Source: Pseudomonadota bacterium (GTDB taxonomy: Bacteria; Pseudomonadota; Gammaproteobacteria; Steroidobacterales; Woeseiaceae). From it: a stretch of DNA of 64,000 nucleotides. The position numbers and the translations under genes are program-made. The notes under the pieces were generated by a model, which was given only the letters and a program-made list of their open reading frames with translations, was not told the origin of the DNA and made no database searches. Location: positions 1 to 64,000 of the forward strand of contig JACZWL010000002.1 of NCBI GenBank assembly GCA_022572185.1, in the 5' to 3' direction. This document shows, in pieces, positions 1 through 64,000 of the stretch; the first letter of the stretch is position 1, and every line of letters starts with the position of its first letter.

Positions 1-1
1 T

Positions 2-127
2 TCGCTTGCGAAAACGTTCGAAACCATTATCGGCGAGCGTTTGCTGACGCATTATCAATATCTCCGTGCGGCATTGAATAACGATCTGTATTATAACCTT
101 TCACTGAATAAATCAGAGCTTCCCTAA
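2..127 (+). CDS. C-terminal fragment of an unidentified protein (cut by window start)
   Basis: An open frame enters at the window edge and runs 41 codons to a TAA at 125-127, ending in LYYNLSLNKSELP. The residue mix (hydrophobics, aromatics and charges well interspersed) looks protein-like, but I do not recognise a family from this tail. It stops a few bases before a truncated tRNA-Leu, so it may belong to an element that integrated at, or was deleted into, that tRNA locus. The sequence to the left would settle its identity. Confidence 0.35.
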   Translation, partial: SLAKTFETIIGERLLTHYQYLRAALNNDLYYNLSLNKSELP

Positions 128-132
128 GCCAA

Positions 133-191
133 TCTACTTGGCCCCCACTAGCACCTGAAGCTAGTGTGCCTACCAATTCCGCCACCTCGAT
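133..191 (-). pseudogene. Truncated tRNA-Leu (CAG anticodon), 5' half only
   Basis: Read on the minus strand, the segment has the start of the acceptor arm, the D-arm sequence GGCGGAATTGGTAG and an anticodon arm CTAGCTTCAGGTGCTAG with anticodon CAG, as in class II tRNA-Leu. After about 55-60 nt the match stops in the variable arm. No TpsiC arm (GGTTCRANTCC) or acceptor 3' strand follows. It is therefore a tRNA remnant, broken on its 3' side by whatever lies at 1-132, and not a working gene. Confidence 0.6.
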
Positions 192-295
192 AGGTAAAGT
201 CCGTACAATCACGTCCTTCTTCGCGGGTGGCGCACTGTACTCACTGGCCACCATTTCTGTCAATCGGTACAGTTTTCCTGAGGGGAGAAAATAGC

Positions 296-2497
296 TTGGC
301 AAAGCGCAAAAAAACCACGTCCAGGAAGGCTCGTGGTAAGAATTACAAGCACCCGATTCCGGGCCGAAATGAACTTCTTGATTACCTCAAGCGTGCTGGC
401 CAGCCGCTGAAAGCCGATAGCATTTTGAGCGGATTTGGCTTGAAAGGTCTTCGCATGCGGGTAGCGCTGCTCGAGACGTTACAAAAGATGGTCAGGGCCG
501 GGCAGATCATCGAGAACCGGCGTGGTGAGTTTTGCCTGACAGAGAAGCTGGAACTGCTGACCGGGACCGTCAGCGGTCACAGCGACGGCTTCGGTTTCGT
601 GCGGCGGGACGACGGCAATGAGGACGTCTATCTCTCCGCCCGCGAAATGCGGTCAGTGATTCACGGTGACAGGGTCGCGATCAGGCTCGTCGGCGAAGAC
701 CGGCGAGGGCGCTTGGAAGGCCGGGTCGTGGAGGTACTCGAGCGCGGAATCACCGAGGTCGCAGGGCAGTTTATCCGCGAACGGGGCATCGGTGTTGTCG
801 TTCCCGATAATCCGAAAATCTCACACAGAATTCTGATCCCCAAAGACGAGGCGTCGTCGGCGAAACCGGGTCAGATCGTCGTCGCGCGAATTCTCGATTA
901 TCCGACAGACCTGGAGCAGCCGACCGGAAAGGTCATCCGTGTAATAGGCGGGCCGGAGAAGAAGGGCATAGCGACCGACATCGCGATACATTCACACGGT
1001 ATTCCGACGATCTGGCCAAAAGATGTCCGGCAGTCTGCGAGAAAACTGGGCCGTACGGTTCCGGCGGATGGCAAGAGGGGCCGGATCGATCTCCGCGATA
1101 CGCCGCTGGTGACGATTGACGGTGCTGATGCGCGAGATTTCGACGACGCTGTTTTCTGTGCGCCATCCGGGGCTGGCTGGCGCCTTGTCGTCGCGATTGC
1201 CGACGTCGGCCACTACGTTGAAAAAGGCACTCCGCTCGACCAGGAGGCGATCAAACGGGGGACATCGGTCTATTTTCCCGACCGGGTGGTACCGATGTTG
1301 CCGGAGGTGCTTTCGAACGGGCTGTGTTCGTTAAAGCCCAAGGTCGATCGCCTGTGCATGGTCTGCGACATGAAAATCAGCACGGACGGAAAAGTGACAC
1401 GGTCGAAATTCTATGAGGGGTTGATGCGTTCGGCCGCTCGCCTGACTTATGAGCAGGTCAACGGATTGCTCTCGAACGGCGTAAAGACCACGGTGCCGGG
1501 CAGTCTGCACAAGCCGCTAAGGGATTTACATGATTTGTACAAGGCGCTGGCCAAGGCTCGCAGGCGGCGCGGTGCAATCGAGCTGGATATTCCCCAGACG
1601 CGAATCAGGCTTGATGATAAAGGTGCGGTCAAGAGCATTGAGTCGGTGCCGCGCAATGATGCGCATCGACTGATCGAAGAGTGCATGATTGCCGCGAATG
1701 TGCAGGCGGCAAAATTCCTGCGCCGGCATCGCATTGCCGCTCTTTATCGTATTCACGCAAAGCCCGACCCGGATCGGTTCGACGAATTACGTCAGTATCT
1801 TTTGAGTCTCGGTCTCAAAGTGCCGCATTCGGAGCATGTCGAACCCCGACAATTCAATCAGATCCTGACGCAGGTACAGGGTCGTCCGGACGCGCAGGCG
1901 ATATCGATGGTCATGTTGAGATCGCTGGCGCATGCTGAATACAGCCCCAGAAACATCGGACATTTCGGCCTGTCGCTCGATGCCTACGCGCACTTCACCT
2001 CTCCGATTCGCCGCTATCCGGACCTGCTCGTGCATCGCGCCATCCGCCACATAGTCCGTGGCGGCAAGGCCGGCAGCCATGGATACGACGGTGGCAGCAT
2101 GGAACGGCTTGGCGCGATCAGTTCGGCACACGAGAGGAGGGCGGAGGACGCCACGCGAGAGGTCGAGGCATGGCTGAAATGCCAGTTCATGTCGGACAAG
2201 ATCGGCGATGATTTTGAGGGCCGTATAACCGGGGTCACGAACTTCGGTGTTTTTGTGCAACTTCCCGACTTGCAGATCGACGGTCTTGTCCATGTCACGA
2301 GCCTGCCAAATGATTACTATCATTTCCAACAGCGAGAATTGTGCCTGGTTGGAGAGCGGACGGGCAAAAGGTACGGGCTCGGCGATCAGTTACGCGTGAC
2401 AGTTGCCCGCGTCGATCTCGATTTGAAACGAATTGACTTCCGGCTGAGCGAAGAAAATGCGAAAGGGCGCCGGGCGGGTCGAAGGAGCAGGCGTTGA
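296..2497 (+). CDS. rnr: Ribonuclease R (3'-5' exoribonuclease)
   Basis: RNase R degrades structured RNA processively in the 3'-5' direction, acting in mRNA decay, rRNA quality control and trans-translation. The 733-residue protein shows the family layout: a basic N-terminus (AKRKKTTSRKARGK), an HTH-like segment, cold-shock domains, the RNB catalytic domain with DGADARDFDDAV near residues 275-285, a C-terminal S1 domain starting FEGRITGVTNFGVFVQL, and a short basic tail. I chose the TTG at 296 because AGGGGAG lies 8 nt upstream; the frame opens further upstream at a GTG, but those extra 23 residues are unlike the family. The TGA overlaps the TTG start of rlmB, the usual coupling of these genes in gammaproteobacteria. 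Confidence 0.95.
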   Translation: MAKRKKTTSRKARGKNYKHPIPGRNELLDYLKRAGQPLKADSILSGFGLKGLRMRVALLETLQKMVRAGQIIENRRGEFCLTEKLELLTGTVSGHSDGFGFVRRDDGNEDVYLSAREMRSVIHGDRVAIRLVGEDRRGRLEGRVVEVLERGITEVAGQFIRERGIGVVVPDNPKISHRILIPKDEASSAKPGQIVVARILDYPTDLEQPTGKVIRVIGGPEKKGIATDIAIHSHGIPTIWPKDVRQSARKLGRTVPADGKRGRIDLRDTPLVTIDGADARDFDDAVFCAPSGAGWRLVVAIADVGHYVEKGTPLDQEAIKRGTSVYFPDRVVPMLPEVLSNGLCSLKPKVDRLCMVCDMKISTDGKVTRSKFYEGLMRSAARLTYEQVNGLLSNGVKTTVPGSLHKPLRDLHDLYKALAKARRRRGAIELDIPQTRIRLDDKGAVKSIESVPRNDAHRLIEECMIAANVQAAKFLRRHRIAALYRIHAKPDPDRFDELRQYLLSLGLKVPHSEHVEPRQFNQILTQVQGRPDAQAISMVMLRSLAHAEYSPRNIGHFGLSLDAYAHFTSPIRRYPDLLVHRAIRHIVRGGKAGSHGYDGGSMERLGAISSAHERRAEDATREVEAWLKCQFMSDKIGDDFEGRITGVTNFGVFVQLPDLQIDGLVHVTSLPNDYYHFQQRELCLVGERTGKRYGLGDQLRVTVARVDLDLKRIDFRLSEENAKGRRAGRRSRR

Positions 2498-3255
2498 GTA
2501 AGTCTCGTTTTGTCAGCGGTCTTCGTGCCGTCGAGCAGCTCCTCGCGAGTCGCAGGGTCGAAGTCAGAAAGCTCTTTGCCGAGTATCAAACTGCCAATCC
2601 CAGAGTTGAATCGCTGATTGCCAAAGCCAGGGAACTCGGCATCGAGATTCAGGCAGCCAACCGGGCACGATTGCAACAGATAAGCGGCGAACCACGGCAC
2701 CAGGGCGTCGTTGCAGAGATCAGGCGCAGCACCACGCTCGACGAGGCTGGTTTGCGAACGCTGGTAGAACGACGCCTCACGGAGTCCCCCGAGGTGCCGC
2801 TCCTGTTACTTGTGCTGGACGGGGTCCAGGATCCGCACAATCTCGGCGCCTGTCTGCGCACCGCGGAAGCTGCCGGAGCTGATGCCGTCATTGTGCCGCG
2901 GCATGGTGCCGCCGGGCTCGGGCCGACCGTGAGCAAGGTCGCCGCAGGCGCAGCCGAGACGCTGCCATTCGTGCCTGTCGTCAACCTGAGCCGGGTGCTG
3001 TCCTGGCTGTCGGACTACTCGGTCCGGGCGATCGGGACCAGTGATGAAGCTGAAGAAAGCCTGTTCGATTGCGATTTGTCGGGCTCGGTTGCGATCGTGA
3101 TGGGCGGTGAAAATTCGGGCCTGCGCAAAGGCGTCGCCAATCGATGCAGCAATCTCGTCAGCTTGCCGATGCGCGGCGAAGTCGCCAGCCTGAACGTGTC
3201 TGTCGCTGCCGGCATCTGCCTGTACGAGGTGCTTCGGCAAAGACGACAAAAATAG
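2494..3255 (+). CDS. rlmB: 23S rRNA (Gm2251) 2'-O-methyltransferase
   Basis: This SpoU-family (SPOUT) enzyme uses SAM to methylate the 2'-OH of G2251 in the 23S rRNA P-loop. The 253 residues comprise an N-terminal substrate-binding domain (starting FVSGLRAVEQLLAS) and the trefoil-knot domain with motif 1 (LDGVQDPHNLGACLRTAEAAG), motif 2 (VMGGENSGLRKG) and motif 3 (LPMRGEVASLNVSVAAG). Length is normal. It starts at a TTG overlapping the rnr stop codon, implying translational coupling, and is closed by a very strong palindromic terminator. Confidence 0.95.
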   Translation: MSKSRFVSGLRAVEQLLASRRVEVRKLFAEYQTANPRVESLIAKARELGIEIQAANRARLQQISGEPRHQGVVAEIRRSTTLDEAGLRTLVERRLTESPEVPLLLLVLDGVQDPHNLGACLRTAEAAGADAVIVPRHGAAGLGPTVSKVAAGAAETLPFVPVVNLSRVLSWLSDYSVRAIGTSDEAEESLFDCDLSGSVAIVMGGENSGLRKGVANRCSNLVSLPMRGEVASLNVSVAAGICLYEVLRQRRQK

Positions 3256-3299
3256 GGGTCGAACCGCTAAGCTAGCTTAGCGGTTCGACCCCTATTTTT
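3248..3299 (+). terminator. 52-bp perfect palindrome followed by T-run; terminator after rlmB
   Basis: The two halves are perfectly complementary about a centre at 3273/3274 (AAGCTAGCTT), with outer GGGGTC/GACCCC and a run of Ts at 3294-3301. It would fold as a long hairpin ending in U-residues, so it can terminate rlmB transcription. Its length and perfection exceed an ordinary terminator, and its centre recurs in the large inverted repeat at 21366-21462, which suggests a repeat family (see findings). Confidence 0.8.
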
Positions 3300-3365
3300 T
3301 TCTTGCGCCAGCCTGCCTGCTTGGGTAGCATTCGCATCCCCGTCATGGTGGCGGGATAACCTCTT

Positions 3366-3389
3366 GCCTCACCGGTCAGACCGGGAGGC
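3366..3389 (+). promoter_or_regulatory. Hairpin in the rpsF leader, candidate S6:S18 autoregulatory site
   Basis: The stem GCCTC/GAGGC plus CCGG/CCGG with a bulged A and loop TCAGA lies 21 nt before rpsF. Many bacteria carry a 5'-UTR hairpin before rpsF that binds the S6:S18 heterodimer, with a key CCG element. Position and the CCG-containing helix fit, but I cannot confirm the exact consensus by eye. Confidence 0.3.
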
Positions 3390-3410
3390 TACAATCCGTA
3401 AGGGGAGACA

Positions 3411-4079
3411 ATGAGACACTACGAAATCGTGTTTCTGGTTCATCCGGACCAGAGCGAACAGGTGCCTGCCATGGTGGAACGCTACCAGGGCATGGTCACC
3501 AACTCAGGTGGCAAGGTTCACCGCTTCGAAGACTGGGGCCGCCGTCAGCTGGCTCACCCGATCAACAAAGCACACAAGGCGCACTTCGTTCTGCTGAACG
3601 TCGAGTGTAATCATGATGTTCTAACGGAAATCACCGCTGCATTTCGCTTCAACGACGCCGTGCTTCGTCATCTCGTAATCGGCCGTAAAGAAGCAGTCAC
3701 CGAGGCGTCGCCAATGGCGGTCGCAGTCGAGGAAGAAAAAGTCAAAGAACGCGAGTCGCAACGCCGGCGTGATGCGAAAGCTGCCGCTGAATCCGCGATG
3801 CGTGTGGGTTCGGGGGATGACTCCGGAGCCCCATCGGGCGATAAATCTGATGCAGCGGACAAGCGCGATGAAAAGCCAGCGGCAGATGACGCAGCTCCCG
3901 CCGATGAACCGGCAGCAGAGCAGATAGATGACAGTGCTGAGGCGAACCCTGAAAAAGCCACTGCAGACACAGCCGGGGAACCGGCAGCAGAACAGACAGA
4001 CGACAGTGCTGACGCGAGTACTGAAGAATCCACCGCAGACGCAGCCGGGGAAACGGCGGCCGAAGCCAAGAGCGCCTGA
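3411..4079 (+). CDS. rpsF: 30S ribosomal protein bS6 with long acidic repetitive tail
   Basis: bS6 pairs with bS18 on the platform of the 30S subunit. Residues 1-100 are an ordinary bS6 fold ([45 protein letters not shown]). After a charged segment ([18 protein letters not shown]) comes a disordered-looking Ala/Glu/Asp-rich tail to residue 222, against roughly 130 residues in E. coli bS6. Residues 167-190 and 191-214 are near-identical 24-residue repeats (PAAEQ.DDSA.A...), with a third partial unit at 215-222. AAGGGGAG before the ATG is a good ribosome-binding site. It begins the rpsF-rpsR-DUF2232-rplI operon. Confidence 0.95.
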
Positions 4080-4091
4080 CGGAGAACTGAT

Positions 4092-4316
4092 ATGAGTCGT
4101 TATTCACGGAGACGTAAGTATTGCCGTTTCACGGCCGAGGGCATCACGGAGATCGATTACAAGGATCTCAATTTGCTCAAGGCATATGTCACGGAGACCG
4201 GAAAAATCGTACCCAGTAGAATTACGGGCACGAAAGCCCATTACCAGCGACAGCTGTCGACGGCAGTAAAACGCGCTCGTTACCTGGCACTTCTGCCATA
4301 TACCGACCGGCACTAA
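4092..4316 (+). CDS. rpsR: 30S ribosomal protein bS18
   Basis: Seventy-four residues, the normal bS18 length. The protein binds 16S rRNA on the 30S platform next to bS6. The sequence includes the conserved YFR-like start ([22 protein letters not shown]), the core [22 protein letters not shown], and the basic C-terminus [29 protein letters not shown] lies upstream of the ATG and only 12 nt separate it from rpsF, so the pair is co-transcribed. Unlike bS6, its length is entirely conventional. Confidence 0.97.
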
Positions 4317-4341
4317 AGTCCGCGGGGTAAAGGTTAAGAGC

Positions 4342-5223
4342 GTGCAACCGATGGCCGCATGGCTGGTTGCCCGACCGGAGCGAGCAGTCTTCATTTTGCT
4401 TGCGTCGTTCCTGCTGCCGATCACGCAGATTCTGGGTAGCGCTGTTTTGGTATTGTTGGTATTGAGTCGGGGCCCCGGACGAGCGGCGGTTTTGGCGGTG
4501 TTCGGTTTCGGCGCATTGCTGGCGTTGGCGCTTGTTAGCAAAGTGCCGGTGTCACAAGTGTTTCAGGTCGTATTGACGATCTGGTTGCCGGGAATGGTCC
4601 TGGCGCTTTTGTTGCAACGCATGAGGTCACTGACCTTGCTGTTGCAGACCACGGTTCTTGCAGCCATGGTCGTCATCGTCGGATTGTATGTTGTGCTTGG
4701 CGATCCCGCGGCCTACTGGTACGCCATGCTGGAGGATTTCGCCGGTGTGTGGCAGGAAGCCGGATTGCAGCAGGAGGCAGATTTATTCGTCCAGCTGCTG
4801 CCGTATGCACCGCAGATGACAGGGATTTTTGTCTCGATTGGCTGGTTGTTGCATGTTGTTGCGTTGCTGGCCGGATACGCAGCTTACATCAGCCTGCCTG
4901 GCCAGTCAGATGGGTTTGGCCGGTTTTCGGACTTGAATTTCGGCCGGGTGCTGGCCCTGGTCTTAGCGCTGGCATCGATAGTGGCGATGGTCACCGCTTC
5001 AATCTGGGTGCAGAATGTTGCGTTTGTATTGTTCGTAATTTTCTGGCTGCAGGGACTGGCGTTATTGCATTGGTTGCGCCGCGCAGGGCGATTGCCAACG
5101 GTTGTGCTGGCGGGAGTATATGTGCTGACGGTACTGCTGGGCCCGCTGCTTGTGACGGCGGTCGGCGTGATGGGTTACACAGATGCGTGGTTCAACTATC
5201 GACCTCGCATTGACAAAAAATGA
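4342..5223 (+). CDS. DUF2232 family multispanning membrane protein
   Basis: This is a 293-residue, strongly hydrophobic protein with about eight predicted membrane spans (for example ILLASFLLPITQILGSAVLVLLVL, AAVLAVFGFGALLALALVSKV, VVALLAGYAAYISL, VVLAGVYVLTVLLGPLLVTAVGVMGYTD). Proteins of the DUF2232 type commonly sit between rpsR and rplI in proteobacteria, and position supports the call as much as sequence does. The ending TDAWFNYRPRIDKK is typical of the family. Its molecular function is unknown. The start is GTG with AAAGG 8 nt upstream; an in-frame ATG three codons on is possible. Confidence 0.75.
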   Translation: MQPMAAWLVARPERAVFILLASFLLPITQILGSAVLVLLVLSRGPGRAAVLAVFGFGALLALALVSKVPVSQVFQVVLTIWLPGMVLALLLQRMRSLTLLLQTTVLAAMVVIVGLYVVLGDPAAYWYAMLEDFAGVWQEAGLQQEADLFVQLLPYAPQMTGIFVSIGWLLHVVALLAGYAAYISLPGQSDGFGRFSDLNFGRVLALVLALASIVAMVTASIWVQNVAFVLFVIFWLQGLALLHWLRRAGRLPTVVLAGVYVLTVLLGPLLVTAVGVMGYTDAWFNYRPRIDKK

Positions 5224-5284
5224 GTGCTTGCGCTGAACATTGCGGCAGGCAAACCGTATAGAGACAGGTAACAGGGTTTGAAAT

Positions 5285-5746
5285 ATGAACGTTATTTTGT
5301 TGGACAAGGTTGAAAATCTCGGCGATATCGGTGACCTGGTCACCGTGAAGCCAGGTTACGGCCGTAACTACTTGTTGCCCTCGGGCAAAGCATCACTGGC
5401 CACGCCGGAAAACATTGCGGAATTTGAAGCCCGGCGCGCTGACCTGGAAAAACATGCGGCCGAGGAGCTGACTGCAGCCAAAGCGCGCGCCGAGCTGGTG
5501 CAGGGCATGGAGCTTGTCATACAGGCCAATGTAGGCACGGAGGGCAAGTTGTTCGGCTCGGTTGGTCCCATTGATATCGCTGATGCCTGTGAAAAGGTTG
5601 GCGTCGAGATCGCGCGAAGCGAAGTGCGCATGCCCGACGGACCCATCCACGAGGCGGGCGATTATACGGTGGGCCTGCATTTTCACTCGGATGTAAATGC
5701 CGAAATCACGGTCAAAGTCGTCGCGGACGAAGAGCCGGTCATGTGA
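5285..5746 (+). CDS. rplI: 50S ribosomal protein bL9
   Basis: bL9 binds domain V of 23S rRNA near the L1 stalk and influences frame maintenance. The 153 residues show the N-terminal domain (MNVILLDKVENLGDIGDLVTVKPGYGRNYLLP), the long connecting helix (ENIAEFEARRADLEKHAAEELTAAKARAE) and the C-terminal domain (GKLFGSVGPIDIADA). The length is as expected. The gene is 61 bp after the DUF2232 gene, with dnaB following, which is a classic order. Confidence 0.97.
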   Translation: MNVILLDKVENLGDIGDLVTVKPGYGRNYLLPSGKASLATPENIAEFEARRADLEKHAAEELTAAKARAELVQGMELVIQANVGTEGKLFGSVGPIDIADACEKVGVEIARSEVRMPDGPIHEAGDYTVGLHFHSDVNAEITVKVVADEEPVM

Positions 5747-5848
5747 TACGGTAGTGACAATATGACCCGGGTCGAATGACCAACAAAACATGATGAAGGG
5801 CGGATGTACCTGCGCCCGAAACTGGCGATAGCCCAAGGATTTTTCTGC

Positions 5849-7246
5849 ATGGTTCGAGCGCTGGACGACGGGGCAGCAATTGATTCAGCCGAACACCGGC
5901 TGAAGGTGCCGCCGAATTCCATAGAGGCCGAGCAGTCATTGCTTGGCGGGCTTATGCTCGACAACGCGGCGTGGGATAAAGTTGCCGACCTGATCGTTGC
6001 GTCAGACTTCTATCGCAAAGACCACCGGCTGATTTTCGCCGCTATCGCCGAACTGGCTGAAACCAGCAATCCCTGCGACGTTGTTACCCTGTCCGAGCTG
6101 CTGGACAATCGTGACGAGCTCGAAGCCTCTGGTGGCCTCGAATACCTCGCCATGCTGAGCAACGAGACGCCAGGGGCGGCAAATGTCCGTGCCTACGCCA
6201 AGATTCTCAGGGAGCGGTCGACGCTCAGGTCCCTGATCAGTGCCGGCAACCAGATCAGCGGCAGTGCTTTTGCCACCGACGGACGCAGCGCCTCCGACCT
6301 CGTCGACCACGCAGAAAGGCTGGTGTTTGAAATCGCCGAGAAAGGTTCGCGGGGGCAGGTCGGCTTCAGGCACCTGAAAAGCATCCTTCCTGACGCCGTA
6401 GACCGAATCGATCTTCTGCATCAGTCGGGCGGCGACATCACCGGTATCCCGACCGGATTTACCGAATTCGACAAGTTGACGGCAGGTTTGCAGGCGGGCG
6501 AGTTGATCGTGATCGCGGGGCGACCCTCGATGGGCAAGTCAACACTGGCGGTCAATATTGCAGAAAACGCGGCAATCGGCGCCCGGGTGCCGACCGCAAT
6601 CTTCTCGATGGAAATGCCTTCCCAGCAACTGGCGTTTCGGATGATTTCATCGCTCGGACGTGTCGATCAGACGCACCTGCGAACGGGTAATTTCCCTGAC
6701 GAAGACTGGTCACGAATTAATACCGCCGTGCAACTGATGTCGGATGCACCGATCTTCATCGATGATTCGGCGTCTCTGTCGCCGACGGAAATTCGTGCGC
6801 GGGCCAGACGTCTGAAACGCGAGCACGGCCTCGGCCTGATCGTGGTGGATTACTTGCAGCTTATGCAGGTTCATGGCAGCACGGAAAATCGCGCTACCGA
6901 AATATCCGAAATTTCCCGGTCACTCAAAGCGCTGGCCAAGGAACTCGAGTTACCGATCATTGCCCTGTCTCAGTTGAATCGCAGTGTGGAACAAAGGACG
7001 GACAAGAGACCTGTAATGTCGGACCTCCGGGAGTCAGGTGCGATCGAGCAGGACGCGGACCTGATTGTCTTTATCTACCGGGAGGAAGTTTATAATCAGG
7101 ATACACCGCGCAAAGGCATCGCAGACATCAGTATTGCCAAACAGCGCAACGGCCCCATCGGCGACTTTCTCCTGACATTTGTCGGCCGCTTCACCAAGTT
7201 CGAGAACTGGGTTCCCGAGGCCTACGGGGATGAGGCGTATCCGTGA
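5849..7246 (+). CDS. dnaB: Replicative DNA helicase DnaB
   Basis: DnaB is the hexameric 5'-3' helicase that unwinds the replication fork and recruits primase. The protein has the N-terminal helical domain (PPNSIEAEQSLLGGLMLDNAAWD), a linker, and a RecA-like C-terminal domain with Walker A GRPSMGKST near residue 224 and Walker B VVDYLQLM near 333, then SDLRESGAIEQDADLI. I place the start at the ATG at 5849 (AAGGA 9 nt upstream, 465 aa), not at an ATG 15 codons earlier with poor spacing. Its TGA overlaps the GTG of alr. No intein or split was seen. Confidence 0.95.
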   Translation: MVRALDDGAAIDSAEHRLKVPPNSIEAEQSLLGGLMLDNAAWDKVADLIVASDFYRKDHRLIFAAIAELAETSNPCDVVTLSELLDNRDELEASGGLEYLAMLSNETPGAANVRAYAKILRERSTLRSLISAGNQISGSAFATDGRSASDLVDHAERLVFEIAEKGSRGQVGFRHLKSILPDAVDRIDLLHQSGGDITGIPTGFTEFDKLTAGLQAGELIVIAGRPSMGKSTLAVNIAENAAIGARVPTAIFSMEMPSQQLAFRMISSLGRVDQTHLRTGNFPDEDWSRINTAVQLMSDAPIFIDDSASLSPTEIRARARRLKREHGLGLIVVDYLQLMQVHGSTENRATEISEISRSLKALAKELELPIIALSQLNRSVEQRTDKRPVMSDLRESGAIEQDADLIVFIYREEVYNQDTPRKGIADISIAKQRNGPIGDFLLTFVGRFTKFENWVPEAYGDEAYP

Positions 7247-8331
7247 CTTTTGGGGCACGGGCAGTCATCAAGCTCGGCGCACTCAAGCATAATCTCAAGG
7301 TAATTCGCGAAAAGGCGCCGGGTACCCGGGTGATGGCCGTCATCAAAGCCAATGCCTATGGCCACGGCATGCTTGAAGTGGCGAAGACGCTTGCTGATGT
7401 TGACAGCCTTGCTGTTGCCCGCCCAGGCGAGGCGCAGGCATTGCGCGAAGCCGGTATCGACTCTCCGATCGTAATACTTGAAGGTGTTTTTGCCGGCGCA
7501 GAACTTGGCATGGCAGTCGATGCCGGTTTCGACATCGTTGTCCATTGCATCGAGCAATTCGAGTTGCTGGAGCAGTTCGAAGCCGGACGGCTGAGCGTCT
7601 GGCTGAAATTCGACACCGGCATGAATCGTCTGGGCTTCCGTGTGTCGGATGCGGAAGCGCTCATCAATCGCGCACGAGAGTGCAGGGCGATCGGGGAATT
7701 GCGGCTGATGAGTCATCTTGCGAATGCCAATGACCGGCAGGACGGCAAAACGGCCGACCAGTTGAGTCTGTTTCGGTCGATAGCCGACGGCTTTGACGGC
7801 GATGTCAGTATCGCCAATTCACCTGGATTATTCGGCTGGCCGGACAGCATCCCAAAGCCATCGGGAGACATCTGGATAAGGCCCGGCATCGCTCTCTACG
7901 GAATATCTCCGTTCGATGGAACTTCGGGCGCAGATCTGGGACTACGCCCGGTGATGCAACTGGAGTCGCGACTGATATCCGTCAAAACAATCAATGCCGG
8001 TGATCCGGTCGGCTATGGCGGCACCTGGGAAGCAGAACAGGACAGCATTATCGGCGTCGTGGCAGCTGGTTATGGAGACGGCTATTCACGTTTTGCGCCG
8101 TCAGGCACACCGGTACTCGTCAACAATCGCAGGGTGCCACTCGCTGGCAGAGTTTCCATGGACATGCTTACCGTCGATCTCGGGCCCGATGCGTCCGACA
8201 AGGTCGGCGATCCCGTTTTGCTGTGGGGCGATGGTCTGCCGGTAGAGGAAATAGCACAGTATGCCGGCAGCATTCCGTACCAGCTTGTTTGTGCTGTATT
8301 GAATCGTGAGCCCAATATGGCGGTGGACTGA
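7243..8331 (+). CDS. alr: Alanine racemase
   Basis: This PLP enzyme interconverts L- and D-alanine for peptidoglycan. The PLP-lysine motif AVIKANAYGHG is near residue 35 and the catalytic-tyrosine motif AAGYGDGYSR near residue 280. The substrate-pocket segments WLKFDTGMNRLGF, NSPGLFGWP and RPGIALYGISP are also clear. At 362 residues it has normal length. The GTG start lies inside the dnaB stop, giving the gammaproteobacterial dnaB-alr order with tight coupling. It converges with the FHA gene on the other strand. Confidence 0.96.
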   Translation: MTFGARAVIKLGALKHNLKVIREKAPGTRVMAVIKANAYGHGMLEVAKTLADVDSLAVARPGEAQALREAGIDSPIVILEGVFAGAELGMAVDAGFDIVVHCIEQFELLEQFEAGRLSVWLKFDTGMNRLGFRVSDAEALINRARECRAIGELRLMSHLANANDRQDGKTADQLSLFRSIADGFDGDVSIANSPGLFGWPDSIPKPSGDIWIRPGIALYGISPFDGTSGADLGLRPVMQLESRLISVKTINAGDPVGYGGTWEAEQDSIIGVVAAGYGDGYSRFAPSGTPVLVNNRRVPLAGRVSMDMLTVDLGPDASDKVGDPVLLWGDGLPVEEIAQYAGSIPYQLVCAVLNREPNMAVD

Positions 8332-8386
8332 TCGGGCTAGGGATCGCCCGTCAGGACGAGCGAATTGACGATTCGTTGCGCTCGAA

Positions 8387-9169
8387 TTATCGCGAAAAGA
8401 AGCCCATTTTCACACCGGCAAGCTGCAGCACGTCATTGTCCGCCAGTTTGCGCGCCTGCGCGCCGATCGGTTGTCCGTTTACCAGCGGGTAGTCTCCTTC
8501 TTCACCGCTTTCCACATGCACGACGTAATAACCTTCGGGCCGGCGGGTGATTGCGGCGACCTGAACGCCGGGACGCCCAAGTGTGGTCAATGCTTTCGTC
8601 AACTCGAGTTCACGACCGGCGAAGGCACCGCTCAATACCTGGAGCTTGGCCGACGGCAGTGCGTTGGGTGCCGTGCTCGCATCGACGCCTGCCGCCGTGC
8701 TCGTATGGGCAGGGGGTTCCGGTTCCGGCAATTTGACACTGACATCGACTTTGACGTCGACGGCTTCCGCTGCGGCTGCTGCGGCAGCAGCCTCCTCAGC
8801 TTTGGCCAGTTGCGCGATGTTTTGCTGTCCGGCAGGAATCACCATCGTTTTTTCAAACTCGTCCTGCTCGGCATCAGAGGTCTGCTGGTCGGCGAACCTG
8901 AGCTGATGGTGGCCGATCGTTATGACATCACCGTGCTGAAGGGCATGTTTCTTGATCAACTTGCCGTTGACGTATGTGCCGTTGGTGCTGTTCAGGTCCT
9001 CGAGAAAAGAATCATTGAGGATATTGATAATCAGGGAGTGATGGCCGCTGACCGCTGGGTTGTCTATACGAACATCGTTGTCTGGAAGGCGCCCAATCGT
9101 ATATCGCTCTTTGGACATGTTGTATTCAGCCAGAACCTGACTGTCCAAACTAAGAATTAAACGTGCCAT
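8387..9169 (-). CDS. FHA-domain phosphothreonine-binding protein (two FHA modules)
   Basis: The 260-residue protein has a canonical N-terminal FHA domain (YTIGRLPDNDVRID, SGHHS, NSTNGTYVNG; about residues 22-95). An Ala-rich and acidic linker follows, then a second, more divergent FHA-like module (about 170-260, LGRPGVQVAAITRRPEGYYVV). FHA domains bind phosphothreonine. The linker contains FEKTMVIP, a plausible phosphorylated threonine site, though that is inference. It is last in a minus-strand operon after a PP2C phosphatase and a Ser/Thr kinase, so it is probably a reader or substrate of that kinase. No signal peptide is visible, which implies a cytoplasmic location. Confidence 0.85.
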   Translation of the reverse strand: MARLILSLDSQVLAEYNMSKERYTIGRLPDNDVRIDNPAVSGHHSLIINILNDSFLEDLNSTNGTYVNGKLIKKHALQHGDVITIGHHQLRFADQQTSDAEQDEFEKTMVIPAGQQNIAQLAKAEEAAAAAAAAEAVDVKVDVSVKLPEPEPPAHTSTAAGVDASTAPNALPSAKLQVLSGAFAGRELELTKALTTLGRPGVQVAAITRRPEGYYVVHVESGEEGDYPLVNGQPIGAQARKLADNDVLQLAGVKMGFFSR

Positions 9170-9216
9170 ACCTTATATTGCCGTATTCTTCTAACCGATA
9201 TTCGCTGGGCGTCAGT

Positions 9217-10062
9217 TTAACGCCCCGCCCCTATTAATGACCGAAACAAGTTTGCAATATGAAACAGCAGACTCCGTTTCGCTGCGAACGTGTCGAGGAC
9301 CTGCGCCAGCATCACCGACACGTTGTCACGCCCACCATGCTCATTACTCAATTTGACCAGCTGTTGACCAACCACATCAAGGCTAGCATTAAAAGTGCTG
9401 ATAGTTAAGTGAATATCCTCATCTTCGACCATGTCCGGCAGGCCATCCGAGCAGAGCAGAAAGACATCGTCGGGCAGGACGTCAAACTCCTGAACCTCGA
9501 CCTCCACCGTGGGCTCGACGCCCAATGCCCGGGTTACGTAATTCCGGTTCGTGGAGCGCTGCGCCTCTTCCTCGGAATAAAAGCCCCGATCGACAAGCTC
9601 CTGCAGCAGGGAGTGATCGAGTGTGAGTTGCTCGAACTTGGTGCCGCGAAGCCGGTAGGCCCTGGAATCGCCAACATGGGCCATTGACACCTTATTGTCG
9701 TAGAACATGGCGGCGACCAAGGTTGTACCCATGCCCTCGCAATGCGTCTGGCTCTGCGCAGTCTGAAAGATGATTTTGTTGGCCCGAGTGACGGCGTCTC
9801 TGAGTACGATAGTTTGCCGCATTAACCCGGTAGCCGGGTCGATCTCGTGGCGGTGTTCGCGATCGGCCCCTTCAGTTGCCAGCTCCGAAATCGTTTGAAC
9901 TGCGATACCGCTGGCGACTTCGCCCGCGTTGTAGCCGCCCATGCCGTCCGCGAGCACCATCAGGCCATAATCGATATCCGAGCCGATAGCGTCCTCGTTG
10001 TGCTCCCGAACCTTGCCAGTATCGGTGATTTCAGCGAATTTTAATTTTCCACGCAGGCTCAT
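9217..10062 (-). CDS. PP2C-family Ser/Thr protein phosphatase
   Basis: This metal-dependent PPM/PP2C phosphatase likely reverses the adjacent kinase. Family motifs are complete: VREHNEDAIG (metal-binding Asp), LADGMGGYNAGEVAS, AHVGDSRAYRLR, LCSDGLPDMVEDEDI and GGRDNVSVMLA. I start at the ATG at 10062 (281 aa, MSLRGKLKFAEITDTGKVREHNED); a longer in-frame version would overlap the kinase gene and adds nothing family-like. The C-terminus has a short hydrophobic or basic tail (SLLFHIANLFRSLIGAGR) that could be amphipathic. It sits 19 bp after the kinase gene. Confidence 0.92.
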   Translation of the reverse strand: MSLRGKLKFAEITDTGKVREHNEDAIGSDIDYGLMVLADGMGGYNAGEVASGIAVQTISELATEGADREHRHEIDPATGLMRQTIVLRDAVTRANKIIFQTAQSQTHCEGMGTTLVAAMFYDNKVSMAHVGDSRAYRLRGTKFEQLTLDHSLLQELVDRGFYSEEEAQRSTNRNYVTRALGVEPTVEVEVQEFDVLPDDVFLLCSDGLPDMVEDEDIHLTISTFNASLDVVGQQLVKLSNEHGGRDNVSVMLAQVLDTFAAKRSLLFHIANLFRSLIGAGR

Positions 10063-10081
10063 ATTAGTGTCGATAGGCTGG

Positions 10082-12184
10082 TCAGGTCGCTGCGTAATCG
10101 GCACAGTTACGTAGTGCGATGGCCATCGCGGCGCCATCGACAAACCGGTCGTGGGGCCGTTTGGCCAGCGCTTTGGCTAGTACCGAATCCACGCTGGGAG
10201 GAATCCCCGGCCGACGGTTCGAGACGGGGGCAGGGTCATCCGTTGTAATCTTGGTCATGAGCACTGCGATGTTGGTCGCCGTGAAAGGCACCTCACCCGT
10301 CAAAAGCTCATATAGAGTAACACCAAGTGAAAATAAGTCCGAGTGACCCGTGAGGTCCTCGGCATTGAGCTGCTCGGGCGACATATACATCGGCGTGCCA
10401 AGTATGATGCCGGTCTTGGTCCGGTTGTTATCGGTCAATCTCGCGACGCCGAAATCACTGATCTTAAGAGAGTCGTCTCTCAGGTTGTACAATAGATTTG
10501 CCGGCTTGATATCGCGATGAATGACACCCTGGTTATGGGCGTAGTCCAGCGCATCGGCCGTCCTGGCACAGAGTTCCAGCGCCTTGCTTGGGGCCAGCAG
10601 TTTCTTCGGATCCGTGAACTTGGTCAATGCCGCACCCGGCATGTATTCCATCGCAATATACGCCAGATGCTTGTCTTCGCCAGCATCGAACACGGTGATG
10701 ATATTCGGATGGGTCAGGCGGCCCGCGGACTCCGCTTCGCGGAAGAATCGAAGACGGGCTTCCTCGAGTTCTTCGTCTTCGAATTCTTTCTCAATCGGAA
10801 TCACTTTGAGGGCGACCTGACGGTTGATTCTCGGATCCTTGGCAAGATAAACAGCGCCCATCGCCCCGCGACCGATTTTTCTTTCGATGACGTAACGGCC
10901 GAGGCGTTGCGGTGCACCATTGTTGCCACGCATTGACAGCTTTTTGCTGCCCATCGTGCCCTGCGTCCTCTTCATCCAGTTAAGCACGGCTTCGGCACGT
11001 TCGGGCTTCGCCTGCTGCTCAAACGCGAGCGACAGCTTGTACATCAGGGTCGCCAGGGCATCGTCTGCCTTGCAGCGACGAAACTCCGCAAAGGCGGGCT
11101 CGAGTCTGCCCGCGGCAAGAAAATCCACGCCGCGTTTATAGGCATCAACGGCAGCCTTCTTGACGGCGCCTGCAAGCCACCAACTCAGGATGGCAACACC
11201 GAGAAAGACGAATATCGGCCGGCCAAGGTCCAGCCGGATTCTCCATATCGCAAGCAATAGCGCTTCGATGAGTACCAGTCCGACGATCGAGATTGCGCTC
11301 AACATCACGATGTCCCGGCGCATACGGCCGGGCAGGAACAATACGGCAATAATCGCCAGGAGCGCCGGCGCCAGCCACTCCAGCGCCCTGACCCAGGACG
11401 GTTCAATGACAGCGCGGCTCATTTCGACATTGGCGAGCAATGCCGCCGTGATCTCGGAATGGGTGACGAACTGCCCCGACGGTAGTTTTGCCGCAGCGGC
11501 GACAATTGGCGGGGCGGCGTCGATAAACACCGTAGCGCCGGCGTATTCCCCCGCAGCAAGGCCCTGCTTGAGCACTTCTTTCGCCGTCAATCGGGCGATA
11601 GGTTGGTAATTTGAGAGGTAGATCACATCGTCAGCCCCGGAAAAGCGCGGATCCGTGCCCGTGCCCGCGTCCGGGTTGTCCAGTGCCACCGCCAGAGGCA
11701 GCGATGGCGACATCAGGCCCGCACCGAATCTCCATAGCCCGGATTCCCGGAAGATCCCATCGCTGTCCGGCGTGATATCGAGAAAGCCGCTCTTGGTGGC
11801 GAGCTGCGCCAGTCGGTGCTCATTCGGCACGTAAACCGGCACACCACTGGACAGCGTGGCCGCCCAGCCCGGCAAGTCGGCCGATGCCTCCATCTCCGGT
11901 GGGTCAGCAAGGATTATTCTCTTAACAGATTGATTTTTAAAGATTTGTATGAGTTTGCCATATTGGTCCAGGATTTCGTTCGGTGCCAGCTTGCGGTCGC
12001 TTATGCTCACGATCAGGGCGTTTTCCAGCGGCTCATTGGCGACATGGCTGGCCAGCCGGTCATACAGAAGACGGTCAGCAGCAACGAACCATGGCGCTCC
12101 CGGGCCATAGATGAGTACCAGCAACACGCTGACAAAAGTGAGCGCGACCAGCCGGTCCCTGTGTTCTTTTCCTTGTTTGTCCAA
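10082..12184 (-). CDS. CHASE2-domain transmembrane Ser/Thr protein kinase
   Basis: About 700 residues. The order is an N-terminal membrane segment (ALTFVSVLLVLIYGPG), a CHASE2-type extracytoplasmic sensor (about residues 30-260), a membrane bundle (WLAPALLAIIAVLFLP through IFVFLGVAILSWWLAGAV), a TPR-like stretch, and a Hanks-type kinase. The kinase has the glycine loop IGRGAMGAVYLAKD, the lysine in QVALKVIP, catalytic HRDIKPANLL, DFGVAR and GTPMYMSPEQ, all intact. CHASE2 is a known periplasmic sensor fold with undefined ligands. I favour the TTG at 12184 (AGAGG 7 nt upstream) over an upstream TTG lacking a site. With the PP2C and FHA genes it forms a kinase-phosphatase-reader operon. Confidence 0.9.
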   Translation of the reverse strand: MDKQGKEHRDRLVALTFVSVLLVLIYGPGAPWFVAADRLLYDRLASHVANEPLENALIVSISDRKLAPNEILDQYGKLIQIFKNQSVKRIILADPPEMEASADLPGWAATLSSGVPVYVPNEHRLAQLATKSGFLDITPDSDGIFRESGLWRFGAGLMSPSLPLAVALDNPDAGTGTDPRFSGADDVIYLSNYQPIARLTAKEVLKQGLAAGEYAGATVFIDAAPPIVAAAAKLPSGQFVTHSEITAALLANVEMSRAVIEPSWVRALEWLAPALLAIIAVLFLPGRMRRDIVMLSAISIVGLVLIEALLLAIWRIRLDLGRPIFVFLGVAILSWWLAGAVKKAAVDAYKRGVDFLAAGRLEPAFAEFRRCKADDALATLMYKLSLAFEQQAKPERAEAVLNWMKRTQGTMGSKKLSMRGNNGAPQRLGRYVIERKIGRGAMGAVYLAKDPRINRQVALKVIPIEKEFEDEELEEARLRFFREAESAGRLTHPNIITVFDAGEDKHLAYIAMEYMPGAALTKFTDPKKLLAPSKALELCARTADALDYAHNQGVIHRDIKPANLLYNLRDDSLKISDFGVARLTDNNRTKTGIILGTPMYMSPEQLNAEDLTGHSDLFSLGVTLYELLTGEVPFTATNIAVLMTKITTDDPAPVSNRRPGIPPSVDSVLAKALAKRPHDRFVDGAAMAIALRNCADYAAT

Positions 12185-12348
12185 TACGGGGCCTCTACAT
12201 AACGCGAAAAGTATAGAAAATAGCAAGGGTTTTTAATGAGATAGGGTTGGCACTTTTTGGCCCGTAGCCGGCCGAAAAGCGGTGCTATGATCGGAATTCT
12301 GCGGCCGGACCGGTGGCCATTCTGCCTGGATTCTCACGGATTTCCCCT

Positions 12349-13692
12349 ATGGCAAGAGCGAAAACGGCATATGTCTGCATGGACTGCGGCGCCCACAGCG
12401 TAAAATGGCAGGGGCAATGCCCCGACTGCGCCGCCTGGAACACCCTGGCTCGGACCACGGTTTCGACTGCCCAGAACACCCGCCCGGAAGGCGCTGCCCC
12501 GTCCCCGCTGGGTTCCCTCAGCGACGATCTCGGCGTTCGCTACCCCACTGGTTTTACCGAATTCGACCGTGTGTTGGGTGGCGGGCTCGTGCCGGGGTCC
12601 GTGGTGCTCCTGGGGGGCGATCCTGGTGTCGGCAAATCAACGCTATTGCAGCAAGTCGCCGCGAAGCTGCCCGAAGCATTGAATATCTGCTACGCGACCG
12701 GAGAGGAGTCACTGCGGCAAATCGGTCAACGATCGCGACGGCTGGGTCTTGACTGCCCCAGCTTGAGCCTGCTGGCAGATACCTCGCTCGATAACATTCT
12801 CGATCAGACTGCTGCCGGCGGCACAGGAGTTTTGATTGTCGATTCAATTCAGACCATGGTAAGCGCGGACCTGCCGTCAGCGCCGGGGTCGGTTGCCCAG
12901 CTGCGTGAATGCGTTGGCCGCATTGTTCAGTTTGCCAAGCAGCGCGAGGTCGCGGTGTTTCTCATAGGTCATGTCACCAAAGACGGCGCGATTGCCGGAC
13001 CACGCGTAGTCGAACACATGGTGGATACGGTTCTTTATTTTGAGAGTGATCCGGCGAGCCGGTACAGCATCGTCCGGGCAGTGAAAAACCGTTTTGGGGC
13101 CAGCAGCGAACTCGGCGTTTTTGCCATGACCGAATCGGGTTTTGTGGAAGTCAAAAACCCGTCGGCAATTTTTCTCTCACGTGAATCGCAAGAAAGCGCC
13201 GGGAGCCTCGTGTCGGTAGCCTGGGAAGGCAGTCGCCCGTTGCTCGTGGAAATCCAGGCGCTGGTGGCGGATGGTAACGGTACACATCCGAAGCGGCTCG
13301 CGCAGGGCGTGGACCAGAATCGACTGTCTTTGTTAATAGCAGTGTTGCAGCGTCACGGCGGTATTTCTTTGGCGGGCGATGATGTTTTTGTCAACGTTGT
13401 CGGCGGTCTTCGTATTGGTGAAACGGCTGCTGACCTGCCGACACTGCTGGCGATCGTCTCGAGTTTTCGCGATCGGCCGTGCCGAACGGGACTGATCAGT
13501 TTCGGAGAGGTCGGGCTTGCCGGTGAAGTGCGGCCAGTTCGCTTCGGTACCGAGCGTGTCGCGGAAGCCGCCAAGCAGGGTTTCTCGATTGCCATCGTCC
13601 CGCAAGCGAACGTGCCCAGACATAAGCCTCAGGGAATCGATATTATCGGGGTTCGCAGACTCACGGAGGCGCTTGACGCAGCTTTCGCGTGA
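12349..13692 (+). CDS. radA: DNA repair protein RadA
   Basis: RadA is a RecA-like branch-migration helicase used in homologous recombination. The protein begins with a C4 zinc finger (CMDCGAHSVKWQGQCPDC), then Walker A GGDPGVGKST, the RadA signature KNRFG (AVKNRFGASSELG), and a Lon-protease-like C-terminal domain (GDDVFVNVVGGLRIGETAADLP). At 447 residues from the ATG at 12349 it has the usual length; an upstream in-frame GTG would add 12 residues before the finger. It diverges from the kinase operon and converges on the CNNM gene. Confidence 0.95.
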   Translation: MARAKTAYVCMDCGAHSVKWQGQCPDCAAWNTLARTTVSTAQNTRPEGAAPSPLGSLSDDLGVRYPTGFTEFDRVLGGGLVPGSVVLLGGDPGVGKSTLLQQVAAKLPEALNICYATGEESLRQIGQRSRRLGLDCPSLSLLADTSLDNILDQTAAGGTGVLIVDSIQTMVSADLPSAPGSVAQLRECVGRIVQFAKQREVAVFLIGHVTKDGAIAGPRVVEHMVDTVLYFESDPASRYSIVRAVKNRFGASSELGVFAMTESGFVEVKNPSAIFLSRESQESAGSLVSVAWEGSRPLLVEIQALVADGNGTHPKRLAQGVDQNRLSLLIAVLQRHGGISLAGDDVFVNVVGGLRIGETAADLPTLLAIVSSFRDRPCRTGLISFGEVGLAGEVRPVRFGTERVAEAAKQGFSIAIVPQANVPRHKPQGIDIIGVRRLTEALDAAFA

Positions 13693-13807
13693 CGCAGGAA
13701 ATCACCAGCCCGGATATTGCAGCACTACGGTGTGCCGCGCCGGACAGGAGCTCCAAATGCCGCGGAGCCCATGGATCGGCGAGAGCCGCGCAGAAACAGA
13801 CAGCATG

Positions 13808-15091
13808 CTAATCAACGGTCGCGTCCGGCACTTCCTGGCGGATCTGTATGCGGGCTGTCTTGACCCTGTTTTCGTCCGTTGCAACGATTTCGATGGAATA
13901 GCCCTCGATTTTCAGGCCGGTCCCGGGTTCCGGTATTGTCTCGAGGTATTCGACGATTAATCCATTCAGCGTCTTCGGCCCGTCAGTTGGCAGGGCCCAG
14001 TTCATGGCCCGGTTCATTTCACGAATGTTGGCTGCACCATCGACGAGAAACGTGCTGCTGCTTTCTCTGACAATGTCTGCGTCGCCACTGGCGGGGTCGG
14101 TCGTGAATTCACCGACGATCTCCTCGAGTATATCTTCCAGCGTCACGATCCCCTGAATGTCTCCGTACTCGTCGACGACCAACGCAATTCTTTTTCGTAG
14201 TTTCTGAAATTGTACGAGCTGGGTGCTCAACGGAGTGCCTTCGGGTACGTAGTACGGTTCGTCGACCAGCTTTTCGAGCGTGGCTTTGTCAAAATCCTGC
14301 CTATAGGCGTGGTTCGCAATGCGGCGCAAATGCAGCAGGCCGACGACGTTATCGATGTTGTCCCGAAAGACCGGCAGCCGCGTGTGTTCGCTCTTGGCAA
14401 TCACAGCCATGATTTCTTCAGTGCTGTCATTCAGGTCAATACCGACGATTTCATTGTGCGGCACCATGACATCGTCGACGGTCACCTTTTCCAGATCGAG
14501 GATGCTGATGAGCATGCTGCGGTACTTGCCTGATATTCGGGAAGTCGCTTCGAAAACGACGGTTCGCAACTCGTCCTGTGTCAACGAATAGGATCGTGTA
14601 TCACCTTTTCTGACGCCGAAGAGATAGAGCACGCCGTTTGACGCAATGCTGGTGAGCCACACAATCGGGTAGGTGATTTTCAATAACGGGTAGTAAATCA
14701 GTGCGGCCGGAAAGGCGATGCGTTCCGGGTGTAATGCGGCCAGCGTTTTAGGCGCCGCCTCGGCGAATATCAATACGGTCAAGGTCAGAATCAGTGTGCC
14801 GATTGCGACCGCAGGCTGACCACCGAGCTTGAATGCGATGATTGCAACGAGTGCTGCGGCAGAGAAATTGACGAGGTTGTTGCCGAGCAGGATAAGCCCG
14901 ATTAACCGATCCGGGCGTTTCAGGAGAGTTTCTGCCAGCCGGGCCCCCCGATGACCGGTTTTGGCCTTGTGCCTGAGCTGGTACCGGTTCAGGCTCATCA
15001 ACGCTGTTTCCGAGCCGGAGAAGAACGCGGAAAGGAGTAATAAGACAACAAGCACGCCAATTAAGGCGGCTAGCGGAACGTCATCGCCCAA
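13808..15091 (-). CDS. CNNM/CorB (HlyC/CorC) family membrane protein
   Basis: A 427-residue protein with a DUF21/CNNM membrane domain (LIGVLVVLLLLSAFFSGSE, LIGLILLGNNLVNFSAAALVAIIAF), a CBS pair (VMVPHNEIVGIDLND, LPVFRDNIDNVVGLLHLR) and a CorC_HlyC C-terminal domain (ALVVDEYGDIQGIVTLEDILEEIVGEF, YSIEIV). The family includes Mg2+/Co2+ efflux or sensing proteins, and E. coli YfjD/CorB lies near ffh as here. Transport of Mg2+ is inferred from the family. It lies on the minus strand, just downstream of the CcsA-like gene. Confidence 0.9.
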   Translation of the reverse strand: MGDDVPLAALIGVLVVLLLLSAFFSGSETALMSLNRYQLRHKAKTGHRGARLAETLLKRPDRLIGLILLGNNLVNFSAAALVAIIAFKLGGQPAVAIGTLILTLTVLIFAEAAPKTLAALHPERIAFPAALIYYPLLKITYPIVWLTSIASNGVLYLFGVRKGDTRSYSLTQDELRTVVFEATSRISGKYRSMLISILDLEKVTVDDVMVPHNEIVGIDLNDSTEEIMAVIAKSEHTRLPVFRDNIDNVVGLLHLRRIANHAYRQDFDKATLEKLVDEPYYVPEGTPLSTQLVQFQKLRKRIALVVDEYGDIQGIVTLEDILEEIVGEFTTDPASGDADIVRESSSTFLVDGAANIREMNRAMNWALPTDGPKTLNGLIVEYLETIPEPGTGLKIEGYSIEIVATDENRVKTARIQIRQEVPDATVD

Positions 15092-15183
15092 CGAATGAGC
15101 ACCTCGTGATTGAACAGCACCTCGTCAGTTCATCAGGACAGCCCGGTCCTGTCAAGGAAGTTGATCAGTAGTCCGACCGCCGG

Positions 15184-15990
15184 CTATCCCCATGACCGGC
15201 CGAAAACTTCCTCCAGGATATATCGGCTGCCGAAATAGGCGAGGCACAAGATTGCAAAGCCCCACAGGTACAGGAAAATGGCGCGCCGGCCCCGCCAGCC
15301 CGCGAATTGCCGGCCGGCAAGCAGGATGCCGAAAAGCAGCAGGGCAAGAAGCGACAGGAAAGTCTTGTGGGCGAGGTGCTGGGCGAACAGATCATCGACA
15401 AATGTAAATCCTGACATGACCGCGAGAAAAAGCGTGGCGAACCCGGCCCCGGCAATACCATAGAGCAATCGTTCTGTTGTCTCCAGAGGTGCAAACAGTT
15501 GGTTGATGGTCGATAACTGTCCAGCGTGCAGCCGGCGATCCTGTATCAACGCGTACACGGCCACAATTGCACCGACCGTCAGCAAGCCGTAGGCAAAGAG
15601 GGAAATGAGGATATGCGCCTGAATCTGCCAGGTCAGTGTGTGACCGGCACTTTCCACGGCCTGCAAGCCGGTCACGGTGGCGGCAGCCGCCCCTAGCAGC
15701 AATAGCCCGCCGGCCAGGCCACGCAAAGATGGCTCGATGGCGCCAATGATTGCAATCAGAGCGAGCTGCAAGCCAATGAATGAAGCGGCGCTGCTCAACG
15801 ACAAGGCGATCCCGTTGGGCAGTAGAATCAAATCAAGAAGCATCTGGCAATGCCAGATAAGGCCTGCGAGGCCAACGATAAATGCTGTGATCAGCAGCGC
15901 CCCGGACCGCTGTGAGAATCGCGACAATCTCGTCATCGCGAATGCGACGCCGGCAATTATGTACAAAAAAGGAATTGTGATTTGAAACAC
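15184..15990 (-). CDS. YpjD/CcsA-like cytochrome c assembly family membrane protein
   Basis: The 268-residue protein has about eight membrane spans, the CcsA/CcmC-type core (HTLTWQIQAHILISLFAYGLL) and the C-terminal HKTFLSLLALLLFGILLAGRQFAGWRG. The conserved histidines (AHI, AHK) and the segment FTFVDDLFAQHLAHKTFLS are those of YpjD-type proteins, which lie upstream of ffh in reverse orientation in gammaproteobacteria. The family is named for haem handling, but YpjD itself has no firmly assigned reaction. The gene diverges from the phosphodiesterase gene. Confidence 0.85.
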   Translation of the reverse strand: MFQITIPFLYIIAGVAFAMTRLSRFSQRSGALLITAFIVGLAGLIWHCQMLLDLILLPNGIALSLSSAASFIGLQLALIAIIGAIEPSLRGLAGGLLLLGAAAATVTGLQAVESAGHTLTWQIQAHILISLFAYGLLTVGAIVAVYALIQDRRLHAGQLSTINQLFAPLETTERLLYGIAGAGFATLFLAVMSGFTFVDDLFAQHLAHKTFLSLLALLLFGILLAGRQFAGWRGRRAIFLYLWGFAILCLAYFGSRYILEEVFGRSWG

Positions 15991-16119
15991 AGAATCGCGA
16001 CTGGCTATGCCCTAGTTTTCTGTCGAGCGAATGATCCCACATGGTGCAGTTCATTAGAACCCTGCCGTAGAAACCAATTGCCGCAACCGCCCAGGCGGTA
16101 TTGCGCAGGATAAAGCGTT

Positions 16120-16887
16120 ATGCGTATAAGAATACTAGGGTGTAGTGGCGGAATAGGTGCAGGATCACGCACCTCCGCGATGCTCATCGACAATGATATT
16201 TTGCTCGATGCTGGCACAGGAATCGGCGATCTTGCGTTGGAAGATCTCAAGACGATTCGCCACGTGTTTCTGACTCACGCTCATCTTGATCATGTTGCCG
16301 GCCTGCCGATGCTCGTCGACAGCATATTCGACGAAAACTTCGAGGAGCCGCTAACTGTCTATGCTCGTTGCGAAACGCTGGACGCTATCAAGGCACACCT
16401 GTTCAATGATGTGATCTGGCCGGATTTCGCAAAGCTGCCCAATGAGCGGGCACCGATGCTTCGCTACGTTGAATGCAATCCCGGGGACACGGTATCGATC
16501 AATCACCGTGATTTTCACGCCGTCGATGTAACGCACAGCGTACCGTCGCTTGGCTACACCGTACAGAATTCGGGTGGTGTGTTTGCCGTGAGTGGTGATA
16601 CCAGGACCAATGAAACACTTTGGCCGGTGCTAAATGCATTCGAGGACCTGAAAGTACTCGTTATCGAGGTATCTTTTCCGGACGAGCAGGAAGAACTCGC
16701 GACGTTGGCTGGACACTACTGTCCGAGCACGATGTCGCGAGACCTCGCGCATCTCGCGCATGACCCTGATATCTGGCTGACGGGCATGAAACCCGGCGAG
16801 GAGGAACGCATCCTCGGCCAGGTCATTGCAGCCGTGCCGGACAGGAAAATCCGGATGTTGTCACGCGGAACCGTCATCATCGTATAG
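16120..16887 (+). CDS. Class II cAMP phosphodiesterase-like metallo-beta-lactamase-fold protein
   Basis: The protein has 255 residues with the MBL-fold metal motif THAHLDHVAG near residues 51-60 and further ligands in VDVTHSVPSLGYTV, FAVSGDTR and TGMKPGEEE. The opening MRIRILGCSGGIGAGSRTSAMLIDNDILLDAGTG is typical of the class II 3',5'-cyclic-nucleotide phosphodiesterase family (PDE1/CpdP), so it probably hydrolyses cAMP. The substrate is inferred from family and not visible in sequence. No signal peptide is seen. AGGA lies 9 nt before the ATG. It diverges from the YpjD-like gene and is followed by an array of hairpins, not a gene. Confidence 0.8.
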   Translation: MRIRILGCSGGIGAGSRTSAMLIDNDILLDAGTGIGDLALEDLKTIRHVFLTHAHLDHVAGLPMLVDSIFDENFEEPLTVYARCETLDAIKAHLFNDVIWPDFAKLPNERAPMLRYVECNPGDTVSINHRDFHAVDVTHSVPSLGYTVQNSGGVFAVSGDTRTNETLWPVLNAFEDLKVLVIEVSFPDEQEELATLAGHYCPSTMSRDLAHLAHDPDIWLTGMKPGEEERILGQVIAAVPDRKIRMLSRGTVIIV

Positions 16888-16933
16888 CCCGATTAATTCA
16901 TTACGAGGGCATACAGGCCTGCGCTTTCGCTGA

Positions 16934-16956
16934 GCCCGTCAACATAACCTTGTTGG
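16934..16956 (+). repeat. Copy A of a 23-bp intergenic motif
   Basis: This segment matches 47575-47597 at about 18 of 23 positions and resembles 61767-61789. The shared pattern ends in TTGTTGG/TTGTTGA. All three copies are intergenic and just downstream of a plus-strand gene. Here the motif leads straight into the hairpin array at 16961. Confidence 0.45.
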
Positions 16957-16960
16957 ATCA

Positions 16961-17121
16961 CTAACAGGCTGTTGAAAAACTCTGTTTTTCTACAGCCTGT
17001 TAGCCGGTACAAGGATGTACCGTCATTTTCGATGGCTATAAGCCATTGAAAATGTGAGGGATCCGAAAATCGCACTTTTCGTATCACGTCGTTGAAAAAG
17101 TCATGGAAGACTTTTTTAACA
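16961..17121. repeat. Array of consecutive inverted repeats upstream of ffh
   Basis: The 367 bp between the phosphodiesterase gene and ffh contains no convincing ORF. It does contain back-to-back hairpins: 16961-17003 (20-bp arms, one mismatch, 3-nt loop, built on GGCTGTTGAAAAAC), about 17005-17022 (CGGTAC/GTACCG), 17024-17054 (arms CATTTTCGATGGCT/AGCCATTGAAAATG), about 17065-17083 (CGAAAA/TTTTCG) and about 17091-17121 (GTTGAAAAAGTC/GACTTTTTAAC). The GGCTGTTGAAAAA ends resemble insertion-sequence termini, so a MITE remnant is possible; a structured RNA is the alternative. Confidence 0.6.
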
Positions 17122-17254
17122 TCCCTGGTCTATTGCAAAGGTGAATCGTTCGGGCCTGTCCGGACTGGCCCATCGGGACACATAGCGCCGGCTACGCGAA
17201 TCACGATAAACTTTACGGATCAGCATGAACCTGACAAATCCGATCACATGAGCG

Positions 17255-18613
17255 ATGTTTGACAATCTTTCTGGCCGACTCACACAGGCGGCACGCAAGC
17301 TGACCGGCAAGGGTCGCCTGAGTGAGTCCAATATCAAGGATACTCTGCGGCAGGTTCGGCTCGCGCTACTGGAAGCCGACGTCGCACTCCCGGTCGTCAA
17401 GGCGTTTATCGAACGCATCAGGGAGCGTGCTGTCGGTGAAGAGGTCGGCAAGAGCCTGTCGCCCGGACAGGCACTCGTCAAAATCATCCACAGCGAACTC
17501 GTTCGACTGCTTGGCGGCGATCATGAACCGCTGAATCTTCAAGCCCAGCCGCCCGTTGTGATAATGCTCGTCGGGTTACAGGGAGCGGGCAAGACGACGA
17601 CCGCCGCCAAGCTTGCGAAACGGCTGATCGACGCCGATAAAAAACGGGTCATGCTGGTAAGCGTGGATGTTCACAGGCCTGCCGCTATTCTTCAGCTGGA
17701 AATGCTCGCCGGGGAAATCGGTGCGATGCATTGCGCCAGCGACAGCAGCGAGAATCCCGAGATGATCATGGAACGGGCTTTGGACGAGAGCCGCCGTTCG
17801 CATGCCGATGTATTGATCGTCGATACCGCCGGACGACTGCACGTCGATGACGCGATGATGGCAGAGGTCATCAGCGTGCATAAGAAGTCGAACGCGCACG
17901 AAACGCTATTCATCGTCGACAGTATGGCTGGACAGGATGCCGTCAATTCGGCTCTCGTCTTCGATGAGAGCCTGCCGCTGACCGGCATTATCCTCACCAA
18001 AACTGACGGTGACGCCAAAGGCGGTGCGGCCCTGTCGGTACGCCAAGTCACCGGCAAGCCGATTCGATTCATGGGGATCGGAGAGAAAATAGATGCCCTG
18101 GAGGCATTTCACCCGGAGCGTATGGCCTCGAGAATACTCGGCATGGGAGACGTGTTGTCACTGGTCGAGGAAATAGAAGGCAAGGTCAGTCGCGACAAAG
18201 CAAACAAGCTCCAGAAAAAGTTGAAAAGGGGCCGAGGTTTTGACTTATCCGATTTAAGGGACCAATTCGAACAGATGTTGAGCATGGGCGGCATCGGCGC
18301 GATGCTCGAAAAACTGCCAATACCGGGCAATGTTGATCCGGGTGCGCTCAAAGACATGGCAAATGAACAGCAACTCAAGCGCCAGATTGCCATTATTCAC
18401 TCCATGACAGCGGATGAGCGTCGTTTTCCGAAGACTATCAATGGCTCCCGCAAGCGGCGCATCGCGAATGGTTCTGGCATGCAGGTGCAGGATGTGAATC
18501 GTCTGCTGAAACAGCACATGCAGATGGAAAAAATGATGAAGAAAATGTCCCGTGGCGGCATCAAGAAGATGATGCGCAGACTGCCACCAGGGATGACGCC
18601 GCCGGGGAGCTAA
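17255..18613 (+). CDS. ffh: Signal recognition particle protein Ffh
   Basis: Ffh is the SRP54 GTPase that, with 4.5S RNA (present here at 58562-58668), delivers nascent membrane proteins to FtsY. The protein has the N domain (MFDNLSGRLTQAARKLTGKG), the G domain with GLQGAGKTTTAAKLA near residue 107, DTAGRLHVD near 190, and TKTDGDAKGGAALS. The methionine-rich M domain follows (MQMEKMMKKMSRGGIKKMMRRLPPG). Length (452) is normal. It starts at the ATG at 17255 with a weak Shine-Dalgarno. It is followed by a structured repeat, so rpsP probably has its own promoter. Confidence 0.96.
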   Translation: MFDNLSGRLTQAARKLTGKGRLSESNIKDTLRQVRLALLEADVALPVVKAFIERIRERAVGEEVGKSLSPGQALVKIIHSELVRLLGGDHEPLNLQAQPPVVIMLVGLQGAGKTTTAAKLAKRLIDADKKRVMLVSVDVHRPAAILQLEMLAGEIGAMHCASDSSENPEMIMERALDESRRSHADVLIVDTAGRLHVDDAMMAEVISVHKKSNAHETLFIVDSMAGQDAVNSALVFDESLPLTGIILTKTDGDAKGGAALSVRQVTGKPIRFMGIGEKIDALEAFHPERMASRILGMGDVLSLVEEIEGKVSRDKANKLQKKLKRGRGFDLSDLRDQFEQMLSMGGIGAMLEKLPIPGNVDPGALKDMANEQQLKRQIAIIHSMTADERRFPKTINGSRKRRIANGSGMQVQDVNRLLKQHMQMEKMMKKMSRGGIKKMMRRLPPGMTPPGS

Positions 18614-18680
18614 TGATCATTTCGGCGCCAAGCCGGACAATGGGGCAGTCACTTCGCTGAAGTTCGCTGGGCTTAAGGGT

Positions 18681-18825
18681 GCCAGAGCCGGGTGGCGGGA
18701 CAGTCGGTGAGCGTCGTATTGTCCGAGCGGAGCAGGATGCGGGAGCGAGGACACTACCGATGTGAGCGGAGTCAGGGATGGCGCAGCAAACTTTAGCGAA
18801 GCGACTGTCCCGGGAACCGGCGTGG
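18681..18825 (+). repeat. Structured intergenic repeat, copy 1 (downstream of ffh)
   Basis: This is a near-homologue of 36322-36470. Shared unpaired-looking blocks include CCGAGCGGAGCAGGA and CTTTAGCGAAGCG. An outer stem is formed by GCGGGACAGTCG (18695-18706) and CGACTGTCCCGG (18802-18813). An inner stem is formed by GTATTGTCC and GGACACTAC. A short stem is GTC-AGGGAT-GGC. Stem bases differ from copy 2 while pairing is kept. It lies between the ffh stop and the rpsP promoter. Confidence 0.75.
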
Positions 18826-18873
18826 ATATTACGAGATTGCTCCCAAAGGGCTGATTTTCCTTGGCAAAAATGC

Positions 18874-18901
18874 TTCACATTTCCCGGGAAATGCGTAAAA
18901 T
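18874..18901 (+). promoter_or_regulatory. Candidate sigma-70 promoter of rpsP operon
   Basis: A -35 like TTCACA (18874-18879) and a -10 TAAAAT (18896-18901) are separated by 16 bp, about 70 bp before the rpsP start and beyond the structured repeat. The GC-rich discriminator (GCGCGC) is usual for ribosomal-protein promoters. The -35 is imperfect. Confidence 0.5.
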
Positions 18902-18969
18902 GCGCGCTTTACTCGGGTTGGCTCCCGAGCTTGGGCATGTCTGCCTGTCATTGATTTAGCGGAATTGTA

Positions 18970-19617
18970 ATGGTCAGTATTCGTCTTTCGCGCGCTGGCG
19001 CGAAAAAACGTCCTTTTTACCACCTGGTGGTCACCGACAGTCGCAATCGTCGGGACGGCCGGTATATTGAACGGCTTGGCTTTTTTAGCCCACTTGCAAA
19101 GGAGAACGAAGAGGATCTTCGTATCGATCTGGAGCGCGTCGATTATTGGATAAGCCAGGGCGCACAACCCTCCGCTCGCGTGGCTTCCCTTCTGAAGGCC
19201 AAGCGAAAGGGGGTGTCGGTCTCAGGCGGCGGCAGGCGAAAGAAATCGGCAGGCGCCAGCAAGCGAAAGGAAGCCGTAGAGGCGACTGACAGCAAGCAGG
19301 AGGAAGCGGCCGAGGCGACTGACAGCAAGCAAGAGGAAGCGGCCGAGGCGACTGACAGCAAGCAAGAGAAAGCGGCCGAGGCGACCGACAGCAAGCAAGA
19401 GGAAGCGGCCGAGGCGACCGACAGCAAGCAAGAGAAAGCGGCCGAGGCGACCGACAGCAAGCAAGAGGAAGCGGCCGAGGCGACCGACAGCAAGCAAGAG
19501 AAAGCGGCCGAGGCGACTGACAGCAAGCAAGAGAAAGCGGCCGAGGCGACTGACAGCAAGCAAGAAGAGGCGACCGACGCGACTGATAGCAAGCAAGAGG
19601 ATGCGGCTGGCACCTGA
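18970..19617 (+). CDS. rpsP: 30S ribosomal protein bS16 with a ten-fold 11-residue repeat tail
   Basis: bS16 is an early-assembly protein of the 30S body. Residues 1-80 are a standard bS16 ([55 protein letters not shown]). A basic linker ([15 protein letters not shown]) leads into residues 100-209: ten tandem 11-residue units of the type [11 protein letters not shown], with E/K variation at the second position, then EDAAGT. At 215 residues it is more than twice the usual 80-90. The tail should be highly charged and either disordered or helical. The frame is intact through every unit, so the tail is translated if the gene is. The gene heads rpsP-rimM-trmD-rplS. Confidence 0.95.
19267..19596 (+). 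repeat. Ten 33-bp tandem repeats inside rpsP
   Basis: The unit GAGGCGACYGACAGCAAGCA plus GAGRAAGCGGCC recurs ten times without a frame-breaking indel. Silent variation (ACT/ACC for Thr) and one amino-acid position (Glu/Lys) differ between units. Identical neighbouring units suggest recent slippage or unequal crossing-over, so copy number probably varies between strains. Confidence 0.95.
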
Positions 19618-19644
19618 GGGTCTTGACGGGCGCAGTCGTTCTGA

Positions 19645-20172
19645 ATGCAGGCGGCAAGCAGAGTGGTGCGGAAAGAGATAACGCCGGTTGTCCTTGGTCG
19701 AATAGCAGGTGTCTTCGGCGTCAAGGGGTGGGTCAAGGTGTTTTCCTACACTGAGCCACGGGAGGCAATTCTCGATTATGAAAACTGGCTGCTGAAGCGT
19801 GGAGATGCCTGGCAAGAAATAACTGTTGAAGAAGGCAAGAGGCACGGCAGTTCGGTGATCGCGAAACTTGCGAACGTCGGGGACAGGGACGCGGCGGCAG
19901 AATTAATAGATTTCGATATCGTTGTGCGGCGCGAAGAGTTACCAGATACCGAAGAGCGTGAATATTACTGGACGGACCTGGAAGGATTGCAGGTCGTTCA
20001 CCGTGACGGCCGATCGCTGGGAAGAGTGGCGTATGTAATGGCGACAGGCGCGAACGATGTGCTGGTCGTGGAAGGGGATCGCGAATGTCTGATCCCGTTT
20101 GTGATGGACAGATTTATTCTGGATGTTGATCTTGCCAGGGGCGTGATCAGCGTTGATTGGGAATGGGACTGA
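19645..20172 (+). CDS. rimM: Ribosome maturation factor RimM
   Basis: RimM helps the 30S head assemble, binding uS19. The 175-residue protein has the N-terminal barrel ([35 protein letters not shown]) and the C-terminal PRC-barrel domain ([67 protein letters not shown]). The motif YWTDLEGL is diagnostic. A GTG at 19663 is an alternative start. It sits 27 bp after rpsP and 4 bp before trmD, the standard order. Confidence 0.95.
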
Positions 20173-20176
20173 CCTA

Positions 20177-20947
20177 ATGCAGATATGCGTTGTCAGTATT
20201 TTTCCTGCGATGGTAGAAACGGTAGCCGAATACGGCGTCGTCGGGCGGGCGGCAGAACGCGGCCTGTTGTCCGTCGGGGGTATGAACCCAAGGGATTTTA
20301 CCAACGATGCACACCGCACGGTCGATGATCGTCCGTACGGTGGTGGTCCAGGCATGGTGATGAAATTCGAGCCTGCCGCGGCCGCGATTCGGGAAGCCCG
20401 GCGTGTGATGCCTGCCGGCTGCCCGGTGATCTGCCTGAGCCCGCAGGGTGCGGTATTTGACCAGGCGGCGGCGGAGCGACTAGCCCGATTGCCGGGGCTT
20501 ATTTTGCTGGCCGGCCGCTACGAGGGTGTCGACGAAAGACTCATTGAGGCTGAAGTCGATGAAGAATTGTCGCTGGGTGATTTCGTACTCAGCGGTGGGG
20601 AGATTGCGGCGATGGCCGTGATCGATGCAGTGGCAAGGTTGATTCCTGGTGTGCTCGGCGACGAGGATTCCGCATCGCAGGACTCTTTTGCAAGAGGCTT
20701 GCTGGATTGTCCACACTACACGCGCCCCGAAGAAATTGAAGGCCGGCGTGTGCCGCCAGTGTTGTTATCGGGTGATCACGCAAAGATTGCGCGTTGGCGG
20801 CACAAACAGGCCCTGGGCCGCAGTTATATGAGGCGTCCTGATCTTGTGAGAAAATTGAATCTGGACCATGAGCAACAGAAGTTGCTGGATGAGTTCCTGG
20901 ACGAGCAGGGGCCGGGGACAGCCAACGGGCAATTGGCCCGGCAATGA
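20177..20947 (+). CDS. trmD: tRNA (guanine-37-N1)-methyltransferase
   Basis: TrmD methylates G37 of tRNAs reading CNN/CGG codons to prevent +1 frameshifting. The SPOUT knot motifs are clear: [46 protein letters not shown] and [31 protein letters not shown] use the ATG at 20177 ([14 protein letters not shown], 256 aa); an earlier in-frame start would overlap rimM. The C-terminal domain carries [12 protein letters not shown]. Length and context are normal. Confidence 0.96.
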
Positions 20948-20981
20948 ATACAGCACCAGTGTTACTGGCAGGTAGAGAACG

Positions 20982-21332
20982 ATGAGCAAAATAATCGAGT
21001 CAATTGAACAGGAACAAATCAACAAGGAAATTCCGGACTTTGCACCAGGCGATACGGTGCTTGTTCAGGTCAGGGTCAAGGAAGGTACTCGCGAGCGTTT
21101 GCAAGCCTTCGAAGGTATCGTTATCGCGAAAAAAAATCGCGGCCTTAACTCATCCTTTACCGTTCGAAAAATTTCTCATGGCGAAGGCGTGGAACGGGTT
21201 TTCCAAACCCACAGCCCGGTGGTCAGTGCTATTCAGGTCAAACGCCGTGGCGACGTTCGTCGCGCGAAGCTCTATTTCCTTCGCGGTCGAACCGGAAAAG
21301 CAGCACGAATCAAAGAGAAAATTCGTCGGTAA
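20982..21332 (+). CDS. rplS: 50S ribosomal protein bL19
   Basis: bL19 lies at the 30S-50S interface. The 116 residues include [55 protein letters not shown] and the basic end [20 protein letters not shown]. The size is normal and there is no extension, in contrast with bS16 at the head of the same operon. Downstream lies a large inverted repeat instead of a simple terminator. Confidence 0.97.
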
Positions 21333-21365
21333 AACCTGATACCAATAAGGGGTCAGAAAGAAATC

Positions 21366-21462
21366 GTGCCGGGCACTGACTTATTTGACTTATCGAACAT
21401 GCAAGCTAGCTTGGCGGCGGCCAGCCGCAAGTCGATAAGTCAAATAAGTCAGTGCCCGGCAC
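21366..21462. repeat. Large inverted repeat (31-bp perfect arms) after rplS
   Basis: The arms 21366-21396 and 21432-21462 are perfectly complementary (outermost GTGCCGGGCACTGACTTATT). The 35-nt loop contains the palindrome AAGCTAGCTT and a second hairpin GCGGC/GCCGC. GGGGTCAGAAAG just outside the left arm recalls the GGGGTC arm of the palindrome at 3248-3299. It may serve as the rplS terminator or be a REP/RAYT-type mobile palindrome. Confidence 0.8.
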
Positions 21463-21577
21463 CAAAAACGTGATCCCTTACCTGATAGGACACCCCGTTT
21501 TACGTAAGACGTCCGTATCATTAGGGATCCAGGGATTTGGGGTGGAACCTATCCACTCAAGAGGGGTCTGTCGTGGC

Positions 21578-22456
21578 ATGAGCACCATGCATGGAATCGG
21601 TGTGCGAATCAGCCTGTTAGGAGTCTGCATTGGCGCATGCTTGTCGCTGTCCGGTTGCGCTTCCCTGATGTCTTCTGCGGCCAGCGGTCTGGCCGACAAC
21701 CTGTCGGCAGCCGTTCTGAATCAAAATGACCCTGAAACCGTGCGGGACGGTGCACCGGCGTACCTGCTGCTGCTCGACAGTTTTCTCGAAGGCAGTCCTG
21801 ACGATCCGGCGCTGCTGATGGCGGCTGCCAATTTGTACGCGTCCTACGGTGCGGTTTTTGCGGATGACGAAGAGCGGGCCGCCCGCCTTACCGAGAGAGC
21901 CCAGAACTATGCGCAGAGGGCAGTCTGTGTACGTTTTCCTGCGGGCTGCAACTGGACCAGGGCGCCATATGACGAGTTCACCGGGACTCTTCACGGGCTC
22001 AGCAGCAAACATGCAGATGTCACCTACAGTTACGCGATCGCGTCGCTTTCTTACATTCGTGCCCACAGCGATGACTGGAATGCGCTGGCAAGATTGCCAC
22101 ACATGGAAGCACTGCTTATCAAGTACCTGGACATTAGCGAATCTGCCGATGATTGCGACGTGTATAACTATCTGGGCATTTTGCTGACCTTGAGACCGCC
22201 GGCACTCGGCGGAGAGCAGGAAAGAGGTCGCGACTACTTTGAGCGTTCCATCGAATGTTCCAAAGGCCTCGACTTGTCCGTGAAAGTAGAATTTGCGCGA
22301 GGCTATGCGCGAATGCTTTACGAACGTGAATTGCATGACCGCCTGCTTGATGAAGTCATGGCTGCAGATCCAAATGTGCCGGGCTATACACTAACGAACG
22401 TTTTGGCGCAGCGTGATGCTGCCGACATGCTGGCCAGTGCTGATGATTACTTCTGA
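21578..22456 (+). CDS. TRAP transporter-associated lipoprotein TatT
   Basis: A 292-residue lipoprotein: the signal peptide VRISLLGVCIGACLSLSGC ends in lipobox LSGC, followed by an all-helical TPR-like body (AYLLLLDSFLEGSPDDPALLMAAANLYASYGAVFADD, RAQNYAQRAVCV). TatT proteins, described structurally from Treponema, trimerise and cooperate with a DctP-type receptor. The gene directly precedes dctP here, which supports the call. The ATG at 21578 follows GAGGGG; an ATG three codons on is an alternative. Several cysteines (CVRFPAGCNW, DDCDVYN, IECSKG) are unusual for a periplasmic lipoprotein and may form disulfides. Confidence 0.8.
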   Translation: MSTMHGIGVRISLLGVCIGACLSLSGCASLMSSAASGLADNLSAAVLNQNDPETVRDGAPAYLLLLDSFLEGSPDDPALLMAAANLYASYGAVFADDEERAARLTERAQNYAQRAVCVRFPAGCNWTRAPYDEFTGTLHGLSSKHADVTYSYAIASLSYIRAHSDDWNALARLPHMEALLIKYLDISESADDCDVYNYLGILLTLRPPALGGEQERGRDYFERSIECSKGLDLSVKVEFARGYARMLYERELHDRLLDEVMAADPNVPGYTLTNVLAQRDAADMLASADDYF

Positions 22457-22508
22457 TACGCGTTTAGTGCCTGCTACCATTGCAAAACAGCTTCGACGGA
22501 GAATGCTG

Positions 22509-23681
22509 ATGCGAATTGTTATTTGTCTCGTCGCTGCCACCTTTCTGTCTGTGGTCAATATTTCCAGTGCGGAAGCCAGGACACAGTTCAAGATAGCGAC
22601 GCTTCTTCCCGAGAATACGGATCGCGTGAAGAGAATGCGCGCGGCTGCCGATGAAATCGAGGAGCGCACAAATGGCCGCGTTTCGTTCAAGTATTACTTC
22701 GGCGGAAGTCAGGGGAGTGACGACAAAGTACTTTATAAGATGAAGATCGGCCAGCTTCACGGCTCGACTTATTCGCCGGCTGCTTTACAGAAGGTTTATC
22801 CGGACATCAACATTTATGGCTTGCCATTCATCTTCGAGTCGGAGGATGAAGTGGACTATGTTCGCAAAATTATGGACGTCAAGTTTCAAAGGGGACTTGA
22901 AGAAGCAGGCTTTGTGAATTTCGGCTTTGCGGGCGGTGGTTTTGCGATGGTCTTGTCCAATAAGCCAGTCCGCAGTCACAATGATCTGAAAGGCCAGAAA
23001 GTATGGGTGCCCGAAGGCGATGTATTCAGCTATGAAGCGATGCAGGCGCTGAAGTTGACACCGGTCCCATTGGAAATAGCGAATGTAATGACCGGCCTGC
23101 AGACGGGCTTGATTGATATTGTTGCGATTCCTCCAGCAGGTGCCCTGATTTTTCAATGGCACACCAAAGTCAATTACGTAACGCGAATGCCGGTTATTTT
23201 CACCATGTATTTCATGGTCATTGATGCAAGGGCGTTTAGGCGAATAGAGGCAGCTGATCAGGCGATCGTCAGAGAGGTAATGGGCCGCCTCTACGCTGAG
23301 TTCGATGCGGCTGAGCGAAAAGATGCGCCCAATGCCATGCAAGCGTTAATTAATTCCGGCGTCGAAAGCGTGGAGCCGCTTCCTGACGAGTTCGAGAAGT
23401 TGCGAAAAGAGACGGCCATAGCGAACCGGAGCATGGCGGATCGCGGCATGTTCTCGTCTGAACTGCTGGAAGAGATGTTGTCACACGTGCAGGAATTTCG
23501 GCGCGCGCAGGCGTCCCGTGACACGATGACGTGCGTGCAGGCGGGGGATGAAGTTGACGCCGGGGAGCAGATCGTCCCCGCGACTGAAACCAAAGTGAGG
23601 GAAGCAGGCGGCATGGATGTTTGTGAACCCGATGCAAGCGCGACAGAACCGCTCGAACAGGCTTCTGGGAGCGAAAGCTAG
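22509..23681 (+). CDS. dctP: TRAP transporter solute receptor, DctP family, with C-terminal extension
   Basis: This is a periplasmic substrate-binding subunit. The signal peptide MRIVICLVAATFLSVVNISSAEA is followed by a DctP fold (FKIATLLPENTDRVKRMRAAADEIEERTNGRV, GLPFIFESEDEVDYVRKIMD, GFAGGGFAMVLSN, LKGQKVWVPEGDVFSYEAMQALKLTP). The ATG at 22509 has GGAG 7 nt upstream. At 390 residues it exceeds the usual ~330; the last ~50 residues (after QEFRRAQASRD) form an acidic, Ser/Ala-rich tail with two cysteines. The ligand is not deducible. Its TAG stop overlaps the end of a MITE-like element. Confidence 0.88.
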   Translation: MRIVICLVAATFLSVVNISSAEARTQFKIATLLPENTDRVKRMRAAADEIEERTNGRVSFKYYFGGSQGSDDKVLYKMKIGQLHGSTYSPAALQKVYPDINIYGLPFIFESEDEVDYVRKIMDVKFQRGLEEAGFVNFGFAGGGFAMVLSNKPVRSHNDLKGQKVWVPEGDVFSYEAMQALKLTPVPLEIANVMTGLQTGLIDIVAIPPAGALIFQWHTKVNYVTRMPVIFTMYFMVIDARAFRRIEAADQAIVREVMGRLYAEFDAAERKDAPNAMQALINSGVESVEPLPDEFEKLRKETAIANRSMADRGMFSSELLEEMLSHVQEFRRAQASRDTMTCVQAGDEVDAGEQIVPATETKVREAGGMDVCEPDASATEPLEQASGSES

Positions 23682-23965
23682 TACTCCGTCAAGGTGATAT
23701 TGATGGATTCAGAGCTACCCAGATGATCCAGGACAAGGCGCAGTCCGCAGGGAACGGCATGTCCTTTGCAAGGACTGCAACGCGGTATTGGATCATCTGG
23801 GTAGCTCCCTTCGGGCGAGCCGTGCAGCGGTCGTCCGCGGTGTTGCGCCTCCTGGCAAGGATGTGCCATTACCGGCGAGGTGCGCCGGGCGGTTTTTTAT
23901 GCCCTCTGGGTGCAACCGCTTCACGACTCGCTGAACCCATCATTATCACCTTGACGGAGTACTAG
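23678..23965. mobile_element. MITE-like element between dctP and dctQ
   Basis: A 280-bp insert (23682-23961) starts TACTCCGTCAAGGTGATA and ends with its reverse complement. Homology of the two ends extends over about 30 bp with few mismatches. CTAG flanks both ends (23678-23681 and 23962-23965), consistent with a 4-bp target duplication. An inner inverted pair (GCTACCCAGATGATCCA near 23714, TGGATCATCTGGGTAGC near 23790) lies within. No transposase is encoded, so it would be moved in trans, perhaps by an IS5-like enzyme given the CTAG target. Confidence 0.8.
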
Positions 23966-23967
23966 TA

Positions 23968-24492
23968 ATGACTGGAGCAATATCCAGGTTGCTCGCTCGC
24001 CTGGAGCGTTGGGGAACCGCGGCGGAAAACGCGTCGCTGGTACTGTTGTTGGGCTCTTTGATGATACTGGCGGTCGGCCAGATCGTCTTACGCACCTTTT
24101 TCGACTCCGGCCTGATATGGGCGGATGAGTTACTGAGAATCATGGTGCTCTGGATCGCGCTGATCGCGTCGGTTGCAGCGGCTCGAAGCAAGCGGCACCT
24201 CAGAATCGACATACTTTCGCATTTCGTTCCCGAACGATATACACAGGTTCCCGGCATCATCGTCGATGGATTTACTTCTTCGATCTGTGGTCTGCTTGCG
24301 TGGCACTCGTTCCGCTTCCTGCAGATCACGATAGAGATGGACGACACGGTACTCGTGGATTTTCCATCGTGGATTGCATATGGCATTTTGCCTGTGGCAT
24401 TTTTCCTGATGTGCTACCGCTTTTTCGTGTTGTGTGCAAAAGGAATGGTCGATATTTTTAGCGCGAAAAAAGTTCCGGAAGCAGCGAAATGA
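23968..24492 (+). CDS. dctQ: TRAP transporter small membrane subunit DctQ
   Basis: DctQ is the small, four-helix subunit that joins the large permease subunit. The 174-residue protein has membrane segments ASLVLLLGSLMILAVGQIVLRTFF, LLRIMVLWIALIASVAAARS, FTSSICGLLAWHSFRFLQI and IAYGILPVAFFLMCYRFFVLC, and the family feature WADELLRIMVLW followed by SKRHLRIDIL. The ATG overlaps by 4 bp with dctM downstream. The Shine-Dalgarno GGAG (23956-23959) lies inside the MITE terminal repeat, so translation of this gene now depends on element sequence. Confidence 0.9.
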   Translation: MTGAISRLLARLERWGTAAENASLVLLLGSLMILAVGQIVLRTFFDSGLIWADELLRIMVLWIALIASVAAARSKRHLRIDILSHFVPERYTQVPGIIVDGFTSSICGLLAWHSFRFLQITIEMDDTVLVDFPSWIAYGILPVAFFLMCYRFFVLCAKGMVDIFSAKKVPEAAK

Positions 24493-25748
24493 TATTGCTC
24501 GGGTTGGTGCTTGTGCTCTTGGCCGTTTTTGGCGCACCGCTATTCGCGGTAATCGCGACAAGTGCCATGCTCGGATACCACAAGGAAGGAATCGACCTGA
24601 TGGCAATGGCTATTGAGGTTCTCGGCATTTCACAGATGCCGTTTCTTTCGGCAATACCGCTGTTCACTTTTGCCGGATATCTTCTAAGTGAAAGTGGTGC
24701 TCCCGGCCGCCTTGTGCGGCTCACTGGTGCGGTTCTCGGCTGGATGCCCGGTGGGCTCGCGCTTGTGGCTCTGGGTGCCTGTGCATTTTTCACCGCATTT
24801 ACCGGAGCATCAGGCGTCACGATCATTGCTCTTGGGGCGATTCTCTATCCAGCGCTAAAGGAAGACGGTTACCCGGATAATTTTAATCTCGGCCTTGTCA
24901 CGACCTCTGGCAGCCTGGGTTTGCTATTTGCGCCATCGTTGCCACTTATCCTTTACGGCATTGTTGCCGAAGTCTCGATAGATAACCTGTTTCTGGCCGG
25001 CATTCTGCCAGGTTTGCTCATGCTGATGATGTTGTCGGGGTGGAGCCTCTGGGTCAATCGGGCTAACCGAAAACCGCTCGCTACATTTTCATGGCGCAAG
25101 GTTGGGGCATCACTGCGTGAGTCGATTTGGGAGTTACCGCTTCCGATCGTTGTTCTCGGCGGAATTTATTCCGGCTTCTTTGCGGTTTCGGAAGCTGCTG
25201 CTGTTACGGCACTGTATGTGTTGATTGTAGAAGTCGTCATTCATCGCGAAATAAAGCTGTCGGAGCTGCCACGCATCATGCGTGAGTCCATGCTGCTTGT
25301 CGGGGGAATACTCATCATTTTGGGCGTGTCCCTCGCATCAACGAATTATTTGATCGATGCTGGTGTGCCACAGAAAATACTGGAATTTGTATCGACATTT
25401 GTGAGCGGTCAGGCAAGTTTCCTGTTCCTGTTGCTAATTTTTCTGCTCATACTTGGGGCAATTCTGGATATTTTTTCGGCCACGGTGTTGGTCGTACCCT
25501 TAATTTTGCCGATTGCCGCGCAGTACGGTATAGACGAAGTTCATCTGGGCATCGTATTTCTTGCCGCTATGCAATTGGGTTATCTGACGCCGCCGGTCGG
25601 GTTGAACCTGTTTATCGCGAGCTATCGATTCGATAAGCCCATAATGACGGTCTATTCAGCGACATTCCCGTTTCTGATGATTCTTTTGTTATCCGTTATC
25701 CTGATCATGTACTGGCCGCAGTTATCTCTTTTTCTGGTACCAAACTGA
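24489..25748 (+). CDS. dctM: TRAP transporter large permease subunit DctM
   Basis: DctM is the Na+-driven, elevator-type large subunit. The 419 residues form about 12 spans. Signature regions are ALGACAFFTAFTGASGVTIIALGAILYPAL, GLVTTSGSLGLLFAPSLPLILYGIVAE, GGIYSGFFAVSEAAAVTALYVLIVE and LGIVFLAAMQLGYLTPPVGLNLFIASY. It starts 4 bp inside dctQ. The subunit set is complete (T, P, Q, M), so the transporter should work if the interrupted operon is still transcribed. Confidence 0.93.
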   Translation: MILLGLVLVLLAVFGAPLFAVIATSAMLGYHKEGIDLMAMAIEVLGISQMPFLSAIPLFTFAGYLLSESGAPGRLVRLTGAVLGWMPGGLALVALGACAFFTAFTGASGVTIIALGAILYPALKEDGYPDNFNLGLVTTSGSLGLLFAPSLPLILYGIVAEVSIDNLFLAGILPGLLMLMMLSGWSLWVNRANRKPLATFSWRKVGASLRESIWELPLPIVVLGGIYSGFFAVSEAAAVTALYVLIVEVVIHREIKLSELPRIMRESMLLVGGILIILGVSLASTNYLIDAGVPQKILEFVSTFVSGQASFLFLLLIFLLILGAILDIFSATVLVVPLILPIAAQYGIDEVHLGIVFLAAMQLGYLTPPVGLNLFIASYRFDKPIMTVYSATFPFLMILLLSVILIMYWPQLSLFLVPN

Positions 25749-25788
25749 AGATATTTGAATTGACTGTTAAAATGCTGAGGAAATATTC

Positions 25789-26889
25789 ATGAATCGACCG
25801 GGAATCGCACCTGCGTCCCTGCTTGTGTTCGCCCTGACATTGTCGGCAAGTGCAGAATCCGGCTCTGGTTTGGACGATATTCGCTTGCCGTCGGGATTCT
25901 CGATAGAGCTATATACGAACGAAGTTCCGAACGCCCGGTCTCTTGCCTTAGGCGAACATGGGACGATTTTTGTCGCTACCCGGAAGGACGGTCGTGTGTA
26001 TGCTGTGGTTCCGCGTAAAGATGAAGCGCCCCGTGTAGTGACTGTTGCCAAAGATTTGGATATGCCAAACGGCGTGGCCTTTCATGATGGCGACCTGTAC
26101 GTTGCCGAGCTTTCACGCATAAGCAGGTACAGTGATATCGAGTCAAGTCTCGAGAGTATTCCTGAGCCGGAAGTCGTCAATGACACCTTTCCGTCGGAAC
26201 GGCACCACGGTTGGCGATACATAGGCTTCGGTCCTGACGGTAAGCTCTACATAGGCATCGGCGTACCCTGCAATATTTGCAAGAAAGAAGGATTTGGCAA
26301 CATAACGCGACTGAACGCCGACGGTTCCGGAAAGGAAATCATTGCCTATGGCATACGAAATTCAGTTGGATTTACCTGGCACCCGGAAACCGGGGAAATG
26401 TGGTTCACTGACAACGGCCGGGACATGCTCGGCGACGATGTGCCACCGGACGAGCTTAATCACCTGCGATCATTCGGCGCTCATTTCGGTTATCCGTTCT
26501 GTCACGCTGGTGAGATCAGCGATCCTGAATTCGGAGAGCAGGGTGACTGCAAGGATTTCACTCCTCCGGCTTTAAAGCTTGGGCCACACGTCGCTGCGCT
26601 GGGGATCAAATTTTATACGGGTGATATGTTTCCACCGGAATATCGGGGACAGCTGTTCATTGCCGAGCACGGGTCCTGGAACCGGTCAGAAAAGATCGGC
26701 TACAGAATTATGTTGGTACGAATGGGCGATAATGGGCCGTCCGGATACGAAGTATTTGCGGATGGCTGGCTTAATGGAGACGAGGTTGCAGGCCGTCCGG
26801 TGGATTTATTGTTTCTTGACGACGGTTCGATGTTAGTCAGTGATGACAAATCCGGTAGCATTTACCGAATTAGCTACCGGAATCCTTGA
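25789..26889 (+). CDS. Secreted PQQ-dependent sugar dehydrogenase-like beta-propeller (sorbosone dehydrogenase family)
   Basis: The 366-residue protein has an N-terminal signal (GIAPASLLVFALTLSASAES), then a six-bladed propeller of the soluble glucose/sorbosone dehydrogenase family: LPSGFSIELYTNEVPNARSLALGEHGTIFVATR, RHHGWRYIGFGPDGKLYIGIGVPCN, YGIRNSVGFTWHPETGEMWFTDNGRDMLGDD, HVAALGIKFYTGDMFP, FIAEHGSWNRS. The family oxidises aldoses with PQQ in the periplasm; whether this member does so is unproven. It begins 40 bp after dctM, so the TRAP substrate and this enzyme could be linked. No PQQ biosynthesis gene lies in the window. Confidence 0.8.
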   Translation: MNRPGIAPASLLVFALTLSASAESGSGLDDIRLPSGFSIELYTNEVPNARSLALGEHGTIFVATRKDGRVYAVVPRKDEAPRVVTVAKDLDMPNGVAFHDGDLYVAELSRISRYSDIESSLESIPEPEVVNDTFPSERHHGWRYIGFGPDGKLYIGIGVPCNICKKEGFGNITRLNADGSGKEIIAYGIRNSVGFTWHPETGEMWFTDNGRDMLGDDVPPDELNHLRSFGAHFGYPFCHAGEISDPEFGEQGDCKDFTPPALKLGPHVAALGIKFYTGDMFPPEYRGQLFIAEHGSWNRSEKIGYRIMLVRMGDNGPSGYEVFADGWLNGDEVAGRPVDLLFLDDGSMLVSDDKSGSIYRISYRNP

Positions 26890-26971
26890 ACTGGCGATTG
26901 CGATAAAAATCGGCGGGTGACTCGAAATCATCGCAAGAATATTTCTTTTTAGAATAGACGGAGAGTAAAAA

Positions 26972-28828
26972 ATGAGCAAGCGTGATACCGTGCTGAAGAT
27001 TTTTTCCGCACTGTGGACCGGTGTTGACGGCATCCGCAAGGTTTTGCACCTGCTGCTTCTGTTATTCATTTTTTCTATCGTGTTTGGAGCAATATCATCG
27101 ACTGTACCGAGATTGCCCAGCGAAGCGGCGCTGCTTATCCGGCCAGTCGGTGCACTGGTCGAGCAATTGGCAGGCGATCCTTATGACCGCGCGATCGCCG
27201 GACTGCTCGGCGATGAAGATCCACAGACGCTCGTGCAGGACATCGTCGACGGTCTCGAATATGCGAAAGATGATTCACGCATCAAGGCGGTCGTGCTCGA
27301 CCTGCGCGGCCTCCGCGGGGGCGGCCTCAGCAAGCTGCACAGAATCGGCGCTGCATTGGACGAATTTCGCACCTCGGGAAAACCGGTGATTGCAAATGCG
27401 GACTTTCTGGATCAGCGGGCCTATTACCTCGCTTCGCATGCGGATGAAGTCTATATGCACCCGGATGGGCTTCTGTTTCTGCCGGGCTTTGCTGCGTACC
27501 GGAACTATTTCAAAGACGCGATCGACATGCTCAGGATCGACTGGAACATCTTCAGAGTTGGTACGCACAAGTCGTTTGTCGAACCGTATATGCGCATGGA
27601 CATGTCCGAGGAAGTTCGCGAGTCCACCATAAAATTGCTCGACCAGCTTTGGAGGGCCTACCGGGAAGAAGTTGCTGCGGCCCGCGGTCTCGACGTTAGC
27701 GTCTTCGACGAATTCTCTCTGAACCTCCTGGAGAACGCGAGGCGTGAGGATGGCGATATCGCCGCATTGGCACTGGGCTTTGACCTGATCGACGGACTGC
27801 TGACGAGAGCAGAGGTCAACACAATAATTGTCGGATATGTCGGCGCTGATACCGAGAATCCGGATTCGTATCGCTCCATCGACCTGGATGACTTTTTGGC
27901 ACAGACACGTCTCCTGAAAGGAGACAAATCCGCTAAAGAAAACGTTGCGATCATTGTGGCATCCGGTGAGATTCTTAACGGAAATCAGGCGCCCGGCCTG
28001 GTCGGGGGCGATTCTACAGCCAGGCTGTTGCGCCGTGCGCGTAACGATGACTCAGTGAAAGCCGTGGTTCTTCGCGTGGACAGTCCCGGTGGCAGTGCGT
28101 TCGCATCGGAGATAATCCGTAATGAAATCGAGGCCTTGAAAGACGCCGGCAAGCCTGTCGTGGCATCCATGGGCAGCGTCGCTGCTTCGGGTGGCTACTG
28201 GATTTCAATGGCGGCGGACAAAATCTACGCAAATTCCAAGACAATCACCGGCTCGATCGGGATATTCGGCATGTTTCCAACCTTCCAGCGATCTCTCGCG
28301 GTGCTTGGTATCACGACGGACGGAGTGGGAACGACGGGCTGGGCAGGTCAGTTGCGCCCTGACCGGGCCATGTCCGATGATGCCAAGGCGCTGTTTCAGC
28401 TAATCATCGACAAGGGCTACGACGAATTCATCAGCAAAGTCTCCGAACATCGGAACCTCGACAAGATCGAGGTCGATCGTATCGGACAGGGCCAGGTATG
28501 GACCGGAGTCGATGCGCTGGGTTTCGGTTTAATCGACGAAATCGGCAACCTCGATGAGGCTGTCGCCGCTGCTGCGGAACTCGCAAGCCTTGACGCCGGG
28601 GCTTTCGGTCGAAAAACGATCGAAAAGGAACTGTCTCCGGGTGAACAACTTGCCCTCGATTTTCTGAGCACGGCAATGTGGCTCGGAATCGATCCGCGAA
28701 GCCTCATCAGCAGACCCGCGAAATCCGTGCGGGATCTTATTGAAATCGTCGAGAACGTGCTGGCGCCCGTGATGCGCTTCAACGATCCGAAGGGCGTGTA
28801 TGCACATTGTTTTTGTGCGTTCGAATAA
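26972..28828 (+). CDS. sppA: Signal peptide peptidase SppA (67K type)
   Basis: SppA is a membrane-anchored serine protease that degrades cleaved signal peptides. The 618-residue long form has an N-terminal anchor (VLHLLLLLFIFSIVFGAISS) and tandem ClpP-like domains: a degenerate first half (VVLDLRGLRGGGLSKLHRIG, DQRAYYLASHADEVYMHPDG) and a catalytic second half with AVVLRVDSPGGSAFASE and the serine motif GSVAASGGYWISMAAD near residue 400. Length matches E. coli SppA. GGAG precedes the ATG. It follows the sugar dehydrogenase gene by 83 bp and may be the last gene of that operon. Confidence 0.94.
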   Translation: MSKRDTVLKIFSALWTGVDGIRKVLHLLLLLFIFSIVFGAISSTVPRLPSEAALLIRPVGALVEQLAGDPYDRAIAGLLGDEDPQTLVQDIVDGLEYAKDDSRIKAVVLDLRGLRGGGLSKLHRIGAALDEFRTSGKPVIANADFLDQRAYYLASHADEVYMHPDGLLFLPGFAAYRNYFKDAIDMLRIDWNIFRVGTHKSFVEPYMRMDMSEEVRESTIKLLDQLWRAYREEVAAARGLDVSVFDEFSLNLLENARREDGDIAALALGFDLIDGLLTRAEVNTIIVGYVGADTENPDSYRSIDLDDFLAQTRLLKGDKSAKENVAIIVASGEILNGNQAPGLVGGDSTARLLRRARNDDSVKAVVLRVDSPGGSAFASEIIRNEIEALKDAGKPVVASMGSVAASGGYWISMAADKIYANSKTITGSIGIFGMFPTFQRSLAVLGITTDGVGTTGWAGQLRPDRAMSDDAKALFQLIIDKGYDEFISKVSEHRNLDKIEVDRIGQGQVWTGVDALGFGLIDEIGNLDEAVAAAAELASLDAGAFGRKTIEKELSPGEQLALDFLSTAMWLGIDPRSLISRPAKSVRDLIEIVENVLAPVMRFNDPKGVYAHCFCAFE

Positions 28829-28970
28829 AAACAAATCGCCCGTCAGGATGCGATCCGCCTGAGGCTGATTAGCGCCACTACAATCGGTGCGGATTGATCT
28901 TCAGTGATGATGCTGGGATTCGCGGCTTGATCGCGGCTAAAGCCGCTACAGCCGCTCCCACGGGCTGTCC
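28829..28970. other. Intergenic region with a small GC hairpin
   Basis: This is the space between convergent sppA and tdh. It holds GCGGCT-AA-AGCCGC (28933-28946) in a stretch ATCGCGGCTAAAGCCGCTAC, a phrase common in extragenic palindromes of gammaproteobacteria. It could act as a bidirectional transcription block. No ORF is supported. Confidence 0.4.
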
Positions 28971-29996
28971 TTACGTCCAGTTCAGGATCACCTTGCCGGT
29001 CTGCCCCGATTCCATTAGCTGGAAAGCTTCTTCATAGTCGTTCATATCGAAGTGGTGGGTGATGACCGGGCTGACGTCGAGGCCGCTCTGCAACATGCTC
29101 GTCATCTTGTACCAGGTCTCGAACATCTCGCGTCCGTAAATCCCTTTTAAAAGCAAACCTTTAAATATCACTTCGCTCCAGTCGATAGCGGTTTCTTCGG
29201 GCGGAATTCCGAGCAGGGCGACACGGCCGCCGTGATGCAATGTCCTGAGCATATCGCGGAAGGCCGATGGATTGCCCGACATCTCCATGCCGACATCGAA
29301 ACCTTCCTCCATGCCGAGCTCGTGCATCGTGTCGTCAAGCGAGCCCTCCGTCACGTTCAGTGCCACCGTGGCGCCCATTTTTTTTGCGAGCCGAAGGCGG
29401 TAGTCATTGATGTCTGTGATAACGATATGACGGGCGCCAGCGTATCGGGCGATGGCAACGGCCATGATGCCGATCGGTCCGGCACCGGTGATCAACACGT
29501 CTTCACCAACGAGGTCGAATGACAGTGCAGTATGCGTCGCGTTACCCAGCGGATCGAGTATCGATGCCATGTCGTCGGTGATTGCATCGGGTAATTTGAA
29601 CACGTTGAAAGCAGGGACGGATATGTACTCTGCAAATGCGCCAGGCCTGTTAATACCGACGCCTGCCGTGTTGATGCAGAGGTGGCGACGCCCGGCACGA
29701 CAGTTGCGACAGACGCCACAGGTTATGTGGCCTTCGGCAGAAACGCGATCGCCTACGGCAAAACCCTTGACCTCGCTTCCGTATTCGACGATTTCGCCGC
29801 TGAATTCGTGGCCGATGGCAATCGGCACAGGAATAGTTTTGCTGGCCCAGGCATCCCACTGATAAATGTGAATATCCGTGCCGCAGATCGCGGTGCGGCC
29901 GACTTTGATCAACACGTCATTGTGGCCGGGCTTCGGCATATCCATGTCCTCGAGCCAGATACCGCGCTCAGGTTTCGATTTGACCAGTGCTTTCAT
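28971..29996 (-). CDS. tdh: L-threonine 3-dehydrogenase
   Basis: A zinc medium-chain dehydrogenase oxidising L-threonine to 2-amino-3-ketobutyrate with NAD+. The 341-residue protein shows catalytic zinc ligands in [13 protein letters not shown] and [12 protein letters not shown], the structural zinc loop [15 protein letters not shown], and the nucleotide motif [22 protein letters not shown]. The C-terminus [16 protein letters not shown] is typical of Tdh. It follows kbl by 7 bp, and together they convert threonine to glycine and acetyl-CoA. Confidence 0.95.
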
Positions 29997-30003
29997 GCTG
30001 TTC

Positions 30004-31203
30004 TCAGTTCAGGACCTTTAGTTCACGACCGACTTCGGCAAATGCGCCTAGCGCCTGGTCGAGGTGATCACGGGTCAGGCCGGCAGACATCTGCGTCCGT
30101 ATGCGTGCCTGGCCCTTCGGCACGACCGGAAAGGCAAACCCGACCACATAAATCCCGCGATCGAGCAAGCGATCGGCCATGGTTGTTGCGAGCCTGGCGT
30201 CACCGAGCATTACGGGGATGATGGGATGCTCGCCGGGTCTGAGCTCGAAACCAAGCTTCGTCATTTTGTCGCGAAAATAAGCTGTGTTTTCCCACAACTT
30301 ATCGCGCAGGCTTGCGTCATTCTCAAGCAGGTCGAGCACCGCAATCGATGTTGCCGCGATCGCCGGAGCAACCGAGTTGGAAAACAAATACGGCCTGGAC
30401 CTTTGCCGCAGCCAGGCAACGATCTCTTTTCGTGCCGATGTATAGCCGCCTGACGCTCCACCCAGTGCCTTGCCCAGTGTCCCGGTAATAATGTCGATTC
30501 GGCCCACGACAGCGCGGTACTCGTGCGTACCTTTGCCATTGTCCCCGAGAAATCCGGCAGCATGCGCATCATCGATCATCGTCAACGCGTCGTAACGTTC
30601 AGCCAGGTCACAAATTGAATTGAGATCCGCGATGGTCCCGTCCATCGAGAATACGCCGTCGGTCACGATCAGCCTCGTACGGCAATCACCTGCCGCTCTG
30701 AGCTGAGACTCCAGATCATGCATATCGTTGTTCTGATATCGAAGACGTTTTGCTTTGCAAAGGCGAATGCCGTCGATGATGCTGGCGTGATTGAGCGCAT
30801 CGCTGATGACGGCATCCTGCTCGTCGAGCAGTGTCTCGAAAAGACCACCATTCGCATCAAAACAGGATGGGTAGAGGATCGTGTCTTCGGTGCCAAGGAA
30901 ACGGCTGATGCGTTCTTCCAGTTGCTTGTGGACGGTTTGCGTCCCACAAATGAACCGGACCGAAGCCATGCCATAGCCGTACTCGTCAAGCGCCGCGTGC
31001 GCTGCCTTTATGATCGCCGGATGATTGGCAAGTCCGAGGTAGTTGTTTGCACAGAGATTAATGACTCGTGTCGTGCCGCCGTTATTCCGGACATCGATCG
31101 CGGCCTGTTGTGGACCTGCGATCAGTCGTTCCTGCTTATAGAGACCCTGGGCTTTGAGCGCCTCTGTTTGTTCCGCCAGTGCATCGAGAAAATTGCCGGG
31201 CAC
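30004..31203 (-). CDS. kbl: 2-amino-3-ketobutyrate CoA ligase (glycine C-acetyltransferase)
   Basis: Kbl is a PLP-dependent alpha-oxoamine synthase cleaving aminoketobutyrate with CoA to glycine and acetyl-CoA. It contains [34 protein letters not shown], the PLP-lysine segment [19 protein letters not shown] and the late [24 protein letters not shown] start at the GTG at 31203 (399 aa) because GGAGGG lies 7 nt upstream; a longer frame adds ten unlikely residues. It is the first gene of kbl-tdh and diverges from hslR across about 60 bp. Confidence 0.95.
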
Positions 31204-31265
31204 GGGATTGCCCTCCGAACTCAAAGGCCGCAAAGTATATCAGGCGCGAATTGGTACGGGGATGT

Positions 31266-31667
31266 ATGGCTGACAAGTATGACAACGGTCTGAGGGTCGA
31301 TCGCTGGCTCTGGTTCACCCGCTTTCACAAGACAAGGATGCTGGCTTCCGCCGCGGTGCAGGCAGGTCATGTCAGGATTAACGGGGAGCGTGCAAGACCG
31401 GGCACGCGGGTGGTGCCTGGTGATACGATCGAACTTGTCAAGGACCGGCTCCTGTACAAACTGAGTATTCTGTCATTGCCGGCACGTCGCGGGCCGGCGA
31501 CCGTGGCCCGGGAATGTTACGTAGAGGATTCTGCGACGCAGCAAGAGCGCCAGGAAGCGATTGCGCAGATAAAAGAGGACCGCAGACAAATGCCACGGAC
31601 GCGCGGCAAGCCTGACAAACATACGCGTCGCAAGCTTCGTGAGCGGAGTCGCCGGCAGCCGGACTGA
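31266..31667 (+). CDS. hslR: Heat shock protein 15 homologue (S4 RNA-binding)
   Basis: Hsp15 binds 50S subunits blocked with peptidyl-tRNA and helps recycle them. The 133-residue protein has an S4 domain (RVDRWLWFTRFHKTRMLASAAVQAGHVRINGERARPGTRVVPGDTIEL) and the typical basic C-terminus (GKPDKHTRRKLRERSRRQPD). The ATG at 31266 gives MADKYDNGLRVDRWLW; the open frame upstream runs through the kbl start region and is not used. Heat-shock control cannot be judged from the short divergent promoter region. Confidence 0.9.
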   Translation: MADKYDNGLRVDRWLWFTRFHKTRMLASAAVQAGHVRINGERARPGTRVVPGDTIELVKDRLLYKLSILSLPARRGPATVARECYVEDSATQQERQEAIAQIKEDRRQMPRTRGKPDKHTRRKLRERSRRQPD

Positions 31668-31731
31668 TGTTTGTTATCGGCAAACGCGAGCTTGCTGACG
31701 CGTATGGACTGAAGCCGGCCGCACAATACCC

Positions 31732-31737
31732 TATAAT
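31732..31737 (+). promoter_or_regulatory. Candidate -10 element (TATAAT) for putA
   Basis: A perfect TATAAT lies 59 bp before putA, followed by a GC-rich discriminator and then a small hairpin CTTGTT-GCGGTGT-AACAAG (about 31746-31764) in the leader. No good -35 stands at the right spacing, so an activator may be needed; PutA here lacks the DNA-binding domain that represses put genes in enterobacteria. Confidence 0.5.
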
Positions 31738-31795
31738 CGCCGCCCTTGTTGCGGTGTAACAAGCCCACCCAGCACCGGTTGAATGGTACTCATTG

Positions 31796-34700
31796 ATGCG
31801 TTTCACTGATCATTCCTTTATCAAAGCGGGACCTTTGGGGCACGTAAGCGATAAGTACCTTGCGGACGAAGAGTCACTGGTCAACGAGTTGATCGAGATT
31901 GCAGATGCGGGGCAGTCCGCGCGAACGAAAATTCAGGGCACGGCAGCAAATCTCGTGCGTGCGGTGCGGCGGCAGACGGCAAAAGAAGGTGGCATCGACG
32001 CCTTTTTACAGCAATATAATTTGTCGTCCGAGGAAGGCGTGTTGCTGATGTGCATAGCCGAAGCCTTGCTACGCATTCCCGATGCGGATACTGCGGATCG
32101 TTTGATAGCAGATAAGATTACGTCTGCGCGGTGGCAGGATCACCTTGGGGAGAGCGACTCACTTTTTGTAAACGCATCGACCTGGGGCCTGATGCTTACG
32201 GGCCGACTGCTGACCCTTGACGAGACGGCAACTTCCAACCCTGCAAAATATGTCGGCAAGCTCGCGAGTCGTGCCGGAGAACCGGTCGTCCGGGCCGCGA
32301 TGCGGCAAGCCATGCGTATCATGGGTCACCAGTTCGTGATGGGCCGGACCATCGAGGAAGCGCTCGCCCTCTCGCAGAAAAAAAACGAGAAACGCTATCG
32401 ATACTCGTTCGACATGCTTGGCGAGGCAGCATTGACGGCCGCCGATGCGGATAATTACATGCAGTCATACACCTCAGGCATAGACAGCATCGGTGACAGC
32501 GTCGACTCTTCGGGCGACATATTTTCTGCGCCGAGTATTTCAATAAAACTCTCTGCCTTGCATCCGCGCTATTCATATACTCAATACGACCGCGTCATGA
32601 ACGAGCTTGTGCCACGCGTTGTCGAACTGGCTGTGCAGGCATACGACAGGGGTATCGCGCTGACGATTGACGCAGAGGAGGCCGATCGCCTGGAGCTGTC
32701 ACTGGAAGTCTTCGAGCGGGTTTATGGTGATAAACGACTGACGGGCTATGAAGGTCTGGGCCTGGCGGTTCAGTCCTACCAGCGGCGGGCCACCGATGTA
32801 CTGCACTACTTGATGGACAGTGCCGAGACGGTCGGCCGCAGAATTCCCGTGCGCCTGGTTAAGGGAGCGTATTGGGACACCGAAATAAAGCATGACCAGG
32901 AGCAAGGGCTCGAAAGTTATTCGGTATTTACGCGCAAGGCGCACACGGACGTGTCTTACCTTGCCTGTGCGAGGTTGCTCATCAATGCGGGAGACAGACT
33001 GTATCCGCAATTTGCAACGCATAATGCACACACTATCGCCAGCATTCTGCATTTCGCCGGCTCAAGGACCGACTTTGAATTTCAACGACTTCATGGTATG
33101 GGAGTAGACTTGTACGGCGAGCTCATCGACCCCAGGAAATTCGCCCACGCCTGTCGTGTATATGCGCCGGTCGGCAATCACGAGGATTTGTTGCCTTATC
33201 TCGTGCGTCGTCTTCTGGAGAATGGCGCCAACACCTCGTTCGTAAACCGTATCGTCGATGAGAGCATTGACGTAAGCGACATTGTGGCGGATCCGATTGA
33301 CATCGCCATCGCCGGCCAGTCGAAACCTCATCCGAGAATTCCTTCACCGTTGGATATTTTTCAACCAGAACGAAAAAATTCCCGTGGGCGCAACCTGCCG
33401 GATCGTCGCCTAACTGCAAAATTACTTGATGAGATGCAAAAGGCGTCGGCTGAGAGCCTGTCGGCATGCGCAATCGTCGGCGGTCAGGCAATCCCGGGAT
33501 TGAAAGTGCCGTCTGTGAATCCTGCGCAAACGGATCAGGTCGTCGGAATCTGCCAAACCGCAGATATCGATGCTGTGGACAGGGCCTTAGGTATTGCCGT
33601 GGGGGAACAACGCGGCTGGAACCAGACGCCGGCCGCGGACCGGGCGGCGATTTTACAAGAGGCCGCCGACCTCTTTGAAGGACATGCAGCTGAATTAATG
33701 GCGATCTGCGTTGCTGAAGCCGGTAAGACAGTACCGGATGCGGTTTCCGAATTGAGGGAAGCGGTTGACTTTCTACGCTATTACGCGGCCCAGGCGAATC
33801 GGTTTTACGGCGAACGCACAAGTCTTCCCGGCCCGACCGGTGAGCGAAATGAGATAGGCATGCGTGCACGTGGAATTTTTGTCTGTATTAGTCCGTGGAA
33901 TTTTCCGTTGGCCATTTTCACCGGACAAGTTGCTGCCGCGCTGGCCAGCGGTAACGCGGTACTTGCAAAGCCGGCAGCGCAGACTCCGCTGGTTGCACAC
34001 CGGGCGCTGCGGCTGTTGCTCGAGGCTGGCGTGCCGGAAGGTGTATTGCACTTTCTGCCGGGAGACGGCGCGACGATCGGTGGTCATGCCGTGGCGGACC
34101 CGAGGGTTTCCGGCGTTGCGATTACCGGCTCGACCGAGACTGCGAGGATCATCAACCGGGCTCTGGCGAGCCGGGAAGGTCCGATCGCGACTCTCATTGC
34201 CGAAACCGGCGGACAGAACGCGATGTTTGTCGACAGCTCGGCGCTACCCGAGCAGGTAGTGCTCGACGCGATCTTATCGGCGTTCAACAGTGCAGGTCAG
34301 CGATGTTCCGCACTTCGACTACTTTGCTTGCAGGAGGAAATCGCACCCCGTGTAATCGAACTGCTATCCGGGCACATGGAGGAGCTGCGAATCGGCGATC
34401 CGTCCGATCTGTCGACGGACGTTGGACCGGTTATCGATGCGGATGCAAGAGGTGCAATTGCAAAACACGTTGCCGGCATCTCGAGCAAAGCGACCATGAT
34501 TTATCAATGCGAACTGCCGAAAGAAACAGATGGTGGAACGTTTTATCCACCGACCTTCATCGAGATCGACAGTCTGGATCTTTTACAACGTGAAGTTTTT
34601 GGTCCCGTATTGCACATCATGCGATATTCGAGCGGCAAACTCGCGGAAATCCTGGATGCCGTCAATCAGTTGGGCTATGGGTTGACAATGGGCGTGCACA

Positions 34701-34945
34701 GCCGAATCGACAGTCGCACAAGGGCCATCACGGAGCAATCTGGCGCCGGTAATATCTATATCAATCGCAACATGATCGGTGCGGTCGTCGGTGTCCAGCC
34801 ATTTGGTGGCCGGGGCTTATCGGGGACCGGACCCAAAGCCGGCGGACCCCATTACCTGCCGAGATTTGGCAGTGAGTATTCGGTCAGCAACAATATTTCG
34901 GCCGTTGGTGGCAACGCTACCCTGCTGTCGCTCGACGACGACTAG
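31796..34945 (+). CDS. putA: Bifunctional proline dehydrogenase / L-glutamate-gamma-semialdehyde dehydrogenase
   Basis: PutA oxidises proline to glutamate in two channelled steps, passing electrons through FAD to the membrane. The 1049-residue protein has an N-terminal arm and alpha domain, a PRODH barrel (SIKLSALHPRYSYTQYDRV, RLVKGAYWDTEIKHDQEQG, FATHNAHTIASI) and an aldehyde dehydrogenase half (FVCISPWNFPLAIFTGQVAAAL, VAITGSTETARIINRAL, AETGGQNAMFVDSSALPEQVV, catalytic Cys in FNSAGQRCSALRLL). There is no ribbon-helix-helix N-terminus, so it is the short, non-regulatory type. It starts at the ATG at 31796; a TTG immediately before is possible. sdaA follows after 3 bp. Confidence 0.95.
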   Translation: MRFTDHSFIKAGPLGHVSDKYLADEESLVNELIEIADAGQSARTKIQGTAANLVRAVRRQTAKEGGIDAFLQQYNLSSEEGVLLMCIAEALLRIPDADTADRLIADKITSARWQDHLGESDSLFVNASTWGLMLTGRLLTLDETATSNPAKYVGKLASRAGEPVVRAAMRQAMRIMGHQFVMGRTIEEALALSQKKNEKRYRYSFDMLGEAALTAADADNYMQSYTSGIDSIGDSVDSSGDIFSAPSISIKLSALHPRYSYTQYDRVMNELVPRVVELAVQAYDRGIALTIDAEEADRLELSLEVFERVYGDKRLTGYEGLGLAVQSYQRRATDVLHYLMDSAETVGRRIPVRLVKGAYWDTEIKHDQEQGLESYSVFTRKAHTDVSYLACARLLINAGDRLYPQFATHNAHTIASILHFAGSRTDFEFQRLHGMGVDLYGELIDPRKFAHACRVYAPVGNHEDLLPYLVRRLLENGANTSFVNRIVDESIDVSDIVADPIDIAIAGQSKPHPRIPSPLDIFQPERKNSRGRNLPDRRLTAKLLDEMQKASAESLSACAIVGGQAIPGLKVPSVNPAQTDQVVGICQTADIDAVDRALGIAVGEQRGWNQTPAADRAAILQEAADLFEGHAAELMAICVAEAGKTVPDAVSELREAVDFLRYYAAQANRFYGERTSLPGPTGERNEIGMRARGIFVCISPWNFPLAIFTGQVAAALASGNAVLAKPAAQTPLVAHRALRLLLEAGVPEGVLHFLPGDGATIGGHAVADPRVSGVAITGSTETARIINRALASREGPIATLIAETGGQNAMFVDSSALPEQVVLDAILSAFNSAGQRCSALRLLCLQEEIAPRVIELLSGHMEELRIGDPSDLSTDVGPVIDADARGAIAKHVAGISSKATMIYQCELPKETDGGTFYPPTFIEIDSLDLLQREVFGPVLHIMRYSSGKLAEILDAVNQLGYGLTMGVHSRIDSRTRAITEQSGAGNIYINRNMIGAVVGVQPFGGRGLSGTGPKAGGPHYLPRFGSEYSVSNNISAVGGNATLLSLDDD

Positions 34946-34948
34946 CAT

Positions 34949-36307
34949 ATGTCGTCTATCAGCATTTTCGATATTTTCAAAATCGGTATCGGGCCGTCCA
35001 GTTCGCATACGGTCGGCCCGATGAAAGCCGCAGGCGCGTTCGTCAGCGGGGTTGAACAGAGCGGTGGGCCAGTACACAGACTGGAAGTCAGGCTGTATGG
35101 TTCTCTCGCACACACGGGAAAAGGGCACGGGACCGATTCGGCGATACTGTTGGGGCTCAACGGTGCCGATCCGCGGACAGTCGATCCCAACGAAGCAGGC
35201 ACGATACTCGGAAATATCAGGAGCGAGCACAGTCTGGACTTGCCGGGTGTGGGAACGATCGAGTTCGATCCTGATACCGACCTGGTGTTCGATTTCGGGG
35301 AGCCGCTGCCGCGCCACACAAACGGCATGCGGTTTACGGCGTTTGACGGCGACGGCACGATCATCCTCACCGAAGAATATTTCTCGATTGGCGGCGGTTT
35401 TATTGTGCGTGACGACGAGGAAGAACCGTCAAAGCAGTCCGGTGAGCCGCCTTATCCATTTTCCAATGGCGCGGGCCTTTTGGCGCAGGCTGAAAATAGC
35501 GGGCTATCGATACCCGAACTCGTTTATCAGAACGAACTCAGTTGGCGAAGCAAAGCAGAATTCGACCAAGAGCTCACAGATATCTGGGAGGCGATGCAAG
35601 CCTGCGTGCAAAGAGGACTGCACACGGACGGTGTGCTTCCAGGTCGCATGGCCGTGACTCGCAGGGCCGCGCGATTGTATCGCTCGCTCAAGTCACAGGA
35701 AAGCCAAAGCGGCCTCGAAAACATGGATTGGGTCAATGCCTATGCGATCGCAGTAAACGAGGAAAATGCAGCCGGCGGCCGCGTCGTCACATCGCCGACC
35801 AATGGTGCGGCCGGTATTATTCCGGCGGTACTGCATTACTACAAATATTTTGTCGCAGACTTTGACGAAGACGGCGTCCGGCGCTTCTTACTGGCAGCCG
35901 GGGCGATCGGCATTCTGTACAAGATAAACGCTTCGATTTCCGGCGCGGAGATGGGCTGCCAGGGCGAGGTCGGTGTCGCCTGTTCCATGGCCGCGGCCGG
36001 TCTGGTCGCCGCATTCAACGGCTCTGCCGGCCAACTGGAAAACGCCGCGGAAATCGGTATGGAGCACAATCTCGGCCTCACTTGTGACCCGATTGGTGGC
36101 CTGGTGCAGATTCCCTGCATCGAGCGGAATGCGATGGGCTCAGTCAAGGCAATCAACGCGGCGCGTCTCGCCATGCAGGGCGACGGATCGCACAACGTCT
36201 CGCTCGATCAGGTGATCAGCACGATGCGACAGACAGGACTGGATATGTCGACGATTTACAAGGAAACATCGCAGGGCGGCCTGGCCGTCAACGTCCCCGA
36301 ATGCTAG
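34949..36307 (+). CDS. sdaA: L-serine ammonia-lyase (iron-sulfur)
   Basis: This single-chain [4Fe-4S] serine deaminase converts L-serine to pyruvate and ammonia. The 452 residues include the N-terminal beta domain ([22 protein letters not shown]) and the catalytic domain with cluster cysteines in [16 protein letters not shown] and [41 protein letters not shown] and TYKE-type [18 protein letters not shown] at the end are also diagnostic. It is 3 bp from putA, so proline and serine catabolism are co-transcribed. Its transcript runs into the structured repeat at 36322 and a T-run. Confidence 0.96.
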
Positions 36308-36321
36308 TCGCTTAGACAACA

Positions 36322-36481
36322 GACCCGGAGCCGACAGTCTGGATGTTCGCAGAGCGTCGCAGAATCCGAGCGGAGCAGGAGGCGAGAGTGAGGATTCTCC
36401 GATGCGAGCGCAGCCAGGGACGGCGCAACAAGCTTTAGCGAAGCGTGTCTCCAGACTGCCGGCTCCGGTCAGGCTTTTTTT
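36322..36481 (+). repeat. Structured intergenic repeat, copy 2, with T-run (sdaA terminator)
   Basis: This is homologous to 18681-18825. The outer arms are 36322-36343 and 36450-36470 (about 20 pairs, with GACAGTCTGGA facing TCCAGACTGCC). The inner stem AGAATCC/GGATTCT and small stem GCC-AGGGAC-GGC match the positions of copy 1 stems but with different bases. The outer arm is followed by TTTTTTTT (36474-36481), so it should terminate sdaA transcription. The right arm is also coding: it encodes the last residues and stop of sixA on the minus strand. Confidence 0.75.
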
Positions 36482-36971
36482 CTACGCGCTTCGGGTATTC
36501 GTAGATGACCGATTCGGTCTCTATATCGCGGTCCAGATTCCAGTCTTTAAGATCGATCGTGAATGACACGAAACCACAGGTGGGAATATTGTCGGTCAGG
36601 CTGGGTAAAAGGTAATTGGCAAAGTCGGTCAGGCCGGGATTATGGCCAACGATCATGATGCTGTTGAACCCGGTGTCCTGTTCGGCGATCAGTTTCACGA
36701 GACTCCTGACGGATGCGTGATACAGACGATCTTCCTGTTGCAGGAATTCCGCGGGGTAGCCGATTTCCCTGGCGACTATTTTTGCTGTGGTCCATGCACG
36801 CTCGGCCGGGCTGCTCAAAATCAATGATGGCCTGATCCCTGTTTGCTTGATTCGCTCTGCCATAATGGGAGCGTCGCGCTGACCACGGCGGTTCAACGGA
36901 CGCTCGCAGTCCTGAAGACTGGCATCCTTCCAGCTTGATTTTGCGTGTCGGAGTAGTGTAAGAGTCTTCAT
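36435..36971 (-). CDS. sixA: Phosphohistidine phosphatase SixA
   Basis: SixA is a histidine-phosphatase-superfamily enzyme removing phosphate from protein histidines. The 178-residue protein has the RHG-type motif TLLRHAKSSWKD, RPLNRRGQRDAPIMAERI, SPAERAWTTAKIV and the second catalytic histidine in VGHNPGLTDFANYL. I use the ATG at 36971 (MKTLTLLRHAK). The last ~12 residues (DRSRQSGDTLR) and stop codon are read from the right arm of a dispersed repeat, so the original C-terminus was probably different and a little shorter. Nothing catalytic is lost. Confidence 0.9.
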   Translation of the reverse strand: MKTLTLLRHAKSSWKDASLQDCERPLNRRGQRDAPIMAERIKQTGIRPSLILSSPAERAWTTAKIVAREIGYPAEFLQQEDRLYHASVRSLVKLIAEQDTGFNSIMIVGHNPGLTDFANYLLPSLTDNIPTCGFVSFTIDLKDWNLDRDIETESVIYEYPKRVEKKPDRSRQSGDTLR

Positions 36972-37000
36972 GTCAGGCACTGCTTACCGAACACGGGAGT

Positions 37001-37552
37001 TTACATCAATCCGGTTTGCAACCTCGCTTCATCGGACATCATGCTTTGATTCCATGGCGGATCGAAGACGAGTTCAACGCGCACGTCGGCAACGGTCGGA
37101 ATGACGGCAATTTTCTCCTGCGCGTCCTGGACGAGGATTTCGCCCATGCCGCAACCGGGTGCGGTCAATGTCATGTCGATACTGACAGACCGCTGGCCGT
37201 CCGTGCTTGAAGACACATCCAGGCGGTAAATCAGGCCGAGATCGACAACATTGATAGGAATCTCGGGGTCGAAGCAGGTTTTCAGCTGCTGCCAGATGAC
37301 GTCCTCGATGTCCTTGTCGGTGGCGTTTTCAGGGATCGCCGGGGGAGGTACCGGCTCCTTGCCCAATGCATCGGCGTCGCTGCCCGCAATTCGAAAGAGA
37401 TTACCCTCGACATAGACTGTAAAGCTGCCGCCCAGAGCCTGGGTGATAAACCCACTCGTGCCCGCGCGAAGTTGCAGTTCTTCTCCCGCGGGAATGACGA
37501 CTGCCCTGACGTCGCGAGACAGTGAAAAGGGTTCGTTGGAGTATCCAAACAT
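37001..37552 (-). CDS. sufT: Fe-S assembly auxiliary protein SufT (DUF59/MIP18 family)
   Basis: SufT-type proteins help mature Fe-S proteins, and the gene ends the suf operon here. From the ATG at 37552 the 183-residue protein has an N-terminal domain (SRDVRAVVIPAGEELQLRAGTSGFITQALGGSFTVYV, ending near DADALG) and a DUF59 domain (DIEDVIWQQLKTCFDPEIPINVVDLGLIYRLD, MTLTAPGCGMGEILVQDAQ, VELVFDPPWNQSMMSDEARLQ). The DPEIP and TAPGC motifs are diagnostic. A longer frame upstream overlaps sufU and is unlikely. Confidence 0.88.
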   Translation of the reverse strand: MFGYSNEPFSLSRDVRAVVIPAGEELQLRAGTSGFITQALGGSFTVYVEGNLFRIAGSDADALGKEPVPPPAIPENATDKDIEDVIWQQLKTCFDPEIPINVVDLGLIYRLDVSSSTDGQRSVSIDMTLTAPGCGMGEILVQDAQEKIAVIPTVADVRVELVFDPPWNQSMMSDEARLQTGLM

Positions 37553-37560
37553 GCAGGCGC

Positions 37561-38049
37561 CTACTCTGTCGTCGCTGGTTGTGATTTGCGCTGGATGGCT
37601 GAATTCAGCGCATGCCAGGCGAGGGTTGCGCATTTCACTCTTGACGGAAACTCCCTGACGCCTTCAAGGGCCCTCAGCTTGCCAAGGTTGATGTCATCGC
37701 CCGCGTTATCGTTGTCCGTAGGCTGCACGCCGGCAAGCCGAGTGACGAGTGCCGAAAAGTACTTGAGCGCTTCGTCGGTATGCAGTCCGATGACCATGTC
37801 TGTCAGCAGAGATGCCGAGGCAACGGAGATTGCGCATCCGGATCCTTCGAAGCGGGCGTCGCTGATGCGATCGTCACCGTCGATGCGAAAATACATTTTG
37901 AGTTTGTCGCCGCATAAAGGATTGATTCCTTCAGCGGTGTGTGTTGCATCTGGCAGCTTGCCGAAGTGTCGCGGACTGCGGGCATGGTCGAGTATCAGTT
38001 CCCTGTAAAGGTCCTGGAGTTCGTCGCTTGTTTGAGCCAGCGACGTCAT
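37561..38049 (-). CDS. sufU: SUF system scaffold/sulfur-transfer protein SufU
   Basis: An IscU-fold protein that in SUF systems accepts sulfur from SufS, usually as a zinc protein. The 162-residue sequence shows LYRELILDHARSPRHFG, the first cysteine in NPLCGDKLKMY, the second in FEGSGCAISVASASLLTD and the third in VKCATLAWHAL. The insertion between the second and third (about 20 extra residues with LRALEGVREFPSR) marks SufU rather than IscU. There is no sufE in the operon, consistent with SufU partnering SufS. It overlaps sufS by 4 bp. Confidence 0.92.
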   Translation of the reverse strand: MTSLAQTSDELQDLYRELILDHARSPRHFGKLPDATHTAEGINPLCGDKLKMYFRIDGDDRISDARFEGSGCAISVASASLLTDMVIGLHTDEALKYFSALVTRLAGVQPTDNDNAGDDINLGKLRALEGVREFPSRVKCATLAWHALNSAIQRKSQPATTE

Positions 38050-39302
38050 CGAGAAAATATTTCCTTAGCTCTGCCAAGACTGTCGACCAGTGCATCTACG
38101 TCCTGCCTGTTGTTGTACAGCGCGAGTGATGCGCGTGCCGTGCCTGCAATGCCGTAGAAATCCATGACCGGCATTGCGCAATGATGACCGGTGCGCACGG
38201 CGACGCCCTGGCGGTCGAGGATGGTGCCAAGATCATGTGGGTGAATGTCGTCGAGCAGGAATGATTGAACGCTGGCTTTTTGCTTCGCCGTACCGATCAA
38301 TCGAATGCCATCGACCGTTTGCAGCTGCCCGGTCAGATAGGCAAGCAGCTCGCTCTCGTATTCGGCGATCCGGTCCATGCCAAGCGACTGCAGATAGTCG
38401 ACTGCTGCACCGAGGCCGACCGCGCCCGAAATGTTGGGTGTCCCTGCTTCAAACTTGTACGGCAAGTCGTTATACGTCGTGCCATCGAACCTGACTTCGA
38501 GAATCATGTCTCCGCCGCCCTGGTACGGTGGCATCTTCTCCAGATGCGCTTCCTTGCCGTATAAAATGCCCATGCCGGTCGGCCCGAACATCTTGTGTCC
38601 GGAAAACGCGTAAAAATCACAGTCGAGGCTCTGCACATCGACGGGCATATGCGGCACTGCCTGTGCGCCATCGAGCAAAACGGGGATTCCCCGGCTACGG
38701 GCTTCTCGGATGATATCGGGTACTGGAAGAACGGTGCCCAGCGCGTTTGAAACGTGAGCCATCGCCAGCATCTTGACGTTCTCATCGAGTTGCGCAATCA
38801 GCGTGTCCAATTCAACCTGTCCGCGCTGGTCGATTGCTGCGACCAACAATTCGGCGCCGGTCTGTTCACAGACGAGTTGCCACGGGACGATATTCGAGTG
38901 GTGTTCCAGGTGCGTAATCAGGATCTTGTCGCCGCGCTTCAGGGTCGGTCGGCAGAAGCTCTGGGCAACGAGGTTGATCGACTCCGTTGTGCCGCTGGTG
39001 TAGACCACTTCGCGCCGTGAAGCGGCGTTCACAAAAGCGCGAATCCTGTCACGGGCGCCTTCGTAGGCTTCTGTCGCCCGGTGACTCAAGGTATGCACAC
39101 CACGATGAACATTGGCATGGTCGTGCCGCTGATATTCGGCAATTGTGTCGATGACTATTGCCGGTTGCTGTGAAGAGGCCGCACTGTCGAGATAGACGAG
39201 TGGATGACCGTTGACATTCTGTGTCAGCGCAGGGAAATCGGCGCGGCAGTTCGCAATATCGACGATATTGTCTTCAGCATCAGTAAGCCTGATGTGGCTC
39301 AT
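38046..39302 (-). CDS. sufS: Cysteine desulfurase SufS
   Basis: This is a group II PLP cysteine desulfurase that provides sulfur for cluster assembly. The 418-residue protein has PLVYLDSAASSQQPAIVID, NVHRGVHTLSHRATEAYEGAR, the PLP lysine in DFYAFSGHKMFGPTGMGILYG and the active-site cysteine in VAVRTGHHCAMPVM. The loop before the cysteine is short, as in SufS enzymes that need SufE or SufU. Start and stop both overlap neighbouring suf genes by 4 bp, indicating coupling. Confidence 0.95.
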   Translation of the reverse strand: MSHIRLTDAEDNIVDIANCRADFPALTQNVNGHPLVYLDSAASSQQPAIVIDTIAEYQRHDHANVHRGVHTLSHRATEAYEGARDRIRAFVNAASRREVVYTSGTTESINLVAQSFCRPTLKRGDKILITHLEHHSNIVPWQLVCEQTGAELLVAAIDQRGQVELDTLIAQLDENVKMLAMAHVSNALGTVLPVPDIIREARSRGIPVLLDGAQAVPHMPVDVQSLDCDFYAFSGHKMFGPTGMGILYGKEAHLEKMPPYQGGGDMILEVRFDGTTYNDLPYKFEAGTPNISGAVGLGAAVDYLQSLGMDRIAEYESELLAYLTGQLQTVDGIRLIGTAKQKASVQSFLLDDIHPHDLGTILDRQGVAVRTGHHCAMPVMDFYGIAGTARASLALYNNRQDVDALVDSLGRAKEIFSR

Positions 39303-40603
39303 TGGGAATCACCGTGAATGAGTGCATCCAGACGCTGGTCTGTTTTCTGAGCGATATAGGCATGAGTCTCGGCAATCGGAGCCGCCGCTAGAATTCGGGC
39401 AGCGAATGCCCGTGTCAAAAGCTGCACCGCTGCGTCGCGGTCGAGCCCCCGAGACCGAAGATAGAAGAGGGCGGAATTGTCGAGCTGGCCAACCGTCGCA
39501 CCGTGGGCGCATTTCACGTCCTCGGCGTAGATCTCCAGCTCCGGTTTGGTATCGATTTCTGCTGTCTCCGACAACAGCAGATTGTGGTTCGACTGCTCGG
39601 CGTCAGTACCATCCGCACCTTTATGGACGATCGCCTTGCCATTGAAGACACATCGGGAACGACCGCCCAGTATGCCGCGATACTCTTCCCGGCTCTGCGA
39701 CGGGCCGACACGGTGATCGATGCGTGTATGGTTGTCGATATGTTGCTTACCGGAGGCAAGGTAGAGGCCATTCAGATTGACTGATGCGCCCGGCTCCATG
39801 ATATTGACTGCTACATCGTTCCTGATCAGTGAGCCGCCGAAATCGAAGCTCGCGTAGTCGAAATATGCATCGCGCCGTAAATCTGCGATGAGCTTTCCGA
39901 CCTGCATGTGACTATCCGCTCTTTCCTGTATGCGCACGAAGCCGACCCGGGCACCGTCCGCGACACGCAGTTGTATGACCGTATTCGCAAACTGTGGATC
40001 GGATCCGACCGATACATGAGCTTCGATAATGTCGATCGTTGCGCCGGCGTCAACATCGATGATGAGCCGTGCCTGGCTAAGGTCGCCTTGTGTTGCCTCA
40101 TCAACGAACAGAAAGGCGAGCGGCTTCGACGGATTGGCAGACGGCTGAACCCTCACTCGTAGTCCGTCCTGCAATAACGCTGCGTTAAAGCTCGTCATCG
40201 GATCATTGGCAATGATTGCTGCGACGTCGCCGTTTTGGCTGAGCTTCGTGATGCTGACGCCGTTTGACCGCAGGTCATTCGCGCCAGGCATGGTATCGAC
40301 GGTAGCGATGCCATTCGCGACGACGATCCAGTATGCATCGATGCTTTCAGTGATCGCTTTGACAGCCTCTTCGGCAGCGGCAGTCAAGTTCGACTCGGGT
40401 GAGGCAACAATATCGTTGCCCAACCAGGTATTACTGAGTTCAACGGCGTGGCGGAGGTTCGTGTACTTCCAGTCTTCGTCGCTGACCGTCGGGAAGCCGG
40501 ATGTCGCAAAGTGCGCCAATGCCGCTTTGCGTGCTGGCGTCAACGCGTCTTCAGGCATTCGCCTGACGGCTGCCTCAAGCAGCTCATGCGCGATCGCGAT
40601 CAT
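39299..40603 (-). CDS. sufD: Fe-S cluster scaffold subunit SufD
   Basis: SufD forms the SufBC2D scaffold complex with SufB and the ATPase SufC. The 434-residue protein is less conserved than SufB but has the right-handed beta-helix region and the late family motifs YRGILGGRSRCVFNGKAIVHKGADGTDAEQSN, LLLSETAEIDTKPELEIYAEDVKCAHGATVGQLD (catalytic-site His/Cys region) and FYLRSRGLDRDAAVQLLTRAFA. It overlaps both sufC and sufS by 4 bp in the order B-C-D-S. Confidence 0.94.
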   Translation of the reverse strand: MIAIAHELLEAAVRRMPEDALTPARKAALAHFATSGFPTVSDEDWKYTNLRHAVELSNTWLGNDIVASPESNLTAAAEEAVKAITESIDAYWIVVANGIATVDTMPGANDLRSNGVSITKLSQNGDVAAIIANDPMTSFNAALLQDGLRVRVQPSANPSKPLAFLFVDEATQGDLSQARLIIDVDAGATIDIIEAHVSVGSDPQFANTVIQLRVADGARVGFVRIQERADSHMQVGKLIADLRRDAYFDYASFDFGGSLIRNDVAVNIMEPGASVNLNGLYLASGKQHIDNHTRIDHRVGPSQSREEYRGILGGRSRCVFNGKAIVHKGADGTDAEQSNHNLLLSETAEIDTKPELEIYAEDVKCAHGATVGQLDNSALFYLRSRGLDRDAAVQLLTRAFAARILAAAPIAETHAYIAQKTDQRLDALIHGDSQ

Positions 40604-41358
40604 GCGCTTGCTGCCTCCCGTACCCAGTCGTAGCCTTTGTCTTCGAGTTGCTGCGCAAGCGTCTTGTCGCCCGAACGAACGATCCGGCCCTCGGACAGCA
40701 CATGAACAAAGTCGGGTTCGACATAGTCGAGGAGGCGCTGATAGTGGGTAATCACTATGATCGCCCGGTCCGGGCTCCGCATGGCATTGATACCCTTGGC
40801 GACTGCCTTCAGCGCGTCGATATCGAGGCCGGAGTCGGTTTCATCGAGGATTGCAAGCCGTGGCTCCAGCATCACCATCTGCAAAATCTCGTTGCGTTTC
40901 TTTTCACCGCCGGAAAAACCTTCATTTACGCCGCGGTTCAGGAAACTCGGATCCATGTCGAGATCCTTCATTTTTTCGCGGGCGAGTTGCAGGAACTCGA
41001 AGGCATCGACTTCGCTCCGCCCCTCGTGTCTGCGTTTTGCGTTAATCGCCGCCTTCAGAAGATATGCGTTATTCACGCCCGGAATTTCGACCGGATACTG
41101 GAAGCCGAGAAACACGCCCGTTCTGGCGCGTTCCTCAGGCGTGAGTTCGAGGAGATCCTGTCCATCGTATTGCACGGTGCCATCCGTGACGACGTAATCA
41201 TCGTGGCCGGCAATCACCAGCGCGAGCGTGCTCTTCCCGGAGCCGTTCGGTCCCATGATCGCATGCACTTCGCCCGCATTGACCTTTAGCGAAAGTCCTT
41301 TGAGGATCTCTGCGTCACCAACTGTAGTTTTGAGGTTGTTTATTTCAAGCATATTCAT
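40600..41358 (-). CDS. sufC: Fe-S assembly ATPase SufC
   Basis: SufC is an ABC-type ATPase driving conformational change of SufBD. The 252 residues from the ATG at 41358 (MNMLEINNLKTTVGDAEILKGLSL) include Walker A IMGPNGSGKSTLA, the Q-loop region FLGFQYPVEIPGV, signature GFSGGEKKRNEILQM and Walker B LAILDETDSGLDIDAL. An in-frame extension upstream would overlap sufB by about 55 bp and lacks similarity. Length is typical. Confidence 0.95.
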   Translation of the reverse strand: MNMLEINNLKTTVGDAEILKGLSLKVNAGEVHAIMGPNGSGKSTLALVIAGHDDYVVTDGTVQYDGQDLLELTPEERARTGVFLGFQYPVEIPGVNNAYLLKAAINAKRRHEGRSEVDAFEFLQLAREKMKDLDMDPSFLNRGVNEGFSGGEKKRNEILQMVMLEPRLAILDETDSGLDIDALKAVAKGINAMRSPDRAIIVITHYQRLLDYVEPDFVHVLSEGRIVRSGDKTLAQQLEDKGYDWVREAASA

Positions 41359-41371
41359 CTTTGTTGGACCA

Positions 41372-42820
41372 CTAGCCAACGGCGCCTTCGAGGCTGACGT
41401 TGAGCAAATTCTGTGCTTCGACGGCAAATTCCATCGGCAGCTGTTTAAATACGTCTTTACAAAAGCCGTTAACGATCATGTTGACGGCATCCTCCTCCGA
41501 GATGCCGCGCTGGCGGCAGTAAAACAACTGATCCTCGGAAATCTTCGAGGTCGTAGCTTCGTGTTCGATTATTGCGGTCGGATTCTTCACTTCCATATAA
41601 GGGAACGTGTGGGCGCCACAGTCTTTGCCGATCAAGAGTGAATCACATCGCGTGTAATTACGCGCGTCTTTCGCCTGCGGCATGATTCTCACAAGCCCTC
41701 TGTAAGCACTTTGTGCACGACCGGCCGAGATTCCTTTCGCAACAATCGTGCTTCTCGTGTTGCGACCGATGTGGATCATCTTCGTGCCGGTATCCGCTTG
41801 CTGCATGTTGTTGACAACGGCAACCGAATAAAACTCACCAACTGAATTTTCGCCGCGCAGAATGCAGCTCGGATATTTCCAGGTGATTGCCGAGCCGGTT
41901 TCAACCTGAGTCCAGGAAATCTTCGAGTTGTCGCCGCGGCAGTCGCCTCGCTTGGTCACAAAGTTGTAAATGCCGCCAATGCCGTTCTCGTCGCCCGGAT
42001 ACCAGTTTTGCACGGTCGAGTACTTGATCTGGGCATCTTTCAGCGCGACCAGCTCGACCACTGCTGCATGTAGCTGGTTCTCGTCCCGCATCGGCGCAGT
42101 GCATCCTTCGAGGTAGCTGACGTAGCTACCCTCATCGGCGATGATCAGCGTCCTCTCGAACTGGCCCGTATTGGCGGCGTTGATCCGGAAATAAGTCGAC
42201 AGTTCCATCGGGCAGCGGACGCCTTTCGGCACATAGACAAAGGAACCGTCGCTGAAGACTGCAGAGTTCAACGTGGCGTAGAAATTGTCGCGGTACGGAA
42301 CGACCGAACCGAGATACTTCCTGATCAGATCGGGATGGTTGGTAACGGCTTCCGAAAACGGACAAAAAATAACGCCGGCCTCGAACAGTTTATCCTTGAA
42401 GGTCGTTGCGACCGAGACGCTGTCGAACACCGCATCTACTGCTACGCCTGCAAGTTTGGCGCGCTCGTGCAACGGAATACCGAGTTTTTCATATGTCTCG
42501 AGCAGCTTCGGGTCGACGTCGTCCAGGCTTTTCGGGCGATCTTCATCCGATATCGGCGCAGAGAAATAGGAGATCTTCTGAAAATCGATTTTGGGGTAGT
42601 GCACATGCGCCCAGGCCGGTTCCTGCATCGTCAGCCAGTGGCGATACGCTTTGAGACGCCATTCGAGCATGAACTCCGGCTCGTCTTTCTTTGCGGAAAT
42701 CGCGCGGACGATATCCTCATCCAGCCCGGGAGGCAGGCTGTCCGATTCGATGTCAGTAACGAATCCGTGCTCGTAACGACGATTGACCAGAGACTCTATG
42801 TCATTTCTCTCGGTGGACAT
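41372..42820 (-). CDS. sufB: Fe-S cluster scaffold subunit SufB
   Basis: SufB carries the nascent cluster. The 482-residue protein shows [129 protein letters not shown] and, near the end, [39 protein letters not shown]. All are hallmarks of SufB. It is the first structural gene, 3 bp after sufR. Confidence 0.96.
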
Positions 42821-42823
42821 TTC

Positions 42824-43285
42824 CTAAGGCCTCCTGCCAACGTTGATCGGGATGCCGCCCAGGTTGAAACGCGGCACCGGGCTGTTGATGCGTTGCAGGT
42901 CGGCAAGACTTATGTCGTCAAGCGCGCGCCGAATCGCGAGATTGATGCGCTGCCAGGCGTTACCGACGTTGCAAATCGGCTCATAATCGCAATGACTATT
43001 GCTTGCACTGCACTCGGTTATCGAGATCGGACCCTCCAGCGCGTCAATGACTTCGGCGGCGCTGATTTGCCGTGACTGTCTGGCCAGGCAGTAGCCGCCA
43101 TGCGCACCGCGTGTCGATGTCACCAACTCTGCTTTCGCCAGCGCTTTCAATAGCTTGCTGACAGTCGGCAGTGCGAGGCCGCTGGCCTCGGCGACCTCGG
43201 CCGCGCTGACGCAGCTCGAGCCCTTGTTGGGCAGGTGGGCCAGCACGACCGTGCCGTAATCGGTCAATCTGCTCATCCGCAACAT
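42824..43285 (-). CDS. Rrf2-family SUF regulator (SufR/IscR-like)
   Basis: The 153-residue (or 150 from the second ATG at 43276) protein is an Rrf2 winged-helix regulator: MSRLTDYGTVVLAHL, the recognition helix region VSAAEVAEASGLALPTVSKLLKALAKAELV, STRGAHGGYCLAR, and three C-terminal cysteines in TECSASNSHCDYEPIC that probably bind an Fe-S cluster. Such proteins at the head of suf operons repress them when Fe-S supply is adequate. An IscR-like palindrome lies 26 bp upstream, supporting autoregulation. Confidence 0.9.
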   Translation of the reverse strand: MLRMSRLTDYGTVVLAHLPNKGSSCVSAAEVAEASGLALPTVSKLLKALAKAELVTSTRGAHGGYCLARQSRQISAAEVIDALEGPISITECSASNSHCDYEPICNVGNAWQRINLAIRRALDDISLADLQRINSPVPRFNLGGIPINVGRRP

Positions 43286-43310
43286 GGCGATGTTCCATTT
43301 GGAGGAAAGG

Positions 43311-43325
43311 GGACTATTTTAGTCC
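43311..43325 (-). promoter_or_regulatory. Candidate Rrf2/IscR-type operator and -10 of the suf operon
   Basis: A perfect palindrome GGACTA-AAA-TAGTCC, flanked upstream on the minus strand by AAATA, resembles the type 1 IscR site (ATA..YGACTRWWWYAGTCR..TAT). It contains TAAAAT, a plausible -10, so binding would block RNA polymerase. It stands 26 bp before the regulator gene. The match to the regulator is inferred from position and pattern. Confidence 0.65.
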
Positions 43326-43507
43326 TATTTAGGGTTTCTGGCCAGCCGCGAGACAGAATTTTTCTGCGTTCCCGGATTCGTTGACCAGTGGCAAACCGGG
43401 GCTGAATATTTGCTATCCTAACGTTGTCGCCGATTTGCACCGGATGCGGGTCTCAAACCGGGTCCGGACATAAGAAATAACGAAGACGATAATCTGGAGA
43501 AAACTCA

Positions 43508-44527
43508 GTGAACGTGAATGAACTAAATTCCGTGGCGAACGGAATGCTTGGAAATGGCAAAGGAATTCTGGCCGCCGATGAGAGTTCTCCGACGATCAAG
43601 AAGCGATTCGACTCGATCGACGCGGAATCAACCGAAGAAAACCGGCGGCGCTACCGGGAAATGCTGTTCGCCACTGCCGGCGTCGCCGACTACATCGGTG
43701 GAGTCATTTTGTTTGACGAGACGATTCGTCAGAACACGACTGACGGAGTGCTGTTTCCGCAATATCTCAGCGATCGGGGCATGATCCCCGGCATCAAGGT
43801 CGACAAAGGCGCTAAAGCACTGGCCGGATTCCCCGGCGAGACCGTCACGGAAGGCCTCGATGGCCTGCGGGAGCGCCTCGAAGAATACGCTGACCTGGGT
43901 GCGAAATTCGCGAAGTGGCGGGCGGTTATCCATATCGGCGACGGCATTCCCAGCGATTATTGCATCAGTGCAAATGCCCATGCGCTTGCCCGTTACGCGG
44001 CCTTGTGCCAGGAAGCCGGCATCGTGCCGATCGTTGAACCCGAAGTGCTGATGGACGGCGACCACAGCATCGAGCGATGCGAGGAAGTCACTGTGGCGAC
44101 GCTGGACGTCGTTTTCGCGGAGCAGAAGGCTCATCGTGTCGCGCTCGAGGGCATTGTGCTTAAACCTAACATGGTGATCTCCGGTACCGCCGCAGCGAAC
44201 CGTGCCGGCCCTCAGGAGGTTGCCGAAGCAACGCTGCGCTGCCTGAAGGCAACGGTGCCGGCCGAAGTTCCCGGGATTGCGTTTCTGTCCGGCGGACAGA
44301 CCGCAGAAGAGGCGACCGAACACCTGGGGCTTATGAACCAGATGGGCGAGCTGCCCTGGGAGCTGTCATTCTCCTATGGCAGGGCGCTACAGGCGCCGGC
44401 ATTGGACGCCTGGCGCGGCGACGAAGCGAACTTTGCGGCCGGACAGGAGGCCCTGTTCAAGAGGGCCAGACTGAACAGCCTTGCTCGTCTTGGCAAGTAT
44501 GAGGTCGCTATGGAATCGGCAGCATAA
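43508..44527 (+). CDS. fba: Class I fructose-bisphosphate aldolase
   Basis: The Schiff-base aldolase splits fructose-1,6-bisphosphate in glycolysis and makes it in gluconeogenesis. The 339-residue protein has NGKGILAADESSPTIKKRF, GGVILFDETIRQ, the catalytic lysine in GIVLKPNMVISG, and IAFLSGGQTAEEATEHLGLMN. It starts at a GTG with GGAG upstream. The class I (animal-like) form is less common in gammaproteobacteria than the class II zinc enzyme. mlaF begins 16 bp downstream, so the mla genes may be transcribed from the fba promoter. Confidence 0.93.
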   Translation: MNVNELNSVANGMLGNGKGILAADESSPTIKKRFDSIDAESTEENRRRYREMLFATAGVADYIGGVILFDETIRQNTTDGVLFPQYLSDRGMIPGIKVDKGAKALAGFPGETVTEGLDGLRERLEEYADLGAKFAKWRAVIHIGDGIPSDYCISANAHALARYAALCQEAGIVPIVEPEVLMDGDHSIERCEEVTVATLDVVFAEQKAHRVALEGIVLKPNMVISGTAAANRAGPQEVAEATLRCLKATVPAEVPGIAFLSGGQTAEEATEHLGLMNQMGELPWELSFSYGRALQAPALDAWRGDEANFAAGQEALFKRARLNSLARLGKYEVAMESAA

Positions 44528-44543
44528 TCGTGTTTGCCGCCAA

Positions 44544-45359
44544 ATGAATGATGCGACCGACAATCTGATAGAGATACGCGATCTCGACTACACGCGCGGG
44601 CGGCGACAGATATTCAGGGGGCTGAATATCACGATCAAGCGCGGGCAGATTACCGCCATCATGGGTCCCAGCGGCACCGGCAAGACGACGCTCCTGAGCC
44701 TGATTACCCGTCAATTGCGGCCGGATCGCGGCAGTATTGTCGTCGACGGTATCGACGTTTCGGCGTTGAACCAGAAGGAGCTGTACCGGTTCCGCCGCCG
44801 CTTCGGCATGCTGTTCCAGAATGGTGCGTTGCTGACAGACCTCAGTGTCTTCGAAAACGTCGCGTTCCCGTTACGGGAACATACGAAACTGCCGAACAGG
44901 CTGATCCGTCACATTGTGCTGACAAAGCTGCATGCGGTCGGACTGCGTGGTGCCGCCGACATGATGCCGTCCGAATTATCGGGTGGTATGGCGCGCCGCA
45001 TTGCGCTCGCCCGGGCGATGGTGATGGACCCGGATATCCTCATCTACGACGAGCCGTTTGTCGGGCTGGATCCGATATCGATGGGTGTGATTGTCAGACT
45101 GGTCCGGCAGATGAACGACGCACTCGGTATCTCCAGCATTCTGGTCAGTCACGACGTACAGGAAATCGCTGCAGTCGCTGATTGCAGTTACCTGATAGCG
45201 GACGGCAAAGTGGCTGCCTCGGGCAGCCCGGACGAACTCAGCAACACCAGTTCCGAAGTTGTCAAGCAGTTTATGCACGGCATGGCAGACGGTCCGGTCG
45301 CGTTTCATTACGCAGCGCCGAATTATGCCGAGCAACTACTCGGCCGGGATGTAGAGTAA
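44544..45359 (+). CDS. mlaF: Phospholipid-transport ABC ATPase MlaF
   Basis: MlaF is the ATPase of the MlaFEDB inner-membrane complex that moves phospholipids between the membranes to preserve outer-membrane asymmetry. From the ATG at 44544 (271 aa) it carries Walker A IMGPSGTGKTTLLSL, the Q-loop FRRRFGMLFQNGALL, signature MPSELSGGMARRIALARA and Walker B DILIYDEPFVGLDPI, then the H-loop ILVSHDVQEI. A C-terminal extension after VKQFMHG is characteristic of MlaF and contacts MlaB. It starts the mlaFEDCB operon. Confidence 0.94.
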   Translation: MNDATDNLIEIRDLDYTRGRRQIFRGLNITIKRGQITAIMGPSGTGKTTLLSLITRQLRPDRGSIVVDGIDVSALNQKELYRFRRRFGMLFQNGALLTDLSVFENVAFPLREHTKLPNRLIRHIVLTKLHAVGLRGAADMMPSELSGGMARRIALARAMVMDPDILIYDEPFVGLDPISMGVIVRLVRQMNDALGISSILVSHDVQEIAAVADCSYLIADGKVAASGSPDELSNTSSEVVKQFMHGMADGPVAFHYAAPNYAEQLLGRDVE

Positions 45360-45365
45360 GTCCCG

Positions 45366-46130
45366 ATGTTCAGGGAACTCTATTACACGTTCGTAGAGTT
45401 CCTGCGCACGTTTGGTGCGCTACAGCTGTTTTTTCTGCGCCTGCTCAGCCACTCGCCCTACATCATCGTGCGACGCTTCGGCCTGGTCGTGCACCAGGTG
45501 CATAATGCCGGCGCCCTGTCGCTCGTTATCATCATGGTCTGTGGTCTGTTCGTCGGCGGCGTGCTGGGCCTGCAGGGTTACTCGAACCTGTCGAAGTTCA
45601 ATGCAGAAGATGCGGTCGGCGCCGTCGCCGCCCTGGGTCTGATAAAGGAGCTCGGCCCTGTCATTACAGCGCTGTTGTTTTCCGGTCGTGCCGGAACGGC
45701 ACTTGCCTCGGAGATCGGTCTGATGAAAGCAACCGATCAGTTGTCGGCAATGGAGATGATGGCCATCAGTCCGATGCAAAGGGTGCTCGTACCCCGATTC
45801 CTCGGCGGCGTGATCTCGATGCCGCTGCTCGCTGCCGTCTTCACTGTGGTCGGCTTGTTTGGTGCCCATCTGGTTGGTGTGACCCTGTTGGGCGTTGACG
45901 CCGGGGCATTCTGGGCACAGATGCAAAACGCCGTTGAACCTGGGGACGTCTATGAAGGCATTATCAAGAGTACCGTGTTCGGCGTGGTCGCGAGTCTGCT
46001 GGCGGTCTGGGAAGGCTATAATGCGATTCCAACGGCAGAAGGTGTTGGCAGGGCCACGACACGAACCGTCGTTATCACGGCAATCTCGATACTTATACTG
46101 GATTTCATGATTACGGCAATTTCCATCTGA
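45366..46130 (+). CDS. mlaE: Phospholipid-transport permease MlaE
   Basis: This is the permease of the Mla complex. The 254-residue protein has an amphipathic N-terminus (YTFVEFLRTFGALQLFFLRLL) and about five spans including LVIIMVCGLFVGGVLGLQGY, the conserved ELGPVITALLFSGRAGTALASEIGLMKATDQLSAMEMM and AVFTVVGLFGAHLVGVTLLGVD. The EIG.M coupling region contacts MlaF. It is 6 bp after mlaF. Confidence 0.95.
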   Translation: MFRELYYTFVEFLRTFGALQLFFLRLLSHSPYIIVRRFGLVVHQVHNAGALSLVIIMVCGLFVGGVLGLQGYSNLSKFNAEDAVGAVAALGLIKELGPVITALLFSGRAGTALASEIGLMKATDQLSAMEMMAISPMQRVLVPRFLGGVISMPLLAAVFTVVGLFGAHLVGVTLLGVDAGAFWAQMQNAVEPGDVYEGIIKSTVFGVVASLLAVWEGYNAIPTAEGVGRATTRTVVITAISILILDFMITAISI

Positions 46131-46138
46131 GGTAAGCA

Positions 46139-46618
46139 ATGCAACAAACGCGAGCAGTTGAATTCGGAACCGGGCTTTTCGTCCTGCTGGGCCTCGCTGC
46201 CCTTTTTTTCCTGACGACTCAAACGACCGGGAACAATGCGTTTTCAAGTGGTGAGACTTACGAGGTCCAAGCCTACTTTGAAAATGTTGGCAGTCTGAAA
46301 AACCGCGCGCCGGTGTCAATGTCCGGTGTGACGATTGGCCGCGTAACAGCGGTTGAATTCGACCCTGTCAGCCTGGAAGCCAGGGTCACTTTCGTTATCG
46401 AACAGAAATATGACCAGATACCTGATGATACCGATGCTGCCATCCTGACTTCCGGGTTGCTGGGCAGCCAGTATATCGGCCTTCAGGCCGGAGGCTCTGA
46501 GACCTACCTGGAGGACGGCAGCGAAATCGATTTGCCGTTCACGCAGTCGGCGATCGTGCTTGAGAACCTGATCAGCAAATATCTGTTCAGCGCCGGAGGA
46601 GAGGACGACGATGAATAA
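46139..46618 (+). CDS. mlaD: MCE-domain lipid-binding protein MlaD
   Basis: MlaD is anchored in the inner membrane and forms a hexameric ring channel for lipids. The 159-residue protein has an N-terminal anchor (AVEFGTGLFVLLGLAALFFLTTQ) and the MCE domain (YEVQAYFENVGSLKNRAPVSMSGVTIGRVTAVEFDP, AAILTSGLLGSQYIGLQAGGSETYLEDGSEI). It is slightly shorter than in E. coli, ending in an acidic tail. It overlaps mlaC by 8 bp. Confidence 0.94.
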   Translation: MQQTRAVEFGTGLFVLLGLAALFFLTTQTTGNNAFSSGETYEVQAYFENVGSLKNRAPVSMSGVTIGRVTAVEFDPVSLEARVTFVIEQKYDQIPDDTDAAILTSGLLGSQYIGLQAGGSETYLEDGSEIDLPFTQSAIVLENLISKYLFSAGGEDDDE

Positions 46619-47240
46619 GGTATCAAGCGGGAGATCTGTTGTGCAGAGTCTGCTCTTGATAGTCATTACCTGTCTTTTGTCGCTGACCGCCCAGGCTGAG
46701 TCACCGAACGCCGTGATTGAGGAGGCGGCAAAGCTGCTCGACCAGGCCGTCGAAGGCCGTCAGCATGAACTCGCAGAAGACAAAGAGGCGCTTTATGCGC
46801 TGATCGACGAGATTCTGTTACCGAGATTCGACCGGCGATATGCGGCGCAGCTGGTACTCGCAAGGCATTGGCGAACCGCCGGCGAGGAGGACCGCGAGCA
46901 GTTCATCAACGCCTTTTACAATCACTTGATGCATATGTATGCCGAGGCCGTCCTGGACTTCGATCTGGCCAATCTGGAGGTGTTGCCATTTCGCGGCGAC
47001 GCCACGAAAAAGCGCACAACGGTCAAGACGATCGTAGTACTCGATGACGGAACCAGAGTGCCCGTGAATTACGGCATGGTGAAGCGCGAAACAGGATGGC
47101 TCATGTTCGATGTGACGATCGAAGGTATCTCCTACGTTCGAAACTTCAAGGCTGAAGTGAATGCGGAGATTCAGGCCGAGGGTCTGGATGGTGTCATCAG
47201 GCGTCTCGAGGGCCATTCAGGCGAAGGCGCTGCGGAATGA
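46611..47240 (+). CDS. mlaC: Periplasmic phospholipid shuttle MlaC
   Basis: MlaC carries phospholipid between MlaA at the outer membrane and MlaD. The 209-residue protein has a signal peptide (SLLLIVITCLLSLTAQAES) and the Tol-Ttg2 fold (ALIDEILLPRFDRRYAAQLVLARHWRTAGEEDREQFINAFYNHLMHMYAEAVLDF, VPVNYGMVKRETGWLMFDVTIEGISYVRNFKAEVNAEI). It overlaps mlaD and mlaB by a few bases. The size is typical. Confidence 0.94.
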   Translation: MNKVSSGRSVVQSLLLIVITCLLSLTAQAESPNAVIEEAAKLLDQAVEGRQHELAEDKEALYALIDEILLPRFDRRYAAQLVLARHWRTAGEEDREQFINAFYNHLMHMYAEAVLDFDLANLEVLPFRGDATKKRTTVKTIVVLDDGTRVPVNYGMVKRETGWLMFDVTIEGISYVRNFKAEVNAEIQAEGLDGVIRRLEGHSGEGAAE

Positions 47241-47572
47241 GCATATTCGTGCTTCAGGATCACGGCGGCGGCCGCTTTTCACTGAGCGGTCGCATGACAT
47301 TCGATACCGCGGGCCAGATATTGCGCGAAAGCGAGATCCCGTTTGAGGAACATACGCGTATCGAAGTCGACTTGTCGGGCGTTGACGAAACCGACTCAGC
47401 CGGTCTTGCTTTATTGCTCGAGTGGATTACCTGGGCCAATCATACGGTTCGCGAGATTCGCTTTACCGACATGCCTGAAAAAATAAGTGCGATCGCCAGG
47501 ACCACCGAAGTCGAACATCTGCTGCGCCGCGGCGAACGCTGGGCAGGCTTCATTGATGCGCCCGGGCCCTAG
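47237..47572 (+). CDS. mlaB: STAS-domain protein MlaB
   Basis: MlaB binds MlaF and stabilises the transporter. The 111-residue STAS domain has GRFSLSGRMTFDTAGQIL, the conserved loop VDLSGVDETDSAGLALLLEWITWA and a C-terminal helix region. The DSAG motif is typical. It overlaps mlaC by 4 bp and ends the operon, converging on mlaA. Confidence 0.9.
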   Translation: MSIFVLQDHGGGRFSLSGRMTFDTAGQILRESEIPFEEHTRIEVDLSGVDETDSAGLALLLEWITWANHTVREIRFTDMPEKISAIARTTEVEHLLRRGERWAGFIDAPGP

Positions 47573-47574
47573 CG

Positions 47575-47597
47575 GTCCATCAGTATAGCCTTGTTGG
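47575..47597 (+). repeat. Copy B of a 23-bp intergenic motif
   Basis: It begins 2 bp after the mlaB stop, in the 69-bp gap between convergent mlaB and mlaA. It resembles 16934-16956 (about 18 of 23) and 61767-61789. The ending is CCTTGTTGG. Confidence 0.45.
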
Positions 47598-47641
47598 CCA
47601 CCAGACCGATCCTGCGCAGCAAAGACGAAACAACCGGGCTC

Positions 47642-48421
47642 TTACGCCTCCTCCGGAAACTCTTCTTCCTCGTCCAGAAACTCCTCGTAGAAATCGTCGT
47701 CTTCCGGCGGATCTCCGTCATAAATCAGATACCGGCGATGTTGCAGATACGCTTCCCGTAACGCGAGGTATGGATCATAGGCGGCCCTGATCTGCGCCCT
47801 GGCGGGTAGCAAGCGTGCCCGAACATCGATTAATCGGACCAAATAGACTTTGTCCCGGACAGATGCATTGTCGTAGTAAAGCAACGGGTCGGCGAGAAAA
47901 TTCAAAGGGATCATGGTTGCATCGCGCAGCGTTCTCGGACCGAAGAAAGGAATGATGACAAACGGTCCATCAGGCACGCCCCAAACGGCGAGGGTCTGGC
48001 CAAAGTCTTCAATTTCAACGTCGATCCCAGCGTCTGCCGCAACATCCATCAACCCGCCAATACCGAAGGTGGTGTTCATCACAAAGCGGCCGGTTTGCTT
48101 GAATCCGGAACCGATCTTGCCTTGCAGGAAATTATTAATGATGTGCAGCGGTGCCCGGAGGTTTCGAGAGAAGTTGCCGACGCCGCGCCGCATAAATGCC
48201 GGAACGACTTTCTGGTAGCCTTTTGCCAGGAGTCTCAAAGAGACTCCGTCGACGGCAGCGTTAAAGGTGTGAATCGGCCGGTTCAGGGGTTCCCAGGGAT
48301 CAGCAGGAGATCGTGCGGGCTTTGAACCATCCGCGGTCGGCTGCGTTGCGCAGGCACCGAGTTGCAGGCAGACAAGTGCCGCCAAAACAAGACCAGCCAG
48401 GCGATCAACAGAGTCGGGCAT
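47642..48421 (-). CDS. mlaA: Outer-membrane phospholipid-extracting lipoprotein MlaA (VacJ)
   Basis: MlaA removes misplaced phospholipids from the outer leaflet and passes them to MlaC. The 259-residue lipoprotein has a signal with lipobox LQLGAC, then DPWEPLNRPIHTFNAAVDG, GVGNFSRNLRAPLHIINNFLQGK, RFVMNTTFGIGGLMDVAADAGI, DFGQTLAVWGVPDGPFVIIPFFGPRTLRDA. These are the VacJ hallmarks. The C-terminus is very acidic (PPEDDDFYEEFLDEEEEFPEE). Its placement opposite the mla operon completes the pathway locally. Confidence 0.94.
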   Translation of the reverse strand: MPDSVDRLAGLVLAALVCLQLGACATQPTADGSKPARSPADPWEPLNRPIHTFNAAVDGVSLRLLAKGYQKVVPAFMRRGVGNFSRNLRAPLHIINNFLQGKIGSGFKQTGRFVMNTTFGIGGLMDVAADAGIDVEIEDFGQTLAVWGVPDGPFVIIPFFGPRTLRDATMIPLNFLADPLLYYDNASVRDKVYLVRLIDVRARLLPARAQIRAAYDPYLALREAYLQHRRYLIYDGDPPEDDDFYEEFLDEEEEFPEEA

Positions 48422-48497
48422 TATTCTGCCTCTTTTCCTAACGAGCTTACAGGAAATCCCGTCTTCGGGCGAACAGTGAGTCTGTATGCAAGCTGGT

Positions 48498-49979
48498 TCA
48501 GGATCTGCTTCGCTGCAGCTGTTCTTCGGTCATATACTCATGCAGAAAGTCGATGCGAGCCTCAAAACGAATGCGTTGAATCTCCTGCAAGTCGGGCACG
48601 CGCAATGCCCGGCGCAGAAAATCCACGCCGCCCACCAGATCGCCAATCATGATCCGGTATTCAGACATGTAGTAATGCGCTTCCGCGATATCGCCGGCTT
48701 TGTTGGCCGCGCGTGCGATGAGCCGCACCTGTTCCGGGGTAGGCGGGACGTTGTTCAGCAGGTCCAGCAGGATTTCGTGAGCAGTTTTTGCATCGCCCAG
48801 TTGCAACAGCGCTTCGGCGTAGTGAACGACGAGAGGCACATTCCTGGGGAACAGTTCCTTGGCGCGCTCAAATGAGGCCACGGCATCCCGAGTCCGCTCC
48901 AGCGCCAGTTCGGACTGCGCCAGGCCGATGTGGTAGGCAATGACTTCCTGATCATTATCAACGAGTTCTTCGAAGATGCGGTTGGCTTCCAAATGCCTGC
49001 CGGCTCTCGTGTATGCCACGGCCCGCCCGTAGCGTTCCGCGACCGACTGATTTTCGTAACTCTCGCGTTCGAAATATCTGATGGCTTCTTCCGCCGTATC
49101 CATGCGCTGAACGATCAGGCGACTGCGTGCAATCCCGTAATTGACGGTGTCGGACGTATGTACCGGCGCGTAATCCCGCGCACGTCCGCGAGCCTCTGCA
49201 ATTCTTGCGCTGCTGACCGGGTGTGTTCTGAGAAAATCAGGCCCCCGTGACTCCGGGGGCCTGCCGCCGCGGGAGATCACCTCGAAGAAAGACGCCATGC
49301 CCTGTGGATCGAATCCGGCCTCCGCGAGTGCGGTAATGCCAACCCGGTCCGCCTCGTATTCATTGCTGCGAGTGAAGTTAATCTGTTGCTGGGCCGCGGT
49401 GCCCTGGGCAACGGCTATCGCCCCCTGGATGGCATCGCCGCTTGCCCCGGCCACCGCACCCGCGAGGACGGCGCCCAGCATGATTGCTGTCGTTAAAATA
49501 CTCTGGCGCGAATTCGCGTGAATCGCTCTTGCAATATGCCTCTGCGTGACGTGAGCGACTTCGTGCGCCAGCACCCCGGCCAACTCGTCTTCGCTTCGCG
49601 TTGCTTCGAGAAGGCCCGTATGCACGCCGATGTAGCCGCCGGGCAGGGCGAAGGCATTAATGTTCGGGTCATCGATCACGAAGAATGTGAATGTGTGAAC
49701 GCCGTCATTGGCCTGGGCGGAAATGCGATGACCGATATCGTTGATGTATTCGGTGATCTGCGGGTCTTCAACGAGCTGTCCGCTGGCGCGAATCTGCTGC
49801 ATGATCGATCGGCCGATCTGTGCCTCGGTATTCTTCGACAGGGTGGCGTTCGCCGGGCTGCCGAGATCAGGCAGATTGACTTCTGTCGCGCCGGCGAAAA
49901 ATGCCAGAAAAGCCGTTAGCGCAAGCAGCAGCAACTGACTGAGACGACGTTGGATTTCAGGGTATTTGCGAAATGGCAT
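48498..49979 (-). CDS. bepA: Periplasmic M48 metalloprotease/chaperone BepA-like
   Basis: BepA promotes LptD maturation and degrades misassembled outer-membrane proteins. From the ATG at 49979 (493 aa) the protein has a signal (LLLLALTAFLAFFAGATEV), the M48 domain with zinc motif VLAHEVAHVTQRH, a third ligand in RSNEYEADRVGI, the helix FALPGGYIGVHTGLLEATRSEDEL, and C-terminal TPR repeats (AYHIGLAQSELALERTRDAVASFERAKELFPRN). Long in-frame sequence upstream of this ATG is not protein-like. It neighbours mlaA, giving an envelope-quality cluster. Confidence 0.9.
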   Translation of the reverse strand: MPFRKYPEIQRRLSQLLLLALTAFLAFFAGATEVNLPDLGSPANATLSKNTEAQIGRSIMQQIRASGQLVEDPQITEYINDIGHRISAQANDGVHTFTFFVIDDPNINAFALPGGYIGVHTGLLEATRSEDELAGVLAHEVAHVTQRHIARAIHANSRQSILTTAIMLGAVLAGAVAGASGDAIQGAIAVAQGTAAQQQINFTRSNEYEADRVGITALAEAGFDPQGMASFFEVISRGGRPPESRGPDFLRTHPVSSARIAEARGRARDYAPVHTSDTVNYGIARSRLIVQRMDTAEEAIRYFERESYENQSVAERYGRAVAYTRAGRHLEANRIFEELVDNDQEVIAYHIGLAQSELALERTRDAVASFERAKELFPRNVPLVVHYAEALLQLGDAKTAHEILLDLLNNVPPTPEQVRLIARAANKAGDIAEAHYYMSEYRIMIGDLVGGVDFLRRALRVPDLQEIQRIRFEARIDFLHEYMTEEQLQRSRS

Positions 49980-50109
49980 ATTAGATCCGACTACAAGCCT
50001 TGCGGGCTGTTCCCAATAATACCTGTTGTAGCGACAATAAAATGGGCAAAAGCAGCACCGGCCGAGCGTCGTCTTGACATAAACCATTGAATCCGAAACA
50101 AATCCCCGC

Positions 50110-50577
50110 TTAACAATTCTTGACGGCCTCGAGTACTTCGGCCGCATGGCCTTTGACCTTGACCTTACGCCATTCCTCCCTGAGCTTGCCGCGCTCATCG
50201 ATCAGAAATGTGCTGCGCTCGATCCCCATAAACTTGCGGCCATACAGAGTCTTCTCCTTGATGACATCGAACTTTCTGCACAGCACCTCATCGGGGTCGG
50301 AGAGCAATTCGAACGGAAACTTCTGCTTCGCCTTGAATTTCTCGTGTGAGGCGAGGCTGTCGCGGGACACGCCAAGAATCACCGCGCTCTGGCGTTTGAA
50401 TTTTGCATGAAGATCGCGAAAGTCCTGCCCTTCGGTGGTACAGCCCGGCGTGCTGTCCTTCGGATAAAAGTAGATCACGACTTTCTTGCCCCTCAACGAC
50501 TTCAGATGAATCGTTTGGTCACCTGTTGCCGGGCACTTGAAATCGGGGGCTTGTCGCATGAGCGTAGGAGCAGCCAC
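50110..50577 (-). CDS. bcp: Thioredoxin-dependent peroxiredoxin (BCP/PrxQ family)
   Basis: This enzyme reduces hydroperoxides. The 155-residue protein shows the peroxidatic cysteine in YPKDSTPGCTTEGQDFRD near residue 45 and ILGVSRDSLASHEKF. The resolving cysteine found five residues later in E. coli Bcp is absent (it reads TEGQ); another cysteine occurs in DEVLCRKFDV, so it may be an atypical or 1-Cys form. The GTG start follows AGGAGG closely. gcvR lies 27 bp upstream, the usual gammaproteobacterial order. Confidence 0.93.
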   Translation of the reverse strand: MAAPTLMRQAPDFKCPATGDQTIHLKSLRGKKVVIYFYPKDSTPGCTTEGQDFRDLHAKFKRQSAVILGVSRDSLASHEKFKAKQKFPFELLSDPDEVLCRKFDVIKEKTLYGRKFMGIERSTFLIDERGKLREEWRKVKVKGHAAEVLEAVKNC

Positions 50578-50604
50578 ATTTTCCTCCTGATATTTGTTGG
50601 ACTC

Positions 50605-51135
50605 TCAAGACTTGATGGGTTCCAGAATCGAATCGAGATTTTCGTGATCACAGAACTCCATAAATTCATCCCTTAACTGCGACAGGTTCACTGATCCCGG
50701 GACATTGATGCTTATCTGAACTGCAAACATCGGCGCACCGGTGTGTGCGGCGGCGTAGCGCCTTGTTGCCAGATCGGCGATCTCAATGTCGCGGGCTGCG
50801 AAGAAATCGGCGAGGCCGTGTACGACGCCGGAATGGTCCAGGCAGACAACGTCGACGGCGTACGGCATGCAATCCTTTCTGCTCGTCGGCTGCCCCGTTT
50901 TTGTGAGGTTGATTGTCAGCGAGCCGTCCTCGGTCAGTTGGTCGAGGCCGGACTCGAGCTTGGTCAGTGTGTGCCAGTTGCCCGAAATCAGCAGCAGCAT
51001 GGCGAATTCCGCGCCAAGCGCCGTCATGCGGCTCTCCTCGATATTGCCGCCACAGTCCAGAATGACCTTGGAGATCTCCTGCACTATTCCTTTTCTGTCC
51101 GTCCCTATTACTGATAAAACAATAAGTTGTGTCAT
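50605..51135 (-). CDS. gcvR: Glycine cleavage system regulator GcvR (tandem ACT)
   Basis: GcvR-type proteins bind GcvA and repress the glycine cleavage genes when glycine is scarce. The 176-residue protein consists of two ACT domains: LIVLSVIGTDRKGIVQEISKVILDCGGNIEESRMTALGAEFAMLLLISG and AVDVVCLDHSGVVHGLADFFAARDIEIADLATRRYAA. The arrangement and the divergent dapA match E. coli. No gcv genes are in the window, although kbl-tdh here generates glycine. Confidence 0.88.
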   Translation of the reverse strand: MTQLIVLSVIGTDRKGIVQEISKVILDCGGNIEESRMTALGAEFAMLLLISGNWHTLTKLESGLDQLTEDGSLTINLTKTGQPTSRKDCMPYAVDVVCLDHSGVVHGLADFFAARDIEIADLATRRYAAAHTGAPMFAVQISINVPGSVNLSQLRDEFMEFCDHENLDSILEPIKS

Positions 51136-51270
51136 GTATCAAGAATCTACTTTCAATGATTTCGAGGCTTGTTTTGTTTCCCGGCACGCCAAACACCTGC
51201 CGGCATCGTTGCTTGCCACGGTTGCATGCGAACAGTAGCATTGCCGCCTTATTTGTGGCGAGGAGAACCC

Positions 51271-52149
51271 GTGTTCAAGGGCAGCCTGATCGCGTTGGCA
51301 ACCCCTTTCGATGTCGATAATCGAGTGGATTATACGGCGCTGGAAAGGCTCATCGAGTTTCATGTCAGTGAGGGTAGTGACGGACTGGTTATCGCTGGTA
51401 CGACGGGCGAATCAGCAACGCTTGATAAATCCGAGCACACCGAGCTTATTGGCAAGGCCGTTGAAATCGTGAACGGCCGCTTGCCGGTGATTGCGGGCAC
51501 GGGTTCGAATTCGACGGCGCAAACGATCCAGTTGTCTGTGGATGTCGGCAAACTGCGTATTGATGCGTATCTGCTGGTGGCGCCCTATTACAACAAGCCG
51601 ATGCAGGAGGGCATTTACCAGCATTTTTCCACGATTGCGGATGCTGTCGATAAGCCCGTAATGCTTTACAACGTCCCTGGTCGAACCGTCACCGACATTC
51701 TTCCCGAGACCGTTGCAAGACTCGCTGCGCATCCGAATATTTTCGGCATCAAGGAAGCAACCGGCGATATGCAACGATTGAGTCAGATTCAACAGCTGGT
51801 GCCTGAAGATTTCATGCTCTACAGCGGCGACGATTTCACCGCACTGGAATTTATCGAAAACGGCGGCAATGGTGTGGTTACGGTTAGCGGCAATGTCGCC
51901 CCACGGCTGATGGCGGACATGTGTCGGGCGGCCCTGGCGGGCGAGCGCGAAAAAGCGAAACAACTGGATGACAAACTGCAACCACTGAACAAGGCGTTGT
52001 TTCTCGAGTCAAACCCGATTCCGGTGAAATGGGCGCTCGCCGAGATGGGTCTGATTTCACCGGGAATTCGCTTACCATTGACACCCTACGCCGAGGAATA
52101 CCACGCAGAAATGAGGCAGGCAATGGCGGACGCCGGGATCGCCCTGTGA
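51271..52149 (+). CDS. dapA: 4-hydroxy-tetrahydrodipicolinate synthase
   Basis: DapA condenses pyruvate with aspartate semialdehyde in lysine and diaminopimelate synthesis. The 292-residue protein has GTTGESATLDKSEH, the catalytic tyrosine in PVMLYNVPGRTV and the Schiff-base lysine in FGIKEATGDM. I chose the GTG at 51271 (VFKGSLIALATPF) since AGGAG lies 5 nt upstream. The open frame before it is not family-like. Its TGA overlaps the GTG of a small lipoprotein gene. Confidence 0.95.
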   Translation: MFKGSLIALATPFDVDNRVDYTALERLIEFHVSEGSDGLVIAGTTGESATLDKSEHTELIGKAVEIVNGRLPVIAGTGSNSTAQTIQLSVDVGKLRIDAYLLVAPYYNKPMQEGIYQHFSTIADAVDKPVMLYNVPGRTVTDILPETVARLAAHPNIFGIKEATGDMQRLSQIQQLVPEDFMLYSGDDFTALEFIENGGNGVVTVSGNVAPRLMADMCRAALAGEREKAKQLDDKLQPLNKALFLESNPIPVKWALAEMGLISPGIRLPLTPYAEEYHAEMRQAMADAGIAL

Positions 52150-52406
52150 GATCGACAAATGACATCATCAAAGTGTTGGTGCTTCTGGCAGGCATGTCAT
52201 TACTGACGGCCTGCGGGGGGTCGCCGACATGCGAAACGGAAGGGCGGTACCGCTTGAGTCAGAGTGGGCAGCGGATTGAAGCACCGGATGACCTGGACGA
52301 TCTGCAGTCCCACAAGGAAATGACAATTCCCCAACCCTCACCGCGCCCGCCACGAGCAGGCGCGGACCGCTGTTTGGAAGCGCCACCTGGGTTATCGTCC
52401 GAGTAG
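52146..52406 (+). CDS. Small lipoprotein resembling the BamC N-terminal segment
   Basis: An 86-residue lipoprotein with signal VLVLLAGMSLLTAC (lipobox LTAC). Starting by GTG inside the dapA stop, it occupies the place of bamC (dapX/nlpB), which follows dapA in gammaproteobacteria. The mature part (RYRLSQSGQRIEAPDDLDDL, then MTIPQPSPRPP) has the same spacing of Tyr, Ser, Ala-Pro, Leu and Met-x-Ile-Pro as the unstructured BamC N-terminus that wraps around BamD. The two helix-grip domains of full BamC (~344 aa in E. coli) are missing, and no trace of them follows. BamC assignment is inference. Confidence 0.6.
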   Translation: MRSTNDIIKVLVLLAGMSLLTACGGSPTCETEGRYRLSQSGQRIEAPDDLDDLQSHKEMTIPQPSPRPPRAGADRCLEAPPGLSSE

Positions 52407-52475
52407 CAACTAGACGAGTAGCAACTAGACGAGTAGTAACTAGACGAGTAGTAACTAGACGAGTAGTAACTAGAA
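52401..52475 (+). repeat. Five tandem 15-bp repeats
   Basis: The unit GAGTAGYAACTAGAC is repeated five times (C in the first two, T in the last three, final base A in the last). The first TAG is the stop codon of the small lipoprotein gene. The unit contains TAG in two frames, so no frame read through it codes. It lies just before tRNA-Ser. Confidence 0.95.
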
Positions 52476-52497
52476 TAATGTTGCAGTAAACGATCCA

Positions 52498-52588
<91 letters not shown>

Positions 52589-52593
52589 CCGAT

Positions 52594-52630
52594 CTTACTT
52601 TAACTAATTGATATAATTAGTTAAAGTAAG
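52594..52630. terminator. AT-rich inverted repeat after tRNA-Ser
   Basis: The arms CTTACTTTAACTAAT and ATTAGTTAAAGTAAG are perfect (15 bp) around a 7-nt loop, 6 bp after the tRNA. No U-run follows, so it is a weak terminator at best. It could instead be a recombinase-binding or IS-end structure at the island border. Confidence 0.45.
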
Positions 52631-52736
52631 TGTATTAGTGTCTGTATCCCACATTTTGTAATACTGATCTTCCCCCGAGATACCGGACACCGAGTTAAGG
52701 ATCATATAATGAAAATGATTCAAAACGAGGTGTTAG

Positions 52737-52818
52737 ATGACAAAGCAACGAAGAACATTCAGTCAGGAATTCAAACAGGAAGCAGTCGCGTTGGTGGTTG
52801 AACATGGCTACAGCTATG
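52737..52818 (+). pseudogene. IS3-family transposase OrfA fragment
   Basis: The frame from the ATG at 52737 reads MTKQRRTFSQEFKQEAVALV then VEHGYSYAAA. This is the start of an IS3-family OrfA (RRTFS.EFKQEAV..V...GYS). Similarity ends near 52818, where sequence belonging to the opposite-strand SWIM gene begins. The upstream part (about 52637-52736) is probably the IS left end, but I could not fix the terminal repeat. The rest of the IS (HTH, OrfB) is absent. Confidence 0.7.
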
Positions 52819-53098
52819 CAGCCGCCAGAATCACCGCCACCGCATGCTTGCACGGTCCCCACGAATAGGGGCAGGTGCAGAAGTATTCGCAGTCGCATTC
52901 TTCGTCGACACGGACCGAAGTGACATATCGTTCGCTCCCGGTTACCCATGCAACAAGGGCGTTGTTCTCGGTGTGGGAGAGCCGGTCGACATGCTTCACA
53001 TGCGCTTTTCCCCGACTGAGAATAGTTTCTCCGGCCCAGTCGTGCAGATCATCGAAGGTCATTTTGCGCAGATTGGTATTGATGGATTTCACTTTCAA
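52814..53098 (-). pseudogene. SWIM zinc-finger protein, truncated at the C-terminus
   Basis: The 94 residues (TTG at 53098, or the better-spaced GTG at 53092) include a WAGETILSRGKAHVKHVDRL lead-in and the SWIM motif: C-x-C in FCTCP and C-x-H in PCKHAVAVIL. SWIM-domain proteins normally continue well beyond this helix. Here the frame ends immediately after AVILAAA, exactly where the IS3 fragment abuts. I read this as a gene cut by IS insertion and deletion. The finger itself is intact. Confidence 0.6.
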
Positions 53099-53211
53099 CT
53101 TCTCGTTGCTCTTTCGGCGTTGTCAGAATGGCCGTGTGTCGCTCAGCTCATTCTGCCGCGCTGATTTGAACGTGCATTTCCGATCATTGTTGCCGTTTGT
53201 GCATGCCTCGT

Positions 53212-53760
53212 TTAGTCCGTTGCCTCTTTGACCGCGGCAACGATCTGGCCGATGGGTAAGAACATGGCGACCGGCTCTGGTCGATCTCCAAGGGACCCAC
53301 TGATCAGCTCGACCGGTTTGAAGCCCAAGGGCGAATAAAAGTCGACCGCATCCGGTTTCGCATCCACCACAACACCGATACAGCCGACCCGGTCCCGCAT
53401 TTCCAAGGCGAGGTCCAGCATGGCGCGTAGCAACAGCCTGCCGATGCCATGCCCCTGGAATCGTTCGTCCACGGCTAGTCGGGCAAGGCGCAGGATCGGA
53501 AGTGGATAAGCAGGCAGATGTTTGCGCAGGCTCTTCGTCAGCTTCTCCGCAACCATTTCCCCGCTGGAGACGGTGACAAAACCGGTGATGTGGTCACCTT
53601 GGACGGCAATATAGGTTGTTCCGATATGGTGTCGAAACTGATTCTGACCCGCATAGCGCTGAAAGAAACGATCGAGGTCGATATTCCCGCTACGAAATCC
53701 TGACCGGTCGTCCCGAGGCTCTAGCCGACGGACGCGAACTTCATGATCCGCGTTACTCAC
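53212..53760 (-). CDS. GNAT-family acetyltransferase, probable toxin of a TA pair (TacT-like)
   Basis: The 182-residue GNAT protein has a substrate-side N-terminus (SGFRSGNIDLDRFFQRYAGQNQ) and acetyl-CoA motif A (LPILRLARLAVDERFQGHGIGRLLLRAML), then GCIGVVVDAKPDAVDFYSPLGFKPV. The opening and the preceding small RHH gene match type II GNAT toxins that acetylate aminoacyl-tRNA. It starts at a GTG overlapping the antitoxin gene by 8 bp. Toxic activity is inferred from family and arrangement. It is carried on the tRNA-Ser mini-island. Confidence 0.85.
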   Translation of the reverse strand: MSNADHEVRVRRLEPRDDRSGFRSGNIDLDRFFQRYAGQNQFRHHIGTTYIAVQGDHITGFVTVSSGEMVAEKLTKSLRKHLPAYPLPILRLARLAVDERFQGHGIGRLLLRAMLDLALEMRDRVGCIGVVVDAKPDAVDFYSPLGFKPVELISGSLGDRPEPVAMFLPIGQIVAAVKEATD

Positions 53761-54019
53761 TGAACAGTGCAGTCAGAGCTTGCGATGGCTGATCGTCCTG
53801 GGCGATGCGTTTGGCGGTCTCGGCCATCGCCTCACCAGTCAACACCAGCCGAGATGGGATGATCAGATCCTCGGGGATCTCACGCAACGCCTGAAGGTGA
53901 TGCTGTAGCGCCTTTTCGATCAGGTAAGCCTTCTTCACGCCGTGGCGTTTCGCGTACGCTTCGAATTCGGCCTTGGTCTCTTCAGAGATGTAGGCGGAAA
54001 CTTGTGTAGTTGTGGACAT
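53753..54019 (-). CDS. Ribbon-helix-helix antitoxin partner of the GNAT protein
   Basis: The 88-residue protein begins TQVSAYISEETKAEFEAYAKRHGVKKAYLIEKALQHHL, a ribbon-helix-helix DNA-binding fold (beta strand then two helices). It continues with a C-terminal part (IIPSRLVLTGEAMAETAKRIAQ) that would wrap the toxin. Antitoxin-first order, an 8-bp overlap and palindromes upstream fit autoregulated TA operons. It is not a textbook DUF1778 sequence, so the subfamily is uncertain. Confidence 0.82.
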   Translation of the reverse strand: MSTTTQVSAYISEETKAEFEAYAKRHGVKKAYLIEKALQHHLQALREIPEDLIIPSRLVLTGEAMAETAKRIAQDDQPSQALTALFSE

Positions 54020-54022
54020 GGG

Positions 54023-54045
54023 AGGTTAACCTATACAGTTTTGTA
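54023..54045 (-). promoter_or_regulatory. Palindromes upstream of the antitoxin, candidate TA operator
   Basis: A perfect AGGTTAACCT (54023-54032) is followed by TACA-GTTT-TGTA (54034-54045), immediately upstream of the antitoxin ATG (54019). RHH antitoxins bind short palindromes in such positions. The AT-rich stretch beyond (TAGATATTTATAGAGAATATCATA) could hold the promoter. Confidence 0.5.
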
Positions 54046-54049
54046 GATA

Positions 54050-54414
54050 TTTATAGAGAATATCATATTAAATTGGGTTTGCGAAGAAGGAAATTCTATC
54101 GAGTCGGCGTGGCCAGGCGGGTGGCGAAATGGCCCCGAATCCTCGCTGCGAGGCTGGACGCAGGTAGAATGGGGCGCGCATCATCGATCAGCGATGTGGT
54201 TTGGCGGTAAATGGGCGCAGCGATCGACCCGGCGGCATGAGTTTGACGGTTGTGATGCTAGCGAGCCGAGCGCCAGCATTGGACCATGTGCTCAGGTAAT
54301 GTCCGGGACCGGATGACAAGGTGAGGGTCTCGCCTTGTGGCCAGCAAACCGTCCGTCACTGGACACGATTTGGATACCGTATTCTCTGGAGCCTGCATAA
54401 ACACTGGTATTTAG
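54050..54414. other. Right part of the tRNA-Ser island, no supported gene
   Basis: These 365 bp lie between the toxin-antitoxin operator and the right attachment repeat. No reading frame with a ribosome-binding site or recognisable product is visible. Base composition is mixed. No integrase remnant was recognised, so the element can no longer move on its own. Confidence 0.5.
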
Positions 54415-54442
54415 GCGGGTTCGAATACCGCCCTCTCCGCCA
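54415..54442 (+). repeat. Right attachment-site repeat (tRNA-Ser 3'-end copy)
   Basis: The 28 bp repeat 52561-52588 with one mismatch, including TTCGAATACCGCCCTCTCCG and CCA. No tRNA 5' part precedes it, so it is an orphan 3' end, as left by site-specific integration at a tRNA. Confidence 0.85.
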
Positions 54443-54585
54443 ATATTGTACATAACATACGGAAAATATTAGCGATATATTTCTCTGGGCAATTTCTACC
54501 TATATGCTTGACGACAGTATGTTCGAAGGCGCGGGCAAGGTGGTCCATCTCCATCGAAGCCACGACCATCAAAGGAAAATATGTA

Positions 54586-55173
54586 ATGAAAAAGCGAGTA
54601 CTGCTATTCACGTTATTCACATTGTTCGCGGCGTGCGTAACTGGTTGCGATAGAGATCGCACTGAGCCTGTGACAACTGCCGAGCCAGTGAAGAATGCCG
54701 GATCATTGAAGAGTGCCGAATCAGTGATATGTGACACGTTCGAGTTAACCACCAATATTCGGGGTTCCCTGCTTGAACTATCGTTAGACACTGATCTGCC
54801 TGATGACACAGTGATTTCAATTACCGTCGACCGATCCTATTGGGAACAGGGCAATACCGAGGAATACTCCCGACGCTATTTTGATCGGGAAAGCACAGTC
54901 GGAGAATGGCGAAGTACACACGAAATAGACATCGGCCCCGCGGGCTGGAAAAGAAACCTAAAGGAATTCCAGGAAAAAAGGGCCAAGGCAGCACATGGTT
55001 TTGAAGTTGCGCGCATCAGCGACAACATCGAAGTCAGTATTATCGCACCCATCAACATGCAGACGAACGCTGCATTTGGCGACCGCAACAAGAACCTGAA
55101 GGGCAAAGCGGTGACGATCAAGAGTTACGGCAATCTGGTAAGAGGTGATACGCAGCTTGTCTACCCGCTGTAG
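54586..55173 (+). CDS. Uncharacterised lipoprotein
   Basis: The 195-residue protein has a lipoprotein signal (MKKRVLLFTLFTLFAACVTGC, lipobox VTGC) after AAAGGA at good spacing. The mature part begins with a low-complexity linker (DRDRTEPVTTAEPVKNAGSL), then a compact domain (CDTFELTTNIRGSLLELSLDTDLPDDTVISITVDRSYWEQG) that looks like a beta-sandwich. The charged end includes GWKRNLKEFQEKRAKAAHGFE. I do not recognise a named family. It stands just outside the tRNA-Ser island and has no obvious operon partner. Confidence 0.7.
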   Translation: MKKRVLLFTLFTLFAACVTGCDRDRTEPVTTAEPVKNAGSLKSAESVICDTFELTTNIRGSLLELSLDTDLPDDTVISITVDRSYWEQGNTEEYSRRYFDRESTVGEWRSTHEIDIGPAGWKRNLKEFQEKRAKAAHGFEVARISDNIEVSIIAPINMQTNAAFGDRNKNLKGKAVTIKSYGNLVRGDTQLVYPL

Positions 55174-55527
55174 CCGGTAACGCTGGCAATACTACACAGA
55201 GAGCCACAGAGATAATCTGGTTGAAGGTTTCCATTATTGGACACCGCCAAACCGGACTTGGAACAACAGTTCTGCAATTTTTCATCCGGCGTTATCGCGC
55301 GGTTCGCAGCGTTCCTTCGATCCACATCGCCTATACGACAGCTCAGATCCATGATATTCGCGCGTTTTGCTGGAGCTGGAGCTCTCTGTCAGTGATGACA
55401 ATGGCAGGATACACGCTGGTAAAAGTGCTTTAGGAGCCCAGTTTTCCTGGTCCTGGCAGGGTCTGCTTGCGAAGCTGTCCTGTCGATTTGGCCACGTGAA
55501 ATATTGGCCTCTTTTGGAGAATAAGTG
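55174..55527. other. Intergenic region, nothing recognised
   Basis: The 354 bp between the lipoprotein and the DUF711 gene contain only a weak 70-codon frame without a ribosome-binding site or protein-like character. A promoter for the next gene is likely near the end but no clear -35/-10 pair stands out. Confidence 0.5.
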
Positions 55528-56763
55528 ATGCATCGACGCGAGTTTCTATTTTTGCTGCCGGCAGGCCTGGCCTTGCCTGGCGAGTTGTTGGCGGCTCGCC
55601 CGAACTCGTTTCGCGTCCGCACCATCACCGCGGGTGTCCCCCTGGCACTGGATGATTGGGACCGACAGTTTCAGCAGGCCGCCGCGTTTCTCGATGCCGC
55701 GCGGAGCGACTTCCAGGCTCGGGGTTACGAGGTGCAGACCTTGCGTATCGCCACCCAGCCCCTGCCCGAGTACCTGAGCGACTGGCCAAGTTCGGGAGGA
55801 TTGCAGCTGCTTGCCGAACTGGACGAGTTTTGCCAGCAACAAGACATGATCCTTAGCATTGGCCCGATAATCCATTCGAATCAATACGAGCCCAAGCTGG
55901 CGGACTGGGCCGCGGAACTGATCCGCAGCACCAGCCGCATCAGCTTCACCGTGGCAATCGCCTCTGCCGACACCGGCGTCCACCCGGCCGCCATCCGGTC
56001 GGCCGCCGAGACGATTGCCGCCATCGCGCGGACATCCGCAGGCGGGGAGGGCAATTTCCGTTTCGCCGCCACCGCGCATTGCCCGCCAGGTACACCGTTT
56101 TTCCCGGCCGCCTGGCACCGGGGCGAGCCATCTTTCGCCATCGGCCTCGAGACTCCGCCGCTGCTGCTCTCGGCGGTCAAATCGCTTCCCGAGAACGTGC
56201 CCGCAGCGCGCCACATCGCCGCGGCCATGGATATCGCCCTGGCGCCGGTGCAATCGCAGGCCGAAGCGATTGCCAGGCGTAGCGGACGCTCTTACCTGGG
56301 CATCGACACGTCGCCGGCCCCGGGCCCGGACGCGAGCATCGGCGAGGTCATCGAAACCCTCACCGGTGTGCCGTTCGGCAGTGCCTCCACTCTGCGCGCC
56401 TGCGCTAACATTACCGAGGGCCTCAAGAAGCTGCAGGTCAAAACCTGCGGCTATTCCGGACTGATGCTGCCGGTGCTGGAGGACACGGTGCTGGCCGAGC
56501 GGGCGGCGGAAGGCCGCTACGGCATTGCAGAGCTGCTGCTTTATTCCAGCGTCTGCGGCACCGGCCTGGACGTAGTGCCACTTCCCGGCGACAGCTCGGC
56601 GCAGTCATTGGCGTCGGTCATTGGAGATGTGGCCGCGCTATCGGCCAAGTACCAAAAGCCGCTTTCCGCGCGTCTGTTTCCCATTCCCGGCAAGACGGCC
56701 GGCGAAACGGTGACCTTCAACAATCCGTTCCTAAGCGATTCGGTCGTGATGAAACTCGACTAA
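55528..56763 (+). CDS. DUF711 (UPF0210) family protein with Tat-like signal
   Basis: The 411-residue protein matches DUF711 in its start (FRVRTITAGVPLALDDWDRQF), the VQTLRIATQPLPEY segment and FAATAHCPPGTPFFPAAWH. It also has IAMDIALAPVQ-like and VIETLTGVPFGSASTLRACANIT regions and a C-terminal KTCGYSGLMLPVLEDTVLAERA. Its function is unknown. Unlike the usual cytoplasmic members, it begins HRREFLFLLPAGLALPGELLAA, a twin-arginine-type signal, suggesting export. GGAG precedes the ATG at 55528. By eye its codons are more GC-rich than the neighbours', hinting at acquisition. Confidence 0.75.
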   Translation: MHRREFLFLLPAGLALPGELLAARPNSFRVRTITAGVPLALDDWDRQFQQAAAFLDAARSDFQARGYEVQTLRIATQPLPEYLSDWPSSGGLQLLAELDEFCQQQDMILSIGPIIHSNQYEPKLADWAAELIRSTSRISFTVAIASADTGVHPAAIRSAAETIAAIARTSAGGEGNFRFAATAHCPPGTPFFPAAWHRGEPSFAIGLETPPLLLSAVKSLPENVPAARHIAAAMDIALAPVQSQAEAIARRSGRSYLGIDTSPAPGPDASIGEVIETLTGVPFGSASTLRACANITEGLKKLQVKTCGYSGLMLPVLEDTVLAERAAEGRYGIAELLLYSSVCGTGLDVVPLPGDSSAQSLASVIGDVAALSAKYQKPLSARLFPIPGKTAGETVTFNNPFLSDSVVMKLD

Positions 56764-56792
56764 TTCTGGGCAAGCAGCGCGGACGGCAAACT

Positions 56793-57185
56793 TCAGCGAT
56801 AGTTCCGGTACGACTTCTCCTCGATGATTTCCGAGCCGAGATGCAGGTTCACTTCCTTTTTCGCCTGTGCGCGTTTGTCATTGGTGACATATACGGCTCG
56901 TGCTAATGCAATGAACTTTTCGCCGAATCTGTTTTGCCGTTCCTCGTCGCGGATATCGTCTTCGATTTCCCAGAGTTCCTCGTTGATTGTTTTCAATTGC
57001 CGGTGAAGGTCTGCGACGACCTTGTCCTCCGTGACGGAGTCCGACCAGACCTTGCTCAGTAATTCAAGTTCGTGACGGACATTTGCCACCTTTTCTGGCT
57101 TATCGATACGCTCGGCTTTGATCTCCAGGATCGTAATTTTGTCGAGCAGCTCACCGGGCGAAATGGGCACGAGGATTTCTTTCAT
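56793..57185 (-). CDS. DUF6165 family protein
   Basis: This is a 130-residue, largely helical and highly charged protein with no signal peptide: MKEILVPISPGELLDKITILEIKAERI, KVANVRHELELLSKVW, LKTINEELWEIEDDIRDEERQNRFGEKFIALARAVYVTNDKRAQAKKEVNLHLGSEIIEEKSY. This pattern is that of DUF6165 proteins, often found near glycan or LPS genes. No function is established. It is on the minus strand, followed by nothing co-directional within 30 bp. Confidence 0.75.
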   Translation of the reverse strand: MKEILVPISPGELLDKITILEIKAERIDKPEKVANVRHELELLSKVWSDSVTEDKVVADLHRQLKTINEELWEIEDDIRDEERQNRFGEKFIALARAVYVTNDKRAQAKKEVNLHLGSEIIEEKSYRNYR

Positions 57186-57265
57186 TGACTGCAGCGGGCC
57201 TCAGTACTGGAGAGCAGAATATACTGCATTTCGGCTGCCCGGAGCCGGGCAACAAATCGGGGCGA

Positions 57266-58429
57266 CTAGAGTTGACAGAGCTTTTCGACCGCAGTGGCCA
57301 GCGTGGCGTCGTCTTTCGCAAAACAGAAGCGCAGCTTGTTGCCAGGCAGCGGCTCTTCGCAGAATACCGATATCGGTATTGAGGCGACACCGATCTCCCT
57401 GGTGAGTCGCCTGGCGTAAGAGACGTCTTCCTCGTCGCTGATAGCAGAGTAGTCCAGGATCTGAAAGAACGTGCCTTTTGCCGGCTCGAACTCGAAACGA
57501 GATTCGGTCAGGAGATTACAGAAGTAGTCCCGTTTCGCCTGGTAAAAGGCCGCTAGCTGCAGATGCTGCTGCGGCGTGCTTGTCATGAAGTCGGCGAGTG
57601 CATGCTGAATCGGTGTCACAACTGAGAAACAGGTGAACTGATGTACCTTTCGAAACTCCTCGGTCAGCGGCGCCGGTGCGACGCAATAGCCGACTTTCCA
57701 TCCCGTCGCATGATAGGTCTTGCCAAAGGAAGAAATGACCAGGCTTCGTTGCCACAGTTCATCGTGCATCAACATGCTTTGATGTCTGGCGCCGTCGAAT
57801 ACGATGTGTTCATAAACCTCGTCGGAAAGCAGGAGTATTCGGGTATCGCGCACAATTTCCGCCAGCGAGTCGAGATCCGCGGCGGCCAGAATCGAGCCGA
57901 TTGGATTCTGCGGGAAATTGAGAACGATGAGGCGCGTCTTGTCGCTTACTGCGTCGGCGAGACGCTGCCAGTCGATGTGAAAATCAAATCCATCGCCGGG
58001 ACTGATCAGTGGAATATGCACCGTGCGGCCGCCCGCGAGCGTGATCGCCGGCGCGTATGAATCGTATGCCGGGTCGAAAACGATCACATCGTCTCCAGGC
58101 CTCACGATCGCCTGAATCGAGCTGAACAGTCCTTCCGTCGCTCCGTCGCACACGGTTATTTCCGTGTCCACATCGGCGGACCTGCCGTAGAGGTCTGCAA
58201 CTTTCGCGGCGATGGCTGCGCGTAATGCCGGCACGCCGGGCATCGGCGCATATTGATTGGCGCCTGAGCGCAGATAGTGCTCGATCAGTGACAGCAAGTC
58301 ATCGGGTGGTTCGAAGCTTGGAAAACCCTGGGAAAGATTGATGGCATTGCAGTCGAGAGCGAGTTGGCTCATGACCGTGAATATCGTCGTGCCCACGTCC
58401 GGCAGTTTGCTTGATATGAGAGGCTGCAT
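57266..58429 (-). CDS. PLP-dependent methionine/kynurenine-type aminotransferase (class I/II)
   Basis: From the ATG at 58429 (MQPLISSKLPDVGTTIFTVMS, 387 aa) the protein has NLSQGFPSFEPPDDL, NQYAPMPGVPALRAAIAAK, the PLP-site residues NFPQNPIGSIL and SDEVYEHIVFDG, and the lysine in SSFGKTYHATGWKVGYCVAP. Overall it resembles the YbdL/MtnE-like methionine aminotransferases, which use oxo-acids such as KMTB. Substrate choice is inference. A 13-residue longer start is possible but unlikely. Confidence 0.88.
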   Translation of the reverse strand: MQPLISSKLPDVGTTIFTVMSQLALDCNAINLSQGFPSFEPPDDLLSLIEHYLRSGANQYAPMPGVPALRAAIAAKVADLYGRSADVDTEITVCDGATEGLFSSIQAIVRPGDDVIVFDPAYDSYAPAITLAGGRTVHIPLISPGDGFDFHIDWQRLADAVSDKTRLIVLNFPQNPIGSILAAADLDSLAEIVRDTRILLLSDEVYEHIVFDGARHQSMLMHDELWQRSLVISSFGKTYHATGWKVGYCVAPAPLTEEFRKVHQFTCFSVVTPIQHALADFMTSTPQQHLQLAAFYQAKRDYFCNLLTESRFEFEPAKGTFFQILDYSAISDEEDVSYARRLTREIGVASIPISVFCEEPLPGNKLRFCFAKDDATLATAVEKLCQL

Positions 58430-58561
58430 AGCGCCGTGACGATGGCATCCGGGTCGAGGCGATGTCAATGGATGGCTGGTTTATGAGGAATGCGCAGCCT
58501 GGCAGGCGACCGTTTGCGTGGGCGTAGCAATCGGCCCGGCCGCTGGGTCATAATCACCGTT

Positions 58562-58668
58562 GGGCCGCGTCGGCTCCCCCGCGACGGTCAGCCGTGAACC
58601 CCGTCAGGCCCGGAAGGGAGCAGCGGCAGCGGTGACACCGGGTGCCGGGGAAGGGCTGGCGCGGGCCT
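58562..58668 (+). ncRNA. ffs: 4.5S signal recognition particle RNA
   Basis: The invariant internal-loop and tetraloop core GTCAGGCCCGGAAGGGAGCA (consensus GTCAGGTCCGGAAGGAAGCAGC) is at about 58602-58623. It is flanked by complementary outer segments (GGCCGCGTCGGCTC and GGGCTGGCGCGGGCC) that close the long hairpin. A -10-like CATAAT lies at 58549-58554. It partners Ffh at 17255-18613 and precedes dnaX, a common bacterial arrangement. Ends are approximate. Confidence 0.93.
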
Positions 58669-58687
58669 TCTCGCAGGAAATTGTGGT

Positions 58688-58715
58688 TTGTCGACAGTGT
58701 CCCATTGGTTACACT
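58688..58715 (+). promoter_or_regulatory. Candidate promoter for dnaX
   Basis: TTGTCG (58688-58693) and TACACT (58710-58715) are spaced by 16 bp, about 49 bp before the dnaX ATG and after the 4.5S RNA gene. Both boxes are near-consensus for sigma-70. Confidence 0.45.
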
Positions 58716-58763
58716 GGCTGATCTGACCGGCAATCGACCTTCACAGACAAAACGCTAACAAAT

Positions 58764-60419
58764 ATGAGTTATCTCGTTCTCGCCCGAAAATGGCGTCCGA
58801 AAAACTTTTCTGAGACGGTGGGGCAGGAGCATGTTCTGCGGGCACTGACCAATGCTCTCGAAAGCGGGCGCTTGCACCATGCCTACCTGTTTGCCGGAAC
58901 ACGTGGCGTCGGCAAGACGACGATCGCACGCATTCTGGCCAAGGCGCTGAACTGCGAGAAAGGTATTACTGCAAGTCCGTGCGGCGAGTGCGCGGCCTGC
59001 GTGGAGATCGACGAGGGCCGTTTCGTCGATTTGATCGAAGTAGACGCGGCGTCGAGGACCAAGGTCGAGGATACGCGCGAACTTCTGGACAACGTGCAAT
59101 ACGCACCGGCGAGCGGTCGCTTTAAGGTCTATCTGATCGACGAAGTGCACATGCTGTCGCGGAGCTCGTTCAACGCACTGCTGAAGACGCTTGAAGAACC
59201 GCCGCCGCACGTCAAGTTTTTGTTGGCTACCACCGATCCCCAGAAACTTCCGGTGACCGTTTTGTCGCGATGTCTGCAGTTCAATCTAAAACGCCTGACA
59301 CCGAAGCTGATAAAGGACCGCCTCGCATATATCTGCGAAGCTGAAAATGTCAAGGCTGACGTAACGGCTTTGGCGATGCTGGCGCGGGCGGCGGACGGCA
59401 GCCTGCGTGATGCACTGAGTCTTCTTGACCAGGCGATTGCTTATTGCGGTGGAGATATCCTCGAAGAACCCGTCGGTGTGATGTTGGGCACGATCGACCG
59501 GCAACACGTCTCAGCTTTGTTAGGGCTGCTTGCAACCGGCGATGCCCCGGGGCTCCTCGGCGCCGTTGCCGAAATTGACCAGCAGTTCCCCGACTATGCG
59601 CGGCTGCTGGATGATCTTGCGAGATCCCTGCAGCGCATCGCTGTCTATCAGGTCGTGGGGGCAACGGACATGGAGGACGATCTCGCCGAGGGAGAACTTG
59701 CGGAACTCTCGGCAAACATCGCGGCCGAAGACGTCCAGCTCTTTTATCAGACAGCAATACTGGGCCGCCGTGATCTTCATCTCGCACCGGACCCGAGATC
59801 CGGCGTCGAGATGACGCTTTTGCGAATGCTGGCGTTTCAGCCGCCCGGAGCGGCGAGACACAGCAATGCGGAGAGTCCGCGTGTGCAAGCCAGGGCTGAT
59901 TCCGCGGGCGATGCCGGATCGAAATCGGCCCCGCTTTCGCCGCTTGCCGATACGGTGAAGGAGCCTGTCAGGGAAAAGTCGGCGTGGAAGGACCCGGACT
60001 GGGGCGTCCTGATCAACGAGCTGAACCTGACAGGCGCCAACAAACTGCTGGCGAGCAATTGCGCATACCTTCGCCGTGAAAAAGATACTCTGTATCTCAA
60101 TCTCGACAGCCGCTCGGAGTCACTGCTGACCAAGTCACGGCAAAAAGCACTCGCTGCGGCGGTATCCGACAGGTTCGGCGAACCGCTGCGGGTTCAAATA
60201 ACCGTTGCGAAGTCTGCCCCGGACACGCCGATACAGGAGGAAGCCAGGCGGGCCGACAAGGAAATGGAGGCCGCCCGGGCGTCGCTGGAGTCCGATCCGA
60301 ACGTCAAAGCGCTGCAGGATATGTTCGGTGCGCAACTGAACCCGGACTCCATCGAACTGATACATCGGTCGTCGGACGAGACCCAGGCGACCGACAAGCA
60401 GCCGTCGTCGACCGACTAA
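58764..60419 (+). CDS. dnaX: DNA polymerase III subunits tau/gamma
   Basis: DnaX is the clamp-loader ATPase and, as tau, links polymerase cores and helicase. The 551-residue protein has VLARKWRPKNFSETVGQEHV, Walker A FAGTRGVGKTTIAR, the zinc cysteines CEKGITASPCGECAAC, DEVHMLSRSSFNALLKTLEEPP and a variable linker. The C-terminal polymerase-binding domain (NELNLTGANKLLASNCAYL, LRVQITVAKSAPDTP) completes it. No A-rich slippery heptamer like that of E. coli dnaX was seen, so gamma may not be made by frameshifting. Confidence 0.95.
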   Translation: MSYLVLARKWRPKNFSETVGQEHVLRALTNALESGRLHHAYLFAGTRGVGKTTIARILAKALNCEKGITASPCGECAACVEIDEGRFVDLIEVDAASRTKVEDTRELLDNVQYAPASGRFKVYLIDEVHMLSRSSFNALLKTLEEPPPHVKFLLATTDPQKLPVTVLSRCLQFNLKRLTPKLIKDRLAYICEAENVKADVTALAMLARAADGSLRDALSLLDQAIAYCGGDILEEPVGVMLGTIDRQHVSALLGLLATGDAPGLLGAVAEIDQQFPDYARLLDDLARSLQRIAVYQVVGATDMEDDLAEGELAELSANIAAEDVQLFYQTAILGRRDLHLAPDPRSGVEMTLLRMLAFQPPGAARHSNAESPRVQARADSAGDAGSKSAPLSPLADTVKEPVREKSAWKDPDWGVLINELNLTGANKLLASNCAYLRREKDTLYLNLDSRSESLLTKSRQKALAAAVSDRFGEPLRVQITVAKSAPDTPIQEEARRADKEMEAARASLESDPNVKALQDMFGAQLNPDSIELIHRSSDETQATDKQPSSTD

Positions 60420-60432
60420 TCAGGAGTAAAGC

Positions 60433-60756
60433 ATGAAAGGAGGCATCGGCCAGCTGATGAAACAGGCCCAGCAAATGCAGGCCGACATGAAAAAAGCCCA
60501 GGAGGAAATGGCCGGGCTCACTGTGACGGGCGAGTCAGGTGCCGGCATGGTGAAGATCACGATGACCTGTCAGCATCAGGTACAAGCCCTGGAAATCGAC
60601 GAATCGCTGATTGGCGAGGACAAGGAAATGCTCGAGGACCTGATCATTGCTGCATTCAATGACGCAATTCGGCGGGTTGAAAAAACGATTCAGGAAAAAT
60701 TCTCAGGCGTAGCATCGGGCTTTAGCCTTCCTCCCGGCATGAAGTTGCCTTTCTGA
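60433..60756 (+). CDS. ybaB: YbaB/EbfC nucleoid-associated protein
   Basis: A 107-residue dimeric DNA-binding protein: [53 protein letters not shown], then [21 protein letters not shown] and the Met/Phe-rich end LPPGMKLPF. This is the typical ybaB sequence and length. It stands between dnaX (13 bp) and recR (14 bp), as in most bacteria, implying one operon. Confidence 0.95.
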
Positions 60757-60770
60757 TTGCCGCAAACTGC

Positions 60771-61370
60771 ATGTCTTATTCTCCGCTCCTGATCCGTCTC
60801 ATCGATGCCCTGCAATGTATGCCGGGTATCGGGAGAAAGTCTGCGCAAAGAATCGCGTTTCATCTGCTTGAGCGCAATCGCGACGGTGCGAAGGAAATGT
60901 CAACGGCGTTGGCGGCCGCCGTTTCCGGGATAGGCCATTGCAGCCGCTGCCGGATGTTTACCGAGCATGAACTCTGTAAGATCTGCAGCGCATCAGGCCG
61001 TGATGGATCCTTGCTGTGTGCCGTCGAATCCCCGGCAGATGTGATGGCAGTTGAAGACGCCACAGGCTACCGGGGGCTTTATTTTGTGCTGATGGGGCAC
61101 CTGTCACCGCTCGATGGCGTCGGGCCGGAAGAGTTGGGGCTGGAGGCCCTCGAAAAACGTCTGGCCGACGAGGACGTCAAAGAACTTATCATTGCAACAA
61201 ATCCGACCGTCGAGGGCGATGCGACAGCGCATTTTCTGGCCGACATGGCCAGCCGGCACAACGTGCCTGCCAGCCGTATTGCCCATGGAGTGCCACTCGG
61301 CGCGGAGCTGGAATACATCGATGGTGGCACCTTGTCGCATGCGTTTTTTGGGCGCCGATTGATCGATTAA
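60771..61370 (+). CDS. recR: Recombination protein RecR
   Basis: RecR works with RecO/RecF to load RecA at gaps. The 199-residue protein has the helix-hairpin-helix region ([25 protein letters not shown]), a C4 zinc finger ([16 protein letters not shown]), the Toprim domain ([41 protein letters not shown]) and the Walker-B-like C-terminal part ([17 protein letters not shown]). Length and context are standard. Confidence 0.96.
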
Positions 61371-61404
61371 TAGCCGACAAAGTTCCGGGAGACAATAATT
61401 TCAA

Positions 61405-61755
61405 ATGAGTGACACTGACTGCCTTTTCTGCAAGTTTGTCTCAGGAGAACTCAACGCTGACATCGTCTATGAGACAGATAAAGTAATTGCCTTTCGCGAT
61501 ATTAATCCACAGGCGCCAACCCACGTTCTGATTGTTCCACGCAAACACATTGCGAGTATCAACGATCTGACGGATTCCGACAGGGAAGAGATCGGCAATC
61601 TTTACCTCGCTGCCAAAGAAGTGGCGAAAGAGGCGGGTTTTAGTGAGGACGGTTACCGGGTTGTGATGAATTGCAACGCGGCGGCAGGACAAACCGTCTT
61701 TCACGTTCATTTGCATCTTTTGGGTGGCCGGACATTCAGCTGGCCGCCGGGTTGA
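61405..61755 (+). CDS. hinT: HIT-family purine nucleoside phosphoramidase (HinT-like)
   Basis: The 116-residue histidine-triad protein has the zinc-like N-terminal CLFCKFVSGE, IAFRDINPQAPTHVLIVPRKHI, YRVVMNCNAAAGQTVFHVHLHLLGG and a WPPG end. The HxHxHxx triad reads HVHLHLL. HinT hydrolyses nucleoside phosphoramidates and aminoacyl-adenylates. It ends 46 bp from the convergent rsgA. Confidence 0.93.
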   Translation: MSDTDCLFCKFVSGELNADIVYETDKVIAFRDINPQAPTHVLIVPRKHIASINDLTDSDREEIGNLYLAAKEVAKEAGFSEDGYRVVMNCNAAAGQTVFHVHLHLLGGRTFSWPPG

Positions 61756-61766
61756 TCAGGCCAGTG

Positions 61767-61789
61767 GTCCATCAATATGGCTTTGTTGA
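61767..61789 (+). repeat. Copy C of a 23-bp intergenic motif
   Basis: This segment lies 11 bp after the hinT stop in the 46-bp gap to convergent rsgA. It matches 47575-47597 at about 19 of 23 positions. GGCTTTGTTG here faces CAACAGCC just downstream, so this copy can form a hairpin (about 61779-61799). Confidence 0.45.
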
Positions 61790-61801
61790 ACCAACAGCCT
61801 A

Positions 61802-62719
61802 TTAGTACTTCTTCTCAGTCAGCTTCTTCGTCGATGCCAGCAGGCGTTTGTAACTTTCATATCGCCGTGCGCTGATTTGTCCGGCCTCAATGGCAGCTTT
61901 GACCGCACAATCGGGTTCGCGAAGATGGCGGCAGTCTGAAAACTTGCAGTCTGCGCCGAATTTGGCGATCTCCCGAAAGCCTCGTATCACGTCATTCACG
62001 TTATCTGTGCCTGGTGCATAGTCGCGTACGCCGGGCGAGTCAATGACCGCGCCACCATTCGGTAACGCCAGCATTACAGAGTTGACCGTGGTATGACGAC
62101 CCTCACCGCTACGTTCGGACACAGCGGTGGTTGGCAGATCGGCATTCTCGGCGAGCCGGTTAATCAGGCTGGATTTGCCGACGCCGGACTGGCCCACAAT
62201 GATCGCTGTCTGCCTGGCGAGAAGGACCCGTAACGCGTCCAGATTGGTGCCGGACCTGGCGCTGCAAAGCACCGTTTGGTAGCCGATACGTTCATAGTCT
62301 TGCAGCGTGTCCCTGACGCCGGTGCCGGGCTCTGCCAGATCGGTTTTGTTAAAGATGACCGCGGCGGAAACACCCATCAGCTCTGCCGCGCAAAGGTATC
62401 GATCAACTATAAACCAGTCGGGCGTCGGTGGATCGGCAGTGACGACCGCGATAAAGCTCAGGTTCGCAGCAAGTACTTCTAACTTGCCACGGGTATTGGG
62501 CCGGCCCAGCTCGTTCGTGCGGGGTAAAACGCGCGTAATGAGCCACTCGGGCTCGTTGGCGATGGGTTCGGCTTCGACACGATCGCCACATACCGGCCGC
62601 AATCGCCTGCCTTTTACACGCGCGCTGACCTTCTCGCCATTCGCGAGTTGGAGCGCCATTCGGCGGCTAAAAGTTGCCACGACGAGTGGCTCCTGTCCGT
62701 CGGACAGCGGTATCGTCAT
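61802..62719 (-). CDS. rsgA: Ribosome small-subunit GTPase RsgA
   Basis: RsgA checks late 30S assembly by GTP-dependent release of RbfA. The 305-residue protein has an OB fold, the circularly permuted GTPase motifs in the expected order (G4 VIFNKTDL before G1 IIVGQSGVGKSSLINRL, G3 DSPGVRDYA), and the C-terminal zinc-binding knuckle CKFSDCRHLREPDC. It is divergent from orn, as in E. coli. Confidence 0.94.
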   Translation of the reverse strand: MTIPLSDGQEPLVVATFSRRMALQLANGEKVSARVKGRRLRPVCGDRVEAEPIANEPEWLITRVLPRTNELGRPNTRGKLEVLAANLSFIAVVTADPPTPDWFIVDRYLCAAELMGVSAAVIFNKTDLAEPGTGVRDTLQDYERIGYQTVLCSARSGTNLDALRVLLARQTAIIVGQSGVGKSSLINRLAENADLPTTAVSERSGEGRHTTVNSVMLALPNGGAVIDSPGVRDYAPGTDNVNDVIRGFREIAKFGADCKFSDCRHLREPDCAVKAAIEAGQISARRYESYKRLLASTKKLTEKKY

Positions 62720-62865
62720 TCAGCTCTTGTTCTCAGTGCCTGCATCGGGGCAGAGTATGCCGTGATGCAAGCCGCCTTGCATCCTTCGTCGCGGTACACT
62801 AGCAAATCTGACCCGCAGGCGAATATCCACCGGCCGCCTGCACGAAGTCCGCAAAAGAGGCGTGA

Positions 62866-63456
62866 ATGACTGAAGAAAATGATAATCGGGCGGGAGAGTC
62901 ACCGACAAACCTGATCTGGATTGACCTGGAAATGACGGGGCTTGACACGATCTCCGACCACATAATCGAAATCGCAACAGTCGTCACCGACAGCCAGTTG
63001 AACGAACTGGCGGAGGGACCGGTAATCGCGATACGTCAGAGCCGGGAAAGCATGGACGCGATGGATGAATGGAATACTCGCCAACATGGCGAGTCCGGAC
63101 TCACCGCCCGAGTGCTCGCTAGCGACACGAGCATGCAGGAGGCGGAGTTCGAGACGCTCAGGCTTCTCAAAAAGCATGTTGCCGAAGGTGCGTCCCCGAT
63201 GTGCGGAAACAGTATTTGTCAGGATCGCCGTTTCCTTGCGCGTCAGATGCCCACACTTGAAGCATTCTTTCATTACAGAAACCTGGATGTGAGTACGCTG
63301 AAAATTCTCGCGCAAAACTGGGCACCGGATGTTGCGAATGGATTCAAGAAGGAGTCGTCGCACCGGGCGCTGGCGGATATCAGGGATTCGATTGCCGAGC
63401 TTTCGTATTATCGTGACGCGCTTTTTGATCAGAGTGTATTGCGTAAAGAAGTATGA
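62866..63456 (+). CDS. orn: Oligoribonuclease
   Basis: Orn degrades dinucleotides left by other RNases, including RNase R encoded at the other end of the window. The 196-residue protein shows the DEDDh motifs: [38 protein letters not shown] and [20 protein letters not shown]. The length is normal apart from a slightly longer N-terminus ([13 protein letters not shown]). Its TGA overlaps the ATG of the next gene. Confidence 0.95.
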
Positions 63457-64000
63457 CAGACAAGCCGAATGCGCCGGCTTCCGGACGAAACAGACAGCCG
63501 ATTCTGGATGTGCTGGAAATCGAGTTGCGCGATTGCGGCTCGGTACTTGAGATAGGTTCCGGTACCGGTCAACATGCCGTATTTTTCGCCGAGGCGATGC
63601 CATGGCTAAGCTGGCAAACAAGTGATCTCGCCGAAAACCATCCGGGCATCAGATCATGGATAGCAGACGCCAGGCTGCCAAACGTCCGGGATCCGATGCT
63701 GCTGGACGTGGAACAGGCGAAGGGCGTCATTGGTGAATTCGATGGCGTATTTTCGGCGAATACGGCCCATATCATGAGCATGCCGGGCGTGCGTTGCATG
63801 TTCGATGTTGCCGGACGCGTGCTGTCGGATAGTGGAGTGTTTTGTCTTTACGGGCCGTTCAATCAGGACGGGGAGTTCAGCAGCGACAGCAACAAAGACT
63901 TCGATCGATCGTTACGTAGCCAGGACTCTGTGATGGGGATTCGCAATCTGGAAGACCTGGATGATTTCGCTGACGGATCAATGATGCAGCGTGAGAGACT
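63453..64000 (+). CDS. DUF938 family SAM-dependent methyltransferase (cut by window end)
   Basis: The first ~182 residues show a DUF938 protein: [50 protein letters not shown] (SAM motif [10 protein letters not shown]), then [18 protein letters not shown] and [31 protein letters not shown]. The family has a Rossmann methyltransferase fold; its substrate is unknown. It begins inside the orn stop codon. The C-terminal ~20 residues lie beyond the window. Confidence 0.88.

Follow-up and report, generated by a model that had tools for sequence, protein, structure and literature searches.

A dispersed intergenic three-way-junction element in Gammaproteobacteria and its likely role as a CsrA-binding decoy RNA

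CsrB is a single locus that carries many hairpins and has its own promoter and terminator, and REP/BIME, ERIC and other MITE-like intergenic palindromes are repeats that conserve the sequence of their stems. The nearest known family to the element described here is TwoAYGGAY (Rfam RF01731), which shares clan CL00106 with CsrB; Gammaproteobacteria appear among its carriers in the 2010 table of PMC2864571, and CsrA-related sRNAs of Alcanivorax are described in PMC9788540. The repetitive hairpin elements of mitochondria are dispersed, possibly mobile and intergenic, and the types described in PMC2800124 conserve their stems and vary their loops. DNA template switching between inverted arms, as treated in PMC8604942, predicts runs of paired arm changes together with inversion of the spacer, the inversions reported there measuring 2–5 bp.

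The window analysed here, a 64,000-nt stretch of DNA, holds two copies of an element that, in the Rfam comparison proposed by the earlier note on this DNA, match no Rfam family at cut-off. The TwoAYGGAY model gave no match in the window at its gathering cut-off, nor around either copy at E ≤ 10, and a search at E ≤ 0.01 of the genome to which the window belongs was likewise negative; the model matched one of 18 relatives' loci, below the cut-off, and exceeded the cut-off in one of 117 genomes of the order (G063), where it aligns over the element with 44.6 bits (gathering cut-off 43). The form of the element found in the window's genome thus escapes the RF01731 model. We put even chances on its being a dispersed intergenic RNA family in which the outer stem (P1) would be bound to its site, the core would be exchangeable and invertible, selection would act on one strand, and the copies would together form a distributed CsrA decoy.

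Copies in the window and across the order

Both copies lie on the forward strand at the reported 18681–18825 and 36322–36470, one between ffh and rpsP and the other between sdaA and a sixA-like gene in convergent orientation. Copy 1, with its outer arm extension, spans 18682–18825 by its fold and is matched by the R2 covariance model at 18697–18809 (93.2 bits, E 6.9e-19). Its P1 5′ arm (18696–18706) is predicted to pair with the 3′ arm (18802–18812); read against the consensus, the sequence places the junction GC and the P2 hairpin (GTCG..CGAT, loop AGGAT, GGA at 18735–18737) at 18711–18761, the P3 hairpin at 18762–18791 with the hexaloop C[AGGGAT]G at 18773–18780, and the conserved joining strand TTTAGCGAAG at 18792–18801. 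On the reverse strand, the 3′ half of copy 1 recurs in part at 18628–18672: the P3 end, the joining strand and the 3′ arm are repeated there, in a 45-nt inverted repeat with 18781–18825 that is 76% complementary. Copy 2 spans 36325–36468 by its fold (R2 match 36340–36451, 79.5 bits, E 1.5e-15), and sequence and fold place its P1 5′ arms, CCGGAGCCG and CAGTCTGGA, at 36325–36343 and its 3′ arms, TCCAGACTG and CGGCTCCGG, at 36450–36468. Against the same consensus, the junction GC and P2 hairpin occupy 36354–36403 (GGA at 36378–36380), the P3 hairpin 36404–36433 (hexaloop C[AGGGAC]G at 36415–36422), and the joining strand, again TTTAGCGAAG, 36434–36443.

The shared blocks and the three stems that differ between the copies while still pairing are as the earlier note described them, except that it overlooked a T.T mismatch in the inner stem of copy 1. 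The folds of copies 1 and 2 have z-scores of −3.67 and −4.67, respectively, and none of 200 shuffles folded equally well. Short motifs on their own are weak evidence: GAGCGGAGCAGG occurs twice in mismatch-free form, but 10 of 100 shuffles gave at least two matches with one mismatch allowed, and CTTTAGCGAAGCG occurs six times with up to two mismatches (1.8 expected). The reality of the observation is settled by further copies. The suspicion that two copies betray a family in this genome proved sound: five copies are present in all, two of them decayed; the three additional ones lie on contigs C64 (upstream of a gene identified by eye as lexA), C14 and C10, the last of these decayed.

The covariance-model search that had been suggested extended the family to 30 of 196 genomes of the order, and it is present in several gammaproteobacterial lineages. 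A DNA-level search of 39 relatives returned no matches, whereas the structural model did reach them. Three genomes of genus g48 hold 43, 46 (the maximum per genome) and 18 copies, and four of the seven genomes of that genus hold none; most genomes are drafts, in which palindromic repeats may be misassembled. Genome G135 carries four copies in 38 kb, and at the sites examined in its sister species G146 and G116 the element is absent or present only as a fragment: R2 gave one truncated match (L274) across eight stretches fetched, fragments were seen by eye, and three closely examined sites, whose surroundings differ by hundreds of bases, held no clean empty palindrome. A phage or plasmid origin was rejected, as neither blastn with copy 1 against phages and plasmids nor an exact consensus pattern in viral contigs gave a match, searches that divergent copies could escape.

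Fold, covariation and genomic context

The consensus is a three-way junction of P1, a long outer stem that differs between sites, and hairpins P2 and P3, each ending in an ANGGA-type loop. Of 187 copies, 182 retain GGA in the P3 loop and 180 in the P2 loop, with the N position varying; the P3 loop reads C[ANGGAN]G in 163 of the 187, many loops being AGGGAY and not strict AYGGAY, and the P2 loop is frequently other than a hexaloop. (The 187- and 188-copy counts leave out L031–L033, L041, L043, L049, L052, L054, L067–L070, L073, L074, L077, L080, L083 and the pattern loci L105–L118, some of which duplicate counted loci.) Tandem G.A pairs stand close to the base of both P1 and P3, and also within P2, with G.A or A.G in 14, 18, 24, 15, 25 and 21 of 29 copies at columns 13/111, 14/110, 29/59, 30/58, 75/101 and 76/100, respectively. 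The strands GCGTCG, CGAT and TTWAGC are conserved, as are the loops; the stems vary, and the external stem has no sequence conservation. An early idea, that each insertion creates P1 entirely afresh, was weakened by P1 sequences common to copies within G009 and within G544. By eye, the inner part of P1 also looks related among copies in G000 and in G174.

That the family is structured, as had been proposed, is borne out by pairing covariation far above shuffled controls, with scores of 0.541 against 0.160 (29 copies from 26 genomes, in an alignment, A4, biased toward fitting copies by the omission of the weak or partial L049, L052 and L054 and of the duplicate L041) and 0.472 against 0.115 (85 copies from one genus, in an alignment fitted to the model); slid controls were likewise exceeded by both sets. 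An unstructured plain repeat is ruled out by the covariation in these two alignments, and the added copies mostly keep their pairing, so that the outcome named beforehand as counting against the structure, breaks as frequent as retained pairs, did not occur.

In P1, G.U pairs outnumber A.C pairs by 142 to 35, counts that come from related copies and hence are not independent. Over the first 20 P1 pairs the numbers are 100 to 12 outside genus g48 and 16 to 3 inside it, and by genome G.U exceeds A.C in 23 of 29 and falls below it in three; the window's own genome contributes only 3 against 2. A looser, gapped measure of the outer arm gave a smaller excess (about 179 against 114, with 13 A.C in the inner arm), and beyond P1 the excess is weak (53 against 44 in P3, the G.U of P2 being mostly one constant pair). 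The excess in P1 argues for selection acting on one strand.

A somewhat unlikely alternative, though one to be taken seriously, is a non-autonomous DNA transposon of the MITE or REP type, with a single-stranded DNA hairpin recognised by a strand-specific transposase and a functionless RNA; G.T pairs are tolerated by single-stranded DNA hairpins too, and the patchy distribution in genus g48 and around G135 would suit it. So would the genomic context: of 116 copies with a resolved gene pair, half are flanked by convergent genes and seven by divergent ones, and those between co-directional genes show no orientation preference (25 sense, 26 antisense), all as raw counts from heuristic ORF calls, without a genome-wide gene-orientation baseline and with 72 of 188 copies lacking a clear gene pair. 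With a cruder gene caller, 23 of 44 copies lay between convergent genes and 4 between divergent ones, the rest being sense (8) or antisense (9). In G544 the copies lie in repeats of about 220 bp, and at three loci the ends, judged by eye, resemble terminal inverted repeats (AATAGCTG/CAGCTATT) adjoining TA; however, no such ends were noticed on inspection of the window copies, and a recogniser of DNA hairpins alone leaves unexplained why two loops keep ANGGA with a free N.

Arms and cores at orthologous sites

Orthologous sites were compared among 37, 37 and 10 loci fetched from the g48 genomes with 43, 46 and 18 copies, respectively, and core ranks refer to these fetched loci. Among 28 ortholog pairs, 14 were matched via both flanks and half via a single flank; 20 were counted for arm changes; of the other eight, four had arms that were short or of low similarity and four lay too close to a contig end. 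The 20 pairs, at 18 sites, yielded 583 P1 base pairs, of which 470 were the same, 90 had changed on both sides and still paired, 7 had changed by half (via G.U), 15 were broken on one side and 1 had changed on both sides without pairing. The 90 double changes thus stand against 22 one-sided ones, when about 18 doubles would be expected if the arms changed independently, and the coordinated changes form runs as long as nine pairs.

The orthologous core was the best match in only 7 of the 28 pairs (not the closest in 21) and ranked 16th of 37 or lower in 15; for the 14 pairs matched via both flanks, it was the best match in 5 and ranked 16th or lower in 6. In L215/L200 the arms have a clustered coordinated change in common, yet the cores differ, and in L211/L141 the cores differ although the 5′ arm and the available part of the 3′ arm are identical. 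The core was inverted in three of the 28 pairs, including L164/L035, for which both flanks matched. These comparisons within one genus show that P1 belongs to its site, with both arms changing together, and that the core is flipped at times and often lies nearer to the cores of other sites than to its ortholog.

Because of the double arm changes, the inverted cores and the orthologous cores that are not each other's closest, template switching in DNA together with core exchange would explain much of what looks like compensation. The earlier note had read the compensating changes as selection on structure; one-strand selection is argued for by the G.U excess, but compensation alone is no proof of it here, since runs of arm changes and inverted cores are both predicted by template switching. 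It is nevertheless quite improbable that template switching, a published mechanism (treated in PMC8604942 and PMC8794818), keeps these intergenic hairpins perfect by itself, with no selection: the predominance of double changes and the core inversions fit such an account, but the asymmetry of G.U over A.C in P1 does not, nor does the retention of the loop motifs in several families of the class.

Proposed role and comparison with known systems

In the reading that we prefer, an RNA family selected on one strand, template switching between the arms would copy one arm onto the other and could flip the core, cores would move among sites by ectopic gene conversion or transposition, and the fold would be maintained by selection on that strand. 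Each copy, when transcribed, would present a pair of CsrA/RsmA sites, making the family a distributed CsrA decoy, like CsrB and as proposed for TwoAYGGAY RNA. A CsrA-binding decoy is the likely role, to go by the loop motif, the clan link and the presence of csrA, which was found in 18 of 20 genomes searched, the window's own included; csrA presence does not discriminate, however, because all four copy-free genomes of genus g48 have it too. In a stronger version, which we regard as doubtful, the core would be an RNA cassette open to exchange. Dozens of palindromic sockets, each specific to its locus, would hold interchangeable cores predicted to bind CsrA; a mechanism either dedicated or coupled to replication would replace and flip these cores over the times in which species diverge, giving a distributed, reshuffling decoy array. 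The stretches scanned showed no promoter-like site at or upstream of the two window copies, which, like the absence of an orientation preference between co-directional genes, counts against the RNA reading. That the copies are transcription terminators or 3′-end stabilisers of mRNA between convergent genes is very improbable, although their placement and stable folds would fit it, as would the 3′ arm of copy 2, which contains a terminator-like site with a T-rich tail. On the element strand a T-run (6 of 8) occurs within 20 nt past P1 in 1 of 175 copies, on the opposite strand in none, and in random 20-mers in 9 of 875, by which an intrinsic terminator was rejected as the general role; the T-run that follows copy 2 falls inside the sixA-like reading frame.

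The element offers a natural multi-copy system in which RNA selection and DNA template switching, as readings of stem covariation, can be separated at orthologous sites, and in which the spread of bacterial RNA hairpins, and the upkeep of their pairing, can be put to the test. It also suggests that CsrA-binding RNAs of the CsrB/TwoAYGGAY type can occur as intergenic repeats scattered through a genome, in as many as 46 copies.

Like TwoAYGGAY, the family has two hairpins with AYGGAY-type loops, tandem G.A pairs in the stem and an external stem unconserved in sequence; unlike RF01731 members, the window copies fall below its cut-off, and the present family is set apart by its conserved strands and high copy number and perhaps by core exchange and inversion. 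As in CsrB, of TwoAYGGAY's clan, and the RsmZ-type CsrA decoy sRNAs, hairpins display GGA for CsrA (here by prediction), but in place of CsrB's one locus there are many, with two sites each. The copies resemble REP/BIME, ERIC and MITE-like palindromes in being short, dispersed, palindromic and intergenic, but conserve loops and vary stems, and so lack the conserved palindromic stem sequence that is the hallmark of REP/BIME; with the mitochondrial elements described in PMC2800124 they share dispersed intergenic hairpins, with the conservation of stem and loop reversed. Arm homogenisation, spacer inversion and multibase compensatory changes are held in common with the template-switch-homogenised inverted repeats treated in PMC8604942 and PMC8794818, but here, in contrast to the short inversions reported in the former, the spacer consists of a folded core some 85 nt long.

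Copies in the Window and the Three-Way Junction

That two intergenic copies of the element carry stems that differ in sequence and still pair, as the earlier note had observed, holds on inspection: the positions of both copies were verified in the window sequence, with copy 1 (18682–18825, +) between ffh and rpsP and copy 2 (36325–36468, +) separating sdaA from a convergent sixA-like gene, and none of 200 shuffles folded as well for either copy. DNA and covariance searches found five copies in the 3.14-Mb genome of the window; in those on contigs C14 and C10, the outer stem (P1) is mostly gone, as read from the sequence. The 3′ half of copy 1 has a partial inverted counterpart (18628–18672, −), which sits upstream of the matching arm at a distance of 108 nt and could pair with it in an alternative fold. 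The sixA-like reading frame ends within copy 2: its final codons and stop codon lie there (36435–36466, −), and the C-terminus of this protein thus appears to come from the element. An ordinary tRNA gene and small SRP RNA are also present (52498–52585 and 58568–58664, +).

The consensus is a three-way junction closed by P1 (median 28 bp by gapped extension of 133 matches), comprising hairpin P2 (GTCG..CGAT, a variable extension, tandem G.A, and a GGA-bearing loop), hairpin P3 (a variable stem with hexaloop C[ANGGAN]G), and the joining strand TTWA, which returns to P1. P1, P2, and P3 all carry tandem G.A beside GC/GC: depending on the column pair, 14 to 25 of 29 copies have it, and in P1 and P3 some copies have standard pairs instead. 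Across these 29 copies, 84.7% of cells were paired vs 62.7% in shuffles, and none of 500 shuffles and no slid version reached the covariation score or the count of cells with changes on both sides; two measures were less clear, the pairs changed on both sides (reached by 11 of 500 shuffles) and the further pair types (reached by 133 of 500). All five covariation measures exceeded all shuffles in 85 copies from genus g48, in an alignment that was fitted to the model’s structure and thus leans towards it. Because related sequences may beat such shuffles without structure, the slid controls and the spread across genomes weigh more.

A covariance model built from four copies of the window’s own genome (R1; E ≤ 0.01) matched 30 of the 196 genomes of the order, including the window’s own, in 12 of 60 genera; the strands GCGTCG, GCANGGA, CGATNCGAGC, and TTWAGC were common, with exceptions, to the best R1 matches listed. 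Run across the class at E ≤ 0.001, a second model (R2; 29 copies, 26 genomes) matched at least 9 of 369 genomes, among them the window’s own; these class counts are lower bounds because strict filters were used and ten candidates were scored per genome. Three of seven g48 genomes held 43, 46, and 18 matches (E ≤ 1e-4), and the other four held none. Scanning named genome contigs with a sequence pattern recovered 14 stretches, labeled in their records as Woeseiaceae, Chromatiales, or unclassified gammaproteobacterial or proteobacterial MAGs; the queries used gave zero matches to phage, plasmid, and viral contigs. The existence of the family, which the earlier note had suggested, and its structure are near certain; among the open PMC papers listed for TwoAYGGAY, structured or Woeseiaceae palindromic repeats, dispersed CsrA-binding repeats, and locus-specific repeats with spacer inversion, none describes it in the title or the opening of the abstract.

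Sources of Stem Compensation

Selection on structure, the main inference drawn from the compensating changes, proved largely right, except that stem compensation probably has two sources. In an ungapped walk of 188 copies, G.U exceeded A.C in P1 (142 vs 35), both outside g48 (100 vs 12 in the first 20 pairs) and within it (16 vs 3), with G.U more frequent in 23 of 29 genomes and A.C in three. A looser gapped extension gave 64 vs 13 in the inner ten P1 pairs and about 179 vs 114 further out; the excess was weak in P2 and P3, and the window’s own genome (3 vs 2 in P1) was too small a sample. Strand-symmetric DNA processes predict equal numbers of the two, and the imbalance therefore favors pairing on the core-coding strand, as RNA or strand-specific single-stranded DNA.

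Ortholog pairs were called from flanks, with the element masked, in three g48 genomes, yielding 28 pairs at 23 sites, 14 of them with both flanks matched. Over the 20 usable pairs (18 sites), 470 P1 arm pairs were unchanged and 90 were double changes that still paired, adjacent in runs of up to nine, vs about 18 expected with independently changing arms; one-sided changes left seven paired and 15 broken, and one double change was unpaired. Polymerase template switching is linked in one account to arm homogenization and spacer inversion (PMC8604942), and another argues that it can create and maintain RNA hairpins (PMC8794818). The core, between the P1 arms, kept its orientation in 25 of 28 pairs and was inverted in three, one with both flanks matched (L164/L035). 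The orthologous core was the best match in seven of 28 pairs, and in 15 it came no higher than 16th among 37 (five and six, respectively, of the 14 both-flank pairs); arms were kept around a different core variant at loci L215/L200 (both flanks matched), L211/L141, and L224/L244 (one flank each), the last also inverted. These retained arms and low ranks indicate exchange or conversion of cores from one site to another, provided that the draft assemblies are not misleading, since palindromic repeats are easily misassembled. Arm templating and core exchange are both likely.

Contig C9 of genome G135 has some sites at which the element takes the place of several hundred bases of other sequence present in the sister species G116 and G146. 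By eye, the right arm recurs downstream of the element as several tandem degenerate units at L166, L133, and L139 (G116, G135, G146), one unit including the TTTAGC strand.

Genomic Placement

A clear gene pair could be assigned to 116 copies (heuristic ORFs, no genome-wide baseline). Of these, 58 are flanked by convergent genes, seven by divergent genes, and the rest by co-directional genes, 25 of them in sense orientation and 26 in antisense. A T-run follows P1 in one of 175 copies; copy 2 nevertheless has a terminator-like site, and the promoter-like sites in the vicinity of the two window copies are all on their downstream side. This placement is consistent with tolerated insertion or with read-through from either direction, and it lends no support to a 3′-UTR role in a fixed sense.

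Comparison with CsrA-Binding RNAs and MITEs

Among 187 distinct copies, GGA is kept in the P3 loop of 182 and the P2 loop of 180, and the second loop base is free to vary. The loops have the CsrA/RsmE form (RUACARGGAUGU; A/UCANGGANGU/A). TwoAYGGAY (RF01731), which shares an Rfam clan with CsrB, has been proposed to sequester CsrA, and it is reported to have tandem G.A and an outer stem that is poorly conserved (both PMC4333381). A search of 20 genomes found csrA in 18, the other two being 72% and 85% complete, and all four g48 genomes without the element have the gene. Judged from sequence, the chances of a putative CsrA decoy function are about even.

Close inverted element pairs with facing 5′ ends occur in G179 (L085, L086, L089, L094), inside larger modular repeats, and in G200 (L030, L176–L179). 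By eye, no MITE-like inverted termini stood out at the window copies. In genome G544, copy-to-copy similarity stops near inverted termini adjoining TA (three loci, by eye), and these ends resemble those of a MITE.

Follow-up and report, generated by a model that had tools for sequence, protein, structure and literature searches.

A non-autonomous IS630/Tc1-mariner-type element between dctP and dctQ and its putative contribution to stop and start signals at gene junctions

In the window, by which we mean the whole stretch of 64,000 nucleotides that was analysed, the TRAP transporter operon dctP-dctQ-dctM is interrupted between dctP and dctQ by a 282-base insert, which is one copy of a previously undescribed small mobile-element family (Table 1). 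This element behaves as a non-autonomous member of the IS630/Tc1-mariner group and is a variant within the known IS630-type kind of MITE. The best explanation of the locus as a whole, and one that we consider very probable, is that the CTAG ending dctP received such an element at its TA, which rebuilt the stop codon TAG and gave a GGAG motif to dctQ.

Table 1. Features of the dctP-dctQ-dctM locus, in window positions.
Feature	Position	Strand	Remarks
dctP, TRAP solute-binding protein, 390 aa	22509..23681	+	PF03480, E=5.6e-33; ends at the element
Left terminal repeat arm, with flanking CTA	23678..23712	+	
Left TA target-duplication copy	23679..23680	.	bases 1-2 of the dctP stop TAG, the G being the element's first base; single TA in empty sites
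MITE proper, GTACTCC...GGAGTAC	23681..23962	+	282 bp; inverted arms, eight near-full copies, empty sites of homologous copies
Hairpin A, predicted	23712..23807	+	19-bp perfect outer stem; compensatory changes in 19 copies
Hairpin B, predicted	23815..23937	+	limits approximate; core resembles hairpin A; fold, alignment and compensatory changes
Terminator-like hairpin and T6	23872..23898	+	at chance level; not kept across the family
Right terminal repeat arm, with flanking TAG	23931..23965	-	contains GGAG
GGAG, putative Shine-Dalgarno of dctQ	23956..23959	+	8 nt 5' of the ATG at 23968; buried in the predicted terminal helix
Right TA target-duplication copy	23963..23964	.	sequence and empty sites
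dctQ, TRAP small membrane subunit	23968..24492	+	PF04290, E=1.3e-22
dctM, TRAP large membrane subunit	24489..25748	+	PF06808, E=3.5e-81

The element and its family

The two inverted arms of the insert are 35 nt long and 94% complementary, and a second, perfect inverted repeat of 19 nt lies within positions 23678-23965. As judged from empty sites, the element begins with G and terminates with C, its ends being GTACTCCGTCAAGG, and the window contains two occurrences of the end sequence, against none in shuffled sequences. Its longest open reading frame (80 aa) has no Pfam match and no transposase was found in it. These features, together with the family present in the genome, bear out the original prediction of a MITE with terminal repeats and without a transposase at this position.

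The search for further copies that had been proposed with this prediction uncovered about 74 elements in the source genome. The full element is represented by eight near-full copies in this 3.1-Mb draft, one of which is cut by a contig end, besides shortened copies and many short ones. Across the whole genome, a 20-mer of the element end gave 38 matches with up to three mismatches, and a sister type starting with GTGGTCC gave 46 matches, while the controls (a reversed 20-mer in the first case) gave none. In 215 kb of flanking sequence, 84 ends were resolved into 74 elements, namely 48 minis (31 bp plus the TAs), 10 two-ended elements and 16 single ends, so the figure of about 74, taken from the searches and these flanks, covers copies, mini-copies and remnants alike.

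In the 31-bp mini, the left end continues at TTGAYGG repeats directly into the right tip, and elements of intermediate length (67, 74 and 189 bp) occur, suggesting from their sequences that the minis are likely deletion collapses of the long element; it is possible that they also transpose themselves. Two hybrid minis (L038 at C24:91654 and L053 at C96:44964) carry one end of each subfamily, GTACTCC...GGACCAC, which suggests mixed-end parents or recombination.

Related ends were found in 17 of 107 genomes of the taxonomic family, the source genome included, as well as in MAGs labelled Woeseia, Sedimenticola, Halomonas and unclassified Gammaproteobacteria. The plasmid records searched contained no match to the element, and the viral contigs searched contained no exact match to its end. 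In the MAG Dive96_bin10.234, many contigs terminate inside the element (L205, L207, L218 and other JAJRUV contig ends), indicating that assemblies are broken up by its abundance; counts of its copies in draft genomes are probably too low.

Several other repeats were seen near these elements. A lone truncated end of the sister subfamily, TAGTGATCCAACAAGGTTATGTTGACGG, lies on the minus strand of the window at 16936-16963 and adjoins a CAGGCTGTTGAAA repeat. A palindromic repeat, CAGGCTGTTGAAAA...TTTTTCAACAGCCTG, directly adjoins several copies (flanks L004, L010, L064 and L065) and looks like a second repeat family with common insertion neighbourhoods. Short repeated reading frames following the ends at L183 and L224 were considered as transposase fragments and rejected, as they contain no long ORF.

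Target site and placement at stop codons

CTAG is present at both ends of the dctP-dctQ copy, and the dctP TAG (23679-23681) overlaps the left one, as had been noted; the further claim that CTAG is the target duplication did not survive the analysis of empty sites. In 73 genomes of one genus searched with the rejoined flanks of 18 copies, the empty counterpart of a 268-bp copy in genome G086 was found in G092; over 182 bp the two are 96% identical, and the empty site has a single TA, with A as the left outer base. The empty site of a second long copy likewise shows a single TA. Thus, the duplicated target is the 2-bp TA. In the source genome, the base before TA is C in 72 of the 84 ends and the base after TA is G in 79 of the 84, and G lies outside the far tip in 44 of 48 minis. 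Copies elsewhere whose left outer base is not C still have C on the inner side of the right end; a duplication of CTAG would not produce this pattern. Together, CTAG is the preferred target and TA is the duplicated one.

TA duplication is documented for ISY100 and IS630 (PMC2170065), and a preference of IS630 for the TA in CTAG is attributed to Tenzen and Ohtsubo 1991 in PMC2170065. The resident IS630 copies sit in CTAG and have similar tips and different inner repeats. The element combines three features of an IS630/Tc1-mariner-type MITE, namely TA duplication, inverted ends without a transposase gene and, as in IS630 itself, preference for CTAG.

In the source genome, 33 of the 74 elements (about 45%) stand precisely at the TA+G that closes a long reading frame, the gene contexts being assigned by an ORF-length rule and not by full gene calls. 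The placement is biased to one reading frame, both in the source genome (35 versus 12 for the other two frames, p=1.5e-8) and among copies elsewhere (34 versus 13, p=5.8e-8), whereas genes truncated at random would show no frame preference. Relative to base composition, CTAG is depleted about six-fold in the source genome, and stop codons make up 12 of the 34 free non-coding or stop CTAGs, a share not significantly below the 33 of 74 of the elements (p=0.41), so that a preference for stop codons beyond that for CTAG was not significant. These data indicate that the placement follows from the preference for CTAG, a scarce sequence that frequently serves as a stop, and from the loss of insertions inside genes, and that no sensing of stop codons is needed.

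Because the element starts with G, its insertion at the TA of either TAG or TAA rebuilds TAG and leaves the upstream protein intact. In pyk of G086, the filled and empty versions share the final residues and the position of TAG. At the mini site L354, the empty relative has TAA and the filled genome has TAG, which fits a conversion of TAA to TAG by the first G of the element, as read from the two sequences.

At the locus in the window, dctP and dctQ were found near each other, without a comparable insert, in 29 relatives; in five of the best matches the dctP TAG overlaps a GTG start of dctQ, and dctP of the nearest relatives already ends in TAG. As DctP identity is only about 50-57%, these relatives show the ancestral arrangement and not the exact empty site. 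The uninterrupted arrangement speaks against an old structural spacer shared among relatives, the alternative that the original prediction had raised against itself. When the flanks were rejoined in silico, TAG was already present (GAAAGCTAGTAATG), followed two bases later by the ATG of dctQ (GAAAGCTAGTAATGACTGG), indicating that the insertion preserved the dctP stop, left dctQ 286 nt away from it and set GGAG 8 nt before the ATG. The view that the element supplies the stop codon of dctP is thus right only in part: the rejoined flanks and the nearest relatives indicate that the codon was not created by the insertion, but the first base of the element re-forms it. The GGAG of dctQ does, as had been claimed, lie inside the right terminal repeat and derives from the element.

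RNA structure and translation across the element

The same layout recurs at other gene junctions. At prmB-aroC in the source genome (L006; prmB is named from sequence resemblance, Pfam giving a methyltransferase), at pyk-penicillin amidase (L124) and at frr-uppS (L123), the element sits on the stop codon of the upstream gene and before the start codon of the next. At one and the same position of another tandem pair, G089 has a mini and G086 a partial copy, and G092 has TAG without an element. As cells usually cannot do without UppS and AroC, the genes downstream of the element must still be translated. The choice of target and the first base protect the upstream protein and the last bases can start the next one, which offers a simple explanation of how the element can settle between the genes of an operon, even before uppS and aroC. 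Between the two hairpins of the frr-uppS copy (L123:1645-1740) lies an additional one, AATTGGGGTCGAACCGAAG...CTTCGGTTCGACCCCAATT, which appears to be a different repeat inserted into the element.

The RNA of the element was computed to fold at -172.5 kcal/mol (z=-12.2), with GGAG within the terminal helix, and compensatory changes were found at 55 of 96 predicted pairs among 19 long copies. The family thereby has a covarying two-hairpin structure, and Rfam models gave no match at E<=1 in window positions 23000-24500. The cores of hairpins A and B resemble each other, and some copies (L196 and L225) have a single hairpin. G-U was favoured over A-C in hairpin A (29 versus 9), A-C over G-U in hairpin B (12 versus 6), and the two were equal in the ends (6 versus 6). 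This mixed asymmetry does not tell selection on the RNA apart from a process in the DNA, where one arm may have been corrected from the other.

Opening the dctQ start region was computed to cost about 30 kcal/mol in the free RNA; the value dropped to 6-7 when a ribosome occupied the dctP stop and was 32 when one stood 57 nt upstream, the terminating ribosome being modelled as 32 nt blocked around the stop and the opened region covering the whole GGAG. A ribosome at the stop likewise lowered the computed cost from 25 to 10 at prmB-aroC and from 31 to 15 at pyk-amidase; a comparable outcome would be expected of any long palindrome.

We propose the following mechanism. A non-autonomous IS630/Tc1-mariner-type element has very probably entered the TA of the CTAG ending dctP, where TA and the first G restore TAG whether TAG or TAA was hit, and its other end, GGAGTAC-TA, provides GGAG to a start codon that follows closely. 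The terminal repeats would then pair in the mRNA and hide GGAG; a ribosome terminating at the dctP UAG would cover the 5' arm and free it, so that dctQ would be translated mainly after dctP. As GGAG is freed cheaply in the model only with a ribosome at the stop, we suggest, tentatively, that translational coupling of dctP and dctQ may survive the 286-nt insert through stop-dependent release of GGAG. If so, translational couplers could be carried ready-made to new places by a mobile element. The generalization that the element may be a portable stop-start bridge, whose tip would read as a stop inward and as a Shine-Dalgarno outward, hidden by end pairing until termination, so that tandem genes stay coupled, appears somewhat unlikely; if true, coupling across hundreds of bases would let the element survive in operons of essential genes.

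The chances are about even that the element is a plain selfish MITE that affects spacing only, with dctQ using GGAG at ordinary efficiency or being less expressed and with a structure that has no translational role. The preference for CTAG alone explains its placement at stops (see the comparison with free sites above), and many copies do not lie between tandem genes; against this, GGAG is predicted to be fully paired without a ribosome and aroC or uppS lies downstream elsewhere, so some opening is needed. The original prediction had also suggested partial termination between the subunit genes. A role in reducing dctQM relative to dctP, by partial termination of transcription or by RNA processing, would be consistent with a single stem on the coding strand that runs into T6, with the very stable predicted fold and with the reported effect of Yersinia ERIC elements on transcript stability (PMC2229807), but it is unlikely, because terminator-like sites in the element are at the level of chance (1 versus 0.6 expected) and the T6 run occurs in only 6 of the 19 aligned copies and is missing from 13.

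Parentage and relation to known elements

The original prediction had called for a full IS with matching terminal repeats and an IS5-like parent. Searches of the source genome, of copy-bearing relatives and of 246 genomes of the order (DDE_3/IS630) revealed no transposase with matching ends, and an IS5-like parent is not supported by the empty sites, which show the TA duplication that is a hallmark of IS630/Tc1-mariner. None of about 30 IS630 loci examined has the ends of the MITE, an absence that weighs little in draft genomes, and several copy-rich drafts have no match to DDE_3. The only DDE_3 (IS630) copy of the source genome (L090, C3:151-1319) sits in CTAG and has the tips GTGTAGTGTCTC, unlike the inner repeats of the MITE.

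REP-like palindromes mobilised by RAYT (Y1_Tnp) instead of a DDE transposase would fit the short palindromic minis in dozens of copies and the Y1_Tnp genes of the source genome, but this is very improbable, given that single-strand HUH transposition is not expected to duplicate TA and that Y1_Tnp had no match in the copy-rich drafts G086 and G089; 5 of 7 genomes carrying the repeats have a Y1_Tnp gene. An IS5-like MITE with CTAG as its target duplication, suggested by the CTAG at both ends of the dctP-dctQ copy, is contradicted by the single-TA empty site with A outside and by the inner C of copies whose outer base is not C, and is hardly credible.

Among known systems, IS630/ISY100 of the Tc1-mariner family share with the element TA duplication, preference for CTAG and tips starting with GT; different from them, the MITE has no transposase gene, and its inner terminal repeat differs from that of every IS630 copy examined. 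RUP of Streptococcus pneumoniae is also a TA-targeting MITE that is ascribed to an IS630 transposase, forms a stable fold when transcribed and is present in about 100 copies (PMC2229807, PMC3049150), but it is 107 bp long, resides in another host phylum and has a known IS630 parent, whereas the parent of the MITE here was not found; the descriptions cited, as far as they cover RUP, give it no stop-codon or GGAG role (PMC2229807, PMC3049150). ERIC/IRU elements of enterobacteria are likewise flanked by TA, structured and cotranscribed with neighbouring genes, and ribosome-induced opening of an RNA site has been proposed for them, for RNase E and not for a Shine-Dalgarno (PMC2229807); with 127 bp and one long stem, they are set apart from the MITE by their published description, in length and inner structure. 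BOX elements of pneumococcus are similarly modular, in that their conserved ends enclose structured modules whose number varies (PMC3049150), but differ in sequence and modules and are ascribed to ISSpn2 (PMC3049150). REP/REPIN palindromes resemble the minis in being short, present in many copies and located near gene ends (PMC3733652, PMC3116915), whereas the MITE lacks the GTAG/CGTC tag logic and has a TA duplication.
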